From positions 607,631-671,630 of the forward strand of contig NZ_LMKB01000005.1 in NCBI RefSeq assembly GCF_001421165.1: a DNA stretch of 64,000 nt. Direction: 5' to 3'. The position numbers and the translations under genes are program-made. Below are positions 1 through 64,000 of this stretch, in pieces (the first letter of the stretch is position 1; every line of letters begins with the position of its first letter). Origin of the DNA: Frigoribacterium sp. Leaf8. GTDB taxonomy: Bacteria > Actinomycetota > Actinomycetes > Actinomycetales > Microbacteriaceae. Below the pieces are notes generated by a model. The model searched no databases, was not told the DNA's origin, and saw only the letters and a list, made by a program, of their open reading frames with translations.

Positions 1-1
1 C

Positions 2-568
2 TCGTGCTTCGACCTGCGCATCGTCACGACGACCTCGACCTCGTTCGACGAGGTCGCACCCGGCGGGCAGGTCTCCCCCGCGCTCGACGAGCTGCGCGGC
101 GTCCTCGACGGCCACGTGACCGTCACGGTCGGCCACTCGGGCGTCGGCAAGTCGACCCTCGTCAACGCCCTGACCGGGTCGCGTCGCGAGGTGGGCGTGG
201 TCAACGCGGTCACCGGTCGCGGACGGCACACCTCGTCGTCGACCGTGTCGTTCAAGGTGCCGACCGGCGGCTGGATCGTCGACACCCCCGGCGTGCGGTC
301 GTTCGGTCTCGGGCACGTCGACCCCGAGAACATCCTCAAGTCGTTCGCGGCGCACGCGATCCCGGCCGAGGGCGAGCCGGTCGACGGCATCCCGCTGGCC
401 GAGGCCCACGACTGGGAGATCGTCGACCGCATCGAGGCCGGCGAACTCGGCGACGTCGGCCGCGAACGGCTCGAGTCGCTGCAGTCGCTGCTCGCGTCCA
501 AGGGCGGCGTGAGCGCGCGCGACCTCGCGGCCGCGGCCGACGACGCCCGCAGCGACGAACTCGGCTAG
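2..568 (+). CDS. rsgA: RsgA, ribosome small-subunit biogenesis GTPase (3' part)
   Basis: This is the C-terminal 188 codons of the circularly permuted GTPase RsgA, which acts in late 30S subunit maturation; the gene begins before the window. The frame opens at base 2 and runs to the TAG at 566-568. The P-loop GHSGVGKST lies near bases 131-157 and the G3 motif DTPGVRSFGL near 281-310, in the permuted order (G1-G3 after the G4/G5 part) typical of the family. The C-terminal domain is recognisable by position, but the zinc-binding Cys/His knuckle is missing. In its place is a stretch around PAEGEPVDGIPLAEAHDWEI with no cysteine. Family assignment is firm; loss of the zinc site is an observation from this sequence. 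A 241-base gap with an inverted repeat separates it from hisN. Confidence 0.93.
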   Translation, partial: SCFDLRIVTTTSTSFDEVAPGGQVSPALDELRGVLDGHVTVTVGHSGVGKSTLVNALTGSRREVGVVNAVTGRGRHTSSSTVSFKVPTGGWIVDTPGVRSFGLGHVDPENILKSFAAHAIPAEGEPVDGIPLAEAHDWEIVDRIEAGELGDVGRERLESLQSLLASKGGVSARDLAAAADDARSDELG

Positions 569-641
569 CGCGCCGACGCGTCGCACCGCACTCGGTCGCT
601 CGGCGTCGGCCGATCCGCGCTGGGGCCGACCGCGCGACATC

Positions 642-701
642 GCACCGCGTTTCGTGCGGCACACCTGGACTAGTCGCGGTGCCGTGCACGAAACGCGGTG
701 C
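642..701. repeat. Intergenic palindromic repeat, family A, copy 1
   Basis: A perfect 16-base inverted repeat, GCACCGCGTTTCGTGC at 642-657 and its complement at 686-701, encloses a loop containing GGACTAGTCGCGGTG. The same arms and the same central ACTAG/GCGGTG element recur twice at 33262-33472. This makes it a member of a dispersed REP-like family rather than a one-off terminator. It lies between rsgA and hisN, both on the plus strand, so it could also act as the rsgA terminator. Confidence 0.7.
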
Positions 702-809
702 AGTGAAGTGCGGGGCGGGCCGGGGCGGCGGTGCGGTGGGTGCAGGAGGCGCGGGCCGGGTCGGCGGACAGGGCGCGGACGAGCAGGGCGGGCTGGGTAC
801 GCTGACGGG

Positions 810-1643
810 GTGACCGATGCTGCCGAGCCGACCCGCGCCTCCTCGTCCGACCGATCCACCGGGACGCCCTGGGCGGACGACCTGGCGCTCGCGCTCGAGC
901 TGGCCGACCTGGCCGACGCGATCAGCACCGAGCGGTACCGGTCGGCCGACCTGCACGTGTCGCTCAAGCCCGACCGCTCGCACGTGACCGACGCCGACCA
1001 GGCCGTCGAGCGGGCGATCCGCGACCGGGTCGCCGGCGCGCGGCCCGACGACACCTTCTACGGCGAGGAGTACGGCCACGACGCTCCCTCGCACCGCCAG
1101 TGGGTGGTCGACCCGATCGACGGCACGGCGAACTTCCTGCGCGGGGTGCCGGTCTGGGCGGCGTTGATCTCGCTCGTCGTCGACGGGGTGCCCGTGGTGG
1201 GCGTGGTCAGTGCTCCCGCGCTCGGCCGGCGCTGGTGGGCGACGCAGGGCGGCGGGGCGTTCTCGACCGAGCACGACGGGCCGCTGCGGGTGTCGGGCGT
1301 GCGCGACCTGGCCGACGCGTCCCTGAGCTTCAACGGACTCGAGTACTGGATCGACGCCGGGCGCCTGCCGCAGCTGCTCGACCTGACGAGCCGGGTCTGG
1401 CGGACGCGGGCCTACGGCGACTTCTGGTCGTACATGCTCGTCGCCGAGGGCGCGCTCGACGTCGCGGGCGAGTTCGACCTGCAGCCCTACGACATGGCCG
1501 CCGTGGCGGTCGTCGTCGAGGAGGCCGGCGGACGATTCACCAGTGCCGACGGCCGGCCGGGCCCCTGGCACGGCACCGCGATGGCGACGAACGGACTGCT
1601 GCACGAGAGCGTCCTCGGGGTCGTGGCCGCGCCTCCTGCCTGA
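810..1643 (+). CDS. hisN: Inositol-monophosphatase-family histidinol-phosphatase
   Basis: A 277-residue Mg-dependent phosphatase of the inositol monophosphatase superfamily. In actinobacteria this subgroup is HisN, which removes phosphate from L-histidinol phosphate in histidine biosynthesis; a role on another sugar phosphate cannot be excluded. The metal site is complete: GEEYG near residue 80, WVVDPIDGTANF near residue 95 and the late FDLQPYDMAA near residue 225. The GTG start at 810 is chosen because the family similarity begins soon after it, and the frame further upstream runs into the intergenic repeat. Residues 8-12 are TRASS, encoded by a copy of the dispersed CGCGCCTCCT motif. A second copy overlaps the last codons. 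Confidence 0.88.
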   Translation: MTDAAEPTRASSSDRSTGTPWADDLALALELADLADAISTERYRSADLHVSLKPDRSHVTDADQAVERAIRDRVAGARPDDTFYGEEYGHDAPSHRQWVVDPIDGTANFLRGVPVWAALISLVVDGVPVVGVVSAPALGRRWWATQGGGAFSTEHDGPLRVSGVRDLADASLSFNGLEYWIDAGRLPQLLDLTSRVWRTRAYGDFWSYMLVAEGALDVAGEFDLQPYDMAAVAVVVEEAGGRFTSADGRPGPWHGTAMATNGLLHESVLGVVAAPPA

Positions 1644-1878
1644 TCGGCACCGGCGGTCGAGGTTCATCCCTGCGACGGAGGGCGACTCAGCCCTGCGCTT
1701 ATGTTCACGCAACGTGCGGACGGCTTGACTGATCACACGACGTCACCGGCTCCGCACAGGGGCACCGAGCAGCTCGGGCAGGGTCGTCAGGGGCCCCGCC
1801 GCCCGTGTCCCTGCACGGGCGGCCGGGCCTCGCCAACCGCGTCACCGACCGCGTCACCAGCCGATCGAAAGGCCCATC

Positions 1879-2019
1879 ATGTTCGTCACGCCCGCCGTCT
1901 CCGTCTCCGCCACCACCAGCACGGTCGCCGGCTCGATCGACCCCGCCTCGATCGCCCTGCCGACCACGCGTCAGGTCGACGTCACGAGCTACGTCGTCGA
2001 GGCCTTCGCCCGCCTCTGA
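1879..2019 (+). CDS. Small hypothetical protein, 46 residues
   Basis: An ATG at 1879 opens a 46-codon frame ending at TGA 2017-2019. Nearly every codon ends in G or C, the third-position bias of the genuine genes in this window, over a length where chance alone would not give it. GAAAGG lies eight bases upstream as a ribosome binding site. The product is Val/Ala/Thr-rich at the start, with a hydrophobic C-terminal third (DVTSYVVEAFARL); it has no cysteine and no clear signal peptide. I do not recognise it. It stands alone between hisN and the MFS gene, in an otherwise unexplained 520-base gap. Confidence 0.5.
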   Translation: MFVTPAVSVSATTSTVAGSIDPASIALPTTRQVDVTSYVVEAFARL

Positions 2020-2031
2020 CCCGACCGCCGC

Positions 2032-2106
2032 CCGACGATCCGCCGTCCGACGATCCGCCACCCGACGATCCGCCACCCGACGGTTCGACGCCCGACGCAT
2101 CGACGA
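2032..2106. repeat. 15-base tandem repeat, five units
   Basis: Units of CCGACGATCCGCCAC start at 2032, 2047 and 2062 with at most two differences. Two decayed units follow at 2077 and 2092. It is placed between the small ORF and the MFS terminator and encodes nothing I can support. Confidence 0.6.
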
Positions 2107-2110
2107 CCCG

Positions 2111-2147
2111 GGAGGCGCGTCCCCCCGAGGAGGTGCGGGTCGCCTCC
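2111..2147 (-). terminator. Probable terminator of the MFS gene
   Basis: GGAGGCG at 2111-2117 pairs with CGCCTCC at 2141-2147, 18 bases past the stop codon of the minus-strand MFS gene. A variant of the dispersed motif (GAGGAGGTGCGGGTC) sits in the loop. There is no T-run, as is usual in high-GC actinobacteria. Confidence 0.4.
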
Positions 2148-2164
2148 CCGACAGCGATCGCCGG

Positions 2165-3694
2165 CTACGAGGCCGCGGCCCCCTCGCCCACGCGCCCCTT
2201 CTTGCGGGCGCGCAGGTCCATCAGCCCGAGCACGAGCGCCACGGACACCAGGGCGATCGTGACGAAGAAGCCGTTGCGGTACGCCTCGTGGTAGACGTCG
2301 AGGTTCGCCCCGTCCGCTCCCCCGGAGCCGGCGATGACCGAGTAGAACGTCGAGACCGCCGCCGCCGTGCCGATGGCCGTGCCGGCCCGCTGACCGACCT
2401 GCCCCATCGAGCCGGCGACGCCGCCCATCTCGACGGGCACCTCGGCCAGCGTCAGCGTCTGGTTCGGCGAGATGACGAAGCCACCGCCGGTGCCGGCGAT
2501 CAGCATGCCGATGCCCATGGCGTAGGGCGTGATGTCGCGCGGGGTGAGCACGGCCGCGAGCAGCAGGGCGACGAAGCCCACCGCGACCAGGATCAGCCCG
2601 AGCACGACCAGGCTGCGACCGAAGCGGTCGACGAGGCGTCCGCCGTAGAACGCGGCGACCGCGCTGGTCAGTGCGAAGGGAATCGTGACCATGCCGGCGT
2701 AGACGGGTTCGAGGCCGAGCCCCTGCTGCAGGTACAGGGTCGTCAGCAGGAAGGTCGCGGGCAGGGCGCAGAAGTAGACCGTCGCGATCAGGGTGCCGTT
2801 GCGGTACGACGCGAGCGAGAACAGGCTGAAGTGCACGACGGGCGACTTGCCCCGGGCCTTGTAGCGCTGCTCCCACCAGACGAACGCGGCGCCGAAGCCG
2901 ACGAAACCGATCAGGAAGAGCCAGCGCAGCGGGTCGTCCCCCTGGCCGGTCGTCAGCACGAACGGCAGCATGAGGGTGAAGATCGTCAGGCCGAGCAGCA
3001 CGATGCCGAACAGGTCGAGCTCGTTGTGGCCGTTCGAGGCCGTGCGGGTCTTCGGCAGCAGCTTGAGGGCGAAGAAGATGGCGATCAGGCCGAGCGGGAT
3101 GTTCATCCAGAACAGCAGGCGCCAACCGTCCTCCGGGCCGCCGATCGCGATGAGCAGGCCACCGAGGGTCGGGCCGAACGCCGTGCTGACGCCGATGATG
3201 GCGCCGAAGAAGCCGAACGCGCGACCGCGCTCCTTGCCCTGGAAGAGCTGCTGGATGAGCCCGAGCACCTGCGGCATCTGGATTCCGGCGGCGACGCCCT
3301 GCAGGATGCGCGCGGCGACGAGCAACTCGATGGTCGGCGCGAGGGCGCAGAGCAGGCTCGCGACGGTGAACGAGGTAAGGCCGATGACGAACATCATGCG
3401 GCGCGACTTGAGGTCGCCGAGACGGCCGGACGGCACGAGCGAGAGGCCGAAGGCGAGCGCGTAGCCGGCGACGATCAGCTGCAGGGCGGTGGGACCGGCG
3501 CCGAGCGACGCCTCGATGCTGGGCAGGCCGACGTTGACCTTCGACAGGTCGAGGATCGTCAGGGCGGCGACGCCGACGCAGACGGCGAAGGCGCGCCACT
3601 TCTGGCGTTCTTCGTCGGAGCGGGCGGCGCGGCCGGAGGCGGGGCGGGCGGCGTCGGCGCCTCCCGGGGCAGGGGTGTCGGATGTCTTCGTCAT
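2165..3694 (-). CDS. MFS exporter, DHA2 (14-helix) family
   Basis: A 509-residue major facilitator of the drug:H+ antiporter-2 type, an integral membrane exporter for hydrophobic or cationic compounds. After a polar 33-residue N-terminus, membrane segments begin at AFAVCVGVAALTILDL. The motif-A region GRLGDLKSRRMM and the antiporter motif-C-like stretch GPTLGGLLIAIGG are visible, and further paired helices bring the length to that of 14-helix members. The ATG at 3692-3694 is used. It is a single gene, bordered by hairpins on both sides, divergent from nothing and not coupled to a regulator, so the substrate cannot be guessed. The C-terminal tail (MDLRARKKGRVGEGAAAS) is cytoplasmic and basic. 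Confidence 0.85.
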   Translation of the reverse strand: MTKTSDTPAPGGADAARPASGRAARSDEERQKWRAFAVCVGVAALTILDLSKVNVGLPSIEASLGAGPTALQLIVAGYALAFGLSLVPSGRLGDLKSRRMMFVIGLTSFTVASLLCALAPTIELLVAARILQGVAAGIQMPQVLGLIQQLFQGKERGRAFGFFGAIIGVSTAFGPTLGGLLIAIGGPEDGWRLLFWMNIPLGLIAIFFALKLLPKTRTASNGHNELDLFGIVLLGLTIFTLMLPFVLTTGQGDDPLRWLFLIGFVGFGAAFVWWEQRYKARGKSPVVHFSLFSLASYRNGTLIATVYFCALPATFLLTTLYLQQGLGLEPVYAGMVTIPFALTSAVAAFYGGRLVDRFGRSLVVLGLILVAVGFVALLLAAVLTPRDITPYAMGIGMLIAGTGGGFVISPNQTLTLAEVPVEMGGVAGSMGQVGQRAGTAIGTAAAVSTFYSVIAGSGGADGANLDVYHEAYRNGFFVTIALVSVALVLGLMDLRARKKGRVGEGAAAS

Positions 3695-3771
3695 GGGATC
3701 GTTCCGTCATACACCGTGCACGGCCTGCAACGACGCGGGTGCCTGCGGAACGCGAGGGGCGCGGGTGCGCC

Positions 3772-3831
3772 GCCCCGCGCCTCCCGGGCTCCGACGGTCG
3801 AGGGGACCGAGAGCCGAGGAGGCGCGGGGGC
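3772..3831 (-). terminator. Hairpin terminator downstream of fdhA, built from the dispersed motif
   Basis: CCCCGCGCCTCC near 3773-3784 pairs without mismatch with GGAGGCGCGGGG near 3819-3829, and flanking GGCTC/GAGCC extends the stem. It begins 9 bases after the fdhA stop (minus strand). Both arms are copies or near-copies of the CGCGCCTCCT motif in inverted orientation. Confidence 0.6.
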
Positions 3832-3839
3832 GACGAGGG

Positions 3840-5060
3840 TCAGGCCGCCTTGATCAGGCCGTTCGGGTTGAGGACGTACTTCGTGGCCGCGCCCTGGTCG
3901 AACTCGGCGTAGCCGCGCGGGGCGTCCTCGAGGCTGATCGCCTGGGCGTGGACGTTCTTCGCGATGCTCGTGCGGTCGTGGAGGATCGCCATCATCAGCT
4001 GCCGGTTGTACTTCATCACCGGGCACTGGCCCGTGGTGAACGACAACGACTTGGCCCAGCCGGTGCCGAGGCTGAGCGACAGCGAGCCCTTCTGCGCGGC
4101 GGCGTCGATGCCGCCCGGGTCGCCGGTGACGTAGAGCCCCGGGATGCCCATGGCGCCTCCGGCCGCGGTGATGTCCATAAGCGAGTTCAGCACGGTGGCC
4201 GGTGCTTCTTCGCCCGAACCGCCTCCGTGGCCCTTGGCCTCGAAGCCGACCGCGTCGACGGCGCAGTCGACGAGGGGTTCGCCGAGGATCTGGTCGATCT
4301 GCTCGCCCGGTTCGCCCTTGGTCAGGTCGACGGTCTCGCAGCCGAAGCTGCGCGCCTGGGCGAGGCGGTCGGCGTTCATGTCGCCGACGATGACGACGCT
4401 GGCACCGAGCAGCAGGGCTCCGGTGGCGGCGGCGAGGCCGACGGGGCCGGCTCCGGCGACGTAGACGGTCGAGCCGACCTCGACGCCCGCGGTGACGGCA
4501 CCGTGGAAGCCGGTCGGGAAGATGTCGGACAGCATCGCCAGGTCGAGGATCTTCTCCATGGCCTGGTCGGCGTCGGGGAACTTGAGCAGGTTCCAGTCGG
4601 CGTAGGGCACGAGCACGTACTCGGCCTGGCCGCCGACCCAGCCGCCCATGTCGACGTAGCCGTAGGCGCTGCCGGGGCGGTCGGGGTTGACGTTGAGGCA
4701 GATGCCGGTCTTGCGTTCCTTGCAGTTGCGGCACCGGCCACAGGCGATGTTGAACGGCACCGAGACGATGTCGCCGACCTTGATGAATTCGACGTCGGGG
4801 CCGACCTCGACGACCTCGCCGGTGATCTCGTGGCCGAGCACGAGGTTCGTCGGGGCGGTGGTGCGGCCGCGGACCATGTGCTGGTCGGAACCGCAGATGT
4901 TGGTGGCGACCGTGCGCAGGATCGCGCCGTGGTTGACCTTGCGCCCGACGTTGGCCGGGTTGACGCCGGGGCCGTCCTTGAGCTCGAAGGTCGGGTAGTC
5001 GACGTCGATGACCTCGACCTGGCCGGGGCCCTTGTAGGCGACCGCGTGATTCGTTGCCAT
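3840..5060 (-). CDS. fdhA: Glutathione-independent formaldehyde dehydrogenase (Zn alcohol dehydrogenase family)
   Basis: A 406-residue medium-chain zinc dehydrogenase that oxidises formaldehyde (or similar aldehydes and alcohols) with tightly bound NAD in the cytosol. Catalytic zinc ligands are visible in NICGSDQHMVRG (near residue 56) and GHEITGEVVEVG (near residue 76). The structural zinc site is CGRCRNCKERKTGIC near residue 108, with four cysteines. The NAD fold follows at VYVAGAGPVGLAAA. Length and the long insert DRPGSAYGYVDMGGWVGGQAEY match Pseudomonas-type FdhA. AAGGAGG seven bases before ATG 5058-5060 fixes the start. It is a single gene. A long leader region separates it from the divergent polysaccharide operon. 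Confidence 0.9.
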   Translation of the reverse strand: MATNHAVAYKGPGQVEVIDVDYPTFELKDGPGVNPANVGRKVNHGAILRTVATNICGSDQHMVRGRTTAPTNLVLGHEITGEVVEVGPDVEFIKVGDIVSVPFNIACGRCRNCKERKTGICLNVNPDRPGSAYGYVDMGGWVGGQAEYVLVPYADWNLLKFPDADQAMEKILDLAMLSDIFPTGFHGAVTAGVEVGSTVYVAGAGPVGLAAATGALLLGASVVIVGDMNADRLAQARSFGCETVDLTKGEPGEQIDQILGEPLVDCAVDAVGFEAKGHGGGSGEEAPATVLNSLMDITAAGGAMGIPGLYVTGDPGGIDAAAQKGSLSLSLGTGWAKSLSFTTGQCPVMKYNRQLMMAILHDRTSIAKNVHAQAISLEDAPRGYAEFDQGAATKYVLNPNGLIKAA

Positions 5061-5389
5061 GGTGATCCTCCTTGATCACGAGCGAGCACGGGACGTGCCC
5101 GTCGTCGGCAGGCTATTGCGCGGGTCGGGTGGTGCGCCCGAATCCCAGCCAGCGTTCAGGCGGACGATCAGCGACGGGTGTCGCGGTACGGCCCCCCGCA
5201 CCCCCGTTCGGGGGCCACTTCGCCGGATCGGGCAACATATGTACCCCGTCTGGCCGTCCCGTGTGTGAGTATTGGTCACGGCGCAGAGTCGCGGGGAGCC
5301 ATCAGGGTGCCGGGAGGCATGGTCCGTGCGACGACTGCCGGGGTGCCTGCCGCGGTGCCCGCACCCGATCAGGACAGGACCTCAGCCAC
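5061..5389 (+). promoter_or_regulatory. Regulatory gap between fdhA and the polysaccharide operon
   Basis: A 329-base stretch without a convincing gene. It must hold the divergent promoters of fdhA and the polysaccharide operon. It contains a perfect palindrome ACATATGT at about 5235-5242 followed by ACCCC. A similar TTTTTGTACCCC occurs near 63402 ahead of glgE. Reading in frame upstream of the GTG start at 5390 is possible but shows no protein-like composition. No -35/-10 pair is convincing. Confidence 0.35.
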
Positions 5390-6829
5390 GTGGAACTCCG
5401 TGACTACATCCGCATTCTCCGCAAGGGCTGGATCTTCATCGCCGCCCTCACGCTCGTCGGCCTCGCCGCCGGGGCGCTGAGCTCGATCCTGGCCACGCCG
5501 ACCTACGTGTCGTCGACCCGGCTGTTCGTCTCGGTGCAGGCGCAGGACTCGTCGACCACGGTCGACGCGGTGCAGGGCAGCAGCGCGGCCCAGCAGAAGG
5601 TCCGGTCGTACGTCGACGTCGTGACGAGCGACGCGGTGCTCGACCCGGTGATCGACCAACTCGGCCTCGACACCACGGCCGCGGGCCTCGCCTCGAAGAT
5701 CACGGCCGAGTCGCCCCTGAACACCGTCCTGATCAACATCACGGTCACCGACACCGACGCCCAGCGCGCGGCCGACGTCGCCAACGCGGTGGGCGCCTCC
5801 CTCACGGACGTCGTCGTCAACGAGCTCGAGACGCCGACCGGTGGAGGCGCGAGCCTGGTCAAGATCGCGACGATCGTCCCCGGGTCGGTCGCCTCGGCCC
5901 CCTCGACCCCGCGCACCACGCTGAACCTCGGCCTGGGCCTCCTGATCGGCCTCGCTCTGGGCGTCGGAGCGGCCGTGCTGCGCAGCACCCTCGACACCCG
6001 CATCCACGGCTCGCACGACGTCGAGCTCGTCACCGACGCGCCGATCGTCGGTGGCATCAGCTACGACCCCGGTGCGAAGAAGCACCCGCTGATCGTGCAC
6101 GTCGACCCTCGCAACCCGCGCGCCGAGTCGTTCCGCACCCTGCGGACCAACCTGCAGTTCGTCAACGTCGAGTCGGCCAGCCGCTGCTTCGTCGTCACCT
6201 CGTCGCTGCCCGGCGAGGGCAAGACGACCACGACGGCCAACCTCGCGGTGGCCCTCGCCGAGACCGGTGCCACGGTGGCCGTCGTCGACGGCGACCTCCG
6301 CCTGCCCCGCCTCGCCGACACCCTCGGGCTCGAGGGCGTCGTCGGCCTGACCGACGTGTTGATCGGTCGGGCCGACCTCCAGGACGTCCTGCAGCCCTGG
6401 GGCCGCGGCACGATGTACGTGCTGCCGGCCGGTCGCGTTCCCCCGAACCCGAGCGAGCTGCTCGGCTCGAAGGCGATGTCGTCGCTGATCGAGTCGCTGA
6501 CGACGTCGTTCGACTACGTGCTGATCGACGCGCCTCCCCTGCTGCCGGTGACCGACGCGGCCATCCTCAGCAAGCTGACCGGTGGTGCGATCGTCGTGTC
6601 GGCCGCGGGCCGCACGACCCGCAACGAGCTGCAGTCCGCGCTGCGCAACCTCGAGCACATCGGCAGCAAGGTGCACGGCATCGTGCTGACCATGCTGCCG
6701 ACGAAGGGGCCGGACGCCTACGGTTACGGCAACTACGGGGCGTACTACGGCATGGAGCAGGACGCCCCCGAGGCGGGCGTCGGCGACCTGCCCGTGGCCC
6801 CGAAGACGAGCTCGCGCTCGGCGAAGTAG
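5390..6829 (+). CDS. Wzz-BY-kinase fusion: polysaccharide chain-length regulator and tyrosine autokinase
   Basis: A 479-residue membrane protein that controls polysaccharide export and chain length. Residues 1-30 begin the Wzz domain (VELRDYIRILRKGW, first helix IFIAALTLVGLAAGALSSI). A second helix near residue 185 (LGLGLLIGLALGVGAAVL) leads into a cytoplasmic P-loop kinase. This has Walker A SSLPGEGKTTTTANLA, Walker A' VVDGDLRLP and Walker B YVLIDAPPL, and ends in a tyrosine cluster YGYGNYGAYYG that is the expected autophosphorylation site. GTG 5390 is chosen because the conserved N-terminus starts there and AGGACAGGAC lies just upstream. Fusion of both domains is typical of Gram-positive actinobacteria. 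The phosphatase gene follows 8 bases on. Confidence 0.9.
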   Translation: MELRDYIRILRKGWIFIAALTLVGLAAGALSSILATPTYVSSTRLFVSVQAQDSSTTVDAVQGSSAAQQKVRSYVDVVTSDAVLDPVIDQLGLDTTAAGLASKITAESPLNTVLINITVTDTDAQRAADVANAVGASLTDVVVNELETPTGGGASLVKIATIVPGSVASAPSTPRTTLNLGLGLLIGLALGVGAAVLRSTLDTRIHGSHDVELVTDAPIVGGISYDPGAKKHPLIVHVDPRNPRAESFRTLRTNLQFVNVESASRCFVVTSSLPGEGKTTTTANLAVALAETGATVAVVDGDLRLPRLADTLGLEGVVGLTDVLIGRADLQDVLQPWGRGTMYVLPAGRVPPNPSELLGSKAMSSLIESLTTSFDYVLIDAPPLLPVTDAAILSKLTGGAIVVSAAGRTTRNELQSALRNLEHIGSKVHGIVLTMLPTKGPDAYGYGNYGAYYGMEQDAPEAGVGDLPVAPKTSSRSAK

Positions 6830-6837
6830 GCGGCCCC

Positions 6838-7476
6838 GTGTCTTTCGTGATCCCCCGCCGCACCTCGACCACGTTCTCGCTGCTGACCGTCTGCACCGGC
6901 AACATCTGCCGGTCCCCCCTGGCCGAGCTGTACCTCCGCCGCGGTCTCTCGTCGTGGGACGACGTCACCGTGTCGAGCGCCGGCACCATGGCCGTCGACG
7001 ACGACGTCATGCCCGACCAGGCCCGGGCCCTCGCCCGGTCCTTCGACCTGGAGCCCGACGACCACCGGGCCCGGTTCCTGTTCGAGCGCGACGTCCGCGA
7101 CGCCGACCTCGTCGTGGCGCTCGCCCGCGAACACCGCCGGGCCGTCGTCTCGATGCACCCCCGCGCCAGCCGGTACACGTTCACCCTGCGCGAGGCCGCC
7201 CGCCTCGCCCGCGACGTGACCGACGCCGAGCTGGTCGACGCCCTGCCCGCCGACGCGTCCACCGTGGCCGACCGACTGCGTGCGACCGTGGCCCTGCTGG
7301 CCTCGCGCCGCGGCACGGTCGAGGCACCGGACGACGCGCTGGACGACGACGTCGTCGATCCCTACCGCCGGTCGGACGAGACGTTCACCGAGTCGGGGCG
7401 CCAGCTGGTGCCGGCGGCCGACGTGCTCGTGGACCTGCTGACCCGCGCCGCCGCCCTCGACGGAGGTGACCGCTGA
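6838..7476 (+). CDS. Low-molecular-weight protein tyrosine phosphatase
   Basis: A cytosolic phosphotyrosine phosphatase of 212 residues, presumably acting on the tyrosine tail of the preceding autokinase, as Wzb does on Wzc. The signature C-X5-R-S loop is CTGNICRS near residue 18, and the general-acid Asp is in VDPYRRSDE near residue 174. It is longer than the usual 150-160 residues because of about 40 extra residues in the middle (RATVALLASRRGTVEAPDDALDD). The start is GTG 6838. Its stop overlaps the next start by one base, so the genes are translationally coupled. Function is firm; the substrate is inferred from context. Confidence 0.88.
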   Translation: MSFVIPRRTSTTFSLLTVCTGNICRSPLAELYLRRGLSSWDDVTVSSAGTMAVDDDVMPDQARALARSFDLEPDDHRARFLFERDVRDADLVVALAREHRRAVVSMHPRASRYTFTLREAARLARDVTDAELVDALPADASTVADRLRATVALLASRRGTVEAPDDALDDDVVDPYRRSDETFTESGRQLVPAADVLVDLLTRAAALDGGDR

Positions 7477-8450
7477 TGCCCGACGCACGCCGCAAGAGGG
7501 GCTCGCGCGCACGTGCCCGCCGCCGCCTGGCCATCATCGGGATCGGGGCCTTCGTCCTCGTCGACCTCGGACTCGTCGCCCTGGCGCTGAACCGCGAACC
7601 GTCTGGTCTGGCTGCCGACGCCGAGCCCGCCGCCACGTCGACGCCTCGCCCGGTCGAGACCGAGAGCACACCGTCGCCCACCGCGACCCCCACCACCGCC
7701 GCCGAGGCCGTGACGCCGACGCGCCTCCTGTCGGTCGTCGACGCGGGCACCGCGTGGCGCGCGCAGGCCGCGAGCTGCACCCCCGGCACCGTCGCGTCGG
7801 CGCCCGTCGTCGAACAGACGACGTCGGGAGGCGCCACCTGGTCGGCCACGTCGGTCGAGACCGGTGGCTCCCTCGCCGGCCTGGACCGCCTGCAGGCGAC
7901 CGACGCGTCGTCGGCCTTCGTCGTCGGACCGGCCGGGGACGACTGCGCGCCGGCGTTCGCCCAGACCTTCAGCGGGGGTGCCGAGTACCGCGACTACCCC
8001 GAGCGACTGGCGGCATCGTGGTACGTCGCCCGGACCGCGCCCGGCACCGTGCACTCCCCCTCGGGTGACCGTGCGGCCCCGTGCCCGACCGTCGTCGACC
8101 TCGCGGTCGTGAGCGACGCCGAGGCCGGTGTGCTGTGCAGCGACCGGACGTTCTTCCGCACCGGTGACGGCGCGACCACCTGGGACGCGGGCACCGTCGT
8201 CGACGGCGCCGTCGCCGTCACCGCCGCCTCGGGCTCGTACCTCGTCGCCTCGACCGGTGCCGCCGACTGCGACGGCACGGCCGTCGTGACGCCGCCGACC
8301 GCGTCGGGCGCGGCCGCGACGACCGTGGGCTGCGCGCCGGCGTCGTCCGAGACGCCCGGAGCGATCGCGCTCTCGGCCTCGGCGGCGGCGGTCTGGCTCT
8401 GGGCCGACGACGTCGTGTCGGTGTCGACGGACGGCGGGGTGACCTGGTGA
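7476..8450 (+). CDS. Membrane-anchored exported protein with Asp-box repeats, unknown role in polysaccharide locus
   Basis: A 324-residue protein with a basic N-terminus, a single membrane segment (LAIIGIGAFVLVDLGLVALAL), a Pro/Thr/Ser-rich linker (residues 45-80) and an extracellular domain. The domain carries at least three Asp-box-like sequences: TSGGATW, TGDGATTWDAG and STDGGVTW at the very C-terminus. Asp-boxes mark beta-propeller folds (BNR, sialidase, WD-like). Here the propeller looks short or incomplete. Four cysteines may pair outside the cell. It is encoded between the phosphatase and the WbpM-like enzyme with overlaps at both ends (1 and 4 bases), so it is part of the operon. It might bind the polymer or help localise its assembly; no enzymatic residues are recognised. 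Confidence 0.7.
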   Translation: MPDARRKRGSRARARRRLAIIGIGAFVLVDLGLVALALNREPSGLAADAEPAATSTPRPVETESTPSPTATPTTAAEAVTPTRLLSVVDAGTAWRAQAASCTPGTVASAPVVEQTTSGGATWSATSVETGGSLAGLDRLQATDASSAFVVGPAGDDCAPAFAQTFSGGAEYRDYPERLAASWYVARTAPGTVHSPSGDRAAPCPTVVDLAVVSDAEAGVLCSDRTFFRTGDGATTWDAGTVVDGAVAVTAASGSYLVASTGAADCDGTAVVTPPTASGAAATTVGCAPASSETPGAIALSASAAAVWLWADDVVSVSTDGGVTW

Positions 8451-10267
8451 TCGACCGGTTCATGGCCTCGCCGGCGCGACGGACCGCCCTGCAGGTGGGG
8501 CTCGACGCCCTCTCGTGGGTCGTCGCGATCTTCTTCGCCGTGTCGCTGCGCTACGACTTCTGGTACGGCGACGTCACCTGGCGGGCGGTCTTCGGCGTCG
8601 CCGCCGTGACGGTCGTCGTCGGGGCGGCACTCGGCTACGCGACGGGGCTCTACCGTCGCCGGTTCGTGCCGGGCAGCTTCGCCGAGGTGCGCACCATCGT
8701 CACGGTGGTCGTCGGGACGGGGCTGATCGTCGGCATCCCCGTCCTCGCGATCGGGACCGAGATCATGTTGGCGCGCAGCACCGTGTTCATCGCCATGCCG
8801 GTCGTCTTCGTCTTCATGGGAGCCCTGCGCTACGTGGCCCGGCTCTACGTCGAGACGCAGAGCCGCCCCGGCGAGAGTGCCCAACCGACGCTCATCTTCG
8901 GAGCGGGCCGTCTCGCCAACCACCTCGTCCGCCGCATGCTGACCGACCCGGCCTCGCCGTACCTCCCCGTCGGCCTGATCGACGACGACCGCACGCGGTC
9001 GAGCCTGCGCATCGAGGGCGTGCGCGTCCTCGGGACGAGACAGGACCTCGTCGCCGCCGCCGAGCGGAGCGGGGCGAAGGCGATCATCATCGGCATCGCG
9101 AAGGCCGACGCCCCCCTGCTGCAGGACGTCACCGACCGGGCCGCCGAGGCCGGACTCCGCGTGATGGTCCTCCCCCTGCTCGACGAGATCCTCGAGGGCA
9201 AGTCGCGGCTCGGCGACGTGCGCGACATCGCCATCGAGGACATCATCGGCCGCCACCCGGTCGACACGCAGGTCGAGTCGATCGCGGGCTACCTGGCGGG
9301 CAAGCGCGTCCTCGTCACGGGAGCCGGCGGGTCGATCGGCAGCGAGCTGTGCCGCCAGATCGCCAAGTTCGGCCCCGCCGAGCTGATCATGCTCGACCGT
9401 GACGAGACCGGTCTGCAGCAGTCGCAGCTGTCGATCTCGGGCAACGGCCTGCTCGACACCAAGGAGGTCGTGCTGGCCGACATCAGGGACCCGGAGGCGC
9501 TGCGAGCGATCTTCGCGGACCGTCGACCCGAGGTGGTCTTCCATGCCGCGGCGCTGAAGCACCTGCCGATGCTCGAGCAGTACCCCGACGAGGCGTGGAA
9601 GACGAACGTGCTCGGCACCCAGAACGTGCTCGACGCGAGCAAGGCCGTCGGGGTGACGACGTTCGTCAACATCTCGACCGACAAGGCGGCGAACCCGACG
9701 AGCGTGCTCGGGCACTCGAAGCGCCTGGCCGAGCGGCTCACGGCCTGGACCGCCGACGAGACCGGTGCCCGCTACCTGTCGGTGCGGTTCGGCAACGTGC
9801 TGGGCAGCCGCGGGTCGATGCTGCCGGTGTTCACGTCCCTGATCGAGGCCGGTGGCCCGCTGACGATCACGCACCCCGACGTGACGCGGTTCTTCATGAC
9901 CATCCCTGAGGCGTGCCACCTCGTGGTGCAGGCGGGTGGGATCGGTTCGCCCAGCGAGGTGCTCATCCTCGACATGGGCGAGCCCGTGCGCATCCTCGAC
10001 ATCGCCGAACGCATGATCGCCATGTCGGGCCGGGACATCGGCATCGTCTACACGGGCCTGCGCGAGGGCGAGAAGATGCACGAGGAGCTCGTCGGCCTCG
10101 GCGAGAGCGACAACCGGCCCGTGCACCCGAAGATCTCGCACACCACCGTGCCGGCGCTGCACCCGTCGCAGCTCGAGGGCGTGCACGCCCACGTGGGCCC
10201 GTGGACGGCGGAGCTCGCGCAACCCGGCGCCTCGGAGTCACCCACGCACGTCGAGGACCCCGCGTGA
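8447..10267 (+). CDS. WbpM/PglF-type membrane UDP-GlcNAc 4,6-dehydratase
   Basis: A 606-residue nucleotide-sugar dehydratase with four predicted N-terminal helices (residues 10-130) and two Rossmann regions. The first is GAGRLANHLVRRML. The second is the catalytic SDR domain with VTGAGGSIGSELCRQI near residue 285 and STDKAANPTSVLGHSKR near residue 405. The family turns UDP-GlcNAc into UDP-4-keto-6-deoxy-GlcNAc, the precursor of QuiNAc, FucNAc or bacillosamine. In WbpM the usual SDR tyrosine is replaced by Met; here the same position reads Leu (VLGHSK), which is worth noting. The GTG start overlaps the previous stop by four bases. Together with the next two genes it resembles the WbpM-WbpL-WbpV set of Pseudomonas. 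Confidence 0.88.
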   Translation: MIDRFMASPARRTALQVGLDALSWVVAIFFAVSLRYDFWYGDVTWRAVFGVAAVTVVVGAALGYATGLYRRRFVPGSFAEVRTIVTVVVGTGLIVGIPVLAIGTEIMLARSTVFIAMPVVFVFMGALRYVARLYVETQSRPGESAQPTLIFGAGRLANHLVRRMLTDPASPYLPVGLIDDDRTRSSLRIEGVRVLGTRQDLVAAAERSGAKAIIIGIAKADAPLLQDVTDRAAEAGLRVMVLPLLDEILEGKSRLGDVRDIAIEDIIGRHPVDTQVESIAGYLAGKRVLVTGAGGSIGSELCRQIAKFGPAELIMLDRDETGLQQSQLSISGNGLLDTKEVVLADIRDPEALRAIFADRRPEVVFHAAALKHLPMLEQYPDEAWKTNVLGTQNVLDASKAVGVTTFVNISTDKAANPTSVLGHSKRLAERLTAWTADETGARYLSVRFGNVLGSRGSMLPVFTSLIEAGGPLTITHPDVTRFFMTIPEACHLVVQAGGIGSPSEVLILDMGEPVRILDIAERMIAMSGRDIGIVYTGLREGEKMHEELVGLGESDNRPVHPKISHTTVPALHPSQLEGVHAHVGPWTAELAQPGASESPTHVEDPA

Positions 10268-11277
10268 GCGTCGGTTTCTGGACCGCCGCCGTACTGTGCC
10301 TGCTCGCCTCCGCACTGCTCCCCTTCGCGGTGCGACCGCTCCTGTACCGTTTCGCCGTGGTCGACGTCCCGAGCGAACGCTCGTCCCACGTCCGCCCCAC
10401 CCTTCGCGGTGGCGGGATCGCCCCCGGCATGGGGATCGTCCTCGGCACGCTCGTCCTGGCGGCCGCGGTCCCGGGCGTCAGCGGTCGACTGCTCGTCGTG
10501 ATCGCCGTCGCCAGCGCAGCCTTCGCCATCCTGGGGTTCGCGGACGACGTGCGCAGCCTCGGCTCCCTCAGCCGTGCCGTCGTCCAGATGGTCATCGCCA
10601 CCGTGGCCTGCGTGGCGATCGTGACCATCGCCGAGGGTCCGTGGTGGCTGTACGTCCTGGGCCCCGTCGCCGTCGCCGGCTACGTCAACGTCGCGAACTT
10701 CATGGACGGCATCAACACGGTGTCCGGCCTGCACGGAACCATCGTGGGAGCCTCGTTCGTGGTGTCGGGGGCGTTGGCCGGACAGCCCTGGCTCACGGGC
10801 CTCGGCACGTGCATCGCCCTGGCCTTCCTGGCGTTCGTCCCCTGGAACGTCGTGGGTCGACGGATGTTCCTCGGTGACGTCGGAAGTTACCTGCTGGGCG
10901 GGACGATCGCCGTGGCCGCCGTGGCCGCCATCGCCGTCGGTGTGCCTCTGGTCGCCGTCGTCGCACCGCTCGTGCCTTACCTCGTCGACACGTCCAGCAC
11001 CCTCGCCCGCCGGGTGGCGCGACGCGAGCGCTGGTTCGAGGCACACAACACCCACGTGTACCAAGTGCTGGCGCGTCGCCACGGCCACGTGCCCGCGTCG
11101 TCGATCGTGACCGCGGCCACCGTGGCCTGTGCCGCGGCCGGTTCGCTCGCGTTCGTCGGTCCGGTCGGTGCCGTCGCAGCGGTCGTCCTCTTCGCGGTGA
11201 TCGCGGCCGTCTACCTGTCACTTCCGAGCTGGACCCTGCGGCTCACCCACCGAGAGGCGCGTGTCGAGCATGTCTGA
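10264..11277 (+). CDS. WecA/WbpL-type undecaprenyl-phosphate sugar-1-phosphate transferase
   Basis: A polytopic membrane enzyme of 337 residues from the MraY/WecA/TagO family. It loads the first sugar phosphate of a polysaccharide unit onto undecaprenyl phosphate. Family signatures are present in order: FADDVRSL (the Asp pair), NVANFMDGINT (N-x-x-N-F-x-D-G-x-N), FLGDVGS, and HNTHVYQVL (the His motif of the WecA branch). About ten hydrophobic segments are seen. GTG 10264 overlaps the upstream stop by four bases. Given its neighbours, the donor is likely a UDP-2-acetamido-2,6-dideoxy sugar such as UDP-QuiNAc rather than UDP-GlcNAc; that is inference. Confidence 0.88.
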   Translation: MSVGFWTAAVLCLLASALLPFAVRPLLYRFAVVDVPSERSSHVRPTLRGGGIAPGMGIVLGTLVLAAAVPGVSGRLLVVIAVASAAFAILGFADDVRSLGSLSRAVVQMVIATVACVAIVTIAEGPWWLYVLGPVAVAGYVNVANFMDGINTVSGLHGTIVGASFVVSGALAGQPWLTGLGTCIALAFLAFVPWNVVGRRMFLGDVGSYLLGGTIAVAAVAAIAVGVPLVAVVAPLVPYLVDTSSTLARRVARRERWFEAHNTHVYQVLARRHGHVPASSIVTAATVACAAAGSLAFVGPVGAVAAVVLFAVIAAVYLSLPSWTLRLTHREARVEHV

Positions 11278-12235
11278 GACCCGTGACGCGACGACCTGGG
11301 TCGTGATCGGAGCGAGTGGCTTCGTCGGGAGTCGGATCGTCGCCGACGCCCGCTCGCGCGGCATCACGATCGTCGAGCTCGCGGCGCCCCGGCTCGAGGC
11401 TGTGCCCGCGTCGGTCGCGGCGGCGCGAACAGCCGCGGCCGGTGCCGTCGACGTCGTGGACGAGCTCGCCGCCGCCTTCCGCGGGGCTGGGGTCGTCGTC
11501 AACGCGGCGGGCCTCGCGACCCCCGACGCCGAGATGTCGGCATCCCTCGTCGGCGCCAACGCCGCCCTTCCCCTCGTCGCACTCGCCGCCGCTCGTCGGA
11601 GCGGTGCGAGGAGGTTCGTGCACCTGAGTTCCGCCGCCGTCCAGGGCCCGGTGCCCGTCCTCGACGAGTCGACACGGACGCTGCCCTTCTCGCCGTATTC
11701 GCAGAGCAAGGCCTGGGGCGAGCAACTGCTCGTCGAGGCGCGCGCCGAGGGCGCCCCGGACGACGTGACGGAGGTCGTCGTCGTGCGTGCCACCTCGGTG
11801 CAGGGGCCCGGGCGCCCCACGACGGACCGTCTCCGACGCATCGCGGCGTCACCCCTCGCATCGGTCGCTTCACCGGGCGACGCACCCACGCCCGTGACCA
11901 GCGTCGCGGCCCTCGCCGAGTTCGTGACGGCGGTCGGGACCTTCGAGGGAATCGTGCCCGCCGTCGTCCTGCAGCCCTGGGAGGGGCTCACGGTCTCCTC
12001 CGTGCTCGAGGCGGCCGGCGGGCGGTCACCCCGACGCCTGCCACGCCTGCTGTGCCGTTTCGTCGTGGGTTCTGCCCGCGTCGTCTCGCGACTGATCGGT
12101 GGACGCCTCGCCGGGCCGATCCGACGGGTGGAGCTGATGTGGTTCGGTCAGGGCCAGACGAGCGGTTGGGCCGAGAGCGTGGGCATCCGTCCGACGCCCG
12201 CCGTCGCCGACCTGCTCCGCGGGGGTGACGCGTGA
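11261..12235 (+). CDS. NAD-dependent epimerase/reductase, WbpV-like (extended SDR)
   Basis: A 324-residue short-chain dehydrogenase of the extended sugar-nucleotide type. The cofactor motif is GASGFVGSR near residue 20, LSSAAVQG near residue 130, and the catalytic Y-x-x-x-K is YSQSKAWGE near residue 149. Placed directly after a WbpM-like dehydratase and a WbpL-like transferase, it is the best candidate for the 4-keto reductase that completes UDP-QuiNAc or UDP-D-FucNAc. Start choice is uncertain. GTG 11261 lies three bases after GAGAGG and ATG 11270 twelve bases after it; both overlap the preceding gene. The C-terminal part (near GRSPRRLPRLLCRF) matches the usual SDR tail region loosely. Confidence 0.78.
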   Translation: MSSMSETRDATTWVVIGASGFVGSRIVADARSRGITIVELAAPRLEAVPASVAAARTAAAGAVDVVDELAAAFRGAGVVVNAAGLATPDAEMSASLVGANAALPLVALAAARRSGARRFVHLSSAAVQGPVPVLDESTRTLPFSPYSQSKAWGEQLLVEARAEGAPDDVTEVVVVRATSVQGPGRPTTDRLRRIAASPLASVASPGDAPTPVTSVAALAEFVTAVGTFEGIVPAVVLQPWEGLTVSSVLEAAGGRSPRRLPRLLCRFVVGSARVVSRLIGGRLAGPIRRVELMWFGQGQTSGWAESVGIRPTPAVADLLRGGDA

Positions 12236-13488
12236 GGATCGGCATCTTGACCCAGTGGTACGACCCCGAACCGGGGCCAGCTGCGATCCCGGGTGTCCTG
12301 GCCCGCGAGTTCGCGGCGGCAGGGCACGAGGTCCGCGTGCTGACGGGGTTCCCGAACTACCCGACGGGGCGTGTGTACCCCGGTCACCGCCAGACGTGGC
12401 GGAGGACGAGCACGGTCGACGGTGTCACGGTGACCCGCGTCCCGCTGTACGCGAGCCATGACTCGTCCGCCGTCGGACGAGCGCTGAACTACCTGAGCTT
12501 TGCCGTCTCGGCCACGGTCCTCGGGGCGAGGTCGCTGCGTGGCTGTGACATGGTCTGGGTCTACAACTCGCCGGCGACGGTGGCGTTGCCCCTGCTCGTC
12601 CACACCCGATGGGGGCGTCTGCCGTACTTCTTGCACGTGCAGGACCTGTGGCCCGACTCGCTCGTCCACAGCGGCATGTTCCCGGACGGTCGCGCCGGAC
12701 GCCTCGCCCTGGCCGCCGTCTCGAAGACGGTGTCGCTGACGGAACGCCTGGCGCGACGGGTCGGGGTCATCTCGCCCAGCGTCGCGGATCTCATCCAGCG
12801 ACGGAACCGTCACGTCGGGCCGGACGACGTCGTCTACGTGCCGAACCCGACCGACGAGGGCCTCTTCACGTTCGACGAGGTGCGCGAGCGTCGCGACGGG
12901 GAACCGTTCGTCCTGATGTACTCGGGTGCCATCGGGGACGTCCAGGGGCTCGAGAACGTCGTCGAGGCCGTCGGGGCATTGCCCTCGGACGTCGATCTGC
13001 GGCTCGTCCTGGTCGGTGACGGCATCGCCCTCGATCGCCTCAGAGCTCTCGCCTCACGAGTCGACGATGGAGGGCGCATCGAGTTCGTCGGCCGGGTGCC
13101 CAAGGAACGCGTGCCGGGTCTCATGAAGCAAGCCCACGCTCACCTGGTCTCCCTCGGGGCGTCGGAGTTCCTCGAGCACACGACGCCCAGCAAGATCCCG
13201 TCGTTGCTCGCGTCCGGCGCCGTGGTAGTCGGCGTCATCGCCGGTGACGGTGCCCTCTTGATCACCGAGTCCGGTGCCGGCACCGTCGTCCCCCCGGGCG
13301 ACGCTGGCGCGCTGCAGGACGCGCTCATCTCGCTGACCCACCTGACGACGGAGGACCTCCGGGGTCGAGGCCGCTCGGGTCGCCATCACTACGACGCCCA
13401 TTTCTCGGCCGATCGCGCAGCAGCCGCCATCATTGACGCAACGTCACCCACGAGTTCCGACCAGCACGCCACGAAGGACCGATCTTGA
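12232..13488 (+). CDS. WbuB-like glycosyltransferase (GT4), candidate L-FucNAc transferase
   Basis: A retaining GT-B glycosyltransferase of 418 residues. The N-terminal domain starts MRIGILTQWYDPEPG and contains GFPNYPTGRVYPG and FLHVQDLWPDSL, features of WbuB/WbvB enzymes, which transfer L-FucNAc to the lipid-linked first sugar in E. coli O26-type loci. The C-terminal nucleotide-sugar domain shows YSGAIGDVQGLENVVEA, LVGDGIALDRL and HTTPSKIPSLLASG, with the acceptor/donor Glu-containing segment ASEFLEHTTPSK. GTG 12232 overlaps the previous stop. The adjacent CapE-F-G genes make the donor that WbuB uses, which supports the assignment. Confidence 0.82.
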   Translation: MRIGILTQWYDPEPGPAAIPGVLAREFAAAGHEVRVLTGFPNYPTGRVYPGHRQTWRRTSTVDGVTVTRVPLYASHDSSAVGRALNYLSFAVSATVLGARSLRGCDMVWVYNSPATVALPLLVHTRWGRLPYFLHVQDLWPDSLVHSGMFPDGRAGRLALAAVSKTVSLTERLARRVGVISPSVADLIQRRNRHVGPDDVVYVPNPTDEGLFTFDEVRERRDGEPFVLMYSGAIGDVQGLENVVEAVGALPSDVDLRLVLVGDGIALDRLRALASRVDDGGRIEFVGRVPKERVPGLMKQAHAHLVSLGASEFLEHTTPSKIPSLLASGAVVVGVIAGDGALLITESGAGTVVPPGDAGALQDALISLTHLTTEDLRGRGRSGRHHYDAHFSADRAAAAIIDATSPTSSDQHATKDRS

Positions 13489-14546
13489 CCACTGATGCCT
13501 CCGCCGATTACGTCGGCAAGAAAATTCTCATCACGGGCGGCACCGGTTCGTTCGGCCGTACCGTCACGCAGAAGCTGTTGAGCCGTGGTGTCGGCGAGGT
13601 GCGCGTCCTGAGCCGCGACGAGGCGAAGCAGGACCAGATGCGTCACGACCTGGGCGACGCCAGGGTCCGTTTCTACGTCGGCGACGTCCGCGACCACCTG
13701 AGCGTCGAGCGGGCCGTGAGAGACGTCGACTACGTGTTCCATGCCGCTGCCCTGAAGCAGGTCCCGTCGTGCGAGTTCTTCCCCATCGAGGCGGTCAAGA
13801 CCAACGTGCTCGGCAGCGAGAACGTCGTCCGTGCCAGCGAAGCCGCCGGGGTCGAGTCCCTCGTCTGCCTCAGCACCGACAAAGCCGTCTATCCGGTCAA
13901 CGCCATGGGCATGAGCAAGGCGATGATGGAGAAGGTCGCGCAGTCACACGGCCTGAACAACCCGAACGCCGTGACCACGGTGTCGTGCGTTCGCTACGGC
14001 AACGTCATGTACTCGCGCGGCTCGGTGATCCCCCTGTTCATCTCGCAGCTCAAGGCGGGGAAGGACCTCACGGTGACCGATCCGTCGATGACGCGCTTCA
14101 TGATGTCGCTGCCGTCGTCCGTCGACCTCGTCGAGCACGCCTTCCGCAATGCCCATCAGGGCGACCTCTTCATCCGCAAGGCGGCGGCTTGCACCATGGG
14201 CGACCTCGCCCAGGCGGTCATCAACATCTTCCAGAGCGAGCGACGCGTCACCGTGATCGGCACCCGTCACGCCGAGAAGGTCTCGGAGGCGCTGGCCAAC
14301 CGCGAGGAACTCTCGCGCGCCGAGGACATGGGCGACTACTTCCGCATCTCGGCGGACAAGCGCGACCTGAACTACGGCGCGTTCTTCGAGGAGGGCGACC
14401 CCGAGCAGGTCGAGTATTCCGACTACGACTCCCACACGGTCGACCGCATGACGGTGACCGATGTCGAGGCGATGCTCCTGGCCCTGCCCGAGGTACGTTC
14501 GGAGCTGGCTCTCGCGGGCATCCACCACCCCGAGGTCACCGCGTGA
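13485..14546 (+). CDS. capE: UDP-GlcNAc 4,6-dehydratase/3,5-epimerase of the L-FucNAc pathway
   Basis: A 353-residue soluble SDR equivalent to CapE/FnlA/WbjB. It converts UDP-GlcNAc to UDP-2-acetamido-2,6-dideoxy-beta-L-arabino-hexulose, the first step to UDP-L-FucNAc. The cofactor motif is TGGTGSFGRTV near residue 18. The active-site region LSTDKAVYPVNAMGMSKAMMEK has Met in place of the SDR tyrosine, as in this dehydratase family, and HAAALKQVPSCEFFP is strongly conserved. The start is TTG 13485, supported by GAAGG seven bases upstream and a four-base overlap with the preceding gene. CapF and CapG follow, also overlapping. Confidence 0.92.
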   Translation: MTTDASADYVGKKILITGGTGSFGRTVTQKLLSRGVGEVRVLSRDEAKQDQMRHDLGDARVRFYVGDVRDHLSVERAVRDVDYVFHAAALKQVPSCEFFPIEAVKTNVLGSENVVRASEAAGVESLVCLSTDKAVYPVNAMGMSKAMMEKVAQSHGLNNPNAVTTVSCVRYGNVMYSRGSVIPLFISQLKAGKDLTVTDPSMTRFMMSLPSSVDLVEHAFRNAHQGDLFIRKAAACTMGDLAQAVINIFQSERRVTVIGTRHAEKVSEALANREELSRAEDMGDYFRISADKRDLNYGAFFEEGDPEQVEYSDYDSHTVDRMTVTDVEAMLLALPEVRSELALAGIHHPEVTA

Positions 14547-15637
14547 AGATCGCGATGACGGGGGCCGGTGGCTTCCTGGGGTGGCACACCCGCGCCCTCC
14601 TCCACTCGCTGGGTGAACCCGTCGTCCATCCGTTCGCCGTCGGCGATCGATTCGATGCTCAGCAGGCGGCGGAGGCCGTCTCGTGCAGTGATCGACTCGT
14701 CCTCATCGCGGGCGTCAACCGTGGCACGGATGACGAGGTCCACGCGGGAAACGTCCTGTTCGCCGAGCAGGCCGCCCGGGTCATCCGCGCCGCCGAGGTG
14801 GCGCCGGCCTGCATCGTCTTCGCCAACTCCACCCAAGTCGGCAACGGCTCGACCTATGGCGTCGCGAAGGAGGCGGCGGCACGCATCATCCGTGACGCTG
14901 CCGCGGACGTCGGGGCACGTTTCGTCGACGTGCACCTCCCGAACCTGTTCGGCGAGCACGGACGCCCTTTTTACAACGCCGTGACAGCGACGTTCTGCCA
15001 CCTGCTGAGCCGCGGCGAGACCCCATCGGTCGACGTCGACCGCGAGCTGAGCCTGCTGCACGCGCAGCACGCCGCCGAGGCGCTCGTCGGCCTCGACGGG
15101 GCCGAGGACGTCCTCGCCCGCGCGACGTCGACGACGGTGTCGGAGTTGTTGGCGACCTTGTCGCGATTCGCCTCGGCGTATTCGAAGGGCGACGTGCCCG
15201 TGTTGGCGTCCGACTTCGAGCGCGACTTGTTCAACACCTACAGGTCGTTCGCGTTCGAGGCGTCACACGTCATCCCGCTGACCCAGAACACCGACGCCCG
15301 GGGCAGCTTCACCGAGGTGATTCGGTCACACGGCGGGTCTGGGCAGACGTCGTTCTCGACGACGGCGCCCGGCGTGACTCGAGGTCAGCACTACCACCGG
15401 CGGAAGATGGAGCGCTTCACCGTGGTGGCCGGAACGGCCGACATCCGGCTGCGGCGCCTGTTCTCGGACGAGGTGGTCACCGTCACCGTCGACGGTACGG
15501 CACCGTGTTCGGTCGACATGCCCACCTTCTGGGCCCACTCGATCACCAACACCGGTGACGACACCCTCTTCACGATGTTCTGGTCGAACGAGATCTTCGA
15601 TCCGGCCGCCCCCGACACCATTCCGGAGACAGTATGA
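14543..15637 (+). CDS. capF: UDP-2-acetamido-2,6-dideoxy-L-hexulose reductase with cupin domain
   Basis: A two-domain enzyme of 364 residues: an N-terminal SDR (MTGAGGFLGWHT, ANSTQVGNGSTYGVAKEAA with the Y-x-x-x-K) and a C-terminal cupin from about residue 245. The cupin is recognised by DARGSFTEVIR, GQHYHRRKMERFTVV and FWAHSITN with its metal-binding histidines. CapF/FnlB/WbjC has exactly this arrangement: the cupin epimerises C3 and the SDR reduces C4 to give UDP-2-acetamido-2,6-dideoxy-L-talose. GTG 14543 overlaps the capE stop. The SDR half is a little shorter at the N-terminus than average but complete. Confidence 0.92.
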   Translation: MKIAMTGAGGFLGWHTRALLHSLGEPVVHPFAVGDRFDAQQAAEAVSCSDRLVLIAGVNRGTDDEVHAGNVLFAEQAARVIRAAEVAPACIVFANSTQVGNGSTYGVAKEAAARIIRDAAADVGARFVDVHLPNLFGEHGRPFYNAVTATFCHLLSRGETPSVDVDRELSLLHAQHAAEALVGLDGAEDVLARATSTTVSELLATLSRFASAYSKGDVPVLASDFERDLFNTYRSFAFEASHVIPLTQNTDARGSFTEVIRSHGGSGQTSFSTTAPGVTRGQHYHRRKMERFTVVAGTADIRLRRLFSDEVVTVTVDGTAPCSVDMPTFWAHSITNTGDDTLFTMFWSNEIFDPAAPDTIPETV

Positions 15638-16785
15638 ACACCCCTGCCCCTCGACTGAAGGTCTTGACCGTCGTCGGCACGCGACCCGAGATCATCCGTC
15701 TCTCCGCCGTCATCAAGCGTCTCGACCAGCACGTCGACCACGTCCTCGTGCACACCGGTCAGAACTACGACTACGAACTCAACGAGGTGTTCTTCGAAGA
15801 CCTCGGGTTGCGACGGCCCGACCACTTCCTCGAGGCCGACACGAGCAGCCTCGGCGCCGTCCTCGGCTCGATCCTGGTCAAGACCGAGCAGGTTCTTCTC
15901 GCAGAGAAGCCCGACGCGATGCTGATCCTCGGAGACACGAACAGCAGCATCTCGGCCGTGATCGCCAAGCGGATGAAAGTCCCCGTCTTCCACATGGAGG
16001 CCGGCAACCGGTCGTTCGACGAGAACGTCCCGGAAGAGACCAACCGGCGGCTCGTGGACCACGTGGCCGACTACAACCTCGTCTACACCGAGCATGCCCG
16101 CCGCAACCTCCTCGCCGAGGGCCTGCACCCTTCGCGCATCCGCCTCACCGGCTCGCCGATGAAGGAGGTGTTGGCCCAGAACGCCGACGGCGTCGCCGGC
16201 AGCACGGTGCTCGCCGACGAGCATCTGGAGGCAGACGGTTACTTCTTGGTCAGCCTGCACCGTGAGGAGAACGTCGACCATGCCGGTCGTCTGGCCTCCA
16301 TCTTGCGAGGACTCAACGACGTCGGTGTCCGGTACGACCTCCCCGTCCTCGTGTCGACCCACCCGCGGACGAGGAAACGGCTCGAGGAGTTGGGTGAATC
16401 CTTCGAGCGGCTGGTGTTCCACAAGCCGTTCGGATTCCACGATTATCTGGCCCTGCAGGCGTCGGCCCGGCTCGTTCTGTCGGACAGCGGAACGATCGCC
16501 GAGGAATCTTCCCTCATGGGGTTCAGAGCGGTGACCCTGCGTGACGCCATCGAGCGTCCGGAGGCCGAGGACACGGGCAGCATCATCCTGACCGGCACCA
16601 CGTCCTCGGGCATCCAGAGGGCCGTCGACTACGTGCTGCAGGGTTCGTCAACCGGAGCGGTGCCCACCGATTATCAGATCGACGACACCTCTCACCGCGT
16701 TCTGGGGAACATCTTGTCGTCCCTTCCCTCTCACCACGCACGGACGGGAATCCGGACTTCGGCCCGCGAGGCAGAAAGCAACTGA
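15634..16785 (+). CDS. capG: UDP-L-FucNAc-forming 2-epimerase (WecB family)
   Basis: A 383-residue non-hydrolysing UDP-sugar 2-epimerase, CapG/FnlC/WbjD branch, catalysing the last step to UDP-L-FucNAc. Family landmarks are VVGTRPEIIRLS near residue 14, HTGQNYDYELNEVFF, LGDTNSSISA, HMEAGNRSFDENVPEETNRR (Asp/Glu catalytic pair and substrate loop), and SLHREENVD near residue 208, followed by LSDSGTIAEESS. GNRSFDENVPEE, rather than WecB's GLRTGN, fits the L-FucNAc branch. ATG 15634 overlaps the capF stop by four bases. Confidence 0.9.
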   Translation: MNTPAPRLKVLTVVGTRPEIIRLSAVIKRLDQHVDHVLVHTGQNYDYELNEVFFEDLGLRRPDHFLEADTSSLGAVLGSILVKTEQVLLAEKPDAMLILGDTNSSISAVIAKRMKVPVFHMEAGNRSFDENVPEETNRRLVDHVADYNLVYTEHARRNLLAEGLHPSRIRLTGSPMKEVLAQNADGVAGSTVLADEHLEADGYFLVSLHREENVDHAGRLASILRGLNDVGVRYDLPVLVSTHPRTRKRLEELGESFERLVFHKPFGFHDYLALQASARLVLSDSGTIAEESSLMGFRAVTLRDAIERPEAEDTGSIILTGTTSSGIQRAVDYVLQGSSTGAVPTDYQIDDTSHRVLGNILSSLPSHHARTGIRTSAREAESN

Positions 16786-17912
16786 TGACGGAACGCGAAC
16801 GAAAACCACGCGTGGCTGTCATCTGCCAGGTCATGGCTCATTATCGAGAGGCGGTTCACAAACAACTCGACGAGAGCAGCGAGTTGGACTTCGTGTTCGC
16901 TTCAGACCCTGACGGATCTCACTACGCCCTCAAGACGATGTCTCCGGATGGACTCCGGGAACACCTCGTGCTCAAGAACCGCTATTGGGGCCGAGCTACA
17001 TGGCAGTCCGGCGTCACCCGCATGGCTTTGTCGAAGAGGTACGACTCGTACATCTTCACGGGCGACGTATCGGTCCTGAGCACGTGGGTGGGTGCAATCG
17101 TCGCCCGCTTGCGCGGGAAGCCTGTCCTGTTCTGGACAATCGGGTGGCATCGCCCGGAGGGGGGCATGAAATCGCTCGTTCGACTGGCGTTCTATCGGCT
17201 AGCCACCCGTCTGATGGTCTACGGCAACACCGCGAAGCGACTCGGGGCTGCTGCCGGCTACCCGGAGGACCGCATCACCGTGATCTACAACAGCGTCGGG
17301 CAGGTACCCATCCGTTCTGACGAGCAGGGCGCAGTGCCGACTCATCGCGTGGTCAACGTAGGAGCCATTGCGAGACTGAAGAGTGCCAAGCGCTTCGACC
17401 TCTTGCTTCACGCGGCCTCCGAGCTGACCCGAAGCGGGACTCCCGTACGCGTCACTCTAGGAGGTGAGGGGCCTGAGCACCGCCCTCTCTACGATCTGGC
17501 CGCAGACCTCGGAGTCGACCTCACGCTCACCGGCCCGGTCTACGGTGCAGAGGACACGAAGGTCTTCTACGACTCACTCGACGTGACCGTCATCCCCACC
17601 TACGCCGGTCTCAGCATCATCCAGAGCCTCGGCCATGGCGTTCCCGTCGTGACGGACGATGACGTCTATGGCCAGGGGCCCGAGTGGGAAGCGGTCACGA
17701 ATGAGACCGGGGGCATCTTTGAACACGGCGACATCGCATCATTGGTGAACGCACTGGCACGTGTCATGAGTCGAGTCACGGCAGATCGATCAGGTGTTGC
17801 CGCTGCATGCCTGGCCGAAGTCGAGGAGCGATGGACGGCCCGATCACAAGCGGGCCGGATACTCGAGGCGATCCGAGACGAGTGGGACGTGAAGTCTCCC
17901 AGCGCCAAATGA
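16785..17912 (+). CDS. Glycosyltransferase, GT4 family
   Basis: A GT-B type transferase of 375 residues. The N-terminal half has VAVICQVMAHYREAVHKQL and KPVLFWTIGWHRPEGG. The C-terminal half carries the GT4 features VNVGAIARLKSAKRFDLLLHA, GGEGPEHRPLYDLA and the acceptor/donor E-x7-E equivalent, which here is altered to PTYAGLSIIQSLGHGVPVV; the first Glu is not present in the usual position. The sugar transferred cannot be inferred. Third-position GC is visibly lower here than in the preceding genes (more A/T-ending codons), the first gene of a less GC-rich block that runs to about 23.7 kb. ATG 16785 overlaps the capG stop by one base. Confidence 0.8.
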   Translation: MTERERKPRVAVICQVMAHYREAVHKQLDESSELDFVFASDPDGSHYALKTMSPDGLREHLVLKNRYWGRATWQSGVTRMALSKRYDSYIFTGDVSVLSTWVGAIVARLRGKPVLFWTIGWHRPEGGMKSLVRLAFYRLATRLMVYGNTAKRLGAAAGYPEDRITVIYNSVGQVPIRSDEQGAVPTHRVVNVGAIARLKSAKRFDLLLHAASELTRSGTPVRVTLGGEGPEHRPLYDLAADLGVDLTLTGPVYGAEDTKVFYDSLDVTVIPTYAGLSIIQSLGHGVPVVTDDDVYGQGPEWEAVTNETGGIFEHGDIASLVNALARVMSRVTADRSGVAAACLAEVEERWTARSQAGRILEAIRDEWDVKSPSAK

Positions 17913-19144
17913 AGACCTCAGGGCTACTGACGAATCGATTTGCGAGACAGTTCACAGCCGTCCTCAGCGGGTATGTCGGAAGCGCAATCATCCGTGCTGT
18001 CGCACTCGTTCTTCTCGCGCGGCTTGCTCTGCCGGACGATTTCGGATTCTTCTCGTCAGTGGCGGCTGCCATCGTGATCGCTCAGGCCATGACCGATCTG
18101 GGCCTGGCAAAGCTGATCTTGCGGGAACACAGCGCGAGGGTGGATCACGCCCTCGTGTCGGCGGCGCTGCGGACGAATTCACGCCTCTCGGCACTGCTGG
18201 CTCTGCTCCTGATCATCATGTTGCTGGGAGCCGGCTTGACCGCCGATTCGCGCTTCCTCTATCTGTTGCCCTTGGCCGTCGCTGCCGCTGCGGAGAAGAA
18301 CGCGGATACGTTCTTGAGCATCGCCCTTGCCAACCAGCAGGCGTCCGTGAACACGACGAACATCATCCTGCGTCGCACCCTGTCTCTCCTCGTGTTCGTC
18401 TCCGCCACGTCACTCGGGCTTGATCCACTTTTCGCCTTTTCGGCTGGAGAGATGCTGGCTGCTTTGGTTTCTGCCGTCCTGGCTCGTCGTTACGCGTCCT
18501 CCAGGGTGCAGCCGGCGACCTCAGTTCCCTTCCGACTCGTGTTCCGAGCAGGGTTGCCGTTCTGGCTCAATTCGATGGCCGTCCAAGCCCGAAACTTCGA
18601 CGTCCTGATGACCTCCGCGGTCTCGGGTACCACCCAAGCGGGGTTCTACGCGTCAGCGACCCGCCTGACGGGCCCTCTTCAGCTCGTTGCGAGTGCGGCG
18701 GCGACAGTCCTTCTCCCGTTCGCAACGAGAAGCACGGCCCGGCTCAGGATGGTGCACGCTTCGCTCGTCTTCCTGGCCGTCACGAGCATTGCTTATGTCT
18801 CGCTGGCGCTGCTCGTACCGTACGTCGTGCCGCTCGTTCTCGGAGACGCCTACGTTCCATCGATCCTCGTCATCCAGATCGTGCTGATCGGCTTGCCTTT
18901 CGCGTCCCTGACCGCGCTGTTGACCTCGGCTCTCCAGGGCTGGGGCCTGGCGAGGATGGCTGCGGTCGTCGCGATCGGCTTCACCATCGTCTGTTTGGCA
19001 GGGGTCTTCTCCGGGGCGTCACTGAACGGCGCCGTCGGCGCATCGATCGGCTTGACCATCGCCTACGTGTTACAAGCCATCGCAATAGTGCTGCTTGCAC
19101 TCCGACACACATCCACCGCCCCCACCACGGAAAGTGACCGATGA
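17909..19144 (+). CDS. Wzx-type polysaccharide flippase (MOP superfamily)
   Basis: A 411-residue polytopic membrane protein with about 12 hydrophobic segments. The first polar segment and helices (FARQFTAVLSGYVGSAIIRAVALVLLARLALPDDFGFFS) have the amphipathic start and PxxFG motif of O-antigen/teichoic flippases, and AGLPFWLNSMAVQARNFDVLM begins the second half of the fold. It would move the undecaprenyl-linked repeat unit across the membrane for polymerisation. ATG 17909 overlaps the preceding stop; an upstream frame extension to 17807 only duplicates coding sequence of the previous gene. There are no soluble domains. Confidence 0.85.
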   Translation: MKTSGLLTNRFARQFTAVLSGYVGSAIIRAVALVLLARLALPDDFGFFSSVAAAIVIAQAMTDLGLAKLILREHSARVDHALVSAALRTNSRLSALLALLLIIMLLGAGLTADSRFLYLLPLAVAAAAEKNADTFLSIALANQQASVNTTNIILRRTLSLLVFVSATSLGLDPLFAFSAGEMLAALVSAVLARRYASSRVQPATSVPFRLVFRAGLPFWLNSMAVQARNFDVLMTSAVSGTTQAGFYASATRLTGPLQLVASAAATVLLPFATRSTARLRMVHASLVFLAVTSIAYVSLALLVPYVVPLVLGDAYVPSILVIQIVLIGLPFASLTALLTSALQGWGLARMAAVVAIGFTIVCLAGVFSGASLNGAVGASIGLTIAYVLQAIAIVLLALRHTSTAPTTESDR

Positions 19145-19899
19145 TGATCGAACGCGTTCGTGTGAGCGTGTGCATGGCTACGTTCAACGGTGCCCTGTAC
19201 CTGACGGAGCAGATCGAGTCCATTCTGAGACAGTTACAGGCCGGGGACGAACTCGTCGTCGTGGACGATGCCTCGACGGACGAGAGCGCTCAGATCGTCG
19301 CCTCGTTCGGCGACGCTCGCATTCGCCTCATGGTCAACGAGCACAATGCCGGCCACGTTCGCACCTTCGAACGAGCTCTCGCAGCTGCATCCGGGGACGT
19401 CCTCATGTTGAGTGATCAAGACGACGTCTGGGCCGAGGGTCGTGTCGCCTACCTGCTCCATGAACTCGAGGGGGTGGGCATGGTCGCCTCGAACTTCGAC
19501 CATGTGTCTCTCGCCAGTGGAGAACCTTCCGAGCGCCGACTGAAAGCCTCGTCATCCACTGTGGGCGATCTCGTGGGCCTGGCCCTCGGCAGACGACCCT
19601 ATTACGGCTGCACGATGGTCTTCACAAGGGAATTCATCACCCTCGCGCTCCCCTTCCCGCCGGCGACCCAGGCGCATGACCATTGGCTCGCCATCTTGGG
19701 AATCGTGAGTCGCAGCCTGAGGCACGCACCCGAAGTGACCGTCCATCGCCGGCTACACGACGGCAACCTGTCGCCCCGCACGCGTCGAGCCTTGGGCCCG
19801 GTGGTGCACACACGGGTACGAATGGCGTCCCATGTGTTCGACGCTGCGGTGCGCCTTGTGGTCGTCGCTTCCTCGAGGCTCCGACGGGAACGGACTTGA
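19141..19899 (+). CDS. Glycosyltransferase, GT2 family (rhamnosyl-type)
   Basis: A 252-residue inverting GT-A transferase. The start RVSVCMATFNGALYLTEQIESILRQL is the typical GT2 nucleotide-binding strand. DELVVVDDASTDES gives the first Asp pair, LMLSDQDDVWAEGR the DxD metal site, and AHDHWLAILG the catalytic-base region. The combination SDQDDVW...HDHWL is seen in rhamnosyltransferase-like members of O-antigen loci; the actual sugar is not known. ATG 19141 overlaps the flippase stop (ATGA). Confidence 0.82.
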   Translation: MMIERVRVSVCMATFNGALYLTEQIESILRQLQAGDELVVVDDASTDESAQIVASFGDARIRLMVNEHNAGHVRTFERALAAASGDVLMLSDQDDVWAEGRVAYLLHELEGVGMVASNFDHVSLASGEPSERRLKASSSTVGDLVGLALGRRPYYGCTMVFTREFITLALPFPPATQAHDHWLAILGIVSRSLRHAPEVTVHRRLHDGNLSPRTRRALGPVVHTRVRMASHVFDAAVRLVVVASSRLRRERT

Positions 19900-19900
19900 C

Positions 19901-21172
19901 ATGACCTTGGTTCTCGCATTCCTCGCCGTTCTCGGGATAGCCACCGCTTTCCTCCTCCCGAAGAGGGCCGTCGCGTTCGCACTCGGAGTCATCTTGCCGA
20001 TCGACTTCATCTCCGGCGTCAACCCGACGTACCTCGATGCTTCGCGCTACGGGCTTCTCATCATCCTGTTCGTTCGAACCCGCCGTGACACTTCGCGGGA
20101 CGGAAACCCGTTCGTCTTGATGTGCTTCGCCGGTCTCGTCTTCATCGGCCTGGCCTCCGTCGCAAAAGGACTCGATGGCAGTCCGGAACAACTAGTTCGT
20201 GGAATCATCGGGATACTCTCCGCGCTGGCAGGAGTACTGCTGTCTCAGAGGCGGGGGCTCCACAAGGACCTCCTGCGCGGTTTCATCCTCGGAATGGCCG
20301 CCAGCGCAGCCGACATCGCCCTCCAAGTCGCCGGCCTGCCCTTCTTCGGAATGCCCAGCGCATTCGGTTTCAGGTACTCGGGCTTCAGCTTCAACAGCAC
20401 GACCCTGGCCCCGTTGCTCGCGATCGCCGCAGTCCTGACCTTGTCCTCGTGGTTGTGGCCGCGACCGCAAGGCGGGGCACGCTTGATCGTGCTGACCTTC
20501 CGACTTGTCGTACTGGCAGTTCTCCTCGGTGGCCTCTACGAGAGCCAAGGTCGTGGTGGGGTCCTCTCACTCGCCGTGGCGGTCGGAGCCATGCTCCTGC
20601 ACAAGAGCCGCCGGAGCCGCATTCGCATCGCGCTCCTCGCGGGGCTCGGTCTCGCTGTCATGGTCCGCTTCAGGTCGCAGCTCGAGACGCTGATCCTGAG
20701 GTCCGACTCCTCGGATGTCACGACAGGCCGTGGTGACCTCAACGCGAAGGCGTGGCAGGCGTTCGTCGCAGACCCGGTCTTCGGGGCAACGCCCAACGAT
20801 CTCGAGTCCCTCAACCCGCACACTCCGTTCTTGACGTTCGCGATCGAGGCAGGCTTCGTCGGGCTGATGGTGGCTGTCCTCCTCACCGTCGCCTTGTCCA
20901 TCGTTCTGTTCAGGCGCCCGATACCGGGTGGGGGGCATGTGTTCGTCGTTCGTTGCATGGCGATCATCGTGCTCATGACTTCGCTGCTCGAGCCGGACGG
21001 CCTCTACGTCGGCTTGTCGAAGGTCTTGTTGCTCTCCATCGTGCTGGGCCAAGGCCTCATGACACCGCGGGAAGCGCCCACCCCTTCGGGCTTCGATGCG
21101 TCCCGACCAGCGAGCCCCTTCGCGACCATCATCAACAAACCCCTCGCAGGGCCTCCCTCCCGTCGTATCTGA
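19901..21172 (+). CDS. Wzy-type O-antigen/exopolysaccharide polymerase
   Basis: A 423-residue integral membrane protein with about 11 helices and no strong sequence signature except the large central extracytoplasmic loop. This shows the O-antigen ligase/polymerase style features TTGRGDLNAKAWQAFVADPVFGATPNDL and NPHTPFLTFAIEAGFVGLM (ligase-type G-R-x-x-x-W/H-x-x-x-L-E-x-G pattern). Such proteins join repeat units outside the membrane. Start ATG 19901 follows the GT2 stop by one base. It is the last gene of the forward operon; a 20-base palindrome lies 18 bases downstream. Confidence 0.8.
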   Translation: MTLVLAFLAVLGIATAFLLPKRAVAFALGVILPIDFISGVNPTYLDASRYGLLIILFVRTRRDTSRDGNPFVLMCFAGLVFIGLASVAKGLDGSPEQLVRGIIGILSALAGVLLSQRRGLHKDLLRGFILGMAASAADIALQVAGLPFFGMPSAFGFRYSGFSFNSTTLAPLLAIAAVLTLSSWLWPRPQGGARLIVLTFRLVVLAVLLGGLYESQGRGGVLSLAVAVGAMLLHKSRRSRIRIALLAGLGLAVMVRFRSQLETLILRSDSSDVTTGRGDLNAKAWQAFVADPVFGATPNDLESLNPHTPFLTFAIEAGFVGLMVAVLLTVALSIVLFRRPIPGGGHVFVVRCMAIIVLMTSLLEPDGLYVGLSKVLLLSIVLGQGLMTPREAPTPSGFDASRPASPFATIINKPLAGPPSRRI

Positions 21173-21190
21173 GGGCGTGAGGTTCGATCA

Positions 21191-21210
21191 TCGACGGTGA
21201 TCACCGTCGA
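21191..21210. terminator. Palindrome between convergent operons, probable bidirectional terminator
   Basis: TCGACGGTGATCACCGTCGA is a perfect 20-base palindrome in the 79-base gap between the polymerase stop (plus) and the acyltransferase stop (minus). Convergent placement suits a shared terminator. The absence of a loop makes an operator function an alternative. Confidence 0.45.
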
Positions 21211-21251
21211 GTCACCGGCGAGGCCAAGAGCCTGCTGGCGAGGGCGGCCCG

Positions 21252-22355
21252 TCAGGACCGGAGTGAATACCGCTTCAGGCGGAGAGCGGGCTTCTCCGCG
21301 AACCACCAAGACAGCAACGCCACTGCGACCGTTGCAGCGAGCACCATCGCAACGAGGGCCTCGCCGGTGAGGAGGCGGGCGAAGCCGGTCAGGAGAACCA
21401 CGTTGATGAACACCTGGTGCCAGAGGTAAGAACTGAAACTCAGGTCGCCGACCCTGGAAGTGAAGCGCCGTAGAACGCGTGGCCCTTTCAGCCCGAGCCA
21501 AGTGGCGGAGTAAGCAAGCGGAATCGCCGCGGCAGCATTGACGAGTAGATCTGCCTGCGGCGAGATACCCAACCCGTTGATCGTGATGGCGAAGTAGAGC
21601 ACCACAGCGATCAGGGCTACATCACCACGCCAAGGAATGCTCCGCCACGTGTGGCCGATGATCATGCCGAGGGCGAAGTAGAAGAGGTACGGGGCAAAGG
21701 ACAGCCCGAACAGGAGCCAGAGGCGAGACGCCGCCGCGTTGCCACCCACAGCGGCATAGAGGAGGAGGCTGCTTATGCCGACGACCAGAACGACGGCGAT
21801 CATCCAACGCCAATTCGTCTTGGCCCGCATCTTGACCAGCAGGGGCACGACGACGTAGAAGGACACCTCGACCGGAATCGTCCACAGGCTGCTGTTGACG
21901 ATTCCGCCGCCGAAAGCGCCGACAAAGTCCGGGTTGTAGACCGGGACGAAGAAAAGGTAACTACCGACGAGCGCCAGAACCTCCCGTGGGCTGGCTGCGG
22001 TCAAGGATCCCGCAGCGGCGAGGATGAGAAGTGTTCCCGCAAGACAGATGTAGAGAGCGGGAGCGATCCTAAGGAAGCGGTTGAAGTAGAACTCGCGCCA
22101 ACGGCGGCCGGTGTCGGATGCTTTCTCCGCGGAGGCGTAGATGAGCATGCCACTCAGGATGAAGAAGAGAGGCACTCCGCCCGAAAACCACCAATTGTTC
22201 TCCCGAGTGACCCACAGGAATTGGACATCGACGTAGAAGACGACGTGATGCACCACGATGGTCAGCGCTGCGAGCAGCCGGAGGAAATCGAAGTTGTTGT
22301 CTCGGGGCAAGCCCTGTGACAATTTCGGGGCAGACGTGCCGGCAGCCACCGGCAC
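21252..22355 (-). CDS. Acyltransferase family 3 (OafA-like) membrane protein
   Basis: A 367-residue O-acyltransferase with about ten membrane helices, which moves an acetyl or similar group onto a sugar outside the cytosol. Visible signatures are NFDFLRLLAALTIVVHHV near residue 20 (with the conserved His), FFILSGMLIYAS near residue 60, and YFNRFLRIAPALY near residue 90, with the R-x-x-R-I-x-P motif. There is no SGNH domain. It probably decorates the exopolysaccharide made by this locus. It is transcribed on the minus strand after the UDP-sugar dehydrogenase gene with a 39-base gap. Confidence 0.85.
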   Translation of the reverse strand: MPVAAGTSAPKLSQGLPRDNNFDFLRLLAALTIVVHHVVFYVDVQFLWVTRENNWWFSGGVPLFFILSGMLIYASAEKASDTGRRWREFYFNRFLRIAPALYICLAGTLLILAAAGSLTAASPREVLALVGSYLFFVPVYNPDFVGAFGGGIVNSSLWTIPVEVSFYVVVPLLVKMRAKTNWRWMIAVVLVVGISSLLLYAAVGGNAAASRLWLLFGLSFAPYLFYFALGMIIGHTWRSIPWRGDVALIAVVLYFAITINGLGISPQADLLVNAAAAIPLAYSATWLGLKGPRVLRRFTSRVGDLSFSSYLWHQVFINVVLLTGFARLLTGEALVAMVLAATVAVALLSWWFAEKPALRLKRYSLRS

Positions 22356-22394
22356 CCTAGGCCACGTCTCGGAGACGGATCACGGAACAGACCA

Positions 22395-23648
22395 TCAGAG
22401 TCTTTCCACTTCTGGCCCCGTGACCACGTTCCTCGCATCGAAGACGGGGACTCCCGACGTCGACAACACATTCAGTTCGATGTCAGCGTGGTTGGTCAAG
22501 ACGATGACCAAGTCCGCTTCGTCGACCGCGGCCTCGACTGAGGGGACCCGGACGACGCCCGACGGCCATCGGTGGTCTTCGACGTGGGAGTCGAGGCCGC
22601 TCACGACGGCACCGAGACCGAGGAGGAGCTCGATGATTCGGATAGACGGCGCTTCTCTGATGTCACCAGTATTCGGTTTGTACGCGAGTCCAACGAGACT
22701 GATCCGGGCTCCTCGAACCGACTTCGATCGATCGTTCAGCATGGTCATCACCCGCTGTACCACATAATTCGGCATGTGGTCGTTCACGTCGTTCGCAAGC
22801 TCGACGAAGCGGAAATTCATACCGAGTTGCTTGCGTACCTGCCAGGAAAGGTAGCTCGGATCGACGGGAAGACAATGACCCCCCACGCCCGGGCCCGGTG
22901 TGAACTTCATGAATCCGAATGGCTTCGACGACGCTGCTTCGATGCTCTCCCAGACGTTGACTCCGAGTTGATCGGCGAAGATGGCCAACTCGTTCACGAG
23001 GGCTATGTTGACGTGTCGAAAAGTGTTCTCCAGCAACTTCGTGAGCTCGGCCTCCTTCGTACCGGACACTGGCACGGTGGTGTCCACGAGTTCGTCGTAA
23101 AAGCCCTGAACGCTCTTCAGCGAAACTGGATTCATGCCCGAGACGACCTTCGGCGTCTCCTTGAATCCCCAGACTTTATTGCCGGGGTCGATGCGCTCTG
23201 GGCTGTATCCAACGTAGAAATCTACGCCTGCTCGAAGGCCTGATCCGCTTTCGAGAATGGGAGACAGGAGTTCTTCTGTGGTGCCCGGGTAGGTCGTCGA
23301 CTCGAGAATGACCGTGACCCCAGGCCTGACGAATGGCGCCAGTGAAGCGGCTGACTTCTCGATGAAACTGAGATCGGGCAGGGAATCCCGCAACGGGGTG
23401 GGTACGGTGATGACCGCAAAATCGAAGCCCTCGACGTCATCGTATTGGGTGGTCGCCAGATAGCGACCACTGTCAAGCGCGCTGGTCAGCGTGGCATCGC
23501 TGATGTCATCGACGTACGATGTGCCCGCTTGAAGCAGTTCGATTCGATTGACGTCGAGGTCGATGCCTACGACGACGTGGCCTGCCTCGACCGCCCTCAT
23601 GGCGACCGGCAGTCCCACGTACCCCTGACCTACGATGACCGTCTTCAT
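22395..23648 (-). CDS. UDP-N-acetylglucosamine 6-dehydrogenase (WbpA-like)
   Basis: A 417-residue NAD-dependent nucleotide-sugar dehydrogenase. The N-terminal Rossmann motif is VIVGQGYVGLPVAMRA. YSPERIDPGNK near residue 160 distinguishes UDP-GlcNAc/UDP-ManNAc dehydrogenases from UDP-glucose ones. The catalytic Cys is in GVGGHCLPVDPSYLSW near residue 255, and the C-terminal domain has GLAYKPNTGDIREAPS. The product would be an N-acetylhexosaminuronic acid (GlcNAcA or ManNAcA) for the polymer. ATG 23646-23648 is preferred because AAGAGAG lies nine bases upstream. A 14-residue longer form is open but lacks a good binding site. The organism's less GC-rich composition persists in this gene. Confidence 0.87.
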   Translation of the reverse strand: MKTVIVGQGYVGLPVAMRAVEAGHVVVGIDLDVNRIELLQAGTSYVDDISDATLTSALDSGRYLATTQYDDVEGFDFAVITVPTPLRDSLPDLSFIEKSAASLAPFVRPGVTVILESTTYPGTTEELLSPILESGSGLRAGVDFYVGYSPERIDPGNKVWGFKETPKVVSGMNPVSLKSVQGFYDELVDTTVPVSGTKEAELTKLLENTFRHVNIALVNELAIFADQLGVNVWESIEAASSKPFGFMKFTPGPGVGGHCLPVDPSYLSWQVRKQLGMNFRFVELANDVNDHMPNYVVQRVMTMLNDRSKSVRGARISLVGLAYKPNTGDIREAPSIRIIELLLGLGAVVSGLDSHVEDHRWPSGVVRVPSVEAAVDEADLVIVLTNHADIELNVLSTSGVPVFDARNVVTGPEVERL

Positions 23649-23723
23649 TTTCGTGACTCTCTTTTGATCGTGACGCGACGACGCGAACACGTGCGATGCG
23701 GCGTGATTGCCAGATGAGTGCTG

Positions 23724-24773
23724 CTACTGGCTGATGGGCAGGGTGTTCAACGAGTCGTTGGCCAGGGCGGCCTTGACGGCGTCGAGGCCTGGTTGGTCGA
23801 CGTTCACGATGGACTGGCCTCCGACCGAGCCGGTGCCGGCCGTCGGGACGGTGAAGAAGTGCATCTTGGACGTGTCGATCGACCGCAGGCTGACACCGAG
23901 CGAGGCGATCGTTCCGATGTCGAATTGCTTGTCGACGGTGAGGTAGGGCGACATCGCGGTGACGAATGCCGAGACCTTGCCCGGGTCGGTCAGCGTCGAC
24001 CGGCTCAGGACCGTGTTCGCCAGGCCCTTGACGAACGCCTGTTGGTTCTTGACGCGGGTGAAGTCCGCATCGGCAAAAGCATGACGTTCCCGGACGAAGC
24101 GGAGAGCCCGGTCGCCTTCGAGCTTGTTCAGACCGGCTACGTACGAGTACTCACCGGCTGAGAACGCCTGCGGCGAGAACACGTCGACCCCGCCCAGTGC
24201 CGTGGTCATGCCCTTGAAGCCTTCGAAGTCGATGATGGCCACGTGGTCGATGCGGACGCCGAGCAGCTGCTCGACAGTCTGGACAGTCAGGGGTGAGCCG
24301 CCGTAGGCGAAGGCCGCGTTGATCTTGTTCGAGCCGTGGCCGGGGATCGGCACGTAGAGGTCGCGCATGATCGACATCACGTAGACGTTCTCGCGGTCGG
24401 CGTCGACGTGCACGAGCATCATCGAGTCGGTCCGCTGGTCCGACGACGACGGGTCGTCGATGGTCGTCGCGTCGGCCCGGGAGTCCGAACCCATCAACAG
24501 GATGTTCATCGCCCCGTCGGGTGCCGGCGCCGGACGCGTCGACTCCTCGGGGAAGGCCTGCTCGATCTTCGTCGCGTTGTCGTTGAACGAGTTCGCCAGC
24601 CGCGACGCGTAGACGCCGCCCACGACCCCGACGATCACGATGACCCCCACCAGCACCGACGCCAGCGTGATCAGAGCGATGACCGGTTTCGAACGACGCC
24701 GCCCGCGCTTCTTCTGCGGCGTCGGCTCGCCACCGTCGCCTTCGTCCGGCGTCAGCGTGAAGATGTCGCTCAT
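23724..24773 (-). CDS. LytR-CpsA-Psr (LCP) family glycopolymer transferase
   Basis: A 349-residue single-pass membrane protein. The cytoplasmic N-terminus is acidic then basic (KKRGRRRSK), the helix is VIALITLASVLVGVIVIVGVVGG, and the extracellular LCP domain begins near NILLMGSDSRAD (residue 88). Further LCP landmarks are RTDSMMLVHVD, VYVMSIMRDLYVPIPG with the catalytic Arg-Asp, GSNKINAAFAYGG, and LRFVRERHAFADADFTRVKNQQ. These enzymes attach lipid-linked glycopolymers to peptidoglycan, so the product of the locus is probably wall-linked. It heads the minus-strand block, followed by the dehydrogenase 75 bases downstream. Composition returns to high GC here. Confidence 0.92.
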   Translation of the reverse strand: MSDIFTLTPDEGDGGEPTPQKKRGRRRSKPVIALITLASVLVGVIVIVGVVGGVYASRLANSFNDNATKIEQAFPEESTRPAPAPDGAMNILLMGSDSRADATTIDDPSSSDQRTDSMMLVHVDADRENVYVMSIMRDLYVPIPGHGSNKINAAFAYGGSPLTVQTVEQLLGVRIDHVAIIDFEGFKGMTTALGGVDVFSPQAFSAGEYSYVAGLNKLEGDRALRFVRERHAFADADFTRVKNQQAFVKGLANTVLSRSTLTDPGKVSAFVTAMSPYLTVDKQFDIGTIASLGVSLRSIDTSKMHFFTVPTAGTGSVGGQSIVNVDQPGLDAVKAALANDSLNTLPISQ

Positions 24774-24824
24774 GCGGCTCGCTCCCCTAGCACTCGGTCA
24801 CGGATCTCGGCCACAGCGCACCTG

Positions 24825-24830
24825 ACTATA
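24825..24830 (-). promoter_or_regulatory. Candidate -10 element of the LCP gene
   Basis: Reading the minus strand, TATAGT stands 52 bases ahead of the LCP start codon, in the only AT-rich patch of the gap. No matching -35 hexamer is evident 16-18 bases upstream. The 111-base gap 24774-24884 holds nothing else. Confidence 0.3.
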
Positions 24831-24884
24831 ACAAGGAGCCGAAGATTCCTCGCCGGACTCCCCCGCCCCGGACGACGGCCTCCC

Positions 24885-27488
24885 TCACCCGACCAACTCG
24901 TTCGCGGTACGCAACACCCGTTGCGTGGCGAACTCCTCCCCCACGCCCACCACCTCGGACGCCACTGTGAACACGGCCGCCTCGCCCGGCAGCAGAGTCA
25001 CGAGCATCTCGTCCACCGTCGCGGCAGGGTCGACCTTGTCGACGAGCAGGGCCAGGTCACGCACGAGCGAACCCGCCGTCACCTCGACCCGGTAGCCCGA
25101 ACCCTCGCCCAGCGCGGTCACCGACGTCGACAGCGACGCCGCGGCGAGCGCCGAGTCCCGCGGCTCGACCGGGAACCACAGTCCACGTGAGACCCCGTCC
25201 ACCGACGCCACGAGCAGCTCCGACTCCGGAGCACCGAACGCCGCCACGGCCGAGGGCACCGGCACGGTCACCGTGTCGCGGGCCGCCACCGTGAGCGACA
25301 CCTGCTCCGAGGCGAGGACGCGCCCGTCGTACGCGACGCGACGCACCGTGAGCGGGCCGGCCAGCGCCTCCTCGGTGTCGTTGACCACGACCACGGCGAG
25401 GCCGCCGTCCCGGGGCTGGATCGTCACGAGCCGGTCGGCGAACGCGTGCCGCATCGCGTAGAGCAGCGGCTTGCGCTGCCCGTCGCCGTCGACGGCGGCC
25501 CACGACGTCACCGGCCAGCAGTCGTTGATCTGCCACACCACGGCTCCCCTGCACCGCGGGGCGTGCGAGCGGAAGTGCTCGAGCGCCACCTGCACCGCGT
25601 TCGCCTGGTTCAGCTGCATCGCCCAGTGCCACGCCTCGATCTCGTCGGGCAGCCGGTAGTGCGCCAGCAGGCCGTCGGTCAGCTTGTCGTTGCCCTGCAT
25701 GGCCTTCTGGTGCACGATCATGCCGGGCGACTCGGGCGTCAGCGGCTCGTCGTGGATCGCCCGGGTCATCGCCGACCAGGTGGGCGGCCCCTGCCAGCCG
25801 AACTCGGCCACGAAGCGCGGCACGACGTCGCGGTACGTCGGGTAGTCCTTGCGGTTCCACTGCTCCCACAGGTGGACCGACCCGTGGTCGGGATCGCTCT
25901 GCGCCACGTCGAGGCTGCCCGACCAGGGGCTGCCCGCCGCGTACGGACGCCCCGGGTCGAGCTCGCCCACCAGCGCCGGCAGCAGGTCGAGGTAGTAGCC
26001 CAGCCCCCAGGTCGCCCCGTCGAGCCGGCGCTCCCAGCCCCACTCGTCGTGGCCCCAGATGTTCTCGTTGTTTCCCGTCCACAGCACCAGGCTCGGGTGG
26101 GTCATGAGCCGCGTCACGTTGTCGCGCACCTCGGCCTCGACCTCGCCGCGCAGCGGGTCCTCCTCCGCGTAGGCGGCACAGGCGAAGAGGAAGTCCTGCC
26201 AGGTGAGCATGCCGCGCTCGTCGCACAGCTCGTAGAAGTCGTCCGACTCGAAGATGCCGCCACCCCACACCCGCAGCAGGTTCACGTTGCCGAACTCGGC
26301 CTGCTCGATGCGGTCCCGGTACCGGTCGCGCCCGATGCGGTGCGGGAACGCGTCGTCGGGGATCCAGTTCGCCCCCTTGATCCACAGCGGCTCGCCGTTC
26401 ACCACCACCGTGAAGCTCGTGCCGACCTCGTCGGGCTCGACCTGCACCTCGACGGTGCGGAACCCGATCCGCGACGACCACTCGTCGAGCACGTCGCCTG
26501 CCCGCTCCCCGTCAGCCGAGGAGGCGCGGGTCGCGTCGACTCCGTCGCCGTCACCCCCCGAGGAGGCGCGGCCCACGTCCCCGTCCCCTCCCCCGGTCAC
26601 CGAGACCGTCACGTCGTACAGCGGCTGCCCGCCGTGCCCCCGCGGCCACCAGAGCTCGGGGTCGTCGACGACCACCTGCACGACCGTGGAGTCCACGCCC
26701 GACTCGACCCGCGCCTCCTGCGTGACGGCGCCGACGGTCGCCCGGACGGTCACCGGGGCGGCCCCGTCCCCGACCGACGCCCCGGCGCGCTCGAGGTCGA
26801 CGTGCACGTCGACGACGCCCCGCGCCCCGTCGACCGTCACGACCGGTCGGACCGACGCCAGCCGCACCGACGACCACGACTCGAGCGTCACCGGCTTCCA
26901 GATGCCCGAGGTCGCCGTGTCGAGCCCCCAGTCCCAGCCGAAGCTGCACGCCATCTTGCGGATCGCGTTGTAGGGGTGGTGGTTCACGTGCGGCCGGTAG
27001 CCGAGCGCCAGGCTCTGCGCGTCGGCGTAGGCCACGGGCGACCCGAAGCGCACCTCGAGGTCGTTCGACCCCTCGCGGAGCCGTCCGTCGACCCCGACCC
27101 GGTAGGTGCGGTGCTGGTTGCGCGTCTCGGCGACGACCTCGCCGTTGAGCAACACGGTGGCCACGGTGTCGAGGCCCGCGAAGACCAGCTCGTGACGGTC
27201 GTGCCCGTCGGGCCGCCAGTCGAACGTCGTCGCGTACGACCAGTCGGCCTGCCCGATCCAGGCGAGCAGGTGCTCGTTCGCGTCCAGGTACGGGTCGACG
27301 ATCAGGCCGGCCGCCAGCAGGTCGGTGTGCACCGTGCCCGGGACGGTCGCGGGCACGTCGACGGCCGCGATCTCGGGAGGCACGGGGCCCGCAGTGCTGC
27401 GCAGGCTCCAGCCGGTGTGCAGGGTGCGGACGGTGCGCTGCGTCGCGCGGGTGGTGGTGCCGGTGGTGGTGGTGTCGGTGGTGCTCAT
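24885..27488 (-). CDS. Beta-mannosidase, glycoside hydrolase family 2
   Basis: A cytosolic exo-beta-mannosidase of 867 residues that removes beta-1,4 mannose from the non-reducing end of mannooligosaccharides. The N-terminal jelly-roll domain (WSLRSTAGPVPPEIAAVDVPATVPGTVHTDLL) is typical of GH2 mannosidases. In the TIM barrel, LWTGNNENIWGHDEW carries the acid/base Glu and FVAEFGWQGPP the nucleophile Glu. GHWAMQLNQ-like EAWHWAMQLNQANAV and VVWQINDCWPVTSWAAVD complete the family pattern. ATG 27486-27488 is chosen because the frame before it reads through an intergenic palindrome. Oddity: near residues 285-320 (DNA 26490-26600), in front of DEWSSRIGFRTVEV, lies a Gly/Asp-rich insert that contains GRASS and TRASS, two copies of the dispersed motif. 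It is linked in context with the ABC importer upstream. Confidence 0.9.
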   Translation of the reverse strand: MSTTDTTTTGTTTRATQRTVRTLHTGWSLRSTAGPVPPEIAAVDVPATVPGTVHTDLLAAGLIVDPYLDANEHLLAWIGQADWSYATTFDWRPDGHDRHELVFAGLDTVATVLLNGEVVAETRNQHRTYRVGVDGRLREGSNDLEVRFGSPVAYADAQSLALGYRPHVNHHPYNAIRKMACSFGWDWGLDTATSGIWKPVTLESWSSVRLASVRPVVTVDGARGVVDVHVDLERAGASVGDGAAPVTVRATVGAVTQEARVESGVDSTVVQVVVDDPELWWPRGHGGQPLYDVTVSVTGGGDGDVGRASSGGDGDGVDATRASSADGERAGDVLDEWSSRIGFRTVEVQVEPDEVGTSFTVVVNGEPLWIKGANWIPDDAFPHRIGRDRYRDRIEQAEFGNVNLLRVWGGGIFESDDFYELCDERGMLTWQDFLFACAAYAEEDPLRGEVEAEVRDNVTRLMTHPSLVLWTGNNENIWGHDEWGWERRLDGATWGLGYYLDLLPALVGELDPGRPYAAGSPWSGSLDVAQSDPDHGSVHLWEQWNRKDYPTYRDVVPRFVAEFGWQGPPTWSAMTRAIHDEPLTPESPGMIVHQKAMQGNDKLTDGLLAHYRLPDEIEAWHWAMQLNQANAVQVALEHFRSHAPRCRGAVVWQINDCWPVTSWAAVDGDGQRKPLLYAMRHAFADRLVTIQPRDGGLAVVVVNDTEEALAGPLTVRRVAYDGRVLASEQVSLTVAARDTVTVPVPSAVAAFGAPESELLVASVDGVSRGLWFPVEPRDSALAAASLSTSVTALGEGSGYRVEVTAGSLVRDLALLVDKVDPAATVDEMLVTLLPGEAAVFTVASEVVGVGEEFATQRVLRTANELVG

Positions 27489-27536
27489 GTCGCTCCCAGC
27501 GATCGAGGGTGTGGCGTGGAGTCGGGCCCGCCCACC

Positions 27537-27600
27537 ATGAACCCCGTTTCGAACGAAACACCCGGAAGCAACGGGGGGCAACGTTCGAAACCGGGTTCAT
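27537..27600. repeat. Large inverted repeat ahead of the beta-mannosidase gene
   Basis: ATGAACCCCGTTTCGAACG at 27537-27555 pairs with its complement at 27582-27600 with one mismatch over 19 bases, around a 26-base loop. GTTTCG-AA-CGAAAC at its left end is itself symmetric. It sits 49 bases before the mannosidase start and after the ABC ATPase stop. It could be a repressor site (ROK or LacI type), an attenuator or a REP element; the arms differ from the family A repeats elsewhere. Confidence 0.55.
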
Positions 27601-27647
27601 GGCCGGGCGGATGGGGCGCGGTTCAGGCGCAGGAGGGGCGGTGCCGG

Positions 27648-28459
27648 TCAGGCGCGGGCGGCGCGCCGCTCAGCGATGCGCTTCTCGGGGTCGGGCGCGG
27701 CCTCGGCGAGCTGCTGCGTGTAGGGGTGCTGCGGGTTCAGGATGACCTCGTCGGGGGTCCCGCGCTCGACCACCTGCCCCTTGTACATCACGAGGATCTC
27801 GTCCGAGAAGTGGCGGGCCGTCGCCAGGTCGTGCGTGATGTAGAGAACGCCGAGGTCCTCCTGCCGCTGCAGGTCGGCCAGCAGGTTGAGCACCCCGAGC
27901 CGGATCGACACGTCGAGCATCGAGACCGGCTCGTCCGCGATCAGGATGCGCGGCTCGGGCGCCAGGGCCCGGGCGATCGCCACGCGCTGCCGCTGCCCGC
28001 CCGACAGCTCGTGCGGTCGACGCGCGGCGACGTCGGCGGCCGGGCCGAGCTGCACCCGCCCGAGCAGGTCGCGCACCTTCTCGTCGACCGTCGAGCGGGT
28101 CGCCTTGCCGTGCAGCAGCAGCGGCCGCGCCAGGTGGTGCCCGATCGAGTGGAACGGGTTGAGCGAGGCGAACGGGTCCTGGAAGACCATCTGCACGTCG
28201 CTCCGGTAGCGACGGAGGGCCTCGCCGTGCCGGGGCGCGACCGCACCGTCGAGCACGATCGAGCCGCTCGTCGGCCGTTCGAGCTGCAGCAGCATCTTGG
28301 CGATGGTCGACTTGCCGCTGCCGCTCTCACCGACCAGGGCCACCGTCTTGCCGGCCTCCAGCGTGAAGCTGACGTCGTCCACCGCGCGCAGGCGACCCTT
28401 CTCACCCCGGCCCCCGCGCACCCGGTAGTCCTTGACGACGTTCCGGAACTCGAGCGTGC

Positions 28460-28463
<4 letters not shown>
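27648..28463 (-). CDS. ABC transporter ATPase, OppF/DppF type
   Basis: A 271-residue cytoplasmic ATPase of the peptide/oligosaccharide importer family. Walker A GESGSGKST near residue 46, Q-loop MVFQDPFASLNP, signature [16 protein letters not shown], Walker B RILIADEPVSMLD and the switch His THDL are all present. The tail (PDPEKRIAERRAARA) lacks the cysteine-rich C-terminal segment often seen in OppD/F, which fits carbohydrate-type family members. ATG 28463 overlaps the upstream gene's stop by four bases. It is the last gene of a five-gene importer operon. Confidence 0.9.
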
Positions 28464-29373
<910 letters not shown>

Positions 29374-29377
<4 letters not shown>

Positions 29378-30369
29378 GCGGTGGCCCCCTCGGTGGTGCC
29401 GGCGGCGGCCTCGGCCCGCGCCAGTCGCTTGCGGTCGGCCCGGCTGACGCCGGCCCGGGTCTGGTCGCGCAGCTTCGGGTTGATGATCTCGTCGATGGCG
29501 AAGTTCATCAGCGACAGCGCGCACCCCAGCAGCGCGATCATCAGCCCCGGCGGCACGAACCACCACCAGGCGCCGAGTCGCAGCGCGAGCCCGTTCTGCG
29601 CGAAGTAGAGCATCGAGCCCCAGGTGAACTGGCCCGAGACGCCGAGCCCCAGGAACGACAGTCCCGCCTCGGCGAGGATCGCGAAGATCACCGCGAACAA
29701 GAACTGGCTGGCCAGCACGGGCAGCACGTTGGGCAGGATCTCGACGGCGACGATGCGCCAGGTCTTCTCGCCCGACACCCGCGACGCGGCGACGTAGTCG
29801 CGCGACCGCAGGCTCAGCGTGATGGCACGCAGCACGCGGGCGCTGGCCGCCCAGCTCGTGATGACGATCACGAAGGCGATCACCACGAGGCCCTTCTGCG
29901 GCACGTAGCTCGACACGATGATGGCGAGCGGCAGGCCGGGGATGACCAGCACGACGTTCGAGAACAGCGAGAACGCCTCGTCGACGAACCCGCCGACGTA
30001 GGTGCCGATCACGCCGAAGACGATGGCCAACGCCATCGCGACGACGCCGACCAGCACGCCGATCAGCAGCGAGCCGCGGGTCGCGTAGGCCAGCTGGGCG
30101 AAGACGTCCTGCCCGGTCTGCGTGGTGCCGAGCAGGTGCTCCCCGCTCGGGGCGCTCAGGCCGACGTCGCTGATGGCCTGCGGGTTCTGGACGACGAACG
30201 GGAAGACCAGGCCGAACAGGGCGATGGCGGCGATCATGCCCGCCCCCACCCAGAGCTTGGGCGTCACGTGCGGGAAGACCCGCTTGAGGCCCTTCCGGCC
30301 GGTGCCCGCGCCGCTGTCGCCGGTGGGCGAGTTCGGGTCGGCGAGCTGGCCGAGGTCGATCGTGGACAT
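29374..30369 (-). CDS. ABC transporter permease, OppC/DppC type
   Basis: A 331-residue membrane subunit with a 40-residue cytoplasmic N-terminus, a first helix (LWVGAGMIAAIALFGLVFPFVV), and then five helices of the permease domain. HLLGTTQTGQDVFAQLAYATRGSLLIG is the family hallmark after helix 1. The EAA loop is visible as AASRVSGEKTWRIVAVEILPNVLPV near residue 200. A basic cytoplasmic tail ends in AGTTEGATA. It forms the channel with the OppB-type protein. Confidence 0.9.
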
Positions 30370-30379
30370 GCTCGTCGTC

Positions 30380-31369
30380 CTAACGCTTGGCGCGCGTGCG
30401 CGGGTCGATGAAGCCGTACATCAGGTCGACGATGAAGTTCGTCCCCAGCACGGCGAGGGTGATGACCAGGAAGATGCCCTGCATCAGCGCGTAGTCGTTG
30501 TTCTGCGTCGCCGTGAAGAGCGCGTTGCCGATGCCCGGGTACGAGAACACCTGCTCGGTCACGATCGAGCCCGACACGACGAACCCGAGCGAGATCGCGA
30601 AGCCCGCGAACTGCGGCAGCACCGCGTTGCGGGCCGCATAGCTCTGGCGGATGCGCATCGGCGACAGGCCCTTGGCCTCGGCGGTGACGATGTAGTCCTC
30701 GCTGAGGGTCGACACCATCATGTTGCGCATGCCGAGCAGCCAGCCGCCGATCGACGAGATGATGATCGTCAACGCCGGCAGCGTGCCGTAGAGCACCGCG
30801 CTCTGGACGAACGTCCAGTTGAGCCCCGGCGTCGCCTCGTACACGTTGTAGCCGCCCGACAGCGGGAACACCCGCAGGACGCTGCCGAACACGTACAACA
30901 GGATGAGCGCGAGCCAGAAGTACGGCACCGCCTGGAACATCGTCGTCACCGGGATGAAGTTGTCCAGCACCGAACCGCGCTTCCAGCCGGCGAGGGTCCC
31001 GAGACCCACCCCGAAGACGAACGACAGGATCGTCGCGATGCCGATCAGGGCGATCGTCCACGGGATGGCCTGGCCGATGATGGTCGACACCCCGGCCGGG
31101 AAGTACGACACCGAGATGCCGAGGTCCCCCCGGGCCAGGTTGCCGAGGTACTGCACGTACTGCGAGAACAGGGGTTCGTCCGAGTCGGAACCGAGAAGGA
31201 GGCGCAGGCTGGTCACGGTCGCCTCGCTGACCGGTCCCTTCTGCTGCATCTTGGCCAGCAGGATGTCCACGGGGTCACCGGGCAGCAACCGCGGGATGAA
31301 GAAGTTCAGCGTCAGGGCCGCGAACAACGCGACCGCGTAGAAGCCGACCTTCTGCGCGACGTACCTCAT
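30380..31369 (-). CDS. ABC transporter permease, OppB/DppB type
   Basis: A 329-residue permease with six helices. The N-terminal helix is VGFYAVALFAALTLNFFIPRLLPGDPVD, followed by the long extracytoplasmic region. The EAA-like loop AEAKGLSPMRIRQSYAARNAVLPQ is near residue 235, and SGSIVTEQVFSYPGIGNALF precedes the last helices, ending LMYGFIDPRTRAKR, a conserved C-terminus for OppB proteins. A 10-base gap separates it from the next permease. One copy of the dispersed motif lies in the 34-base gap upstream. Confidence 0.9.
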   Translation of the reverse strand: MRYVAQKVGFYAVALFAALTLNFFIPRLLPGDPVDILLAKMQQKGPVSEATVTSLRLLLGSDSDEPLFSQYVQYLGNLARGDLGISVSYFPAGVSTIIGQAIPWTIALIGIATILSFVFGVGLGTLAGWKRGSVLDNFIPVTTMFQAVPYFWLALILLYVFGSVLRVFPLSGGYNVYEATPGLNWTFVQSAVLYGTLPALTIIISSIGGWLLGMRNMMVSTLSEDYIVTAEAKGLSPMRIRQSYAARNAVLPQFAGFAISLGFVVSGSIVTEQVFSYPGIGNALFTATQNNDYALMQGIFLVITLAVLGTNFIVDLMYGFIDPRTRAKR

Positions 31370-31403
31370 CCGCGCCTCCTGACCTTCTCGGTCCCGACCA
31401 CGA

Positions 31404-33080
31404 TCACTTGAGCTTCAGGTTCAGGACGGTCTGGGCGTTGTCCCAGGTCTTCCACGTCGCCGGGAAGTTCTCGGTGTCGTCGTCGCCCGTGGGCCAGCCG
31501 GTCACCTTCGCGTTGTTGAACTCGGTGAGCGTGGACTGCAGCAGCACGGGGATGTACGGCATGTCCGCCACGATCTCCTTCTGGATCGTGAAGTACTGCT
31601 CGGTCTTGGCCGCGACGTCGTCGGTCTGCTCGGCCGCGACGATCGCGGCGTCGACGGTCGGGTTCGAGTAGCGGGCGAAGTTGTTGATCGCCTGCTCGCC
31701 CACCGGCGAGGTCGTCGTCGAGTCGAAGTTGCCGTTGTAGAGGTAGTACGGGTCGGTCGACGGGCCCTGGCCGAGCGAGTCCATCGTCAGCTGGAACTGC
31801 CCGTTGTTGCGGGCGGCGACCCACTCGTTGTACGACTTGGCACTCTGCGTGATCTCGATGCCGACCGCGCGCAGCTGCTCGGCCATGGCGTCGATCGCCG
31901 CGATGTAGTCCGAGTAGCCGGTGACGACCTGGATCTCGAGCTGCAGCTTCTGGCCGTCCTTGGCGTAGATGCCGTCCGAGCCCTTCGCGTAGCCGGCCGA
32001 CTGCAGGAGCGCGTCGGCGCCCTCGGTGTCGGCCGTCATCGGCGTCTCCTTCTCGACGTCGGGGCTGATGTAGTCGTCGTCACGACCGAGGGTCATGAAG
32101 GTCGGCGAGATCTGCTTGTTCGTGCCCGAGAAGGCCAGGTCGTTCAGCTGGTCGCGGTTCATCGCCTTGTAGATCGCCTGGCGCACGGCCGGGTCGGTCT
32201 GCGGGCCCGTGCAGCCGAGGTCGGCGTTCGAGCAGGTCATCAACGTGATCTGCTGCAGCGGGGTGGCGACGTAGCTGACGTCGGGGTTGCTGCCGAGCAC
32301 CTTGTCGGCCTCGGGGATGAAGATGCTCGACCAGTCGAGGTCGCCGCCGACGACCGCGTCGGTGGCCGAGGTGTTGTTCGCCAGGGCGATGTACCGGATG
32401 CTCTTGACCTCGGGCTTGCCCGACTGCCAGTAGTTCGGGTTCGCCTTGTAGACGTAGCTCTGCGGGGTGAAGGTGTCGAGCATGTACGGCCCGGTGCCGA
32501 TCGGCTTCTCGACCGGGTCGGTCGCGATGTCGGAGAGCTTCGAGAAGACGTGCTCGGGCACGATCGCGGCCTGGCCGAGGATGTCCGGGCCCTTGACGAA
32601 CGAGGTGTCGGCGAAGGTGAAGACCACCGTGTCGTCGTCCGTGGCCTCGACGGTGCCCTCGAAGCCGACGCGGTTCAGTTCGGGCTTGTCGAGCATCGTC
32701 TGGAACGTGTACGCGACGTCGTCCGCCGTGAAGTCCTCGCCGTCGCTCCACTGCACGCCGGTGCGCAGGTCGACGGTCAGCTCGGTGCCGTCGTCGTTCC
32801 ACTCGTACTCCTCGCCCAGCATGGGCTTGGGGTCGGCGCCGGTGAGCACGTTGTAGTAGAACAGCTGCTCGTAGAGCAGGCCCTGCGAGGTGCTGTCGGC
32901 CGTGGCCGAGAACGGGTTGAAGTTGGCCGTGAGGTCGCCCGCCGGGCCCGTGTTGGCGGTGATGCCGCCTTCGTCGCCGCCGCTCGAGGCGGTGCACCCG
33001 GTGAGCGCGAGGCCCGCGGCGGTCGCGAGTGCGATCGCACCGAACCCGACCCGTCGGCGGTTGGTCATGGAGAGAGGCAT
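31404..33080 (-). CDS. Substrate-binding lipoprotein, family 5 (oligopeptide/oligosaccharide)
   Basis: A 558-residue extracellular lipoprotein. The signal peptide MTNRRRVGFGAIALATAAGLALTGC ends in a lipobox (LTGC), with the lipidated Cys near residue 29. Family 5 features are GLLYEQLFYYN, the long lobe with WSDGEDFTADDVAYTFQTML and the hinge PDGTGPYMLDTF-like region IGTGPYMLDTFTPQSYVYKANPNYW, then VRQAIYKAMNRDQLNDLAFSG. The neighbouring beta-mannosidase and ROK regulator suggest a mannooligosaccharide, as known for some family 5 binding proteins, but a peptide is possible. A -35/-10 pair with an embedded palindrome lies upstream. ATG 33080 versus the in-frame ATG four codons later is unresolved. 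Confidence 0.88.
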   Translation of the reverse strand: MPLSMTNRRRVGFGAIALATAAGLALTGCTASSGGDEGGITANTGPAGDLTANFNPFSATADSTSQGLLYEQLFYYNVLTGADPKPMLGEEYEWNDDGTELTVDLRTGVQWSDGEDFTADDVAYTFQTMLDKPELNRVGFEGTVEATDDDTVVFTFADTSFVKGPDILGQAAIVPEHVFSKLSDIATDPVEKPIGTGPYMLDTFTPQSYVYKANPNYWQSGKPEVKSIRYIALANNTSATDAVVGGDLDWSSIFIPEADKVLGSNPDVSYVATPLQQITLMTCSNADLGCTGPQTDPAVRQAIYKAMNRDQLNDLAFSGTNKQISPTFMTLGRDDDYISPDVEKETPMTADTEGADALLQSAGYAKGSDGIYAKDGQKLQLEIQVVTGYSDYIAAIDAMAEQLRAVGIEITQSAKSYNEWVAARNNGQFQLTMDSLGQGPSTDPYYLYNGNFDSTTTSPVGEQAINNFARYSNPTVDAAIVAAEQTDDVAAKTEQYFTIQKEIVADMPYIPVLLQSTLTEFNNAKVTGWPTGDDDTENFPATWKTWDNAQTVLNLKLK

Positions 33081-33127
33081 CGTCGACCCTTCGTCGTGCC
33101 AGGCGCCGTCGCCTGGTCCCGGGGTCT

Positions 33128-33156
33128 TTCTTAGACGACTTACGTAAGCGAGTCAA
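33128..33156 (-). promoter_or_regulatory. Promoter with internal operator for the ABC importer operon
   Basis: On the minus strand TTGACT (33151-33156) and TAAGAA (33128-33133) are separated by exactly 17 bases. The spacer contains the perfect palindrome CTTACGTAAG (33139-33148). A repressor sitting between -35 and -10 is a classic arrangement for ROK and LacI regulators, and a ROK gene lies just upstream. The start codon of the binding protein is 47 bases past the -10. Confidence 0.6.
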
Positions 33157-33261
33157 GAAAGTCGTGAGGACGTGTCGGGATCGTGACCCGCGCCTCCTGC
33201 GGTGCCGCGACGAACCACACCGGCCCGACCCGCGCTCGCCCGGCCCGCGCTGGCCCGGCCC

Positions 33262-33350
33262 GCACCACACCACGTTTCGTGCACAGCACCCCGACGAGAC
33301 GCGGTGCGCTGCACGGAACGCGGCGCGGAGGCAGGTGGGCCCGCCCGGGC
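33262..33350. repeat. Intergenic palindromic repeat, family A, copy 2
   Basis: An 89-base unit, nearly identical to copy 3 at 33384-33472 and sharing arms with copy 1 at 642-701. The core holds ACGTTTCGTGCAC and TGCACGGAACGCGG as inverted arms, and a GC-rich tail GGGCCCGCCCGGGC ends the unit. Confidence 0.7.
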
Positions 33351-33383
33351 AGCGGGGGCACGCTGCGCGGCGTACCTCCCCAC

Positions 33384-33472
33384 GCACCACACCGCGTTTC
33401 GTGCACGGCACCCCGACTAGACGCGGTGTGCTGCACGGAACGCGGCGCGGAGGCGTGCGGGCCCGCCCGGGC
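33384..33472. repeat. Intergenic palindromic repeat, family A, copy 3
   Basis: A direct repeat of the previous unit at a 122-base offset, about nine in ten bases identical, with the central CCCCGACTAGACGCGGTG matching the ACTAG centre of copy 1. A decayed partial fourth copy (GCAGTGCACGACTCGCGGTGC) follows at 33490-33510. Together these fill most of the 468-base gap 33081-33548, which has no gene. Confidence 0.7.
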
Positions 33473-33548
33473 CGCCGACCGGACCCGGTGCAGTGCACGA
33501 CTCGCGGTGCCGAGGAGGCGCGGGCCGGGTCCGGGCACCGTCGCGGGG

Positions 33549-34862
33549 TCAGCGCGAGATGGCGCGTTGCACGACGAGGGCGGCCGCACCGATCGCGGCC
33601 GCGTCGCGCGGGTCGGTCGAGACCTCGACCCTCGTGGTGTGCACGCCTCGTGAGAACGCCGTGCGGGCCAGGGCCTCGACGGCCGCCCGGGCGTAGATCG
33701 AGCCGGCGACCGCGACCCCGGGTCCGCTCAGCACGACGCGGTCGAGGTCGAGCAGGTTGGCGAGCGTGACGACCCCGGCGGCGAGCTGCTCGGCGGCGCG
33801 CGTGACGAGCCCGTCGGCCGCGGCGTGACCGGCGATCGCCGCGCGGGCGAGCAGGTCGAAGTCGCGCGCGACCCCGCCCGGCGCCCAGGCGAGGCCGAGG
33901 TCGTCGAACGCGGCGGCGTCGCGCCGGGCCCGGGCGACGACGGCCCCGGGCGACGCCGCGAGCTCGAGGCAGCCGCGGTTGCCGCAGTAGCAGGGCTCGC
34001 CGTCGAGGTCGATCGACACGTGGCCGAGCTCTCCGGCGCCCGAGCTCGCGCCCCGGTGCAGGGCCCCGTCGAGCACGATGCCGGAACCGACCCCCGTCCC
34101 GAGGTAGACGCAGGCGAACGTCTCGGAGCGCGGCACCTGGCGACTCCAGAACTCGCCGAGCGCGGCGGCCGCCGCATCGTTGTCGACGATCACGGGCAGG
34201 CCGAGGCGCAGGGCCAGCGCGGCGTGCAGCCCGGCGTGGAGGGCGCTCTCGGTCGACCGGGGCCCGGTACGCACCCCGTGGGCGAGGGTGGCACGGGGAC
34301 CGACGACGGCCAGGCCGGCCACCGCCCCGCTCGCGAGGCCGAGGCTGCCGACGACGTCGTGGAAGCCGTCGACGATGCGGACCGCGGCGGCCGTGACGTC
34401 GTCGGACGCGGCGGGCCCGGCGTCGACCTGCAGGCGCCCGACGACTCCCCCGCGCATGTCGGTGACGACGTAGGTGAGCGCGTCCTCACCGATCTGCACT
34501 CCCATGCCGTAGACGGCACGCGGGTTGATCTCGACCATCGTGCGCGGTTTGCCACCGGTCGACGCGACCCGGCCGGTCTCCCGGACGAGCCCCTCGTCCA
34601 GCAGCCGCCGGACGATCGTCGAGATCGACGCCTGCGTCAGCCCGCTGGCCTGGGCGAGCTCGACACGGCTGATCGGGCCCGACGACCGCACGAGGTCGAC
34701 CACGAGTTCGCGGCTGGTCTGCGGCGCGGGCTGGGGCGCCGGCTGCGAGGTGGGCTGCATCGCGGGCTGTGCCGGGGTGGGCGCCGAGGTGTGCGACCGC
34801 CACGGCGTCGCGGGCCGGGCAGGGGGCTGCGTCGGGGTCCGGTCGGGGTCGCGGGTCACCAC
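33549..34862 (-). CDS. ROK-family transcriptional repressor
   Basis: A 437-residue repressor: a Pro/Ala/Gln-rich N-terminal 48 residues, a winged helix-turn-helix (LVRSSGPISRVELAQASGLTQASISTIVRRLLDEGLV) near residues 58-92, then the sugar-kinase-like ROK domain. This has GMGVQIGEDALTYVV, VDNDAAAAALGEFW, YLGTGVGSGIVLDG and the zinc motif ending CYCGNRGCLE. Such regulators bind a sugar and release operators, and the palindrome ahead of the importer operon is a natural target. The start is one of two adjacent GTG codons at 34857-34862. Only 41 bases separate it from the divergent LacI-type gene. Confidence 0.9.
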   Translation of the reverse strand: MVTRDPDRTPTQPPARPATPWRSHTSAPTPAQPAMQPTSQPAPQPAPQTSRELVVDLVRSSGPISRVELAQASGLTQASISTIVRRLLDEGLVRETGRVASTGGKPRTMVEINPRAVYGMGVQIGEDALTYVVTDMRGGVVGRLQVDAGPAASDDVTAAAVRIVDGFHDVVGSLGLASGAVAGLAVVGPRATLAHGVRTGPRSTESALHAGLHAALALRLGLPVIVDNDAAAAALGEFWSRQVPRSETFACVYLGTGVGSGIVLDGALHRGASSGAGELGHVSIDLDGEPCYCGNRGCLELAASPGAVVARARRDAAAFDDLGLAWAPGGVARDFDLLARAAIAGHAAADGLVTRAAEQLAAGVVTLANLLDLDRVVLSGPGVAVAGSIYARAAVEALARTAFSRGVHTTRVEVSTDPRDAAAIGAAALVVQRAISR

Positions 34863-34903
34863 GGGCGTCGCTCCGACCTGTCGGGGGCTGTAGGTTCGGG
34901 CGC

Positions 34904-35788
34904 ATGACCGACTCGATCGTCGACACCCGGGTTGCCCCTGCCGGGCCGGGCGACCGCCGTCGTGTCGGTCTCGCCCTCGTCCGCCCCGGCGAGATCTTGG
35001 GGGCGGAGCCGTTCTACCACGAACTGATCGCCGGCATCGAACGGGTTCTGCGCCCGCGCGGCCACACCCTGCTGCTGCAGGCCCTCGCCGACCGCGACGC
35101 CGAGCTGTCGGCCTACCGGCGGTGGGCGGCCTCGGGCGACTTCGGCGCGGTCGTGCTCGTCGACCTCACCGACGACGACCCCCGACCGGCCCTGCTGCGC
35201 GAGCTCGGCCTGCCCGCGGTCGTGCTCGGCGACCCCGCCCTCTCGGGAGACCTGCCCGCCGTCTGGACCGGCGACGGCGTGGCCATGCGCGACACCGTCG
35301 CCGCGCTCGTCGCGGACGGGCACCGTCGACTCGCGCACGTGTCGGGCCCGGGAGCGCTGCTGCACACGCAGGTCAGGCAGGAGGCGCTGGTCGCCGCGAG
35401 TCGCGCCTCCTCGTCCGTCGTCGAGACGATCGAGGGCGACTACTCGTGGGACGCCGGCGCGGCCGCCCTCTCGCGTCTGCTCTCGGGGCCGACGCCGCCG
35501 ACGGCCGTCGTCTTCGACAACGACCAGATGGCGCTCGGCGGCCTCGCCGCGGCGCAACGACTCGGGGTCGAGGTGCCGACGCGACTGACGCTCGTGGCGT
35601 GGGACGACTCGTCGCAGTGCCAGTTGTCGACGCCCCCGCTCTCGGCGGTCAGCCACGACGTGCAACGCCTCGGCGAGGTGGCCGCCGGCATGCTGCTCGG
35701 CGTGCTCGCGGGTGAGGGCGTGGCGTCGGTCGAGGCGCCACCCGCGTCGCTCGTGCGGCGGGGGTCGTCGGGGCCCGCGCCGGTCTGA
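34904..35788 (+). CDS. LacI-type ligand-binding protein lacking the DNA-binding domain
   Basis: A 294-residue protein whose whole length matches the periplasmic-binding-fold sensor domain of LacI/GalR regulators: VGLALVRPGEILGAEPFYHELIAGIE near residue 20, GDFGAVVLVDL, HRRLAHVSGP near residue 145, TAVVFDNDQMALGG and LTLVAWDDSSQCQLSTPPLSAV. The normal 50-60 residue N-terminal helix-turn-helix and hinge helix are absent. ATG 34904 is followed by only about 17 polar residues, and the upstream frame holds no HTH-like sequence before running into the divergent ROK gene. There is no signal peptide, so it is a cytosolic sensor without DNA-binding ability of its own. Residues 167-170 (RASS) come from a copy of the dispersed motif. 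Confidence 0.78.
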   Translation: MTDSIVDTRVAPAGPGDRRRVGLALVRPGEILGAEPFYHELIAGIERVLRPRGHTLLLQALADRDAELSAYRRWAASGDFGAVVLVDLTDDDPRPALLRELGLPAVVLGDPALSGDLPAVWTGDGVAMRDTVAALVADGHRRLAHVSGPGALLHTQVRQEALVAASRASSSVVETIEGDYSWDAGAAALSRLLSGPTPPTAVVFDNDQMALGGLAAAQRLGVEVPTRLTLVAWDDSSQCQLSTPPLSAVSHDVQRLGEVAAGMLLGVLAGEGVASVEAPPASLVRRGSSGPAPV

Positions 35789-35864
35789 CACCTGCCGATC
35801 CGCCGGCCCCGGTGTCGACTCCCACCCAGGTGAAACAGGGGTGACCCGACAACCACCCTGCGCA

Positions 35865-35914
35865 TTCCGGACAGTTCGGTGGGTTTCTCTCAGGTTCCGG
35901 ATAGGTTCGGTGGG
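35865..35914 (+). repeat. Two direct repeats upstream of the Ig-repeat surface protein
   Basis: TTCCGGACAGTTCGGTGGG at 35865-35883 recurs as TTCCGGATAGGTTCGGTGGG at 35895-35914, thirty bases apart and so about three helical turns on the same face. TAGGTT in the second copy could serve as a -10. A paired activator or repressor site is plausible for the gene starting 100 bases downstream. Confidence 0.4.
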
Positions 35915-36013
35915 CACGGGGGGTTCCCTTCGTGCTGCGCGTCTCACCCGGCGCTGGGCCGGGGGCGGACAAGCGATGACGCTTGCACCACCGATCAAGA
36001 AAGCACTCACCAC

Positions 36014-37549
36014 GTGATCACCAAGTTCTCCTGGCGCCGTGCGGTGGCCGTCCCGGCCGTCCTCACGCTCGCCCTCGGAGGGGCCCTCCTCTCCACCACG
36101 GCGGCCCAGGCCGTCGACAGTGACCTGATCGTCACCTCGCCGACCGCCGCCTCGACCACGGACTCGCGTCTGGTCACCGTGGCGGGTACGGCGATCGCCG
36201 ACGCCAACGTGATCATCAAGGACACCGACACCGACGGAGCCGTGCTCGCCCGCACGACCACCGACGCCACCGGCGCCTTCTCGACGACGATCCAGTACCC
36301 CGACACGGCGATCGTGGCGCAGACCATCTTCGTGGACGGCGAGAAGGGCTTCAGCGGCTTCGACCCGACCGTCACGCGCTCGTTCAGCCTGCCCGCCGTC
36401 GCCCCGGTCGAGGTCTTCGCGGTCACGACCCCCGAGGTCGGCCAGCAGCTCGCCTCGCGCACCGTCACCTTCTCGGGCACCGGCATCTCGGGTTCGACCG
36501 TCAACGTGCTCGGCACCGACGGCAACCGCCTCCCCGGCACCGGCGCCGTCGCCGTCGTCGGCGGCCAGTGGTCGCTCCAGTACACCTACCCCGAGACCGT
36601 CGACCGCAACCAGAGCGTGCGCGTGACCCAGGTCACGGGTGGCTCCGGGACCGGCGACGCCCCCGTCGCGTTCGTCCTGCCGCAGGGCCAGACGCTCGTC
36701 GTCGAGACGCCCGCCGCGGACACCACCACCGCCACGCGTACCGTCACCTTCTCGGGAACCGGCACCTCCGGCTCGACCGTCAACGTCCTCGGCGCCGACG
36801 GCAACCGCCTCCCCGGCACCGGTGCGATCGTCGTCATCGACGGCCGCTGGACGCTCGACTACACCTACCCGGACGACGCCACGGTGGCGCAGTCCGTCCG
36901 CGTGACCCAGGTCACGGGCGGCGCGGGCTCGGGTGACGTCCCCCGCTCGTTCAACCTGCCCGCAGTGGTCGTCCCGCCGACCGACGTCGTCCTCGACGCC
37001 CCGGTCATCACCTCGCCCACCCAGGGTCAGGTCGTCGTCGGTGACCAGGTCACCTTCGAGGGCACCGGCACCCCCGGCTCGAACATCCTGCTGGCCGTCG
37101 TCCCGACGGACCAGCTGGACGAGCTCGAGGCCGCCGAGAACGGACGCGCCGCCGCCGCTGCGGTCCCCGCCGACCCCGCCGACCCGATCGTGGTCGACGC
37201 CGCCGGCAACTGGACCGTCACCCTCGCCCTGACGCCGAACGACTACACGGCTGCCGCCGTGTCGTTCCTCCTCGACGCCGACGGCCTGCCGGTGCTCGAC
37301 GCCGCCGGTCAGCCGATCGTCTCGGACCCCTCGGCCGACGTGGCGTTCAGCCTTGTCGCCGCCGTGACGCCCGCAGCCCTGCCCGCCACCCCGATCGCCA
37401 CCGGCACCACGGGCCTGGCGTACACGGGTAGCGAGGGCACCGAGGCCGCCATCGGCATCGGCGCCGCCGTCCTGCTGCTCGGCTCGACGCTGATGGTCCT
37501 CGCTCGCCGCCGCGCGAAGCTCGCGACCACCGACGTGGCCGGCGAGTAA
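36014..37549 (+). CDS. Surface protein with Ig-like repeats and LAXTG sorting signal
   Basis: A 511-residue secreted protein. The signal peptide is ITKFSWRRAVAVPAVLTLALGGALLSTTAAQA. Then come four to five bacterial Ig-like modules; two adjacent ones are almost identical (FSGTG-SGSTVNVLG-DGNRLPGTGA, about 36470-36550 and 36750-36830). The C-terminus has LAYTGSEGTEAA, the helix IGIGAAVLLLGSTLMVLA and a basic RRRAK tail. LAXTG is the motif preferred by class E sortases of actinobacteria, so it is probably anchored to peptidoglycan; no sortase is in the window. GTG 36014 gives a complete signal peptide. It stands as a single gene with its own terminator and paired upstream repeats. Confidence 0.82.
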   Translation: MITKFSWRRAVAVPAVLTLALGGALLSTTAAQAVDSDLIVTSPTAASTTDSRLVTVAGTAIADANVIIKDTDTDGAVLARTTTDATGAFSTTIQYPDTAIVAQTIFVDGEKGFSGFDPTVTRSFSLPAVAPVEVFAVTTPEVGQQLASRTVTFSGTGISGSTVNVLGTDGNRLPGTGAVAVVGGQWSLQYTYPETVDRNQSVRVTQVTGGSGTGDAPVAFVLPQGQTLVVETPAADTTTATRTVTFSGTGTSGSTVNVLGADGNRLPGTGAIVVIDGRWTLDYTYPDDATVAQSVRVTQVTGGAGSGDVPRSFNLPAVVVPPTDVVLDAPVITSPTQGQVVVGDQVTFEGTGTPGSNILLAVVPTDQLDELEAAENGRAAAAAVPADPADPIVVDAAGNWTVTLALTPNDYTAAAVSFLLDADGLPVLDAAGQPIVSDPSADVAFSLVAAVTPAALPATPIATGTTGLAYTGSEGTEAAIGIGAAVLLLGSTLMVLARRRAKLATTDVAGE

Positions 37550-37565
37550 CACCCGCACCACGACG

Positions 37566-37603
37566 ACGGCCCCCGTCGCTGCCTCGGCAGCGGCGGGGGC
37601 CGT
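37566..37603 (+). terminator. Terminator of the Ig-repeat protein gene
   Basis: ACGGCCCCCGTCGCTGCC pairs with GGCAGCGGCGGGGGCCGT with one mismatch over 18 bases and a two-base loop. It starts 17 bases after the stop codon. Confidence 0.8.
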
Positions 37604-37670
37604 TCCCCGTCCGGCAAGGGCCGTGCCGCGTCCGGCGGCGGCCACACCCGGCCCCCGGTCCCCTTCGCAG

Positions 37671-37740
37671 GTGTCGCACCGCCGGATGAACGTCGCACCG
37701 TCCACTTCGGCGGTGCGATGCTCATCCGGCGGTGCGACAC
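37671..37740. repeat. 70-base cruciform-forming inverted repeat
   Basis: GTGTCGCACCGCCGGATGA at 37671-37689 and its exact complement at 37722-37740 flank a second, nested pair (CGTCGCACCG and CGGTGCGATG, one mismatch). The arms themselves repeat the word GTCGCACCG. It lies between two terminators and therefore outside any transcript that I can define, which suits a REP/BIME-like element. Confidence 0.7.
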
Positions 37741-37768
37741 CGCGCAGACCGCTCAGGCCCGGGACGCA

Positions 37769-37802
37769 CGAACGCCCCCGCCTCGAGAGGCGGGGGCGTT
37801 CG
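37769..37802 (-). terminator. Terminator of tmRNA
   Basis: CGAACGCCCCCGCCTC and GAGGCGGGGGCGTTCG form a perfect 16-base stem with a two-base gap, 27 bases beyond the tmRNA 3' CCA on the minus strand. Confidence 0.8.
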
Positions 37803-37829
37803 GTGTTCGAGAGGTGTGACGACGACCGG

Positions 37830-38207
37830 TGGTGGAGATGGGGGGAATTGAACCCCCGTCCATCGCTGAGATTGCACGCATTCTACGGGCGTAGCCAGAT
37901 GAGGCGTTCTGCTCGGCTCCGACCTTTGTTACTGGCTTCTAGGTCGACGAGCCCAGCCCGAGTGCAAGTCCCGTGTGACCCCCAGGCGTAGTCACACAGC
38001 AAGCCATCTAAATGACGTCAGGATCTGGTTAGAAGGCGGTCACCAGACTGACGGACTCCATGTGGCTCTACTGCTTACGCAGCGAGAGCGAAGTCAGTGC
38101 GCTTGTTATTGGCACTTATTGTTTTCCAGAGATCGTTTACGAGATAACCCTGGATCCTCGGCCCGCTTCTCGTTCGCACACAGGCGATGTCGAAACCGAT
38201 CATCCCC
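37830..38207 (-). ncRNA. ssrA: Transfer-messenger RNA (tmRNA)
   Basis: A 378-base trans-translation RNA on the minus strand. The 5' end GGGGATGATCGGTTTCGACA and the 3' end GGTTCAATTCCCCCCATCTCCACCA form the tRNA-like acceptor and T-arm (5' GGGGATG pairs with CATCTCC, with one G-U). The internal reading frame encodes the tag ANNKRTDFALAA followed by TAA, ending in the degradation signal ALAA. Pseudoknot-forming GC stretches lie between the tag and the 3' domain. The CCA is encoded. The partner gene smpB lies 129 bases upstream on the same strand. Confidence 0.96.
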
Positions 38208-38336
38208 ATGAGGGGGCCGTCGTCACACGCTCTTGAATTACCAACGCACGTTTCCGTGCGGCCCATCAGTCTACGTCGTCCGACGCGTTCGCGCCACCGT
38301 CGGCGACCCGCCCGCCCGTGCCCGACGACCGACCGG

Positions 38337-38813
38337 TCACTCCCCCAGGTGCTTGCGCGCCGACATCGCCGACTGCGCCTCGCGCGTCGCGGTGCGCTCG
38401 CGCAGGGTCTGGCGCTTGTCGTACTCGCGCTTTCCCTTCGCGAGGGCGATCTCGACCTTGGCCCGACCGTCGCTGAAGTAGATCTTGAGCGGGACGACCG
38501 TGAAGCCGCCCTCCTTGGTCTTCTGCCCGATCTTGTCGATCTCGTGGCGGTGCAGCAGCAGTTTGCGCTTGCGCCGGGGTGCGTGGTTGTTCCAGGTGCC
38601 CTCGGTGTACTCGGGGATGTGCACCGCGTCGAGCCAGGCCTCGCCGGCGTCGACGAACGCGTACCCGTCGACCAGCGACGCGCGGCCCTGCCGCAGCGAC
38701 TTGACCTCGGTGCCGCTCAGGACGATGCCCGCCTCGTACGTCGTCTCGATCGTGTAGTCGTGGCGCGCGCGGCGGTTCGTGGCCACGACCTTCTCACCGC
38801 GTTCTTTCGCCAC
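38337..38813 (-). CDS. smpB: SsrA-binding protein SmpB
   Basis: A 158-residue RNA-binding protein that delivers tmRNA to stalled ribosomes. Features are [31 protein letters not shown] near the N-terminus (beta-barrel), [39 protein letters not shown], and a C-terminal tail [25 protein letters not shown], which enters the mRNA channel. The GTG start at 38811-38813 is preceded by AGGAGG. tmRNA follows directly on the same strand. Confidence 0.96.
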
Positions 38814-38863
38814 GCTGGCCTCCTGGTCGTTCGGGTGGGGGTGCTGCCGACAGGCAGCCGTTC

Positions 38864-38869
38864 AGTATA
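38864..38869 (-). promoter_or_regulatory. Candidate -10 element of smpB
   Basis: Reading minus, TATACT is placed between the ftsX terminator hairpin and smpB, 51 bases before the GTG. No clear -35; the hairpin occupies that position. Confidence 0.35.
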
Positions 38870-38873
38870 CAGC

Positions 38874-38916
38874 GAAGGAGGCGCGGTGCCCGTCTGACGG
38901 ACACCGCGCCTCCTTC
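38874..38916 (-). terminator. ftsEX terminator formed by an inverted pair of the dispersed motif
   Basis: GAAGGAGGCGCGGTG (38874-38888) and its exact complement (38902-38916) give a perfect 15-base stem with a 13-base loop, 13 bases after the ftsX stop. Each arm contains one exact CGCGCCTCCT core, the clearest example of the motif used as a terminator. Confidence 0.8.
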
Positions 38917-38929
38917 ACGGGGCCGGCTT

Positions 38930-39844
38930 CTAGACCTTGAGGTAGCGCCTGATGGCGACGTTCGCGCTGAGGGCTGCGAGCAGGATGCCGACGACGATGA
39001 CGATCGGCACGACCAGGGCGGCGTCCCGCAGTCCGATGAACGGCGTGCCCTGGAAGGTCACCGCCAGGTAGCCCTTGACGAAGAAGTTGACGATCGCGAC
39101 GATCGCCCCACCGGCCAGCAACGAGCCCACGAGGGCCGCGATCACCCCCTCGAGGATGAACGGCGTCTGGATGAACCGGTTGGACGCCCCGACCAGGCGC
39201 ATGATGCCGAGTTCTCGACGCCGGCTGAACGCGCTCAACCGGATGGTCGTGGCGATCAGCAGCACGGCAGCGATCAACATGAGGGAGGCGATGCCGATGG
39301 CCGTGTAGCTCGCCGCGTTCAGCACCGAGAAGATCGGGTCGAGGTACCCGCGCTGGTCGACGACGCTCTGGACGCCGGCCAGGCTCGACAGGCTCTCGGT
39401 GAGGACGTCGGACTGCGTCGGGTCCTTGAGGTTCACCCAGAAAGTCTCGTTGAGGTACGCCGGCTGCACGAACTCGGTGGCCGGGCTGTCGGCGAACTGC
39501 TGCTTGAAGCGGTCGTAGGCCTGGGTCTGGTCCTCGAAGTAGAACTTGTCGACGTAGGGCGTCAGGACGTCGCTGTCGAGCTGGGCGCGGACGCCGTCGA
39601 TCTGGTCCTTGGTCGCCATCGCCCCGGTGCAGTTGCCGGTCGTGTCGGTGTCGGTGCAGAGGTAGACGGCGACCTGGGCCTTGTCGTACCAGTAGCCCTT
39701 CATCTGCGTGATCTGCATCTGCAGCAGGGCCGCGGTGCCGACGAAGGTCAGCGAGATGAACGTGACGAGCACGACGGAGATGACCATCGAGGCGTTGCGA
39801 CGGAGGCCGCTGCCGACCTCGCTCATGACGAGTCCGAGTCTCAT
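38930..39844 (-). CDS. ftsX: Cell-division ABC permease FtsX
   Basis: A 304-residue membrane protein with four helices and a large extracellular loop, activating peptidoglycan hydrolases at the septum with FtsE. The order is a cytoplasmic start [36 protein letters not shown], an extracytoplasmic domain (residues 45-170) with two cysteines near [12 protein letters not shown], then helices near 180, 225 and 275 around [32 protein letters not shown], the family signature. ATG 39844 overlaps the ftsE stop by four bases. Confidence 0.95.
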
Positions 39845-40584
39845 GCGTCGGCCCCTCTCGTGCTGAGGTCCTCGACCCCGATGGCCTGGATGGGCACCGC
39901 CTGGGTCTGGTAGCCGCCGTGACGCTCGTCGCGGAGGATGTTGCCCGCACTGAGCTCGATCACCCGTCGTTGCATCTGGTCGACGATTCCCGCGTCGTGG
40001 GTCGCCATGATGACCGTCGTGCCGCCGGCGTTGATGCGCTCGAGCAGGGTCATGATGCCGGCGCTGGTCGACGGGTCGAGGTTGCCGGTGGGCTCGTCGG
40101 CCAGCAGGATCGCCGGCTTGTTGACGATCGCACGGGCGATGGCGACGCGCTGCTGCTCGCCGCCCGAGAGCTCGTGCGGCAGACGGTGCTGCTTGCCGAC
40201 CAGGCCGACCATCTTGAGGACGTCGGGCACGGCCTCCTGGATGAAGCCCTTGCTCTTGCCGATGACCTGGAGGCTGAACGCGACGTTGTCGAACACGTTC
40301 TTCTGCGGCAGCAGCCGGAAGTCCTGGAACACGACGCCGAGGTTGCGCCGGAAGTACGGTACCTTGCGGCTCGAGAGCGTGCCCAGACGCTGCCCGAGGA
40401 CGTGGATCTGGCCCTGGGACGGCTTCTCTTCCTTCAGCACGAGCCGCAGGAAGCTCGACTTGCCGGAGCCGCTCGCCCCCACGAGGAACACGAACTCGCC
40501 CTTGAGGATCTCGAGGGTGACGGCGTTCAGCGCGGGCCGGGGGTTGCCGACGTAGACCTTGGTGACTTCATCAAACCGAATCAT
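39841..40584 (-). CDS. ftsE: Cell-division ABC ATPase FtsE
   Basis: A 247-residue ATPase that drives FtsX. Walker [19 protein letters not shown] near residue 36, Q-loop [23 protein letters not shown], signature [17 protein letters not shown], Walker [15 protein letters not shown] and switch [11 protein letters not shown] 40584 ([11 protein letters not shown]) is preferred over a GTG four codons earlier, because family members begin at this methionine. It lies in the prfB-ftsE-ftsX-smpB-ssrA order, conserved in actinobacteria. Confidence 0.94.
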
Positions 40585-40687
40585 GACGGGGATCACCCTA
40601 AGTGCGGCCGGCGACGATCGCCGCAGCGACTCGCTGCGGCGGGGCGGCTATGGATGTGCTGGGAGCCGCCGGGCGGGCGACGCCCGG

Positions 40688-41797
40688 TCAGTCCTGGTCG
40701 TCGCGCTTGCGCCAGCGGATGCCCGCCGAGATGAAGCCGTCGAGATCGCCGTCGAAGACGTTCGAGGGGTTGTTGACCTCGTGCTCGCTGCGCAGGTCTT
40801 TGACCATCTGGTAGGGCGCCAGCACGTAGCTGCGGATCTGGTCGCCCCAGCTGGCGGTGATGTTGCCCGCCAGCTCTTTCTTCTTGGCGTTCTCGGCTTC
40901 TTTCTGCAGCAGCAGGAGGCGCGACTGCAGCACGCGCATGGCGGCGGCGCGGTTCTGGATCTGGCTCTTCTCGTTCTGCATCGAGACGACGGTGCCGGTC
41001 GGGATGTGCGTCAGCCGCACGGCCGAGTCGGTCGTGTTGACGCTCTGACCGCCGGGGCCCGAGGACCGGAAGACGTCGACGCGGATGTCGTTCTCGGGGA
41101 TGTCGATCGACTCGGTCTCTTCCATCAGCGGGATGACCTCGACCGCGGCGAAGCTGGTCTGGCGCTTGCCGGCGGCGCCGAAGGGGCTCATGCGCACGAG
41201 CCGGTGCGTGCCGGCCTCGACGCTGAGCGTGCCGAACGCGTAGGGGGCGTCGATCTCGAAGGTGGCGCTCTTGATGCCGGCTTCTTCGGCGTAGCTGGTG
41301 TCCATGACGGTGGCGGACATGCCGTGCTTCTCGGCGTAGCGCAGGTACATGCGCAGCAGCATCTCGGCGAAGTCGGCGGCGTCGACCCCGCCGGCCCCGG
41401 CGCGGATCGTGATGACGGCCGGGCGCGGGTCGTACTCGCCGTCGAGCAGCGTCTGCACCTCGAGGACGTCCATCATCTTCTGCAGGGCCCTGAGCTCGGC
41501 CTGGGCCTCGTCGGCGCTCTCTTGGTCGTCGCCGTCGTTCGCCATCTCGACGAGCACCTCGAGGTCGTCGAGCCGCGCCTCGGTGGTCTCGAGCTTCTCG
41601 AGCTCGGACTGCCGGTGGCTGAGGGCGCTGGTGACCTTCTGGGCGTTGTCGGTGTCGTCCCACAGGTCGGGGGCCGAGGCCTGTTCGCTGAGCTCGGCGA
41701 TCTCGGCGACGAGACGGTCTTGCCCGATCACCGCACGGATGTCTTCGAACGTGGCCCGGAGGGCGGCAATCTGCTCAGAGAAATCCAGTGCGATCAT
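40688..41797 (-). CDS. prfB: Peptide chain release factor 2
   Basis: A 369-residue class I release factor for UGA and UAA. The peptidyl-hydrolase motif GGQ is in [21 protein letters not shown], and the stop-recognition SPF motif is at [14 protein letters not shown]. The usual programmed +1 frameshift near codon 25 is absent; the frame is continuous from ATG 41797 through [12 protein letters not shown], as in other high-GC actinobacteria. Confidence 0.96.
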
Positions 41798-41911
41798 GGT
41801 CCCCGAGCTTACCCGGCCCGCGTGGGCCGGGCCTGCCCGTGCCCCGCGCCTCCCGCCGCCCGCCTCGCGCCACCCGCCCCGCGCCTCCCGACGACAGGGT
41901 GAGGTCTCGTC

Positions 41912-42778
41912 TCATCCGCAGTACTCGGGCGGGGCGATGCGCGTCGTGCCCACGCTCATGTCGGTGATCCGGTCGGACGTCCCCACCACGAAGACGAGGT
42001 ACTGCCCGTCGTCGCCGGCGACGGCGTACTGCGTCCCGTAGTTCTCGTGGTGGTCGAGAGTGAGTTCGGCATCCGGGTAGGCGGCGAGCAGTGTCGCTTC
42101 GTCGTCGCCGAGCCCGATGCCGGACGCGGTCCGGGGGGTGGCGCTCGCGAGGGCGGCCGGGTCGTCGAACGTCGGGTCGGCGGAGACGGTCGCGATCTCG
42201 GTCGCGTCCGGAGACGACCCGCGCGAGACAGCGAGACTCAGTCCCCGGCCGTCCGAGAAGAACGACGCCGGGCAGCCGTAGCCGTCGTCCGGGTGCCGGT
42301 CGAAGGTGGTGAGCCGGGCGGCCTGCTCCTCGAGCCGGCCGCCGAGGACCAGCGGCCCGATCCGATCGGTGGACACGATCCAGGTCGACGGGGCCGTCGG
42401 ATCGTCCACCACCGGTGCCGGTGGCGGGACCGGTGTCGCCGACGGCGTCCCGGCCGGTTCGACGACACCGGGCGACGTGCCGGGATCGTCCTCGGGTCGA
42501 TCGGACGGGAGCGAGGTGGGGGCCGCTTCACCGTTTCCCGACGGCAGGGTGCCGCCCCCGGCGAGCGCGACGCCCCCGACGGCCAGCGCCACGGCGGCCG
42601 CGCCGGCCACCGACAGCAGGACGACCCGCCGGCGACGGACCGAACGGGCGCGGTCGGGTTCGCGCGCGACGGTCTCGATCAGGAGGCCGCGGACGGCCGC
42701 GGCACGGTCGCGGTCAAGGCCGAGCGCGTCGTGCGCGTCGTGTGGGCCGTTCGGACGGTCGTTCGGTGCGTCGCTCAT
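41912..42778 (-). CDS. Single-pass membrane protein paired with the ECF sigma factor, possible anti-sigma
   Basis: A 288-residue protein: cytoplasmic residues 1-52 (GLDRDRAAAVRGLLIETVAREPDRARSVRRRR), one helix (VVLLSVAGAAAVALAVGGVALAGGG), a Pro/Thr-rich linker and an extracellular domain with two cysteines (DGYGCPASFF and the terminal PPEYCG). It overlaps the sigma gene by four bases and so is cotranslated, the arrangement typical of anti-sigma factors. The cytoplasmic part has no H-x3-C-x2-C zinc motif and is short, so anti-sigma function is inference from position only. The 114-base gap after prfB has two near-copies of the dispersed motif. Confidence 0.6.
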   Translation of the reverse strand: MSDAPNDRPNGPHDAHDALGLDRDRAAAVRGLLIETVAREPDRARSVRRRRVVLLSVAGAAAVALAVGGVALAGGGTLPSGNGEAAPTSLPSDRPEDDPGTSPGVVEPAGTPSATPVPPPAPVVDDPTAPSTWIVSTDRIGPLVLGGRLEEQAARLTTFDRHPDDGYGCPASFFSDGRGLSLAVSRGSSPDATEIATVSADPTFDDPAALASATPRTASGIGLGDDEATLLAAYPDAELTLDHHENYGTQYAVAGDDGQYLVFVVGTSDRITDMSVGTTRIAPPEYCG

Positions 42779-43365
42779 CGGTTCTCTCCGGTCAGGGTGA
42801 CGGGACGTCCGGAGGCCGACTCGGAAGCCGACATCGCTTTGGCGAGTCGCGACTTGGCCCGCGACAGTCGGGACTTGACGGTCCCGACGGGCACGCCGAG
42901 CGCCTCGGCCGCGGTCGCCATCGGGAACTCCTCGAGCACGCAGAGCCCGAGGACGTCGCGATCGGCCTTGCCCAGGCCGTCGAGGGCGACTCTCAACCGC
43001 CGGTCCCGATCGACGACGTCCAGTCGCGCCGCGACGTCGTCGGCGGGATCGTCCACGTCGGCGTGCGGCGGCAGGGAGGCCAGGGCGATGCGGTGTCGAC
43101 GGGTCGACCTGGCGAGGTTCTGGGCGACGTGGCCCGTGGTCACGAGCAACCACGCGAGGACCGACCCGTCGACGATGCGGACCGCGTCCCGACGGCGCCA
43201 CGCCTCGAGGAAGACCATGGCCGTGACGTCCTCGGCGTCGTGCCGGTGTCGGCACAGCCGCAGGGCGTGGCCGTGCACCCGTGCCTGGTGGCGGTCGAAG
43301 ACGGTCCCGAACGCGGCCGGGTCCCCTGCGACCGCCCGGGCCCAGACGTCGGCGTCCCCCGTCAC
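42775..43365 (-). CDS. ECF-type RNA polymerase sigma factor
   Basis: A 196-residue sigma-70 family factor with only regions 2 and 4. Region 2 spans about residues 22-85 (DPAAFGTVFDRHQARVHGHALRLCRHRHDAEDVTAMVFLEAWRR), and region 4 lies near residues 125-180, with the helix-turn-helix ATAAEALGVPVGTVKSRLSRAKSRLAKAM. GTG 43363-43365 is taken as the start (GAGAAG eleven bases upstream). It is followed by the candidate anti-sigma gene, and the pair probably controls an envelope or stress response. The promoter it recognises was not identified. Confidence 0.87.
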   Translation of the reverse strand: MTGDADVWARAVAGDPAAFGTVFDRHQARVHGHALRLCRHRHDAEDVTAMVFLEAWRRRDAVRIVDGSVLAWLLVTTGHVAQNLARSTRRHRIALASLPPHADVDDPADDVAARLDVVDRDRRLRVALDGLGKADRDVLGLCVLEEFPMATAAEALGVPVGTVKSRLSRAKSRLAKAMSASESASGRPVTLTGENR

Positions 43366-43493
43366 CGGTCGTGCTCGCTTCTCGTCGTCATGTCGACGTC
43401 CCCTCTGGTCCGTTGCTGCCTCCCGTACATGTCCGATCGCCCGGAAAGGTTCCTTCGTCTCCTCTCCCCGAGGTCGGCACCGGTCGGCCCGCG

Positions 43494-44096
43494 TCAGCGC
43501 CGGGCGACGCCCGCTTCCCGCAGGGCCACGTCGGCGAGGCGGCGGACGACCGCGGCATCCCCCGCGCGCCAGGCGGCCACCGGGTCGGGAGACACGGCGA
43601 GGGCGGCCTTCGCGTCGCGGCCGGTGAGTGCCCGCAACGCGAGCAGGTCCTCGCCGCCCGGCAGGGCGAGCAGCGCACGGACCGAGGAGGCGCGGCGCAC
43701 GAACGCGATCCGCCCGCGCAGCCAGACCCACAGCACCACGAGGCTCGGCACCCCGGCGACGACGAGTCCGGCGACCAGCGCCGCCCGGGCCACGCCGTCC
43801 TGCTGCTGCCGTCCGGCGTCGGCCAGGGACTGTCCGGCCCCGCTGGCCCCGTCGAACGGGGCGCTGGCCGCACCGCCGACCAGGGGCAGCCCTTGCAGCG
43901 CGCGCGACGCGTCCTGCATGGCGCCCTGGAAGCCGGCCCCCGCCTCCTCGAGTTGCCTCCCGAGGTCGGCGAAGGTGCCGATGAAGGTCGCGATGCTCAC
44001 CCCGAGCACGACGAAGAGGACGACGAGGCCGACGGCCACGACGTCTCCGGTCACCTGGCGGGTCCGGACGAGGGGCGAGGCCGAGTAGAGCTGCAT
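43494..44096 (-). CDS. Two-helix membrane protein, unknown
   Basis: A 200-residue protein with one membrane segment near residues 18-45 (VVAVGLVVLFVVLGVSIATFIGTF), an extracytoplasmic Ala/Gly/Gln-rich stretch of about 60 residues, a second helix near 108-130 (AALVAGLVVAGVPSLVVLWVWL) and a cytoplasmic C-terminus (GRIAFVRRASSVRALLALPGG, ending VALREAGVARR). No family is recognised. The RASS at residue 136 is encoded by a copy of the dispersed motif immediately after the second helix. It is transcribed in the same direction as the sigma pair but lies 128 bases upstream of it. Confidence 0.65.
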   Translation of the reverse strand: MQLYSASPLVRTRQVTGDVVAVGLVVLFVVLGVSIATFIGTFADLGRQLEEAGAGFQGAMQDASRALQGLPLVGGAASAPFDGASGAGQSLADAGRQQQDGVARAALVAGLVVAGVPSLVVLWVWLRGRIAFVRRASSVRALLALPGGEDLLALRALTGRDAKAALAVSPDPVAAWRAGDAAVVRRLADVALREAGVARR

Positions 44097-44124
44097 GGCC
44101 CCAGTCTGACGCGAGGCGGCCCGC

Positions 44125-44143
44125 GAGGCGCGACCCGCGCCTC
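44125..44143 (-). terminator. Terminator of the first SipW-type operon
   Basis: GAGGCGCG (44125-44132) and CGCGCCTC (44136-44143) pair perfectly, 20 bases beyond the last gene of the operon. The right arm is part of a dispersed-motif copy (44136-44145), and CGACCCG/CGGGTCG around it offers an alternative stem. Confidence 0.5.
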
Positions 44144-44162
44144 CTCGGGTCGGAGACGACGA

Positions 44163-45989
44163 CTACCGGGGCACGGTGCTGACGGGTCCCACCCGCGAGG
44201 TCGCGAGGTCGAGCGAGGTGACCGTCGTCGCTCCGGCCGACAGGGCCACCCGCAACGCCCCCACCTGGTAGGGGACGGTCGTCCACTTGTCGGGCGGGAC
44301 GCCGGTCACGACGCCGCCCGGGTAGCCGGCCTGGTCGGGGCGCAGGTTCACCCTCAGCGACAGGACGGACGGCAGGCGCGTGGTCAGGGTGCCGAGCGCC
44401 GTGAGCACCGGGGCGAGCGTGGTCGAGAGGGTGCTGCCGAGGGTGGTGACCGGGGTGACGAGCGTGGAGCGGACGAGCGTGGCCACCGACGCGAGCAGCG
44501 ACCCGGCCGAGCCCGTCAACGCGGCGAGCAGCGGGTTCAGCACGTTGCCGAGCAGGGTGGCGAGCGCCCCGCTCAGCACCCGCGTGGTGACCACCGCCGT
44601 CGCGGTGGACGGGGACGCGAGCAACTGGCCGAGCGTTCCCCCCATCGCGACGTCGACGGCGAGCACGTCGACGGGGACGCCGAGCACCGTCGCCCGCAAC
44701 GTCACCGTCAACGCCACCGACAGCTGCGCCGCCGACACCGCGGACTGCAGCGCCGCCACGACCCGTTGGGTCAGGCCGTCGAGCATCGACCCGACCGTGG
44801 TCGTGATCGAGGCCATCGCCGCCGCGCTCAGCACGAGTTCGGTGTTCGGGGCGAGCCCGTTCAGCCCGCCGGGCTGGCCGACCAGCGTGGCCAGGTCGAC
44901 CGACACCACACCGGTCGACGGGGTGATGGTGACCGTGCCGTCCGTGCTGGTGACCGACCCCGCGAGCACCGGGTCCACCGCCGACTGCAGGGCCAGGCCG
45001 GTGAGGGTGACCGAACCCGTGACCCCGCCCAGGCTCAGCAGGTTCGTGAGGCCGTTCACGGTGGCGAGCACGCCGTCCCGGACGGTCCTCGAGATCGTGC
45101 CGTTGACGCCCGTCAGGCCGGCGGCGGCCGTGTTCAGGCTCGTGACCGTGCTCGACACCTGACCCGACAGTCCCGCCACCGCCGGGCTGTGCAGCTCGAG
45201 GGCGAGACCGGCGATGCCGTAGTCGCGGGTCACCCCCGTCACGCTGCCGTCGCCCCAGATGCGGCTCTCGAGGGCTCGGCAGCCGTCGAGGGTCGCCGTG
45301 GACGCCACCGCGCCCACGGTCAGGTCGGCCCGGTCGAGGGCGGTCGAGGCGGGCAGCACCGAGGTGAGGCCGATGCGGGCGGGACCGGGCAGTGACGAGG
45401 CGGGGGTCGTCGGCGTCACGCCGAGCCCGCCCGAGTCGCTCACCAGACCCGCGGCGGCGGCCGCCGTGCCGGTCGGGGCGACCCGCGTGAACTGGTTCAG
45501 GGCTCCGGCCGACCCCGCCGGCAGGTTCGTGCCGAGCCCGGTCAGGTCGAGGCCGACGAGACCCGACCCCGCGCTCGCCGACAGGGGATTGCGGAACGTC
45601 GTCGTGCCTCCCGCGTCCGTGGTCGGGGCGGGCGATGCCGGCACCGCGGTGACGACGCCGGAGCGGGTGCGCGTCAGGTCCGCCCCACGCACGGCCGCGA
45701 CGGTGTCGAGGTCGGTGCCGGCCAGGCTGCCGCGCACGAACCGGCTGGACGCGGCGGCGGCGTACCCGGTGTCGGTGCCGCAGGTGAACCTCGTGGTGCC
45801 GACGAGCCCGTACGTGCGCTCGGAGTCGGTCCAGGCGGCGGTCGTCACGGGCGGCGGGGGCACGATGACGGCACCCACGACGGCGACGACGGCCGCCACG
45901 GCGACGACGGCCCGTCGCGCGGTGAGCGCCGCGACGAGGCGGGCGACACCCGTGGGGCGACGGCGACGGCGGCCGTGCGTGCCGGTCAC
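44163..45989 (-). CDS. Exported protein with SipW-class signal peptide, choice-of-anchor G-like
   Basis: A 608-residue secreted protein. A basic start (GTHGRRRRRPTGVARL) and the helix AVVAVAAVVAVVGAVIVPPPP lead to TTAAWTDSERTYG; an A-x-W-x-D-x-E segment just after the helix is typical of substrates of SipW-like peptidases. The mature N-terminus contains AAASSRFVRGSLAGTDLDTVAAVRG, as I recall it from proteins annotated choice-of-anchor G. A long Ala/Thr/Leu/Val-rich repetitive body follows (TLVRSTLVTPVTTLGSTLSTTL), with no C-terminal anchor. It is the last gene of a four-gene operon, and its GTG overlaps the previous stop. Likely an extracellular matrix component; the exact role is unknown. 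Confidence 0.7.
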   Translation of the reverse strand: MTGTHGRRRRRPTGVARLVAALTARRAVVAVAAVVAVVGAVIVPPPPVTTAAWTDSERTYGLVGTTRFTCGTDTGYAAAASSRFVRGSLAGTDLDTVAAVRGADLTRTRSGVVTAVPASPAPTTDAGGTTTFRNPLSASAGSGLVGLDLTGLGTNLPAGSAGALNQFTRVAPTGTAAAAAGLVSDSGGLGVTPTTPASSLPGPARIGLTSVLPASTALDRADLTVGAVASTATLDGCRALESRIWGDGSVTGVTRDYGIAGLALELHSPAVAGLSGQVSSTVTSLNTAAAGLTGVNGTISRTVRDGVLATVNGLTNLLSLGGVTGSVTLTGLALQSAVDPVLAGSVTSTDGTVTITPSTGVVSVDLATLVGQPGGLNGLAPNTELVLSAAAMASITTTVGSMLDGLTQRVVAALQSAVSAAQLSVALTVTLRATVLGVPVDVLAVDVAMGGTLGQLLASPSTATAVVTTRVLSGALATLLGNVLNPLLAALTGSAGSLLASVATLVRSTLVTPVTTLGSTLSTTLAPVLTALGTLTTRLPSVLSLRVNLRPDQAGYPGGVVTGVPPDKWTTVPYQVGALRVALSAGATTVTSLDLATSRVGPVSTVPR

Positions 45990-46981
45990 GACGTCACCGC
46001 CCGGCGTCGTCCGCGGAGGTGCAGCGAGAGGCCGACGACCAGGGCACCGGCACCCGCGATGGCCGGGCCGGACGAGAGGCCGCCGGTGAAGGCGAGCGCC
46101 CGCGGGGCGTCCACGCCGCTGAGGGTCACGTCGACGGGGCGCCCGTCGCCGGCGGAGTCGATGACGGGGGCGACGCCGCCGGGGCCGGTGCCGGTGCCGC
46201 CGGTGCCGGGCGCCGCCGGGTCCGCCCCGCCCGGGCCGGGACCGGCCGGGTCGCCGGGCACGGCGGTCGTGACGGTCGGCTCGGGCTCGGCCGGGAGGGT
46301 CGCGACGGGGTCCAGCGCCGTCGCCGTGATGCCGACGCCGACCCGGGCGCTCCGTCCCATGGACGAGGCGTCGTCGCCGCGCCCACCGGCGAGACCGAGG
46401 CTGACGAGCACGAAGACCCGGCCCGAGCCCCCGACCGACCGCACCGGCCACGAGGGACTGCCGTCGACGAACGAGGAGGCGCGGGTCGGGGCGGTCACGG
46501 TCCGCGCCCCGGTCGCGCAGAGCGGCGTCGTCTCGACCCGCTGCCACTCGACGTCGCAGGTCTCGACCCCCAGCGTGAATCCGGCCTCGTCGTCGACGAG
46601 CGACCCCGAGCTGACGAGCTCGAGGCCGAGTGCCACCCGGTCGCCGGTCGTGACGTCGGTCGCGATCTGCCAGCGGCCCGGGGCCGCGGGCGCGATGTCC
46701 TCGGTGCCGGTCAGTTCGTCGGCCAGCACGAGGTGGCCGTCGAGGCCGGTCTCGGGCACGGGTTCGAGGGCACGGGCGGTGCCGGCCTGGACGGTGAGGG
46801 CCCCGCCGAGCACGAACGCGGCCGTCCCCACGACGGCCAGGAGCGTCGTCGCGGCGCGGTGCCCGCGGGTCGTGGGTCCGCGGTGCGCACCGCGGTCGTG
46901 GTGCGCACCGCGGCCGTGGTGCTCGCCGCTCGGCCCGCCGGGCGCGCCGCCACTCGACTCCCCGTCCACGGTCGTCCTCAC
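45986..46981 (-). CDS. Surface protein with LAXTG sorting signal in SipW operon
   Basis: A 331-residue exported protein with a His/Gly/Arg-rich cytoplasmic start (residues 1-42), a helix (AATTLLAVVGTAAFVLGGALTV), a globular part to about residue 225 containing two cysteines (ETCDVEW, TPLCATG), and a Pro/Gly-rich spacer. It ends LAFTGGLSSGP, a hydrophobic segment and HLRGRRR. LAFTG fits class E sortase. It overlaps its neighbours by four bases on both sides. TRASS at about residue 166 comes from a dispersed-motif copy. It may be the wall-anchored base or adaptor for the fibre-like proteins of the operon; that is inference. Confidence 0.7.
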   Translation of the reverse strand: MRTTVDGESSGGAPGGPSGEHHGRGAHHDRGAHRGPTTRGHRAATTLLAVVGTAAFVLGGALTVQAGTARALEPVPETGLDGHLVLADELTGTEDIAPAAPGRWQIATDVTTGDRVALGLELVSSGSLVDDEAGFTLGVETCDVEWQRVETTPLCATGARTVTAPTRASSFVDGSPSWPVRSVGGSGRVFVLVSLGLAGGRGDDASSMGRSARVGVGITATALDPVATLPAEPEPTVTTAVPGDPAGPGPGGADPAAPGTGGTGTGPGGVAPVIDSAGDGRPVDVTLSGVDAPRALAFTGGLSSGPAIAGAGALVVGLSLHLRGRRRAVTS

Positions 46982-47601
46982 CCTCGGCGGACGGCGCCGC
47001 GTCGCGTCGGCCAGAAGGCCAGCACGACGGCGGCACCGACGACGGCGACCGCGAGCCCGCGGGCCGACGGGGTCGACATCGTCGTCAGGACGAAGCCGAG
47101 GCCCGGGGCCGAGGCGACGACGATCCGGGCGTCGCGCACGACGTAGGGGTCGCGGTCGTCCGAGTCGTTGGCGTCGCCCCGCAGCACGAGGGAGCGCGCG
47201 GCGGCGTCGCCGGGCACGGCGGTCGTCGAGACGACCCGGTGGGTCACGGGGACGTCGAAGCCGGGTCGGGGCACCGTGACCACGTCGCCGGGCCGCACGT
47301 CGGCCGCCGCGATCGCCCGGGTGACGACGGCGCCGCCCGCGGGCACGGTGGGACTCATCGAGCCGGTCAGGACGACCACGAGCGAGAGGCCGAGGACCGT
47401 CGAGACGGCGAGCCAGAGGAGGCAGACCGCGCCGACGAGGCCGACCACCGACAGCAGGAGCGTGCTGACGACGTCGACCGGTCGGCGGCGAGGGCGTCGG
47501 CGACGGCGCTCACGGCGATCCGCCCGGCGCGGCTCGACCTCGGGGCCCCGACGTTCCGCCCGGGGCCGGGTCACGGTGTCGACCACCGGTCGGCCCGTCA
47601 C
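46978..47601 (-). CDS. SipW-like (ER-type) signal peptidase I
   Basis: A 207-residue membrane peptidase. After a very basic N-terminus (RERRRRRPRRRPVDVV) and one helix, the catalytic Ser is in LTGSMSPTVPAGG near residue 88. The residue that is Lys in ordinary bacterial signal peptidases is His here (VPVTHRVVSTTAV), giving the Ser-His arrangement of SipW and eukaryotic enzymes. The third box reads RGDANDSDDRDPYVV. A C-terminal helix (LAVAVVGAAVVLAFWP) follows. It is cotranslated with exported proteins bearing SipW-class signals, which are the presumable substrates. Confidence 0.88.
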   Translation of the reverse strand: MTGRPVVDTVTRPRAERRGPEVEPRRADRRERRRRRPRRRPVDVVSTLLLSVVGLVGAVCLLWLAVSTVLGLSLVVVLTGSMSPTVPAGGAVVTRAIAAADVRPGDVVTVPRPGFDVPVTHRVVSTTAVPGDAAARSLVLRGDANDSDDRDPYVVRDARIVVASAPGLGFVLTTMSTPSARGLAVAVVGAAVVLAFWPTRRGAVRRG

Positions 47602-48353
47602 TCGACGCTGGTCGAGGCGAACTCCCACGCCGGGGCGGCGGTACGGCCCTGGAGCGTCGAGCTCGCCGACGTGGCGGCACTCGCCGGCAGGGTCACTTCG
47701 AAGCAGTAGAACTGCGTGGTGCCGGACGCGGCGGCGAGTCGTTGGGTGGCCGTGGCGCCCGTCGTCGAGAGCGAACCCGTGGCGATGGTCGTCGGCGCGG
47801 TGAACGCGGCGGCGGTGCAGGTCGGCGCGGCACCCCCGGCCGTGACCTCGACGGTCGCGACGCGGACGGTCAGGGCGCTGAAGAGCGCTCCCCCGGCATC
47901 GGCCACGGTCACGCCGGTGGCGGGCACCGCGGCCCGGACCTGCACGTCGGCGGGGACGCTCGTCGTGGCCGTCGTCCGCAGGGCCACGCCCGAGTAGACG
48001 CTCTCGCCCGGGCTCAGGGTCTGCGCGCCCGGCGTGAAGACCGTGCCGCGACCCGGTGCGGTCTCGTAGTCGGAGAAGCCCGCCGTGTAGGGCGAGGTGA
48101 CGCTCTGCTGCACCTCGAACGTGCCGGTGCCTATGCCGGGGCCGCCCGTGCCGTCCCCGGCGTAGACCCACTCGCTGTCGGTCCAGGCCGCGACGGTGTA
48201 GCCGAGTCCGCCGACGACCAGCGCACCGCCTGCGGCGAGCGCCGCGACCTTGCGGAGGCGACGAGGTCTCGGCGCCGACCGGTCGTGCGTCGCGACGTCG
48301 TCGCGCGGGACCTCGCCGTGAGGGGTGTCGGAGGCAGAGCGGTGCTGCGACAT
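47598..48353 (-). CDS. SipW-dependent exported protein, first gene of operon
   Basis: A 251-residue secreted protein. Cytoplasmic start MSQHRSASDTPHGEVPRDDV, then LRKVAALAAGGALVVGGLGYTVAAWTDSEWVYAG, a SipW-class signal whose A-A-W-T-D-S-E is shared with the protein encoded at 44163-45989. The mature part is Ala/Thr/Val-rich beta-type sequence, with a cysteine in APTCTAAAF and one in QFYCFEVTLP that could form a disulfide. ATG 48353 follows AGGAGC by six bases. By analogy with CalY/TasA it may be the major fibre subunit. Homology to those is limited to the signal region as far as I can see. Confidence 0.75.
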   Translation of the reverse strand: MSQHRSASDTPHGEVPRDDVATHDRSAPRPRRLRKVAALAAGGALVVGGLGYTVAAWTDSEWVYAGDGTGGPGIGTGTFEVQQSVTSPYTAGFSDYETAPGRGTVFTPGAQTLSPGESVYSGVALRTTATTSVPADVQVRAAVPATGVTVADAGGALFSALTVRVATVEVTAGGAAPTCTAAAFTAPTTIATGSLSTTGATATQRLAAASGTTQFYCFEVTLPASAATSASSTLQGRTAAPAWEFASTSVE

Positions 48354-48581
48354 GGTGGTGCTCCTGATCCGCGTCGCCTGGTGGGGGCGGCGCTCGGGGT
48401 GGTGCGATGGACGCCCGTGGTGAGCGGGCGGCGGGCCGGGATGCGGCGGCGGCTCGGGGTGGTGGGGCCCGGCCGGTGAGGCGTGCTCACGTGTGTTGGG
48501 GTCGAGTACACCACCCCCGCGCGGGGGCGACAACCCACCCGTTCGGGGGTCGTGGCCGGGGTGCCCTGCCCGGCGGGCGGA

Positions 48582-49748
48582 TCAGCGGGCGCCGAGCACC
48601 GGGGCGCGGTCGGCGTAACCGGCCGTCGTGGCGCGCGCGACGGCGGTCGGGAGCGCCGCGAGCAGCGCGTCGACGTCGGCCTCGGTGCTCGTGTGGCCGA
48701 TCGTCATGCGGAGCGCACCGCGGGCCGCGTCCGCCGGCAGGCCCATGCCGAGCAGCACGTGGGACGGTTCGGGGATGCCCGCCTGGCAGGCCGATCCGGT
48801 CGAGACGCTGACCCCGGCGGCGTCGAGCAGGAACAGCAACGAGTCGCCCTCGCACCCGTCGAAGGTGAAGTGGGCGTTGCCGGGCAGCCGGTCGACGGGG
48901 TCGCCCCGCAGCACGGCCCCGGGCACCGACGCCAGCACCCCGGCGATCAGCCGGTCCCGCAGCGGCTCGTAGGCCCCGTGCGGCTGCTCGGCCGCCACGG
49001 CGAAGGCGACGGCGGCCGGGGCGTCCTGCGTGCCCGAGCGCACCTGTCGTTGCTGTCCGCCCCCGTGGATCAGGGGCACGACGGTCGCCGACCGCGACAG
49101 CACGAGCGCGCCGATGCCGATGGGCCCGCCGATCTTGTGGGCGCTGACGCTGAGCGCCGCGAGCCCGGAGGCCGCGAAGTCGATCGGCACCTGCCCGTAG
49201 GCGGCGACGGCGTCCGAGTGCACCGGCACCCCGTGGGCGGCGGCGAGCGCCACGACCTCGTCGACGGGCTGCATCGTGCCGACCTCGTTGTTGGCCCAGA
49301 GCAGGCTGACCAGGGCGACGTCGTCGTGCTCGTCGAGGGCCGCGGCGAGGGCGTCGACGCGCAGCCGGCCCTGCTCGTCGAGCGGCAGCCAGGTGACGAC
49401 GGCGCCCTCGTACCGTTCGAGCCACTCGACGGTGTCGACGGTGGCGTGGTGCTCGCCGGCGGGGACGAGGAGGCGCGGCCGCGGTCGGTCGGACTGCCTC
49501 GCCCACCACAGTCCCTTGATCGCGAGGTTGACCGCCTCGGTGCCGCCCGAGGTGAAGACGATCTCGATCGGGTCGCAGCCGAGGGTCGCGGCCACGCGCT
49601 CGCGGGCCTCTTCGAGGACGCGCTTGGCGTTCTGGCCGGCCGAGTGGATGGACGACGGGTTGCCGACCGTGCCGAGCGCCTCGGCGTAGGCGGCGATCGC
49701 CGCCGGGTGCATCGGCGTGGTGGCCGCGTGGTCGAGGTAGACGCTCAT
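48582..49748 (-). CDS. Cysteine desulfurase (NifS/IscS family)
   Basis: A PLP enzyme of 388 residues that mobilises sulfur from L-cysteine for Fe-S clusters or tRNA thiolation. The start VYLDHAATTPMHPAAIAAY is diagnostic. The PLP Lys is in SVSAHKIGGPIGIGAL near residue 205, the His in GTEAVN/PAGEHHATVD near 100, and the active Cys in VSTGSACQAGIPEPSHVLLGMG near residue 322 (class I loop). In actinobacteria this single gene next to trmU-like genes usually serves tRNA thiolation; that neighbour is not visible here. It is divergent from glgX with a 78-base gap. Confidence 0.93.
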   Translation of the reverse strand: MSVYLDHAATTPMHPAAIAAYAEALGTVGNPSSIHSAGQNAKRVLEEARERVAATLGCDPIEIVFTSGGTEAVNLAIKGLWWARQSDRPRPRLLVPAGEHHATVDTVEWLERYEGAVVTWLPLDEQGRLRVDALAAALDEHDDVALVSLLWANNEVGTMQPVDEVVALAAAHGVPVHSDAVAAYGQVPIDFAASGLAALSVSAHKIGGPIGIGALVLSRSATVVPLIHGGGQQRQVRSGTQDAPAAVAFAVAAEQPHGAYEPLRDRLIAGVLASVPGAVLRGDPVDRLPGNAHFTFDGCEGDSLLFLLDAAGVSVSTGSACQAGIPEPSHVLLGMGLPADAARGALRMTIGHTSTEADVDALLAALPTAVARATTAGYADRAPVLGAR

Positions 49749-49814
49749 GTTCGGGTCCTCAGGCTGGGTGGGGCGGAGACGCTCGATGATTTCGGGGCCG
49801 ACACGCGCCTCCTC

Positions 49815-49820
49815 TACTGT
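49815..49820 (+). promoter_or_regulatory. Candidate -10 for a leaderless glgX transcript
   Basis: TACTGT ends seven bases before the glgX GTG, so transcription would start at or next to the first coding base. No ribosome binding site precedes the GTG. A dispersed-motif copy (49804-49813) abuts the element. Confidence 0.4.
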
Positions 49821-49826
49821 AAACGC

Positions 49827-51872
49827 GTGACCGACCCCGACCCCCTGCGCGATCTCGGCATCCGTTCCGGCCCCGACGGGCCGACGCTGCGCGTCTGGTC
49901 CGCGTCGGCGTCCCGGATCGACGTCGTGATCGACGACGCCCCGCACGACCGTGTCGTCCCGATGGTCCGCGACGCACACGACGTGTGGAGCGCCACCGAC
50001 GGCGCCCTCACCCCCGGGCGGCGGTACTGGCTGCGGGCGGACGGCCCCGCCGGGGGCGGCAACGCCTTCGACCCCTCGCTCGAGCTGCTCGATCCCTACG
50101 CGCGCGGGCTCGGTCGCACCGGACGCGGCACGTGGCAGTCGGCCGTCGTCGACGAGTCGTTCGACTGGGGTGGGGTGTCCAAGCCCCGCACGCCGCTCGA
50201 CCGGGTGGTGGTCTACGAGGCGCACGTCCGCGGCCTCACCCGCCTGGCCCCCTTCGTGCCCGAAGAGCTGCGCGGCAGCTACGCCGGCCTCGCCGCCGAG
50301 TCGACCATCGCCTACCTGATCGGCCTCGGCGTGACGGCGGTGCAGCTGTTGCCCGTGCACCAGCACGTCGACGAGCAGCGCCTCGTCGCGCAGGGCATCG
50401 AGAACTACTGGGGCTACAACACCCTCGGCTACTTCGCCCCGCACGCCGCCTACGCCAGCCGCGACGCGCAGCTCGCCGGCGCCTCGGCGATCCTCCGCGA
50501 GTTCAAGGGCATGGTGCGCCTACTGCACGAGGCCGGCATCGAGGTCTACCTCGACGTGGTCTACAACCACACGGCCGAAGAGGGCGAGGTCGGCGGCCCG
50601 GTCACGAGCCTGCGCGGTCTCGACGGCTCCGGCTACTACCGACACGACGCCGAGGGTCGGCCGGTCGACGTGACGGGGTGCGGCAACTCGCTCGACACGA
50701 GCACGCCGGCCGCCTCGCGGCTCGTCCTCGACTCCCTGCGGTACTGGGCCGACGAGGTGCAGATCGACGGCTTCCGCTTCGACCTCGCCGCCACGCTCGG
50801 ACGTGGTGCGGACCACGTCTTCGACCCCGAGCACCCGCTGCTGAGTGCGATCGTGGACGATCCGGCGCTCGAGGGCGTCAAGATGATCGCCGAGCCGTGG
50901 GACGTCGGCATGGGCGGCTGGCAGACCGGGGCCTTCCCCGACGGCTGGATCGAGTGGAACGACCGGTTCCGCAACCGGGCCCGCGACTTCTGGCTGACCG
51001 ACATCGCCGCGGCCCGGTCGCAGGGCGCTCCCCCGTCCGGGCTCGGCAGCTTCGCGTCGAAGCTCAGCGGGTCGAGCAACATCTACGCCCACGAGCGCGG
51101 TCCGCTGTCGGGCGTGAACTTCGTCACGGCGCACGACGGCTTCACCCTGCTCGACCTCGTGTCGTACGACGGCAAGCACAACCTCAGCAACGGCGAGGAC
51201 AACCGCGACGGCACCGACGACAACCGCTCGTTCAACCACGGCGTCGAGGGCGACAGCGTCAACCCCTGGATCTCGGACGCCCGGCGCCGCTCGATGCGCA
51301 ACCTGCTCGCCACCCTCTTCGTGTCGGCCGGCATCCCCATGCTGACCGCCGGCGACGAACGCGGCCGCACCCAGCACGGCAACAACAACGCCTACTGCAC
51401 CGACAGCGAGCTCACCTGGGTCGACTGGTCCGACGAACCCTGGCACCGGGACCTGCACGACGACGTCGCCACGCTCTCCCGGCTGCGAGCCGAGAACCCC
51501 GCCCTGCGCCCGTCGCGGTTCGGCCTCGACGGCGCCTGCACGCTCAGCGCCAACGAGATGTCGTGGCACTCGGCCTCGGGCGACGAGATGCGTCCCGACG
51601 AGTGGAACGACCCCGGCGTCCGCACGATGCAGTACCTCGCGACCTCGACGCCCGAGCACGAGGCGCCGAACACGGTCCTCGTCGTGGTGCACGGGGCCGA
51701 GACCGCCGTCTCGGTGACGCTCCCCCGACACCACGGGGTGACGGCGTACGAGGCCCTGTGGTCGAGCGACGACCGCAGCCTGCCGCAGGCGACGGCCCCC
51801 GGTGACGACCTGCTCGTCTCGGGGCCGACCGTGGTGGTGTTCCGCGCCACGACGACCGAGGTGGCCTCGTGA
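49827..51872 (+). CDS. glgX: Glycogen debranching enzyme GlgX
   Basis: An isoamylase-type alpha-1,6 debranching enzyme of 681 residues, GH13, that trims glycogen limit dextrins. The N-terminal carbohydrate-binding fold (residues 1-105) contains TLRVWSASASRIDVV. The barrel has VYEAHVRGLTRL, VQLLPVHQHVDE and NYWGYNTLGYFAPHAAY, then VYNHTAEEGE, nucleophile Asp in IDGFRFDLAATLGR, acid Glu in MIAEPWDVGMGGWQ, and FVTAHDGFTLLDLVSYDGKHN. Length is average. The start is GTG 49827. ybaK follows with a four-base overlap. Together with glgE at the window end it shows active glycogen/alpha-glucan metabolism. Confidence 0.94.
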   Translation: MTDPDPLRDLGIRSGPDGPTLRVWSASASRIDVVIDDAPHDRVVPMVRDAHDVWSATDGALTPGRRYWLRADGPAGGGNAFDPSLELLDPYARGLGRTGRGTWQSAVVDESFDWGGVSKPRTPLDRVVVYEAHVRGLTRLAPFVPEELRGSYAGLAAESTIAYLIGLGVTAVQLLPVHQHVDEQRLVAQGIENYWGYNTLGYFAPHAAYASRDAQLAGASAILREFKGMVRLLHEAGIEVYLDVVYNHTAEEGEVGGPVTSLRGLDGSGYYRHDAEGRPVDVTGCGNSLDTSTPAASRLVLDSLRYWADEVQIDGFRFDLAATLGRGADHVFDPEHPLLSAIVDDPALEGVKMIAEPWDVGMGGWQTGAFPDGWIEWNDRFRNRARDFWLTDIAAARSQGAPPSGLGSFASKLSGSSNIYAHERGPLSGVNFVTAHDGFTLLDLVSYDGKHNLSNGEDNRDGTDDNRSFNHGVEGDSVNPWISDARRRSMRNLLATLFVSAGIPMLTAGDERGRTQHGNNNAYCTDSELTWVDWSDEPWHRDLHDDVATLSRLRAENPALRPSRFGLDGACTLSANEMSWHSASGDEMRPDEWNDPGVRTMQYLATSTPEHEAPNTVLVVVHGAETAVSVTLPRHHGVTAYEALWSSDDRSLPQATAPGDDLLVSGPTVVVFRATTTEVAS

Positions 51873-52372
51873 CCAGCAAGGCGTCCGGAGGGGCGCGCGG
51901 CCCCGCCACGCCGGCCACCGTCGCGCTCACCACGGCCGGCATCCCCTTCACGGCCCACACCTACGAACACCACGACACGGCGACGAACTTCGGCGAGGAG
52001 GCCGCCGCCGAGCTCGGCCTCTCGGCGGAACGCGTCTTCAAGACCCTCGTGGTCGACGCCGAGGGCACCCTCGTGGTGGGCGTCGTCCCCGTCTCGGGTC
52101 GCCTCGACCTCAAGGCGCTCGCGGCCGCCGTCGGGGCCAAGAAGGCCTCGCTGGCCGACCCCGCCCTGGTCGAACGCCGCACGGGCTACGTCGTGGGCGG
52201 CATCAGCCCGCTCGGGCAGCGGACCGCCGCGACGACCGTGGTCGACGCGAGCGCCGCCTCCTTCGCCTCGGTCTTCGTCAGCGGCGGGAGGCGCGGGTTC
52301 GACATCGAGATCGCACCCGACGACCTCGTGCGCGCCACCGGCGGATCCTACGCGGCGATCCGTCGGGACTGA
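51869..52372 (+). CDS. ybaK: Cys-tRNA(Pro)/Cys-tRNA(Cys) deacylase YbaK
   Basis: A 167-residue editing domain protein that hydrolyses mischarged Cys-tRNA(Pro). Family features are TPATVALTTAGIPFTAHTYEH, FGEEAAAELGLSAERVFKTLVV, LDLKALAAAVGAKKASLAD with the conserved Lys, GYVVGGISPLGQ, and GGRRGFDIEIAPDDLVRATGG. GTG 51869 overlaps the glgX stop. Confidence 0.93.
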   Translation: MTSKASGGARGPATPATVALTTAGIPFTAHTYEHHDTATNFGEEAAAELGLSAERVFKTLVVDAEGTLVVGVVPVSGRLDLKALAAAVGAKKASLADPALVERRTGYVVGGISPLGQRTAATTVVDASAASFASVFVSGGRRGFDIEIAPDDLVRATGGSYAAIRRD

Positions 52373-52400
52373 CCCGCGCCGCGCCTCCTCGGATCTGCGG

Positions 52401-52487
52401 CCACGCCGCCACGCCGCCACGCCGCCACGCCGCCACGAAGTCAACAATCCGCCACGCGAAAACGTGGCGGGATGTCGACCTCGTGGC
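52401..52487. repeat. Tandem 8-mer run followed by a 25-base-arm inverted repeat
   Basis: CCACGCCG is repeated four times at 52401-52432. A left arm (52432-52456, beginning GCCACGAAGTCAACAATCC) then pairs with 52463-52487 with about four mismatches over 25 bases, around a six-base loop CGAAAA. It occupies the gap between ybaK and the cold-shock gene and could end ybaK transcription. Each half has the word CCACG at both ends, like a transposon-derived REP. Confidence 0.65.
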
Positions 52488-52533
52488 GGGATGGCCGAAT
52501 GCGGCACGGGCGACGCGGGATAGGGTCGGGCGC

Positions 52534-52758
52534 ATGACCGGCAGCCCGGCCCGGGTCGAGGGCACGCTCACCTCGTGGGACGACGACCGCGGCTTCGGGT
52601 TCCTCACCCCGGCCTCGGGACGCGGCCGGGCGTTCGTCCACATCACGGCGTTCAGCCGCGGCACGGCCCGGCCCCGGGTCGGTGACGCCTACTCGTACGA
52701 GGTCGACCGCCACGGCGACCGGGGGCCGGCCGCCGTGCGGGTGTCCTCCGTCGGATAG
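52534..52758 (+). CDS. Cold-shock domain protein, N-terminal part of a broken CSD-DUF1294 gene
   Basis: A 74-residue RNA/DNA-binding OB fold: RVEGTLTSWDDDRGFGFLTPASGRGRAFVHITAF has the RNP1-like GFGFL and the FVH RNP2-like stretch, followed by VGDAYSYEVDRHGDRGPAAVRV. ATG 52534 has no strong binding site. It ends at a TAG (52756-52758). The same reading frame continues with coding-like third positions into a DUF1294 membrane segment. In many bacteria these two domains are one protein, so this is probably the N-terminal half of a gene interrupted by one stop codon. Confidence 0.75.
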   Translation: MTGSPARVEGTLTSWDDDRGFGFLTPASGRGRAFVHITAFSRGTARPRVGDAYSYEVDRHGDRGPAAVRVSSVG

Positions 52759-52839
52759 AGCTGGACGGCGCCCCGGGGACGAGCCCCGCGCCCGACACGG
52801 GCCGGCCGGGTCGCCCTCGTCGTCGGGCTGCTGCTCGTC

Positions 52840-53175
52840 GTGGCCGTCGCGGTCGTGGTGGGTGTCGTCGCCTCCGCCGGGCCGTCCGCCCGGATCGACG
52901 GGGCCCTCCCCTGGCTCGTCGCCACAGCCGTCGCCCTCGGCCTGGTGACGGCGGCGGTCTACGCGGTCGACAAGTCCGCCGCCCGTCGAGGACGACGCCG
53001 CGTGCCCGAACGCGTCCTGCTGCTGCTCGGCCTGCTCGGCGGCTGGCCCGGGGCCCTCGCCGCACAACAACTGCTGCGGCACAAGACGAGCAAGCGGTCG
53101 TTCCAGGTCGCCTTCTGGGGCACGGTCGCCGTGAACGTGGCGGTCGTCACCGCGGCCTCCGCGCTCGTCGGCTAG
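52840..53175 (+). pseudogene. DUF1294 membrane domain, detached C-terminal part of the CSD gene
   Basis: An open segment of 111 codons, in frame with the cold-shock gene and separated from it by one TAG plus 27 sense codons. It has two to three helices (LPWLVATAVALGLVTAAVYAVDKSAA, LGLLGGWPGALAAQQLLRHKTSKRSFQVAFWGTVAVNVAVV). YAVDKSAARRGRRRVPE and GGWPGALAAQQLLRHKT are the DUF1294 signatures. Its first possible start, GTG 52840, falls inside the first helix and has no ribosome binding site, so it is unlikely to be made on its own except by readthrough or reinitiation. The gene ends 10 bases before the convergent ABC gene. Confidence 0.65.
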
Positions 53176-53185
53176 CGCTCGGGCC

Positions 53186-55303
53186 TCAGACCAGCTGCTT
53201 CTCGCGGGCGAAGTGGCACGCGGCCGTGTGGTCGGCCCCGTCGCGTCCGTGCGGCAGCATCGCGGGGACCTCGTCCTCGCAGCGCGACCGCTGCGCCTCG
53301 GGCAGCATCGCGTAGAGCGGGCAGCGGCTGCGGAACCGGCAGCCGGTCTGCTTGACGGTCGGCGTGGGCGGGTCGCCCGGCAGCACGATGTGCTCGCGTG
53401 CCCGTTCCTTGACGGGGTCGGGCACGGGCACGGCCGACAGCAGCGCCTGCGTGTACGGGTGCAGCGGGTGCTCGAACACCTCGTCGACCGGTCCCGTCTC
53501 GACGGTGCGGCCGAGGTACATCACCGTGACGCGGTCGGCCACGTGACGGATGACCGAGAGGTCGTGCGACACGAAGAGGTACGACAGGTCGAGCTTCGCC
53601 TTGAGCTCGGCCAGCAGGTTCAGCACGCCGGCCTGGATCGACACGTCCAGCGCCGACACCGGCTCGTCGAGCACGATGAGCTTCGGGTCGGCGGCGAGCG
53701 CCCGCGCGATCGAGATGCGCTGCCGCTGGCCACCCGAGAACTCGTGGGGGTAGCGCGTCGCGGCGGCGGGCTCGAGCCCGACGAGGCGCATCAGCTCGGG
53801 CACCCGACGCGACACCTCGTCGCGGGGCCGACCGATCGCGAGCAACGGCTCGGCGATGATGTCGCTGACCGGCTGCCTCGGGTCGAGGCTCGCCATCGGG
53901 TCCTGGAAGACCATGGACACGGCACCGCGCAGCCGCTTCACCGTCGACCCGTCGAGCTTTCGGTCGAGGGCCGTGCCGAGCAGCTCGATGGTGCCGGCCT
54001 CGGGCACCCGGAGGTCCATGATCTCGTGCAGCGTCGTGCTCTTGCCCGAGCCGGACTCGCCGACCAGGCCGAGGGTCTCGCCCTCGCGCACGTCGAGGTC
54101 GACCCCGTCGACCGCCCAGACGCTGCCCACGCGTCGCTTGAAGACCGACCCCTTGGTGAGCGGGAACGTCTTGACGAGCCCGTCGACGTGCAGCACCCGG
54201 TCCCGCTCCGCCCGCGGGACGGCAGCGAGGCCCGAGGTCGGCACGGGCGGCAGGTCGTAGACGTCCTCGGGGTCGGTGCCCTCCCCCACCAGCTGGTCGG
54301 CGTGCAGGCAGGCCGCGCGGTGACCCGCCTCGACCGCCGGAGCCTGCTCGAGCGCGGGCTCGTCGACCCGGCACTCGGCCGTCGCCAGGGGGCACCGCGC
54401 CGCGAACGGGCAGCCCGGCGCCAGCGACAACAGCGACGGCGGTGTGCCGGGGATCGGCACGAGCGGCTGGTCCGACCGTTGGTCGAGGCGCGGCAGCGCG
54501 CCGATGAGACCCACGGTGTAGGGCATGCGCGGGTGGGCGAAGAGGTCGTCGGCCGTCGCCGTCTCGACGACGCGGCCGGCGTACATCACGGCGATGCGGT
54601 CGGCGAACCCGGCGATGACGCCGAGGTCGTGGCTGACGAACAGCAGCGCGGCCCCGGTCTCGCGCTGCGCCGTGCGCAGCACCGAGATGACCTGGGCCTG
54701 GATCGTCACGTCGAGGGCCGTGGTCGGCTCGTCGGCGAGGATGACGTCGGGGTCGTTCGCGATCGCCATGGCGATCATCGCGCGCTGCCGCATGCCGCCC
54801 GAGAACTCGTGCGGGAACGAGTCGACGCGTCGCTCCGGCTCGGGGATGCCCACGAGCCCCAGCAGCTCGATCGCCCGCTCACGAGCCTGCTTCTTCGTGC
54901 CGCCGCGGTGGATCAGGACCGTCTCGGCGATCTGCTGACCGACCGTGTACACCGGGGTGAACGCCGAGAGCGGGTCCTGGAAGACCATCGCGATCCGTTT
55001 GCCGCGGATCGCCGACATCGCCTTGTCGCCGCGGCCGAGCAGTTCTTCGCCGTCGAGCGTGATCGACCCCGTCACCTTGGCCGTGGCGGGCAGCAGGCCG
55101 AGCACGGCCAGGCTCGTGACCGACTTGCCCGAGCCCGACTCGCCCACGATGCCGAGCACCTCGCCGCGGCGCAGCGTCAGGTCGACGCCGCGGACGGCGC
55201 GCACGTCGCCGTCCGGGGTCGGAAAGGTCACGGTGAGGTCGTGCACCTCGAGCACCGGAGCCGAGGAGGCGCGGGTGCGGTCGACCGGTTCGGTGAGCGT
55301 CAT
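53186..55303 (-). CDS. Fused OppD-OppF ABC ATPase
   Basis: A 705-residue protein with two complete ABC domains for an oligopeptide-type importer. Domain 1 (residues 18-335): Walker A GESGSGKSVTSLAVLG, signature EFSGGMRQRAMIAMAI, Walker B VILADEPTTALD, then the OppD cysteine cluster GCPFAARCPLATAEC. Domain 2 (residues 368-690): GESGSGKSTTLHEIMDL, EFSGGQRQRISIARAL, LIVLDEPVSALD, and the second cluster GCRFRSRCPLYAMLPEAQRSRC, possible iron-sulfur sites. Such tandem fusions are common in actinobacteria. TRASS at residues 10-14 precedes the first domain and is encoded by a dispersed-motif copy. ATG 55303 overlaps the permease stop. Confidence 0.93.
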   Translation of the reverse strand: MTLTEPVDRTRASSAPVLEVHDLTVTFPTPDGDVRAVRGVDLTLRRGEVLGIVGESGSGKSVTSLAVLGLLPATAKVTGSITLDGEELLGRGDKAMSAIRGKRIAMVFQDPLSAFTPVYTVGQQIAETVLIHRGGTKKQARERAIELLGLVGIPEPERRVDSFPHEFSGGMRQRAMIAMAIANDPDVILADEPTTALDVTIQAQVISVLRTAQRETGAALLFVSHDLGVIAGFADRIAVMYAGRVVETATADDLFAHPRMPYTVGLIGALPRLDQRSDQPLVPIPGTPPSLLSLAPGCPFAARCPLATAECRVDEPALEQAPAVEAGHRAACLHADQLVGEGTDPEDVYDLPPVPTSGLAAVPRAERDRVLHVDGLVKTFPLTKGSVFKRRVGSVWAVDGVDLDVREGETLGLVGESGSGKSTTLHEIMDLRVPEAGTIELLGTALDRKLDGSTVKRLRGAVSMVFQDPMASLDPRQPVSDIIAEPLLAIGRPRDEVSRRVPELMRLVGLEPAAATRYPHEFSGGQRQRISIARALAADPKLIVLDEPVSALDVSIQAGVLNLLAELKAKLDLSYLFVSHDLSVIRHVADRVTVMYLGRTVETGPVDEVFEHPLHPYTQALLSAVPVPDPVKERAREHIVLPGDPPTPTVKQTGCRFRSRCPLYAMLPEAQRSRCEDEVPAMLPHGRDGADHTAACHFAREKQLV

Positions 55304-56397
55304 GCGCGCTCCCCCTTCTCGTCGTTCGTGCGGGTCGGCGCCGGCGAGCCGACGTCGGCCCCGGGGGCGGGGCTCGCGGCCTCGGAGACGCCGCCGGTGC
55401 GCCCGAGCGGCACCGCGCCTCCTCGGCTCTCGGCCGTCCGTCCGCGGGTGGGACGGCGACGACCGGTGCGCCCGGCCGTCGAGGTCGGGTCGAGCGCGTC
55501 CCGCAGCCCGTCACCCAGCAGGTTGCTGGCGAGGGCGAAGACGATCAGCGCACCGGCCGCGAAGAAGAACAGCCACGGCTTGGTGGTCGCCGCGCTCTGG
55601 TTCTGGGCGATCAGCGTGCCGAGCGAGACGTCGGGCGGCTGCACGCCGAAGCCGAAGTACGACAGCCCGGACTCGGTGAGCACCGCGGCCCCGATGGCGA
55701 TGGTGGCGTCGATCACGAGGAACGAGGCCACGTTCGGCAGGATGTGCCGCACGATGATGGTGAAGTGGCCGATGCCCATGTACCGGGCGGCGCGGATGAA
55801 CTCGCGCTCCTTGATGCTGAGGGTGAGCGAGCGCACCACGCGGGCCGTGATCATCCAGCCGAACAGGGCGAGCAGGGCCACCAGGATCAACCAGCCGTAC
55901 TGCTTGAGGCGCGGCGACAGGATCGCGATGATCAGGAACGACGGCAGCACGAGCAGCAGGTCGACGAAGACCATCACGGCCCGGTCGATCCAGCCGCCGA
56001 AGTAGCCGGCCATCGCGCCGAGCATGCCCGCGATCACCGTCGAGAACAGGGCGACCAGCAGGCCGATCAGCAGCGACTTCTGCAGGCCGCGCGCGGTCTG
56101 CGCGAAGACGTCCTGGCCGATGTTGTTCGTGCCGAACCAGTGCGCCCCGGTCGGCGGCGACGACAGGGCCGTGTAGTCGATGTAGTTGTAAGCGTACGGC
56201 GAGACGAGCGGGCCGACGAAGGCGAAGATGAAGAGCAGCACGATCGTCACGAGCCCGACGGTGGCCCCGCGGTTGGCGAACAGGCGACGGAAGGTCAGCG
56301 CGAAGCGGTTCGTCGACGTGGCGGCGACCTCTTCTCGCGACTCGGGCACGACGGCGTCGGACGGCCCCTCGAGCAGGTCGGGTGTGAACCGGGTCAT
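55300..56397 (-). CDS. ABC transporter permease, OppC type, with long C-terminal tail
   Basis: A 365-residue permease with a 30-residue polar start and a first helix (GATVGLVTIVLLFIFAFVGPLVSPY). The hallmark HWFGTNNIGQDVFAQTARGLQKSL follows, then the EAA loop IRAARYMGIGHFTIIVRHILPNVASF and a final helix ending NLLGDGLRDALDPTS, the usual end of OppC. About 62 more residues follow (Arg/Gly/Pro-rich, disordered in appearance), partly encoded by a dispersed-motif copy near SRGGAVPLG. The tail has no counterpart in normal OppC and may be a late addition. Confidence 0.9.
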   Translation of the reverse strand: MTRFTPDLLEGPSDAVVPESREEVAATSTNRFALTFRRLFANRGATVGLVTIVLLFIFAFVGPLVSPYAYNYIDYTALSSPPTGAHWFGTNNIGQDVFAQTARGLQKSLLIGLLVALFSTVIAGMLGAMAGYFGGWIDRAVMVFVDLLLVLPSFLIIAILSPRLKQYGWLILVALLALFGWMITARVVRSLTLSIKEREFIRAARYMGIGHFTIIVRHILPNVASFLVIDATIAIGAAVLTESGLSYFGFGVQPPDVSLGTLIAQNQSAATTKPWLFFFAAGALIVFALASNLLGDGLRDALDPTSTAGRTGRRRPTRGRTAESRGGAVPLGRTGGVSEAASPAPGADVGSPAPTRTNDEKGERA

Positions 56398-56406
56398 GGC
56401 GCGGCC

Positions 56407-57393
56407 CTACTTCTGCGCTCGGACGCGCGGGTCGAGCACCGCGTTGAGCACGTCCGACACGAAGCCGGCGAGCAGCACGACGACGGCGCTGTAGAGGGTG
56501 TAGGTGACGACGACGTTGATGTCGTTGGCCTGGACGGCGTCGATGAACCAGGCGCCGAGGCCGTTCCAGGCGAAGATCTTCTCGGTGAAGGTCGCACCGG
56601 TCAGCACCCCGAGGAACGCGAAGGCGAACAGCGTCGTCATCGGGATGAGCGCGGTGCGCAGCCCGTGCTTGAAGATCGCCGGCCGACGTCGCAGGCCCTT
56701 GGCCCGGGCGGTGCGGATGTAGTCGGCCTGCAGCACGTCGAGCATCGTCGCCCGTTGGTACCGGCTGTAGACGGCGATCAGGCCGACGCCGATCGAGATG
56801 GTGGGCAGCAGCAGGTGGGCGATGCGGTCCCAGGCGATCGTGCCGAGCCCGCCGGTCAGGTTGGGCGTCGCCTCGCCCGTGAAGGTGATCAGCTGGTACC
56901 CCAGGACGTCGTTGAGCTTCGTCGCCCCGATCTTGAGCAGCACCGCCGTGAGGAACACCGGCGTCGAGATCAGGACGAACGACAGCACCGACGACACGCG
57001 GTCCGAGAACGCGTACTGCCGGATGGCGTTCCAGGTGCCGACCACGACGGCCAGCACGATGCCGAGAATCGATCCCACCAGCAGGAGGCGCAGGCTGACG
57101 CCCAGCCTCGGCCCGAACTCCTGCGCCACCGGCTTGTCCTGGATGGTCTGCCCGAGGTCGCCCGTGAGGGCGCCGCCGACCCAGTGCACGTAGCGCTCGC
57201 CGAGAGGGTCCTTGTCGTTGACCCCGATCGAGCTGAGCTTCGCGTCGACGATCTCGGTGGACGGACGCGGGTTGCGGTCGGCGTAGACGGAGCGCGGGTT
57301 GAGGGTCGCCGAGGCGAGGAAGTAGGTGAGCGACGTCGCGATGAAGACCAGGGCGACGTAGTACACCAGCCGGCGGGCGAGGAATCGAGCCAT
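56407..57393 (-). CDS. ABC transporter permease, OppB type
   Basis: A 328-residue six-helix permease starting MARFLARRLVYYVALVFIATSLTYFLAS, with a long external loop containing DPLGERYVHWVGGALTGDLGQT, then the EAA loop ARAKGLRRRPAIFKHGLRTALIPMTT. TGATFTEKIFAWNGLGAWFIDAVQ and the C-terminal LNAVLDPRVRAQK are typical of OppB. It is separated by nine bases from the OppC gene and divergent from the binding-protein gene. Confidence 0.92.
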   Translation of the reverse strand: MARFLARRLVYYVALVFIATSLTYFLASATLNPRSVYADRNPRPSTEIVDAKLSSIGVNDKDPLGERYVHWVGGALTGDLGQTIQDKPVAQEFGPRLGVSLRLLLVGSILGIVLAVVVGTWNAIRQYAFSDRVSSVLSFVLISTPVFLTAVLLKIGATKLNDVLGYQLITFTGEATPNLTGGLGTIAWDRIAHLLLPTISIGVGLIAVYSRYQRATMLDVLQADYIRTARAKGLRRRPAIFKHGLRTALIPMTTLFAFAFLGVLTGATFTEKIFAWNGLGAWFIDAVQANDINVVVTYTLYSAVVVLLAGFVSDVLNAVLDPRVRAQK

Positions 57394-57470
57394 GGCAGAT
57401 CACACTAGACGTACCCCGCGGCCCGACCAGCTGGCCAGGTTTCGAGCGTGTAACAAATTCACATGAAAGT

Positions 57471-57498
57471 TTGCGTGGATTCAAGGCGTCCGTACATT
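57471..57498 (+). promoter_or_regulatory. Candidate promoter of the oligopeptide-binding lipoprotein gene
   Basis: TTGCGT (57471-57476) and TACATT (57493-57498) are 16 bases apart in the AT-richest part of the 219-base divergent gap. The start codon lies 115 bases downstream, leaving room for a leader. Confidence 0.4.
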
Positions 57499-57612
57499 TG
57501 GGCACACGCGGTCAGCTCTCGGGAGGTGTCGCGACGCGTGCCCGCACGAGTCGACGACGATGCAGCATCCCGTCTGATCAGCACTTTTCACCACCCTTCA
57601 GTTCGGAGTGCC

Positions 57613-59286
57613 ATGAAGATCACGAAGAAGCTCGGCCTCGCGGCCGGCCTCGTCAGCATCGCTCTCGTCGTCACGGCGTGCAGCGGTGGCGGCGGCAACG
57701 ACGGCGACGGAGCCGCGAAGAACGGCCAGTTGTCCCCCGACGGCGACATCAACGCCACGGCGGCGGCCGATGTCGAGCAGGGCGGGACGCTGACCTTGCC
57801 GCTCAGCCAGCTGCCCTCGCAGTGGAACTACGGCCAGCTCGACGGCGCCCTGGCCGACGCCTCGCTGATCGAGAGCGCCGTGCTGCCCCAGCCGTTCCGC
57901 ATCGACGAGAAGGGCGTCGCGCAGATCGACGAGAACCTCGTCACGAGCGCCGAGGCCACCAGCGAGGACCCGCTGGTCGTGACCTACGACATCAACCCCG
58001 ACGCGGTGTGGAACGACGGCACCCCGATCACGGTCGCCGACTTCCAGGCCTGGAAGACCGCACTCGACGGTTCGAACCCCGAGTACCTCGTCGGCAGCAC
58101 CCTCGGCCCCGACCGCATGGCCTCCGTCGAGGCGGGCTCGAGCGACAAGCAGGTCGTCGTGACCTACGCCGAGCCGTTCTCGGACTGGAAGAGCATGTTC
58201 GCCCCGCTCTACCCCGCGAGCCTCTACAACGACCCGAACGCCTTCAACACGGCCTACGTCGACACCCTGCCCGTCTCGGGCGGCCCCTACGAGGTCGAGA
58301 AGATCGACACGACCGCCCAGACGGTCACGATCGTGCCCAACGAGACCTGGTGGGGCGACGCCCCGAAGCTGGACTCGGTGGTCTTCCGCGCCCTCGACAG
58401 CGACGCCGACGTCGACGCCTACCTGAACGGTGAGATCGACTTCGTCACGGGCAACTCGTCGGAGCGCTACGACCGCCTGAAGGACGCGAAGGACACCGAC
58501 ATCCGGGCGGCACCGTCGGCTCGCTACACGCACGTCGACTTCAGCACCAAGGGCGTGCTCGCCGACGAGAAGATCCGTCAGGCGATCCAGCACGCGGTCG
58601 ACCGCGAGGCGCTCGGCAAGGTCATCACGGGCACCCTGCCCTACGAGCTGACCACGCTGAACAACCACCTGTTCCTCAGCACCGACGGCGCCTACCAGGA
58701 CAATGCGAAGGAGACCGGGAACTACGACGTCGACGAGGCGAAGAAGATCCTGGCCGACGACGGGTGGGAGCTGAACGGCGACGTGCTCGAGAAGGACGGG
58801 AAGCAGCTCGAGATCGCCGTGACGATCCCGTCCGGCACGCCCATCTCGCAGCAGCTGTCCGAGGTCATGCAGAGCCAGCTCGCCGCGGTCGGCATCAAGC
58901 TGACGATCAACGCCGTCAGCGTCGACTCGTTCTTCGAGGACAACGTCACCCCGGGCAACTACGACATGACGATCTTCGTCTGGGCCGGTACCGGCTACCA
59001 GGCGTCCGGCGTCAGCATCTACAACTCGGACGAGCAGGGCCAGAACTACGGTCGCGTCTCGAGCCCCGAGATCGACGACCTGCTCAGCCAGGCCGTCGCC
59101 GAGGGCGATCCCGAGAAGGCCGCCGACCTGTACAACCAGGCCGACGAGAAGATCTGGGAGATCGGGCACTCGATGCCGATCATCCAGGCGCCGTACATCT
59201 CGTTCCAGAGCCCCAAGCTCGCGAACTTCGGCGCCCGCGCCGGTGCCAGCGACGTGGACTGGACGGTCGTCGGCTTCACGAAGTAG
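57613..59286 (+). CDS. Oligopeptide-type substrate-binding lipoprotein (family 5)
   Basis: A 557-residue extracellular lipoprotein. The signal peptide KITKKLGLAAGLVSIALVVTAC ends at a lipobox VTAC, followed by a Gly-rich linker. The family 5 fold is recognised by NPDAVWNDGTPITVADFQAWKTAL, VSGGPYEVEKID, VPNETWWGDAPKLDSVVFRAL, KIRQAIQHAVDREALGKVI and MTIFVWAGTGYQASGVSIYNSDEQGQNYG. It resembles binding proteins next to fused OppDF genes in actinobacteria; the ligand is probably a peptide but was not identified. ATG 57613 has GGAG six bases upstream. It is divergent from the permease operon. Confidence 0.9.
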   Translation: MKITKKLGLAAGLVSIALVVTACSGGGGNDGDGAAKNGQLSPDGDINATAAADVEQGGTLTLPLSQLPSQWNYGQLDGALADASLIESAVLPQPFRIDEKGVAQIDENLVTSAEATSEDPLVVTYDINPDAVWNDGTPITVADFQAWKTALDGSNPEYLVGSTLGPDRMASVEAGSSDKQVVVTYAEPFSDWKSMFAPLYPASLYNDPNAFNTAYVDTLPVSGGPYEVEKIDTTAQTVTIVPNETWWGDAPKLDSVVFRALDSDADVDAYLNGEIDFVTGNSSERYDRLKDAKDTDIRAAPSARYTHVDFSTKGVLADEKIRQAIQHAVDREALGKVITGTLPYELTTLNNHLFLSTDGAYQDNAKETGNYDVDEAKKILADDGWELNGDVLEKDGKQLEIAVTIPSGTPISQQLSEVMQSQLAAVGIKLTINAVSVDSFFEDNVTPGNYDMTIFVWAGTGYQASGVSIYNSDEQGQNYGRVSSPEIDDLLSQAVAEGDPEKAADLYNQADEKIWEIGHSMPIIQAPYISFQSPKLANFGARAGASDVDWTVVGFTK

Positions 59287-59298
59287 ACGCCTCCCCCG

Positions 59299-59338
59299 GG
59301 CCCGTCCGGCCCCCGCTCAGCGCGGGGCCGGGCGGGCC
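59299..59338 (+). terminator. Terminator of the binding-protein gene
   Basis: GGCCCGTCCGGCCCCCGC pairs with GCGGGGCCGGGCGGGCC around TCAG, followed by TT. It starts 13 bases after the stop codon and overlaps the end of the convergent signal peptidase gene. Confidence 0.7.
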
Positions 59339-59922
59339 TTCCGCGTCCCCGCCCGCCGTCGCTGCGCCTCCACCAGGCCGGCGGCCACCGAGTAGCCCGC
59401 GTAGCCGAGCAGCGCGATCGCCAGCAGCGGCACGATCCACGACCGGGCGTCGCCGTTCACGACCTGGTTGACGAAGCCGAGCCACGGCACCGAGTACCAC
59501 AGCGTGCCGCGGACCTGTTCGGGCAGCACGAGCGCCTCGTCGGGTTCGGAGTTGTTGTCGCCCTGGGTGACGAACGCCGTGCCGCCGTCCGACGACGACA
59601 CGATCTCGGTCACCCGGTGGCTGATCACCTCGGGGCGGCCGCTCTCGATCTGGTAGGTCACGACGTCACCGATCCGGATCTCGTCGGTCGGGGTCGGCTT
59701 CACCACGATCAGCGTGCCCGGGGGCAGCCGCGGCTCCATCGAACTGGTCAACACGGTCAGGGGCGTCGCCCCCGCGACCTTCGGCACGACGACCAACACG
59801 GTCGCGAGGCCGAGCACGAGCACGAACAGCCCCGCACTGAGGCCGAGGCCGAGAGCGTGCACCAGCCCCTTTTCGCGCACAGCGGCGCGGCGGCCGCTCA
59901 CGGCGGCGCGGCGGCCGCTCAC
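59317..59922 (-). CDS. SipW-like signal peptidase I, second locus
   Basis: A 201-residue membrane peptidase: helix LGLGLSAGLFVLVLGLATVLVVVP, catalytic Ser in VLTSSMEPRLPPGTLIVVKP, the His replacing Lys in VISHRVTEIVSS, and GDNNSEPDE as the last box, then a C-terminal helix WIVPLLAIALLGYAGYSVA. The N-terminus consists of tandem 21-base units: VSGRRAA twice, then VREKG. Each begins with GTG, so the true start could be any of three codons (59922, 59901, 59880). It is the last gene of an operon with exported proteins, overlapping by four bases. Confidence 0.87.
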   Translation of the reverse strand: MSGRRAAVSGRRAAVREKGLVHALGLGLSAGLFVLVLGLATVLVVVPKVAGATPLTVLTSSMEPRLPPGTLIVVKPTPTDEIRIGDVVTYQIESGRPEVISHRVTEIVSSSDGGTAFVTQGDNNSEPDEALVLPEQVRGTLWYSVPWLGFVNQVVNGDARSWIVPLLAIALLGYAGYSVAAGLVEAQRRRAGTRKARPAPR

Positions 59923-60821
59923 GGCTGCTCCCCCGAGGGGTCGACCTCGTCCGGGCGACGGCGTCCGACCGCCACGAACGCGCCCGACAGCACCGCGATC
60001 GCCGCGATCAGCAGCGGCAGCCAGCTGCCCCGCAAGGGCTCCGGCACGAAGTCGTCGAGCACGTCCAGGGAGTGGACGGGCAGCTCGGTGTCCGCGCCCG
60101 ACCCGTCGGCGGCCCCGCGCGAGGCGCCGTCGCCGACGGAGGGCGCCGTCTCGTCGGCCGCACCGGCCGAGGAGGCGCGGGTCGCCACCGCCTCGATCGT
60201 CGCGCTCGAGGCACGGTCGCCTCCCGCGCCTCCTGTGCTCGTCTCGGCGGGGTCCGCCGCGCCGGCGGTCCCGGCCGACGCGCAGCCGGCCGGCACGGCC
60301 GACCCGGCCAGCCCTGTGAGCGTGACGAGCACGGCGAAGTCCAGGGTCTGGTCACCGGTGCCCGCGGCGGCGGAGGCGTCGAGGTCGACCGAGACGGTGA
60401 CCGGGGCCTCCTGCCCGGCGGCGAGGCGGACCGGCGCGAGCACGGGGGTGCACCCGTCGCCGGACAGGGTGACGGGCGGCAGGTCGCCGACGTCGAGGTC
60501 GGAGTGCGAGCGGACCGTGACCGCCTCGGCGAACGCGGGCGACGAGGTCGTGACGTCGACGAGGCGGGCGCTGAGCACGGCCGGCGCGCTCGACAGGTTC
60601 TTGACCCAGAAGGTGCCCACCGTGCCGGCCCCGGGGACGAGCCGCAGTCCGTCGCCGAAGAGAGCGGAGTCGAGGCGACCCTGCCAGTGTCGGCCGTCGT
60701 CGCTCACCATGAGGCGAGGCGCGGTCGAGGCCGTGGCGGGAGCCGCGGCCGAGACGACGCCGGGGCCCAGGACGACCGCCGCGACGGCGACGACGACCGC
60801 GACCGCCCGACCGCCGGTCAC
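59919..60821 (-). CDS. Exported, C-terminally membrane-anchored protein of the second SipW locus
   Basis: A 300-residue protein with signal peptide VAVVVAVAAVVLGPGVVSAAAPATA. The beta-rich extracellular domain of about 170 residues contains LFGDGLRLVPGAGTVGTFWVKNLSSAPAVLSARLVDV, two cysteines (DGCTPVLAP, PAGCASAG) and repeated strands. A low-complexity linker (residues 195-255) includes TRASS and GGAGGDRASS, and the C-terminal helix is LPLLIAAIAVLSGAFVAV with a basic-acidic tail. It lacks the SipW-type tryptophan after the signal, so an ordinary peptidase may process it. It might tether the fibre to the membrane. The GTG at 60821 overlaps the upstream stop. Confidence 0.68.
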   Translation of the reverse strand: MTGGRAVAVVVAVAAVVLGPGVVSAAAPATASTAPRLMVSDDGRHWQGRLDSALFGDGLRLVPGAGTVGTFWVKNLSSAPAVLSARLVDVTTSSPAFAEAVTVRSHSDLDVGDLPPVTLSGDGCTPVLAPVRLAAGQEAPVTVSVDLDASAAAGTGDQTLDFAVLVTLTGLAGSAVPAGCASAGTAGAADPAETSTGGAGGDRASSATIEAVATRASSAGAADETAPSVGDGASRGAADGSGADTELPVHSLDVLDDFVPEPLRGSWLPLLIAAIAVLSGAFVAVGRRRPDEVDPSGEQP

Positions 60822-61777
60822 CCGCACTGGATGTTCCTCGTGCCGTACTGGTCGTAGACCACCGTGACCGTGCCGACGGCCATGAGGTCGGTCGGCTGCC
60901 CGTCGACCATCACGCGGATGTCGACGTGGATCGGGCCGTCGCCGAAGGGGTCCCTGGGCAGGTTGTCGCGGGTGAACGCGAAGTGCGGGTAGTCGCCGGT
61001 CCGCTCGTCGTTCGAGATCCGGGTGCCGCCGACGTAGGTCGCGTACCGGGTCGCGGTCGCCCGGGTCGACGGGTCGAAGTCGAGCCAGGCGTAGGCCTCG
61101 CCGTCGGTGCGGCAGACCGCCGTCTGCGGGGGGACGATCGTGTTGTTCTGGACGATCCGGCGGTCCTGCGGCGTGGCGGCCCACGACCCGGAGGCGAGCG
61201 ACGCCGTGAGGACCGGGTTCACGCGCCCGGTGGGAGAGGACGTCGCGATCGAGGTGCGGAGGCACCAGGTCGCGGCGGCCTTGCTCGCCAACGTCCCGGT
61301 GAGGTTCGGCACGGCGGACCAGGTGCCGCTGACGCTGCCCGGGCCGACGGCGGTCGTCGACGTGCACGCGGACGCGGCGGTCACCGGCCACGCGACGACG
61401 GCGATCGACGCGGCGAGGGCGGCGGAGCTGCCCGAGCTCAGGCTGCCGCTCGTCGAGTAGGACGCCGCGACCGTCCCCGAGTTCGTGAACGTCCAGGGCG
61501 CCGTGAGCGACCTGGTCGATCCGGCGTAGTCGGCCTGCAGGGCGTCGAGGGTGCCGGCCGTGAGGCCGACGGCGCCGGTCCTGACCTGTTCGGTGACGGT
61601 GGCGGACGCCGTCCAGAGGGCGGACGCCGCGCCTCCCGAGGCCAGGGCCACACCGACGATCACGCCCACGACGACGGCGGCCAGCGTCGATCGCGTGGTC
61701 GTCCGGGGCCGGCGCCCGCTCACGGTGCGGCGGCCGCTCACGGGGCGGCGCCCGTTCACGGGGCGGCGCCCGCTCAC
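60818..61777 (-). CDS. SipW-dependent exported protein with repeated N-terminus
   Basis: A 319-residue protein. Residues 1-24 are four copies of a V-S/N-G-R-R-P/T hexapeptide, each unit starting with GTG, followed by TTTRSTLAAVVVGVIVGVALASGGAASALWTASATV, a SipW-class signal with the typical A-L-W. The mature part is Thr/Ser/Ala-rich beta sequence, with a cysteine pair (SACTSTT, ATWCLRTS) and another late (AVCRTD, NIQCG). Homologous sequences in actinobacteria are usually small secreted proteins of unknown structure. Start codons are ambiguous among 61777, 61759, 61741 and 61723; the first overlaps the upstream stop and has no separate ribosome binding site. Confidence 0.7.
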   Translation of the reverse strand: MSGRRPVNGRRPVSGRRTVSGRRPRTTTRSTLAAVVVGVIVGVALASGGAASALWTASATVTEQVRTGAVGLTAGTLDALQADYAGSTRSLTAPWTFTNSGTVAASYSTSGSLSSGSSAALAASIAVVAWPVTAASACTSTTAVGPGSVSGTWSAVPNLTGTLASKAAATWCLRTSIATSSPTGRVNPVLTASLASGSWAATPQDRRIVQNNTIVPPQTAVCRTDGEAYAWLDFDPSTRATATRYATYVGGTRISNDERTGDYPHFAFTRDNLPRDPFGDGPIHVDIRVMVDGQPTDLMAVGTVTVVYDQYGTRNIQCG

Positions 61778-62373
61778 GGGGCCACCTGCGTCCCGGTCAG
61801 GACGAGCCCGATCGACGAGGTCTGGTTCTGCAGGGTCGCCGGGACGTCCGAGTCGAGTGTCACGACGACGCAGCCGGTGACGGTGACTCCGGCCGGCAAC
61901 GTGAAGTACCCGCTCCCCGTGTCGAACGCGGCGGGCCGGGCCGAGTAGCCGCCGACGCCGACGACGCAGTCCGCGGCCCTCGCCACGGCGGCGAGCCTGA
62001 CGGTCAGCTCGCCGGGCAGGGCGGACGCGGACGCCGTGGTGGTCCCGGCCGACACCCGCATGGCCAGGTCGACCGACCCCGTGTTGGTCGCGGTGAACGT
62101 CCCCGCGGTCGCGCCGCCGGGGCCGAGCGCGGACGTGTCGAGGGCCTTGACGGCGCCGACCGAGAGGCCCGCCGTCCCCGAACCGACCGTGACGGCCGTC
62201 GGCTTGACGGAGGAGTTCCACAGCGCGTAGGTCCCCCCGGTCGCCACGAGGGCGACGGTGACCGCGCCGGCCACGACGGCGGTCGCCGCCCACAGGGAGC
62301 GCAGCGGACGGCGGGACGAGGAGGCGCGCTCGACCGAGCGGTGACGCGCGCGTCCGCGGGACGGTCCGGTCAA
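61774..62373 (-). CDS. SipW-dependent exported protein
   Basis: A 199-residue secreted protein. A basic N-terminus (RGRARHRSVERASSSRRPLR) precedes the helix LWAATAVVAGAVTVALVATGG, followed by TYALWNSSVKP, the SipW-class Y-A-L-W box. The mature domain is a single beta-rich unit of about 135 residues with a cysteine pair (ADCVVGVG, TGCVVVTL). The start is TTG 62373, preceded by GGGGGTGAG at six bases, a strong site. The RASS at the N-terminus is encoded by the motif copy at 62319-62328. It is separated from the next upstream gene by a hairpin. Confidence 0.72.
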   Translation of the reverse strand: MTGPSRGRARHRSVERASSSRRPLRSLWAATAVVAGAVTVALVATGGTYALWNSSVKPTAVTVGSGTAGLSVGAVKALDTSALGPGGATAGTFTATNTGSVDLAMRVSAGTTTASASALPGELTVRLAAVARAADCVVGVGGYSARPAAFDTGSGYFTLPAGVTVTGCVVVTLDSDVPATLQNQTSSIGLVLTGTQVAP

Positions 62374-62448
62374 CGTCTCACCCCCTGGTGGTCGATCGTG
62401 CGATGCGGCGGCCCGTGGGTCCCTGGGCGGGACGGACGGACGGAAGGG

Positions 62449-62483
62449 GGCGACCGGACCGCGTCGGGTGCGGTCCGGTCGCC
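62449..62483 (-). terminator. Strong hairpin between first and second gene of the SipW locus
   Basis: GGCGACCGGACCGC and its exact complement GCGGTCCGGTCGCC enclose a seven-base loop, in the 153-base gap after the first gene. As an internal partial terminator it would make the first product more abundant than the rest, as expected for a major fibre subunit. Confidence 0.65.
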
Positions 62484-62526
62484 GGTGGGTGACGGGGTGC
62501 GGTGGCCGTCGGGCCGCCGACACCCG

Positions 62527-63105
62527 CTACGCGATGGCGCGCTGCTTCAGCGTGAAGGTCAGCTTGCTCAGGTCGAGCGTGCCGCCCTGGCTGGCGGCGT
62601 CGGACACCGTCGAGGGCAGCTCGACGACGAAGGTCACGACGGCCGAGGTGCTGCCGGCGGAGACGGGAGCCACGACGTAGCTGCCGGCCGTGCTGCCCGC
62701 GGTCACGCCCGAGGGCAGCGTCGTGCCGCCGGCGGCCGTCGACAGGACCATCGTGTTGGTCACGTACGGCTTGAGGCTGCCGGTGACCGAGGTCGCGTCG
62801 TAGGTCAGGTCGGCGCGCAGGTCGTTGCCCGAGGCGGCGATGGTGATCGGCTGCGTGAACTGCAGCTTGGTGCCCGGGACGATCTTGTAGGCGGCGACCT
62901 GGGCGGCCGTGAGGGCCGTGCTGCGACCGTTCGTCACGTCGGTCCAGCTGCCCGCCGACGACTGGGTGAGCGAGAGCGTGCCCGAGGCGACGCTGGCGGC
63001 GTTGACCTCTGTGCTGGCGTTCCAGAGGGCGAAGGTCCCGGCGCCGCCGAGGAGGAGGGCGATGCCGGCGGCACCGGCGACGGCACCCGTGACGAGCTTG
63101 TTCAT
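62527..63105 (-). CDS. SipW-dependent exported protein, alternate-type signal peptide family
   Basis: A 192-residue protein that starts MNKLVTGAVAGAAGIALLLGGAGTFALWNAST, the short SipW-class signal with A-L-W-N seen in the actinobacterial alternate-signal exported family (RER_14450 type). The mature 160 residues are beta-type, with no cysteine, rich in Thr/Ser/Val (LTYDATSVTGSLKPYV, VVTFVVELPSTVSD, ending FTLKQRAIA). Its size, lack of cysteine, first position and downstream hairpin are what one expects of the most abundant subunit of a TasA/CalY-like polymer. Fibre formation is inference. It has a 401-base upstream region. Confidence 0.78.
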   Translation of the reverse strand: MNKLVTGAVAGAAGIALLLGGAGTFALWNASTEVNAASVASGTLSLTQSSAGSWTDVTNGRSTALTAAQVAAYKIVPGTKLQFTQPITIAASGNDLRADLTYDATSVTGSLKPYVTNTMVLSTAAGGTTLPSGVTAGSTAGSYVVAPVSAGSTSAVVTFVVELPSTVSDAASQGGTLDLSKLTFTLKQRAIA

Positions 63106-63506
63106 GTCGGTCCTGTTCCGCGCGCCGAGGCGCGCTCGAGCACCGCCGTGCGCCGTCGGTCGGGTCGACTTCGGGGTGGCGCACGGCGCTGCAGGGGCTG
63201 TCGGCTCCGGGTCGGGCGGCCGATCGGTGTCGTCGGGCGCCGGGCTCTCGAGGAGTTCGGGTTCTTCGGGCGGGCAGGCCGCGACGACAGGATCGACATT
63301 ACGCGGTCCCCCAAAGTGCCGACAGGGGATTCATGCCGATGCATGCACCCAGTTGGGGGGACAAAACGGACCGGGGCGTCTGTCGGCGACAGGGTGGACA
63401 CGTTTTTGTACCCCGAATCGCCTCTTCCGCACCCCGATCGTCGACCGTCGGCCCTGCGGGGCCCCGGGCCGGGACCGGGCGGGCCAGACCGGGTACGGTC
63501 GACAAC
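63106..63506. promoter_or_regulatory. Divergent control region, SipW locus 2 and glgE
   Basis: A 401-base gap without a gene. It includes a TAATGT on the minus strand at 63296-63301 as a possible -10. CCCCCAA (63308-63314) can pair with TTGGGGG across TGCATGCA-containing DNA near 63340, and TTTTTGTACCCC near 63402 resembles the ACATATGTACCCC element ahead of the polysaccharide operon. None is conclusive. Confidence 0.35.
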
Positions 63507-64000
63507 GTGGCGACAGCATACGAACCCAGAGTCGGGCGGATCCCCATCACGGGCCTCACCCCGACGACCCCCGACCGAGTGTTCCCGACGAAGGCCTTCT
63601 CCGGCGAGGTGGTCACCTTCGGGGCGACCGTCTTCCGCGAGGGCCACGACCTGATCGGGGCCGACCTCGTCACGATCGACCCCGAGGGCGCCGAGACCCG
63701 GCACCGGATGGTCGCCGGCATCCCCGGCACCGACCGGTGGACGGCCCAGGTACAGCTCGAGGTCGAGGGCGACTGGTCCTGGCAGGTCGAGGCCTACACC
63801 GACGACTGGGCCACGTGGCTGCACGCGGCCGAGATCAAGGTGCCGGCCGGTCTCGACGTCGAGGTCACGTTCGCCCTCGGCAGTCGACTGCTGACCGAGG
63901 CCGTCGAGAACCACCCCGACACGACCCTGATCCGCGACGCGGCCAAGGCCCTCGCGAACCCCGCCCTCTCCCCCGCCTCGCGACTCCGCGTCGCCACTGA
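63507..64000 (+). CDS. glgE: Alpha-1,4-glucan:maltose-1-phosphate maltosyltransferase, N-terminal part
   Basis: The first 164 codons of a protein cut by the window edge. VGRIPITGLTPTTPDRVFPTKAFSGEVVTFGATVFREGHDLIGADLV is the conserved beginning of GlgE, the GH13 enzyme that extends alpha-glucan with maltose from maltose-1-phosphate in the trehalose-to-glycogen route. The DUF3416 beta-sandwich continues with WSWQVEAYTDDWATWLHAAEIKV. The catalytic barrel lies beyond the window. The GTG start at 63507 is supported by the family N-terminus. Confidence 0.9.
   Translation, partial: MATAYEPRVGRIPITGLTPTTPDRVFPTKAFSGEVVTFGATVFREGHDLIGADLVTIDPEGAETRHRMVAGIPGTDRWTAQVQLEVEGDWSWQVEAYTDDWATWLHAAEIKVPAGLDVEVTFALGSRLLTEAVENHPDTTLIRDAAKALANPALSPASRLRVAT

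What the first reader, a model, noticed from the sequence alone, without database searches (positions are those of the whole stretch)
744..62328. A dispersed 10-18 base DNA motif (core CGCGCCTCCT) scattered through genes and gaps
I count 27 exact cores in 64 kb. At about 70 percent GC, a ten-base word with two A/T bases would be expected less than once on both strands together. Matching flanks (GACCCGCGCCTCCTCGGC) argue against simple codon bias. The near-equal strand use (14 and 13), the mix of intergenic and in-gene positions and the inverted pairs in terminators resemble the DNA-uptake sequences of Neisseria and Haemophilus, or a chromosome-organising site. I know of no described element of this sequence in actinobacteria. 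It may be a sequence-recognition system (uptake, segregation, recombination hotspot, or a REP remnant) not yet named.
Basis: partly seen in the sequence, partly recalled or inferred. Interest (0 to 1): 0.82.

Follow-up and report, generated by a model that had tools for sequence, protein, structure and literature searches.

The report
Genus-specific dispersed DNA recognition word
Every genome examined of the leaf bacterium Frigoribacterium carries the same ten-letter DNA word hundreds to about 1,570 times on both strands, much like the "take up my own DNA" tags so far known only in two families of Gram-negative bacteria, but no receptor or experiment is yet known.

Summary
CGCGCCTCCT occurs 28 times in the window (14 on each strand; chance 0.8) and 1,422 times in its 3.33 Mb genome (700/722; reversed-word control 13). 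It is abundant in 16 of 16 genomes of the genus, Frigoribacterium (513-1,570 copies). In 195 other family genomes it reaches at most 216 and in 393 other class genomes at most 117. Codon use does not explain it (95 in genes against 12 in synonymous shuffles). The core GCGCCTCC is sharp. Copies show no strand polarity, lie six times denser outside genes, mostly just after stop codons, sometimes as inverted pairs in terminator-like hairpins. They turn over between species and are kept above background. No RAYT transposase is present (0 of 16). This is the anatomy of a DNA uptake sequence. ComEC and a Tad/Flp-type ATPase are present in 16 of 16, but they do not explain genus specificity. Type IV pilins are missing in 3 of 16 genomes that keep the word. 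Receptor and uptake are untested. Best reading: a first actinobacterial uptake-sequence-like system, about 50%; a chromosome-binding or 3'-end element remains possible.

The parts
744..753 (-). motif CGCGCCTCCT, outside predicted genes
834..843 (+). motif, in gene 810-1643
1628..1637 (+). motif, in gene 810-1643
3817..3826 (-). motif, outside predicted genes
7720..7729 (+). motif, in gene 7476-8450
7730..26518 (.). motif-free 18.8 kb stretch, largely a surface polysaccharide gene cluster; 8.0 copies expected at the genome mean
26519..26528 (-). motif with full 18-base extension GACCCGCGCCTCCTCGGC, in gene 24885-27488
26561..26570 (-). motif, in gene 24885-27488
26710..26719 (+). motif, in gene 24885-27488
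28466..28475 (+). motif, in gene 28460-29377
28513..28522 (-). motif, in gene 28460-29377
31371..31380 (+). motif, intergenic; RBS-like position (one of 8 of 186 in the sample); exact in 4 of 16 genomes
33189..33198 (+). motif, intergenic; exact in 4 of 16 genomes
33513..33522 (-). motif, intergenic; exact in 3 of 16 genomes
35402..35411 (+). motif, in gene 34904-35788; exact in 5 of 16 genomes
38876..38885 (-). motif, left arm of the inverted pair between smpB and ftsX; exact in 9 of 16 genomes
38905..38914 (+). motif, right arm of the inverted pair; exact in 12 of 16 genomes
40914..40923 (-). motif in prfB, within the peptide VLQSRLLLL; exact in 12 of 16 genomes
43685..43694 (-). motif, in gene 43494-44096; exact in 14 of 16 genomes
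44136..44145 (+). motif, intergenic; exact in 5 of 16 genomes
46474..46483 (-). motif, in gene 45986-46969; exact in 5 of 16 genomes
49468..49477 (-). motif, in gene 48582-49748; exact in 15 of 16 genomes
49804..49813 (+). motif, intergenic; exact in 8 of 16 genomes
52380..52389 (+). motif, intergenic, just after the stop of gene 51869-52372
55264..55273 (-). motif, in gene 53186-55303
55414..55423 (+). motif, in gene 55300-56397
60170..60179 (-). motif with full 18-base extension, in gene 59919-60827
60225..60234 (+). motif, in gene 59919-60827
62319..62328 (-). motif, intergenic

Best explanation
The word is a DNA-uptake-sequence-like tag of the genus Frigoribacterium. Inferred mechanism: a surface DNA receptor of the transformation machinery binds the core GCGCCTCC with graded help from its flanks (consensus roughly A....GACC-CGCGCCTCCT-SGKC) and brings in DNA that carries it. 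ComEA/ComEC then pass one strand into the cell and it recombines. Fragments with the word are imported more often than fragments without it, so copies that arise by point mutation are kept and spread between related strains, mostly where sequence is free to change (gene ends, compatible codon frames). Shown here: genus-wide abundance, sharp core, no polarity, enrichment after stop codons and in terminator-like hairpins, turnover of sites with retention above background, presence of comEC and a Tad/Flp-type ATPase in all 16 genomes. Inferred: the receptor, preferential uptake, and the drive by transformation.
For: Genome-wide count 1,422 against control 13. 16 of 16 genus genomes, 513-1,570 copies, controls 10-51; 195 other family genomes at most 216; 393 other class genomes at most 117. 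In a 464 kb sample 186 exact copies, while each single-base change at the 8 inner positions occurs 0-11 times. 95 in-gene copies against a mean of 12.4 and at most 21 in 40 synonymous shuffles. 1.47/kb outside genes against 0.24/kb inside; convergent gaps 4.33, tandem 1.37, divergent 0.70 per kb. 64 of 86 placeable outside copies lie within 60 bp after a stop codon. 11 inverted pairs in hairpin order 21-31 bp apart against 4 in the other order within 45 bp. Flank consensus is broadly alike in genic and intergenic copies of three genomes. No polarity: 67/67 and 61/60. Sites kept above nearby 10-mers: 196 of 239 against 0.57, 104 of 180 against 0.40, 26 of 50 against 0.25 in three clades. ComEC 16 of 16; a tadA-type ATPase 16 of 16. 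Tad (Flp pilus) genes are required for transformation of the actinobacterium Micrococcus luteus, which also has comEA and comEC (PMC4322843, passages).
Against: No receptor was found and no uptake was tested. Uptake specificity is described as known only in Neisseriaceae and Pasteurellaceae (PMC12616744, passages), both with an outer membrane. ComEC is widespread (10 of 14 control genomes), and tad with ComEA/ComEC is frequent in actinobacteria (PMC4322843, passages), so neither explains genus specificity. Type IV pilins, the usual class of uptake-sequence receptor, are not found in G200, G203 and G210, which keep 1,204-1,492 copies. One motif-free 20 kb stretch of G110 holds core genes (dnaE, hisD, COX1), so absence does not simply mark foreign DNA. 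The core specificity is looser in some genomes: in G110 inner one-mismatch forms outnumber exact copies (133 against 121), and the 8-mer core exceeds its reversed-word control only 2 to 6-fold in the larger samples. The 3'-end preference also suits an RNA or termination role. No paper on Frigoribacterium transformation turned up ('Frigoribacterium' with 'competence': 9 papers, listing only, none on topic).
Confidence: 0.5

Rival explanations
1. A genus-specific chromosome-binding protein (nucleoid-associated or organising) uses the word as a non-polar binding site spread over the chromosome.
For: Sharp core in the own genome, spread over two complete genomes without polarity; spacing near random, CV 0.96 for gaps over 150 bp; conservation above background; kept in genomes without type IV pilins.
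Against: Each of about 1,400 sites would need its own selection, yet single sites turn over freely between species. Inverted pairs in hairpins and preference for gene ends over promoters are not expected. No such protein is known to me; none was searched for.
Confidence: 0.22
2. A 3'-end element: the word, alone or as an inverted pair, helps end transcription or protect mRNA ends, and spread for that reason.
For: 64 of 86 placeable outside copies within 60 bp after a stop; convergent gaps densest; hairpin at 38876-38914.
Against: 95 of 186 sampled copies are inside genes on both strands (53 sense, 42 antisense), eight times expectation, where a terminator would do harm. Only 25 of 91 outside copies have an exact inverted partner within 45 bp. 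A hairpin does not need one fixed sequence.
Confidence: 0.13
3. A recombination or gene-conversion hotspot without polarity, maintained by biased conversion rather than by uptake.
For: Turnover with retention above background.
Against: The best known bacterial hotspot, Chi, is read in one orientation by an enzyme moving along DNA (recalled); here strands are balanced in both complete genomes sampled. No enzyme is known to me for this word.
Confidence: 0.07
4. A methylation or self-marking site of a restriction or defence system.
For: Genus specificity and sharp core.
Against: Restriction sites tend to be avoided rather than multiplied, and 10-base non-palindromic sites with 3'-end preference are unusual (recalled knowledge). 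No methyltransferase was tested.
Confidence: 0.04

Closest known systems
Neisseriaceae DNA uptake sequence (DUS), GCCGTCTGAA and dialects
   Same: Ten-base word in very many copies; inner core constant with varying outer bases between lineages (PMC3630211, passages); both strands and inverted pairs at terminators (recalled); atypical DUS distribution in mobile elements (PMC7371117, abstract), compare the motif-free stretches of G202.
   Different: Different sequence, Gram-positive actinobacterium, G+C-rich word. The Neisseria receptor ComP is a type IV minor pilin; here 3 of 16 genomes lack type IV pilin matches and keep the word. Uptake not shown.
Pasteurellaceae uptake signal sequence (USS)
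   Same: Short core (nine bases) with weaker flanks, abundant in the genome (PMC12616744, passages; many copies in genes, recalled).
   Different: Sequence unrelated; USS receptor only predicted (ComN/PpdA, PMC12616744, abstract and passages); family with an outer membrane.
HIP1 of cyanobacteria
   Same: Short word in thousands of copies (PMC1939737, passages, lists GGCGATCGCC in Synechocystis).
   Different: HIP1 is a palindrome and contains a methyltransferase site (same passage); this word is not palindromic.
Chi and other polar sites (KOPS)
   Same: Short non-palindromic words in about a thousand copies (Chi 1,008 in E. coli, PMC1939737, passages).
   Different: Chi and KOPS are skewed along the replication direction (recalled); this word is balanced.

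Membership tests
DNA uptake sequence / uptake signal sequence | 9-12 base word hugely over-represented genome-wide | tested here: met
   1,422 copies against 13 control; 16 of 16 genus genomes
DNA uptake sequence / uptake signal sequence | Both orientations, no replication polarity | tested here: met
   67/67 and 61/60 in 20 stretches of each of two complete genomes; origin and terminus were not located
DNA uptake sequence / uptake signal sequence | Strict inner core with graded flanks | tested here: met
   own genome; looser in G110 and G035
DNA uptake sequence / uptake signal sequence | Lineage dialects around a constant core | tested here: inconclusive
   Base after the core is T in 18 of 52 sites of G199 and G035 against 211 of 341 in G110, p 0.0003, comparator chosen after seeing the table; no single other base takes over, and most genomes were sampled over 20 kb only
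DNA uptake sequence / uptake signal sequence | Inverted pairs resembling terminators | tested here: met
   11 pairs in the 464 kb sample; one folded; termination itself not tested
DNA uptake sequence / uptake signal sequence | Depleted in foreign DNA | tested here: inconclusive
   None in the 18.8 kb polysaccharide stretch and in two G202 stretches, one with FtsK-like and nuclease genes; but also none in a core-gene stretch of G110
DNA uptake sequence / uptake signal sequence | Transformation machinery encoded | tested here: met
   ComEC 16 of 16; ComEA read in G000 only; tadA-type ATPase 16 of 16
DNA uptake sequence / uptake signal sequence | Sequence-specific surface receptor (type IV minor pilin in Neisseria) | tested here: inconclusive
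   Type IV pilin matches in 13 of 16; none in three genomes that keep the word; binding not tested
DNA uptake sequence / uptake signal sequence | Preferential uptake of DNA with the word | not testable with these tools
   needs an uptake assay
REP / RAYT element | Y1 (RAYT) transposase present | tested here: not met
   0 of 16 genomes
Chi / KOPS | Polarity along the replichore | tested here: not met
Shine-Dalgarno sequence | AGGAGG strand just upstream of start codons | tested here: not met
   8 of 186 copies in such a position
HIP1-like palindrome | Palindromic word | tested here: not met
   the word is not its own reverse complement (seen directly)

The most novel reading that the evidence does not exclude
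Actinobacteria of the family Microbacteriaceae have a whole set of uptake-sequence dialects. Frigoribacterium uses GCGCCTCC, and many other genera use CGGATGCC (up to 2,929 copies of CGGATGCCG). They discriminate self DNA in a cell without an outer membrane, possibly through Tad/Flp pili, and so form a third, independent origin of uptake specificity.
Probability: 0.27. Interest if true: 0.9.

Novelty: new variant of a known kind. Interest (0 to 1): 0.74.

Why it matters
A 2025 paper still calls Neisseriaceae and Pasteurellaceae the only families known to recognise own DNA by short words at uptake (PMC12616744, passages). An uptake word in a monoderm actinobacterium would show a third independent origin. 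It would also question the idea that specificity needs an outer membrane and a type IV minor pilin, and it would give leaf bacteria with 16 genomes held here as a model. Even if the word serves another purpose, an unexplained recognition system with about 500 to 1,570 sites per genome is present throughout the genus as sampled.

Tried and rejected
Ribosome-binding sites: 8 of 186 copies fit. Codon bias: rejected by synonymous shuffles. REP/RAYT: 0 of 16. Polar sites: rejected. Mobile insertion: where flanks align, alleles differ by substitutions inside the word (for example 44136, 49804, 40914, 49468). At 31371, 33189, 33513 and 46474 relatives show gaps or poor alignment, so insertion is not excluded there, and indels were not counted systematically.

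Type IV pilus as receptor: first favoured, because the pilin family PF07963 is in 60 of 110 family genomes including G000, the operon was read in G000, and the other word CGGATGCCG is commoner in pilin-positive genomes (median 203 against 77 per Mb among 85 genomes of 2.5 Mb or more, p 0.006; 27 of 53 against 7 of 32 reach 200 per Mb, no correction for kinship). It was weakened because three pilin-negative Frigoribacterium genomes keep the word, and G057, G060 and G106 have 1,707-2,245 copies of CGGATGCCG without pilin matches. Retention of sites in the pilin-negative clade is not lower relative to background.

Near-miss ratio as a sign of decay: exact/inner one-mismatch is 2.1 in the pilin-negative clade, 3.1 in G202, 4.9 in the clade A orthologous set, 0.9 in G110, 1.2 in the clade B orthologous set, 0.8 in G035; no link with the pilus.

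prfB example: the word is made by codon choice in a peptide shared across the family, but 6 of 65 non-Frigoribacterium loci matched also have it and the two named Frigoribacterium loci do not, so it is only illustrative. One search used too narrow a pattern (12 of 80 loci matched) and was redone as (67 of 80 matched, 13 dropped).

Literature: searches. One search (the word itself and its parts, 175 papers, 30 listed, none opened) gave titles on unrelated work; two searches gave none. Nothing on this word in actinobacteria was seen in these listings. Six papers were opened in part: passages of PMC4322843, PMC6370729, PMC12616744 (abstract too), PMC1939737 and PMC3630211, and the abstract of PMC7371117.
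Full report
Observation. The word CGCGCCTCCT occurs 28 times in the window, 14 on each strand; shuffles give 0.79 on average and 3 at most. The window lies in contig 5 of a 3.33 Mb genome of 12 contigs. There the word occurs 700 times on one strand and 722 on the other, against 4 and 9 for the word read backwards. The organism belongs to Frigoribacterium (Microbacteriaceae): the window's PrfB is 99% and 98% identical to those of Frigoribacterium sp. Leaf186 and CFBP 13712, and at most 87% to the others in a list of the best 80 loci.

Taxonomic range. In the 16 genomes held for the genus (G202 is of the window's own species) the word has 513 to 1,570 copies, controls 10 to 51. In a family draw of 199 genomes, 4 belong to the genus; the other 195 have at most 216 copies (G055), the next highest 124. 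In a class draw of 394 genomes only the window's own is high; the other 393 have at most 117. In the 80 named loci the density per 100 kb is 49.8 in Frigoribacterium (2 loci), 3.2 in Curtobacterium (12 loci) and 0 to 6 in the other groups.

Anatomy. In 464 kb of the own genome (20 stretches and the window) there are 186 copies. At the eight inner positions each single-base change occurs 0 to 11 times. Only the first position (A 26, T 10, G 6) and the last (C 40, G 34) are looser. In G110 the inner one-mismatch forms together (133) outnumber exact copies (121), so the core is less strict there. Outside the core there is a weak consensus, roughly A at -8, G at -4, A or C at -3, C at -1, then S G K C. 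It is broadly alike in genic and intergenic copies of G000, G202 and G110; paired copies number 30, 8 and 4 and differ somewhat at +11.

Placement. 91 of 186 copies lie outside predicted genes, which make up 13% of the sequence (1.47 against 0.24 per kb; own simple gene finder). 53 in-gene copies are on the sense strand and 42 antisense. Two of the six frames are nearly empty (3 and 0 copies); these would need CCT CCT or AGG AGG codons, which I take to be rare here (inferred, not counted). Within-gene synonymous shuffles give 12.4 copies on average, at most 21, against 95 observed. Gaps between convergent genes hold 4.33 per kb, tandem gaps 1.37, divergent gaps 0.70. 64 of 86 placeable outside copies lie within 60 bp after a stop codon. 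Eleven inverted pairs stand in hairpin order 21-31 bp apart, 4 in the other order within 45 bp. The pair between ftsX and smpB folds as a 22-pair stem. Most copies are single: 25 of 91 outside copies have an exact inverted partner within 45 bp. Spacing is near random (CV 0.96 for gaps over 150 bp; variance/mean 1.6 per stretch).

No polarity. In 20 evenly spread stretches of each of two complete genomes the strands are 67/67 and 61/60, without a consistent local bias. Origin and terminus were not located.

Evolution. A 16-genome alignment of the 20 kb around prfB shows old sites (14 and 15 of 16 genomes at 43685 and 49468) and young, clade-restricted ones. Where flanks align, alleles differ by substitutions within the word; at four of the twelve window sites aligned, relatives show gaps. 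Sites are kept more often than 10-mers nearby: 196 of 239 against 0.57, 104 of 180 against 0.40, and 26 of 50 against 0.25 in three clades (gap-free pairs only, pairs not independent). The core GCGCCTCC has 13-20 copies per 20 kb in all 16 genomes. Its reversed-word control is lower but not negligible: 63 against 375 in G000, 108 against 341 in G110, 17 against 35 in G035. The base after the core is less often T in G199 and G035 (18 of 52) than in G110 (211 of 341; p 0.0003, comparator chosen afterwards): a possible dialect, not settled.

Absence. The window's longest free stretch, 18.8 kb, is largely a surface polysaccharide cluster; 8.0 copies would be expected, chance of none 0.0003 by Poisson (chosen after seeing it). 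Among 60 sampled 20 kb stretches three have none: two in G202, one of which has an FtsK-like and a PD-(D/E)XK protein, and one in G110 with core genes such as dnaE. G202 is about 0.38 Mb larger than G000 but has only 13 more copies, in line with depletion in extra DNA. The G110 stretch shows that absence does not mark foreign DNA by itself.

Machinery. ComEC is in 16 of 16 genomes, and ComEA precedes it in G000. A type IV pilus operon was read in G000, with a motif pair between the pilA- and pilC-like genes (gene names by inspection of the translations, no family scan). Type IV pilin matches are found in 13 of 16 genomes and not in G200, G203 and G210. These three have 1,204, 1,249 and 1,492 copies. 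All 16 have a tadA-type ATPase match. In G000 a T2SSF (TadC-like) protein, a DUF4244 (Flp-like) protein and a TadE-like protein stand beside it; in G203 the DUF4244 and TadE-like ones were scanned, and the TadE matches are weak and below the curated cut-off. In the actinobacterium Micrococcus luteus tad (Flp pilus) genes are required for transformation, and its genome has comEA and comEC (PMC4322843, passages; the term 'uptake sequence' does not occur in that text). The Tad/Flp pilus, not the type IV pilus, is therefore the carrier that would fit all 16 genomes. But tad with ComEA/ComEC is frequent in actinobacteria (same passages) and cannot alone explain why only this genus has the word.

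Comparison. Uptake sequences of Neisseriaceae and Pasteurellaceae share most sequence-level features: word length, count and a strict inner core (PMC12616744 and PMC3630211, passages), and, as recalled, both orientations and terminator pairs. [quoted passage not shown] Membership is not claimed, because receptor and uptake are untested. The claim is that the word works like an uptake sequence, with about even odds.

Wider lead. Other genera have their own words. CGGATGCCG reaches 2,929 copies (G102) and is at control level in G000 and G035. CGGATGCC is above the maximum of 20 synonymous shuffles in 10 of 11 genomes tested (G048 equals it), spread alike in and out of genes, and hardly seen in convergent gaps in these 20-80 kb samples. 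It may be a second kind of word or another dialect.

Noticed in passing
family draw, G000-G109; L055, L059: A different non-palindromic word, CGGATGCC(G), is dispersed in hundreds to 2,929 copies in many Microbacteriaceae genera (G102, G063, G029, G025, G106 highest); CGGATGCC is 2-7 times synonymous expectation in 10 of 11 genomes tested.
   Followed up: partly
G034, L196-L199: Palindrome CGGATCCG occurs 45 times in 80 kb, 38 in genes against a synonymous-shuffle mean of 2.9; this genome has no type IV pilin match.
   Followed up: partly
G047, L217-L218: Word CAGGATCC 16 times in 40 kb (13 in genes against 1.6 expected).
   Followed up: no
G055, L180-L187 and L208: A partly similar word, CGCCTCCC, is raised about two-fold in genes over synonymous shuffles (69 against 30); G055 also has 216 CGCGCCTCCT.
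   Followed up: partly
L043 (G000 C5 near 430736): comEC reads on without a stop into a holA-like sequence; open frame 1192 aa. Fusion or missing stop not examined.
   Followed up: no
window 7730-26518: Motif-free surface polysaccharide cluster with low G+C (61-67% at 12-24 kb), perhaps laterally exchanged.
   Followed up: partly
window 37830-38207, minus strand: tmRNA gene with tag ANNKRTDFALAA; ftsX and prfB lie close by, smpB and ftsE by position and size only.
   Followed up: no
G202 C1 about 2.18-2.42 Mb (L137, L138): Two motif-free stretches; one has FtsK-like and PD-(D/E)XK proteins, and extra T2SSE matches lie at 2.39-2.42 Mb; possibly a conjugative element.
   Followed up: partly
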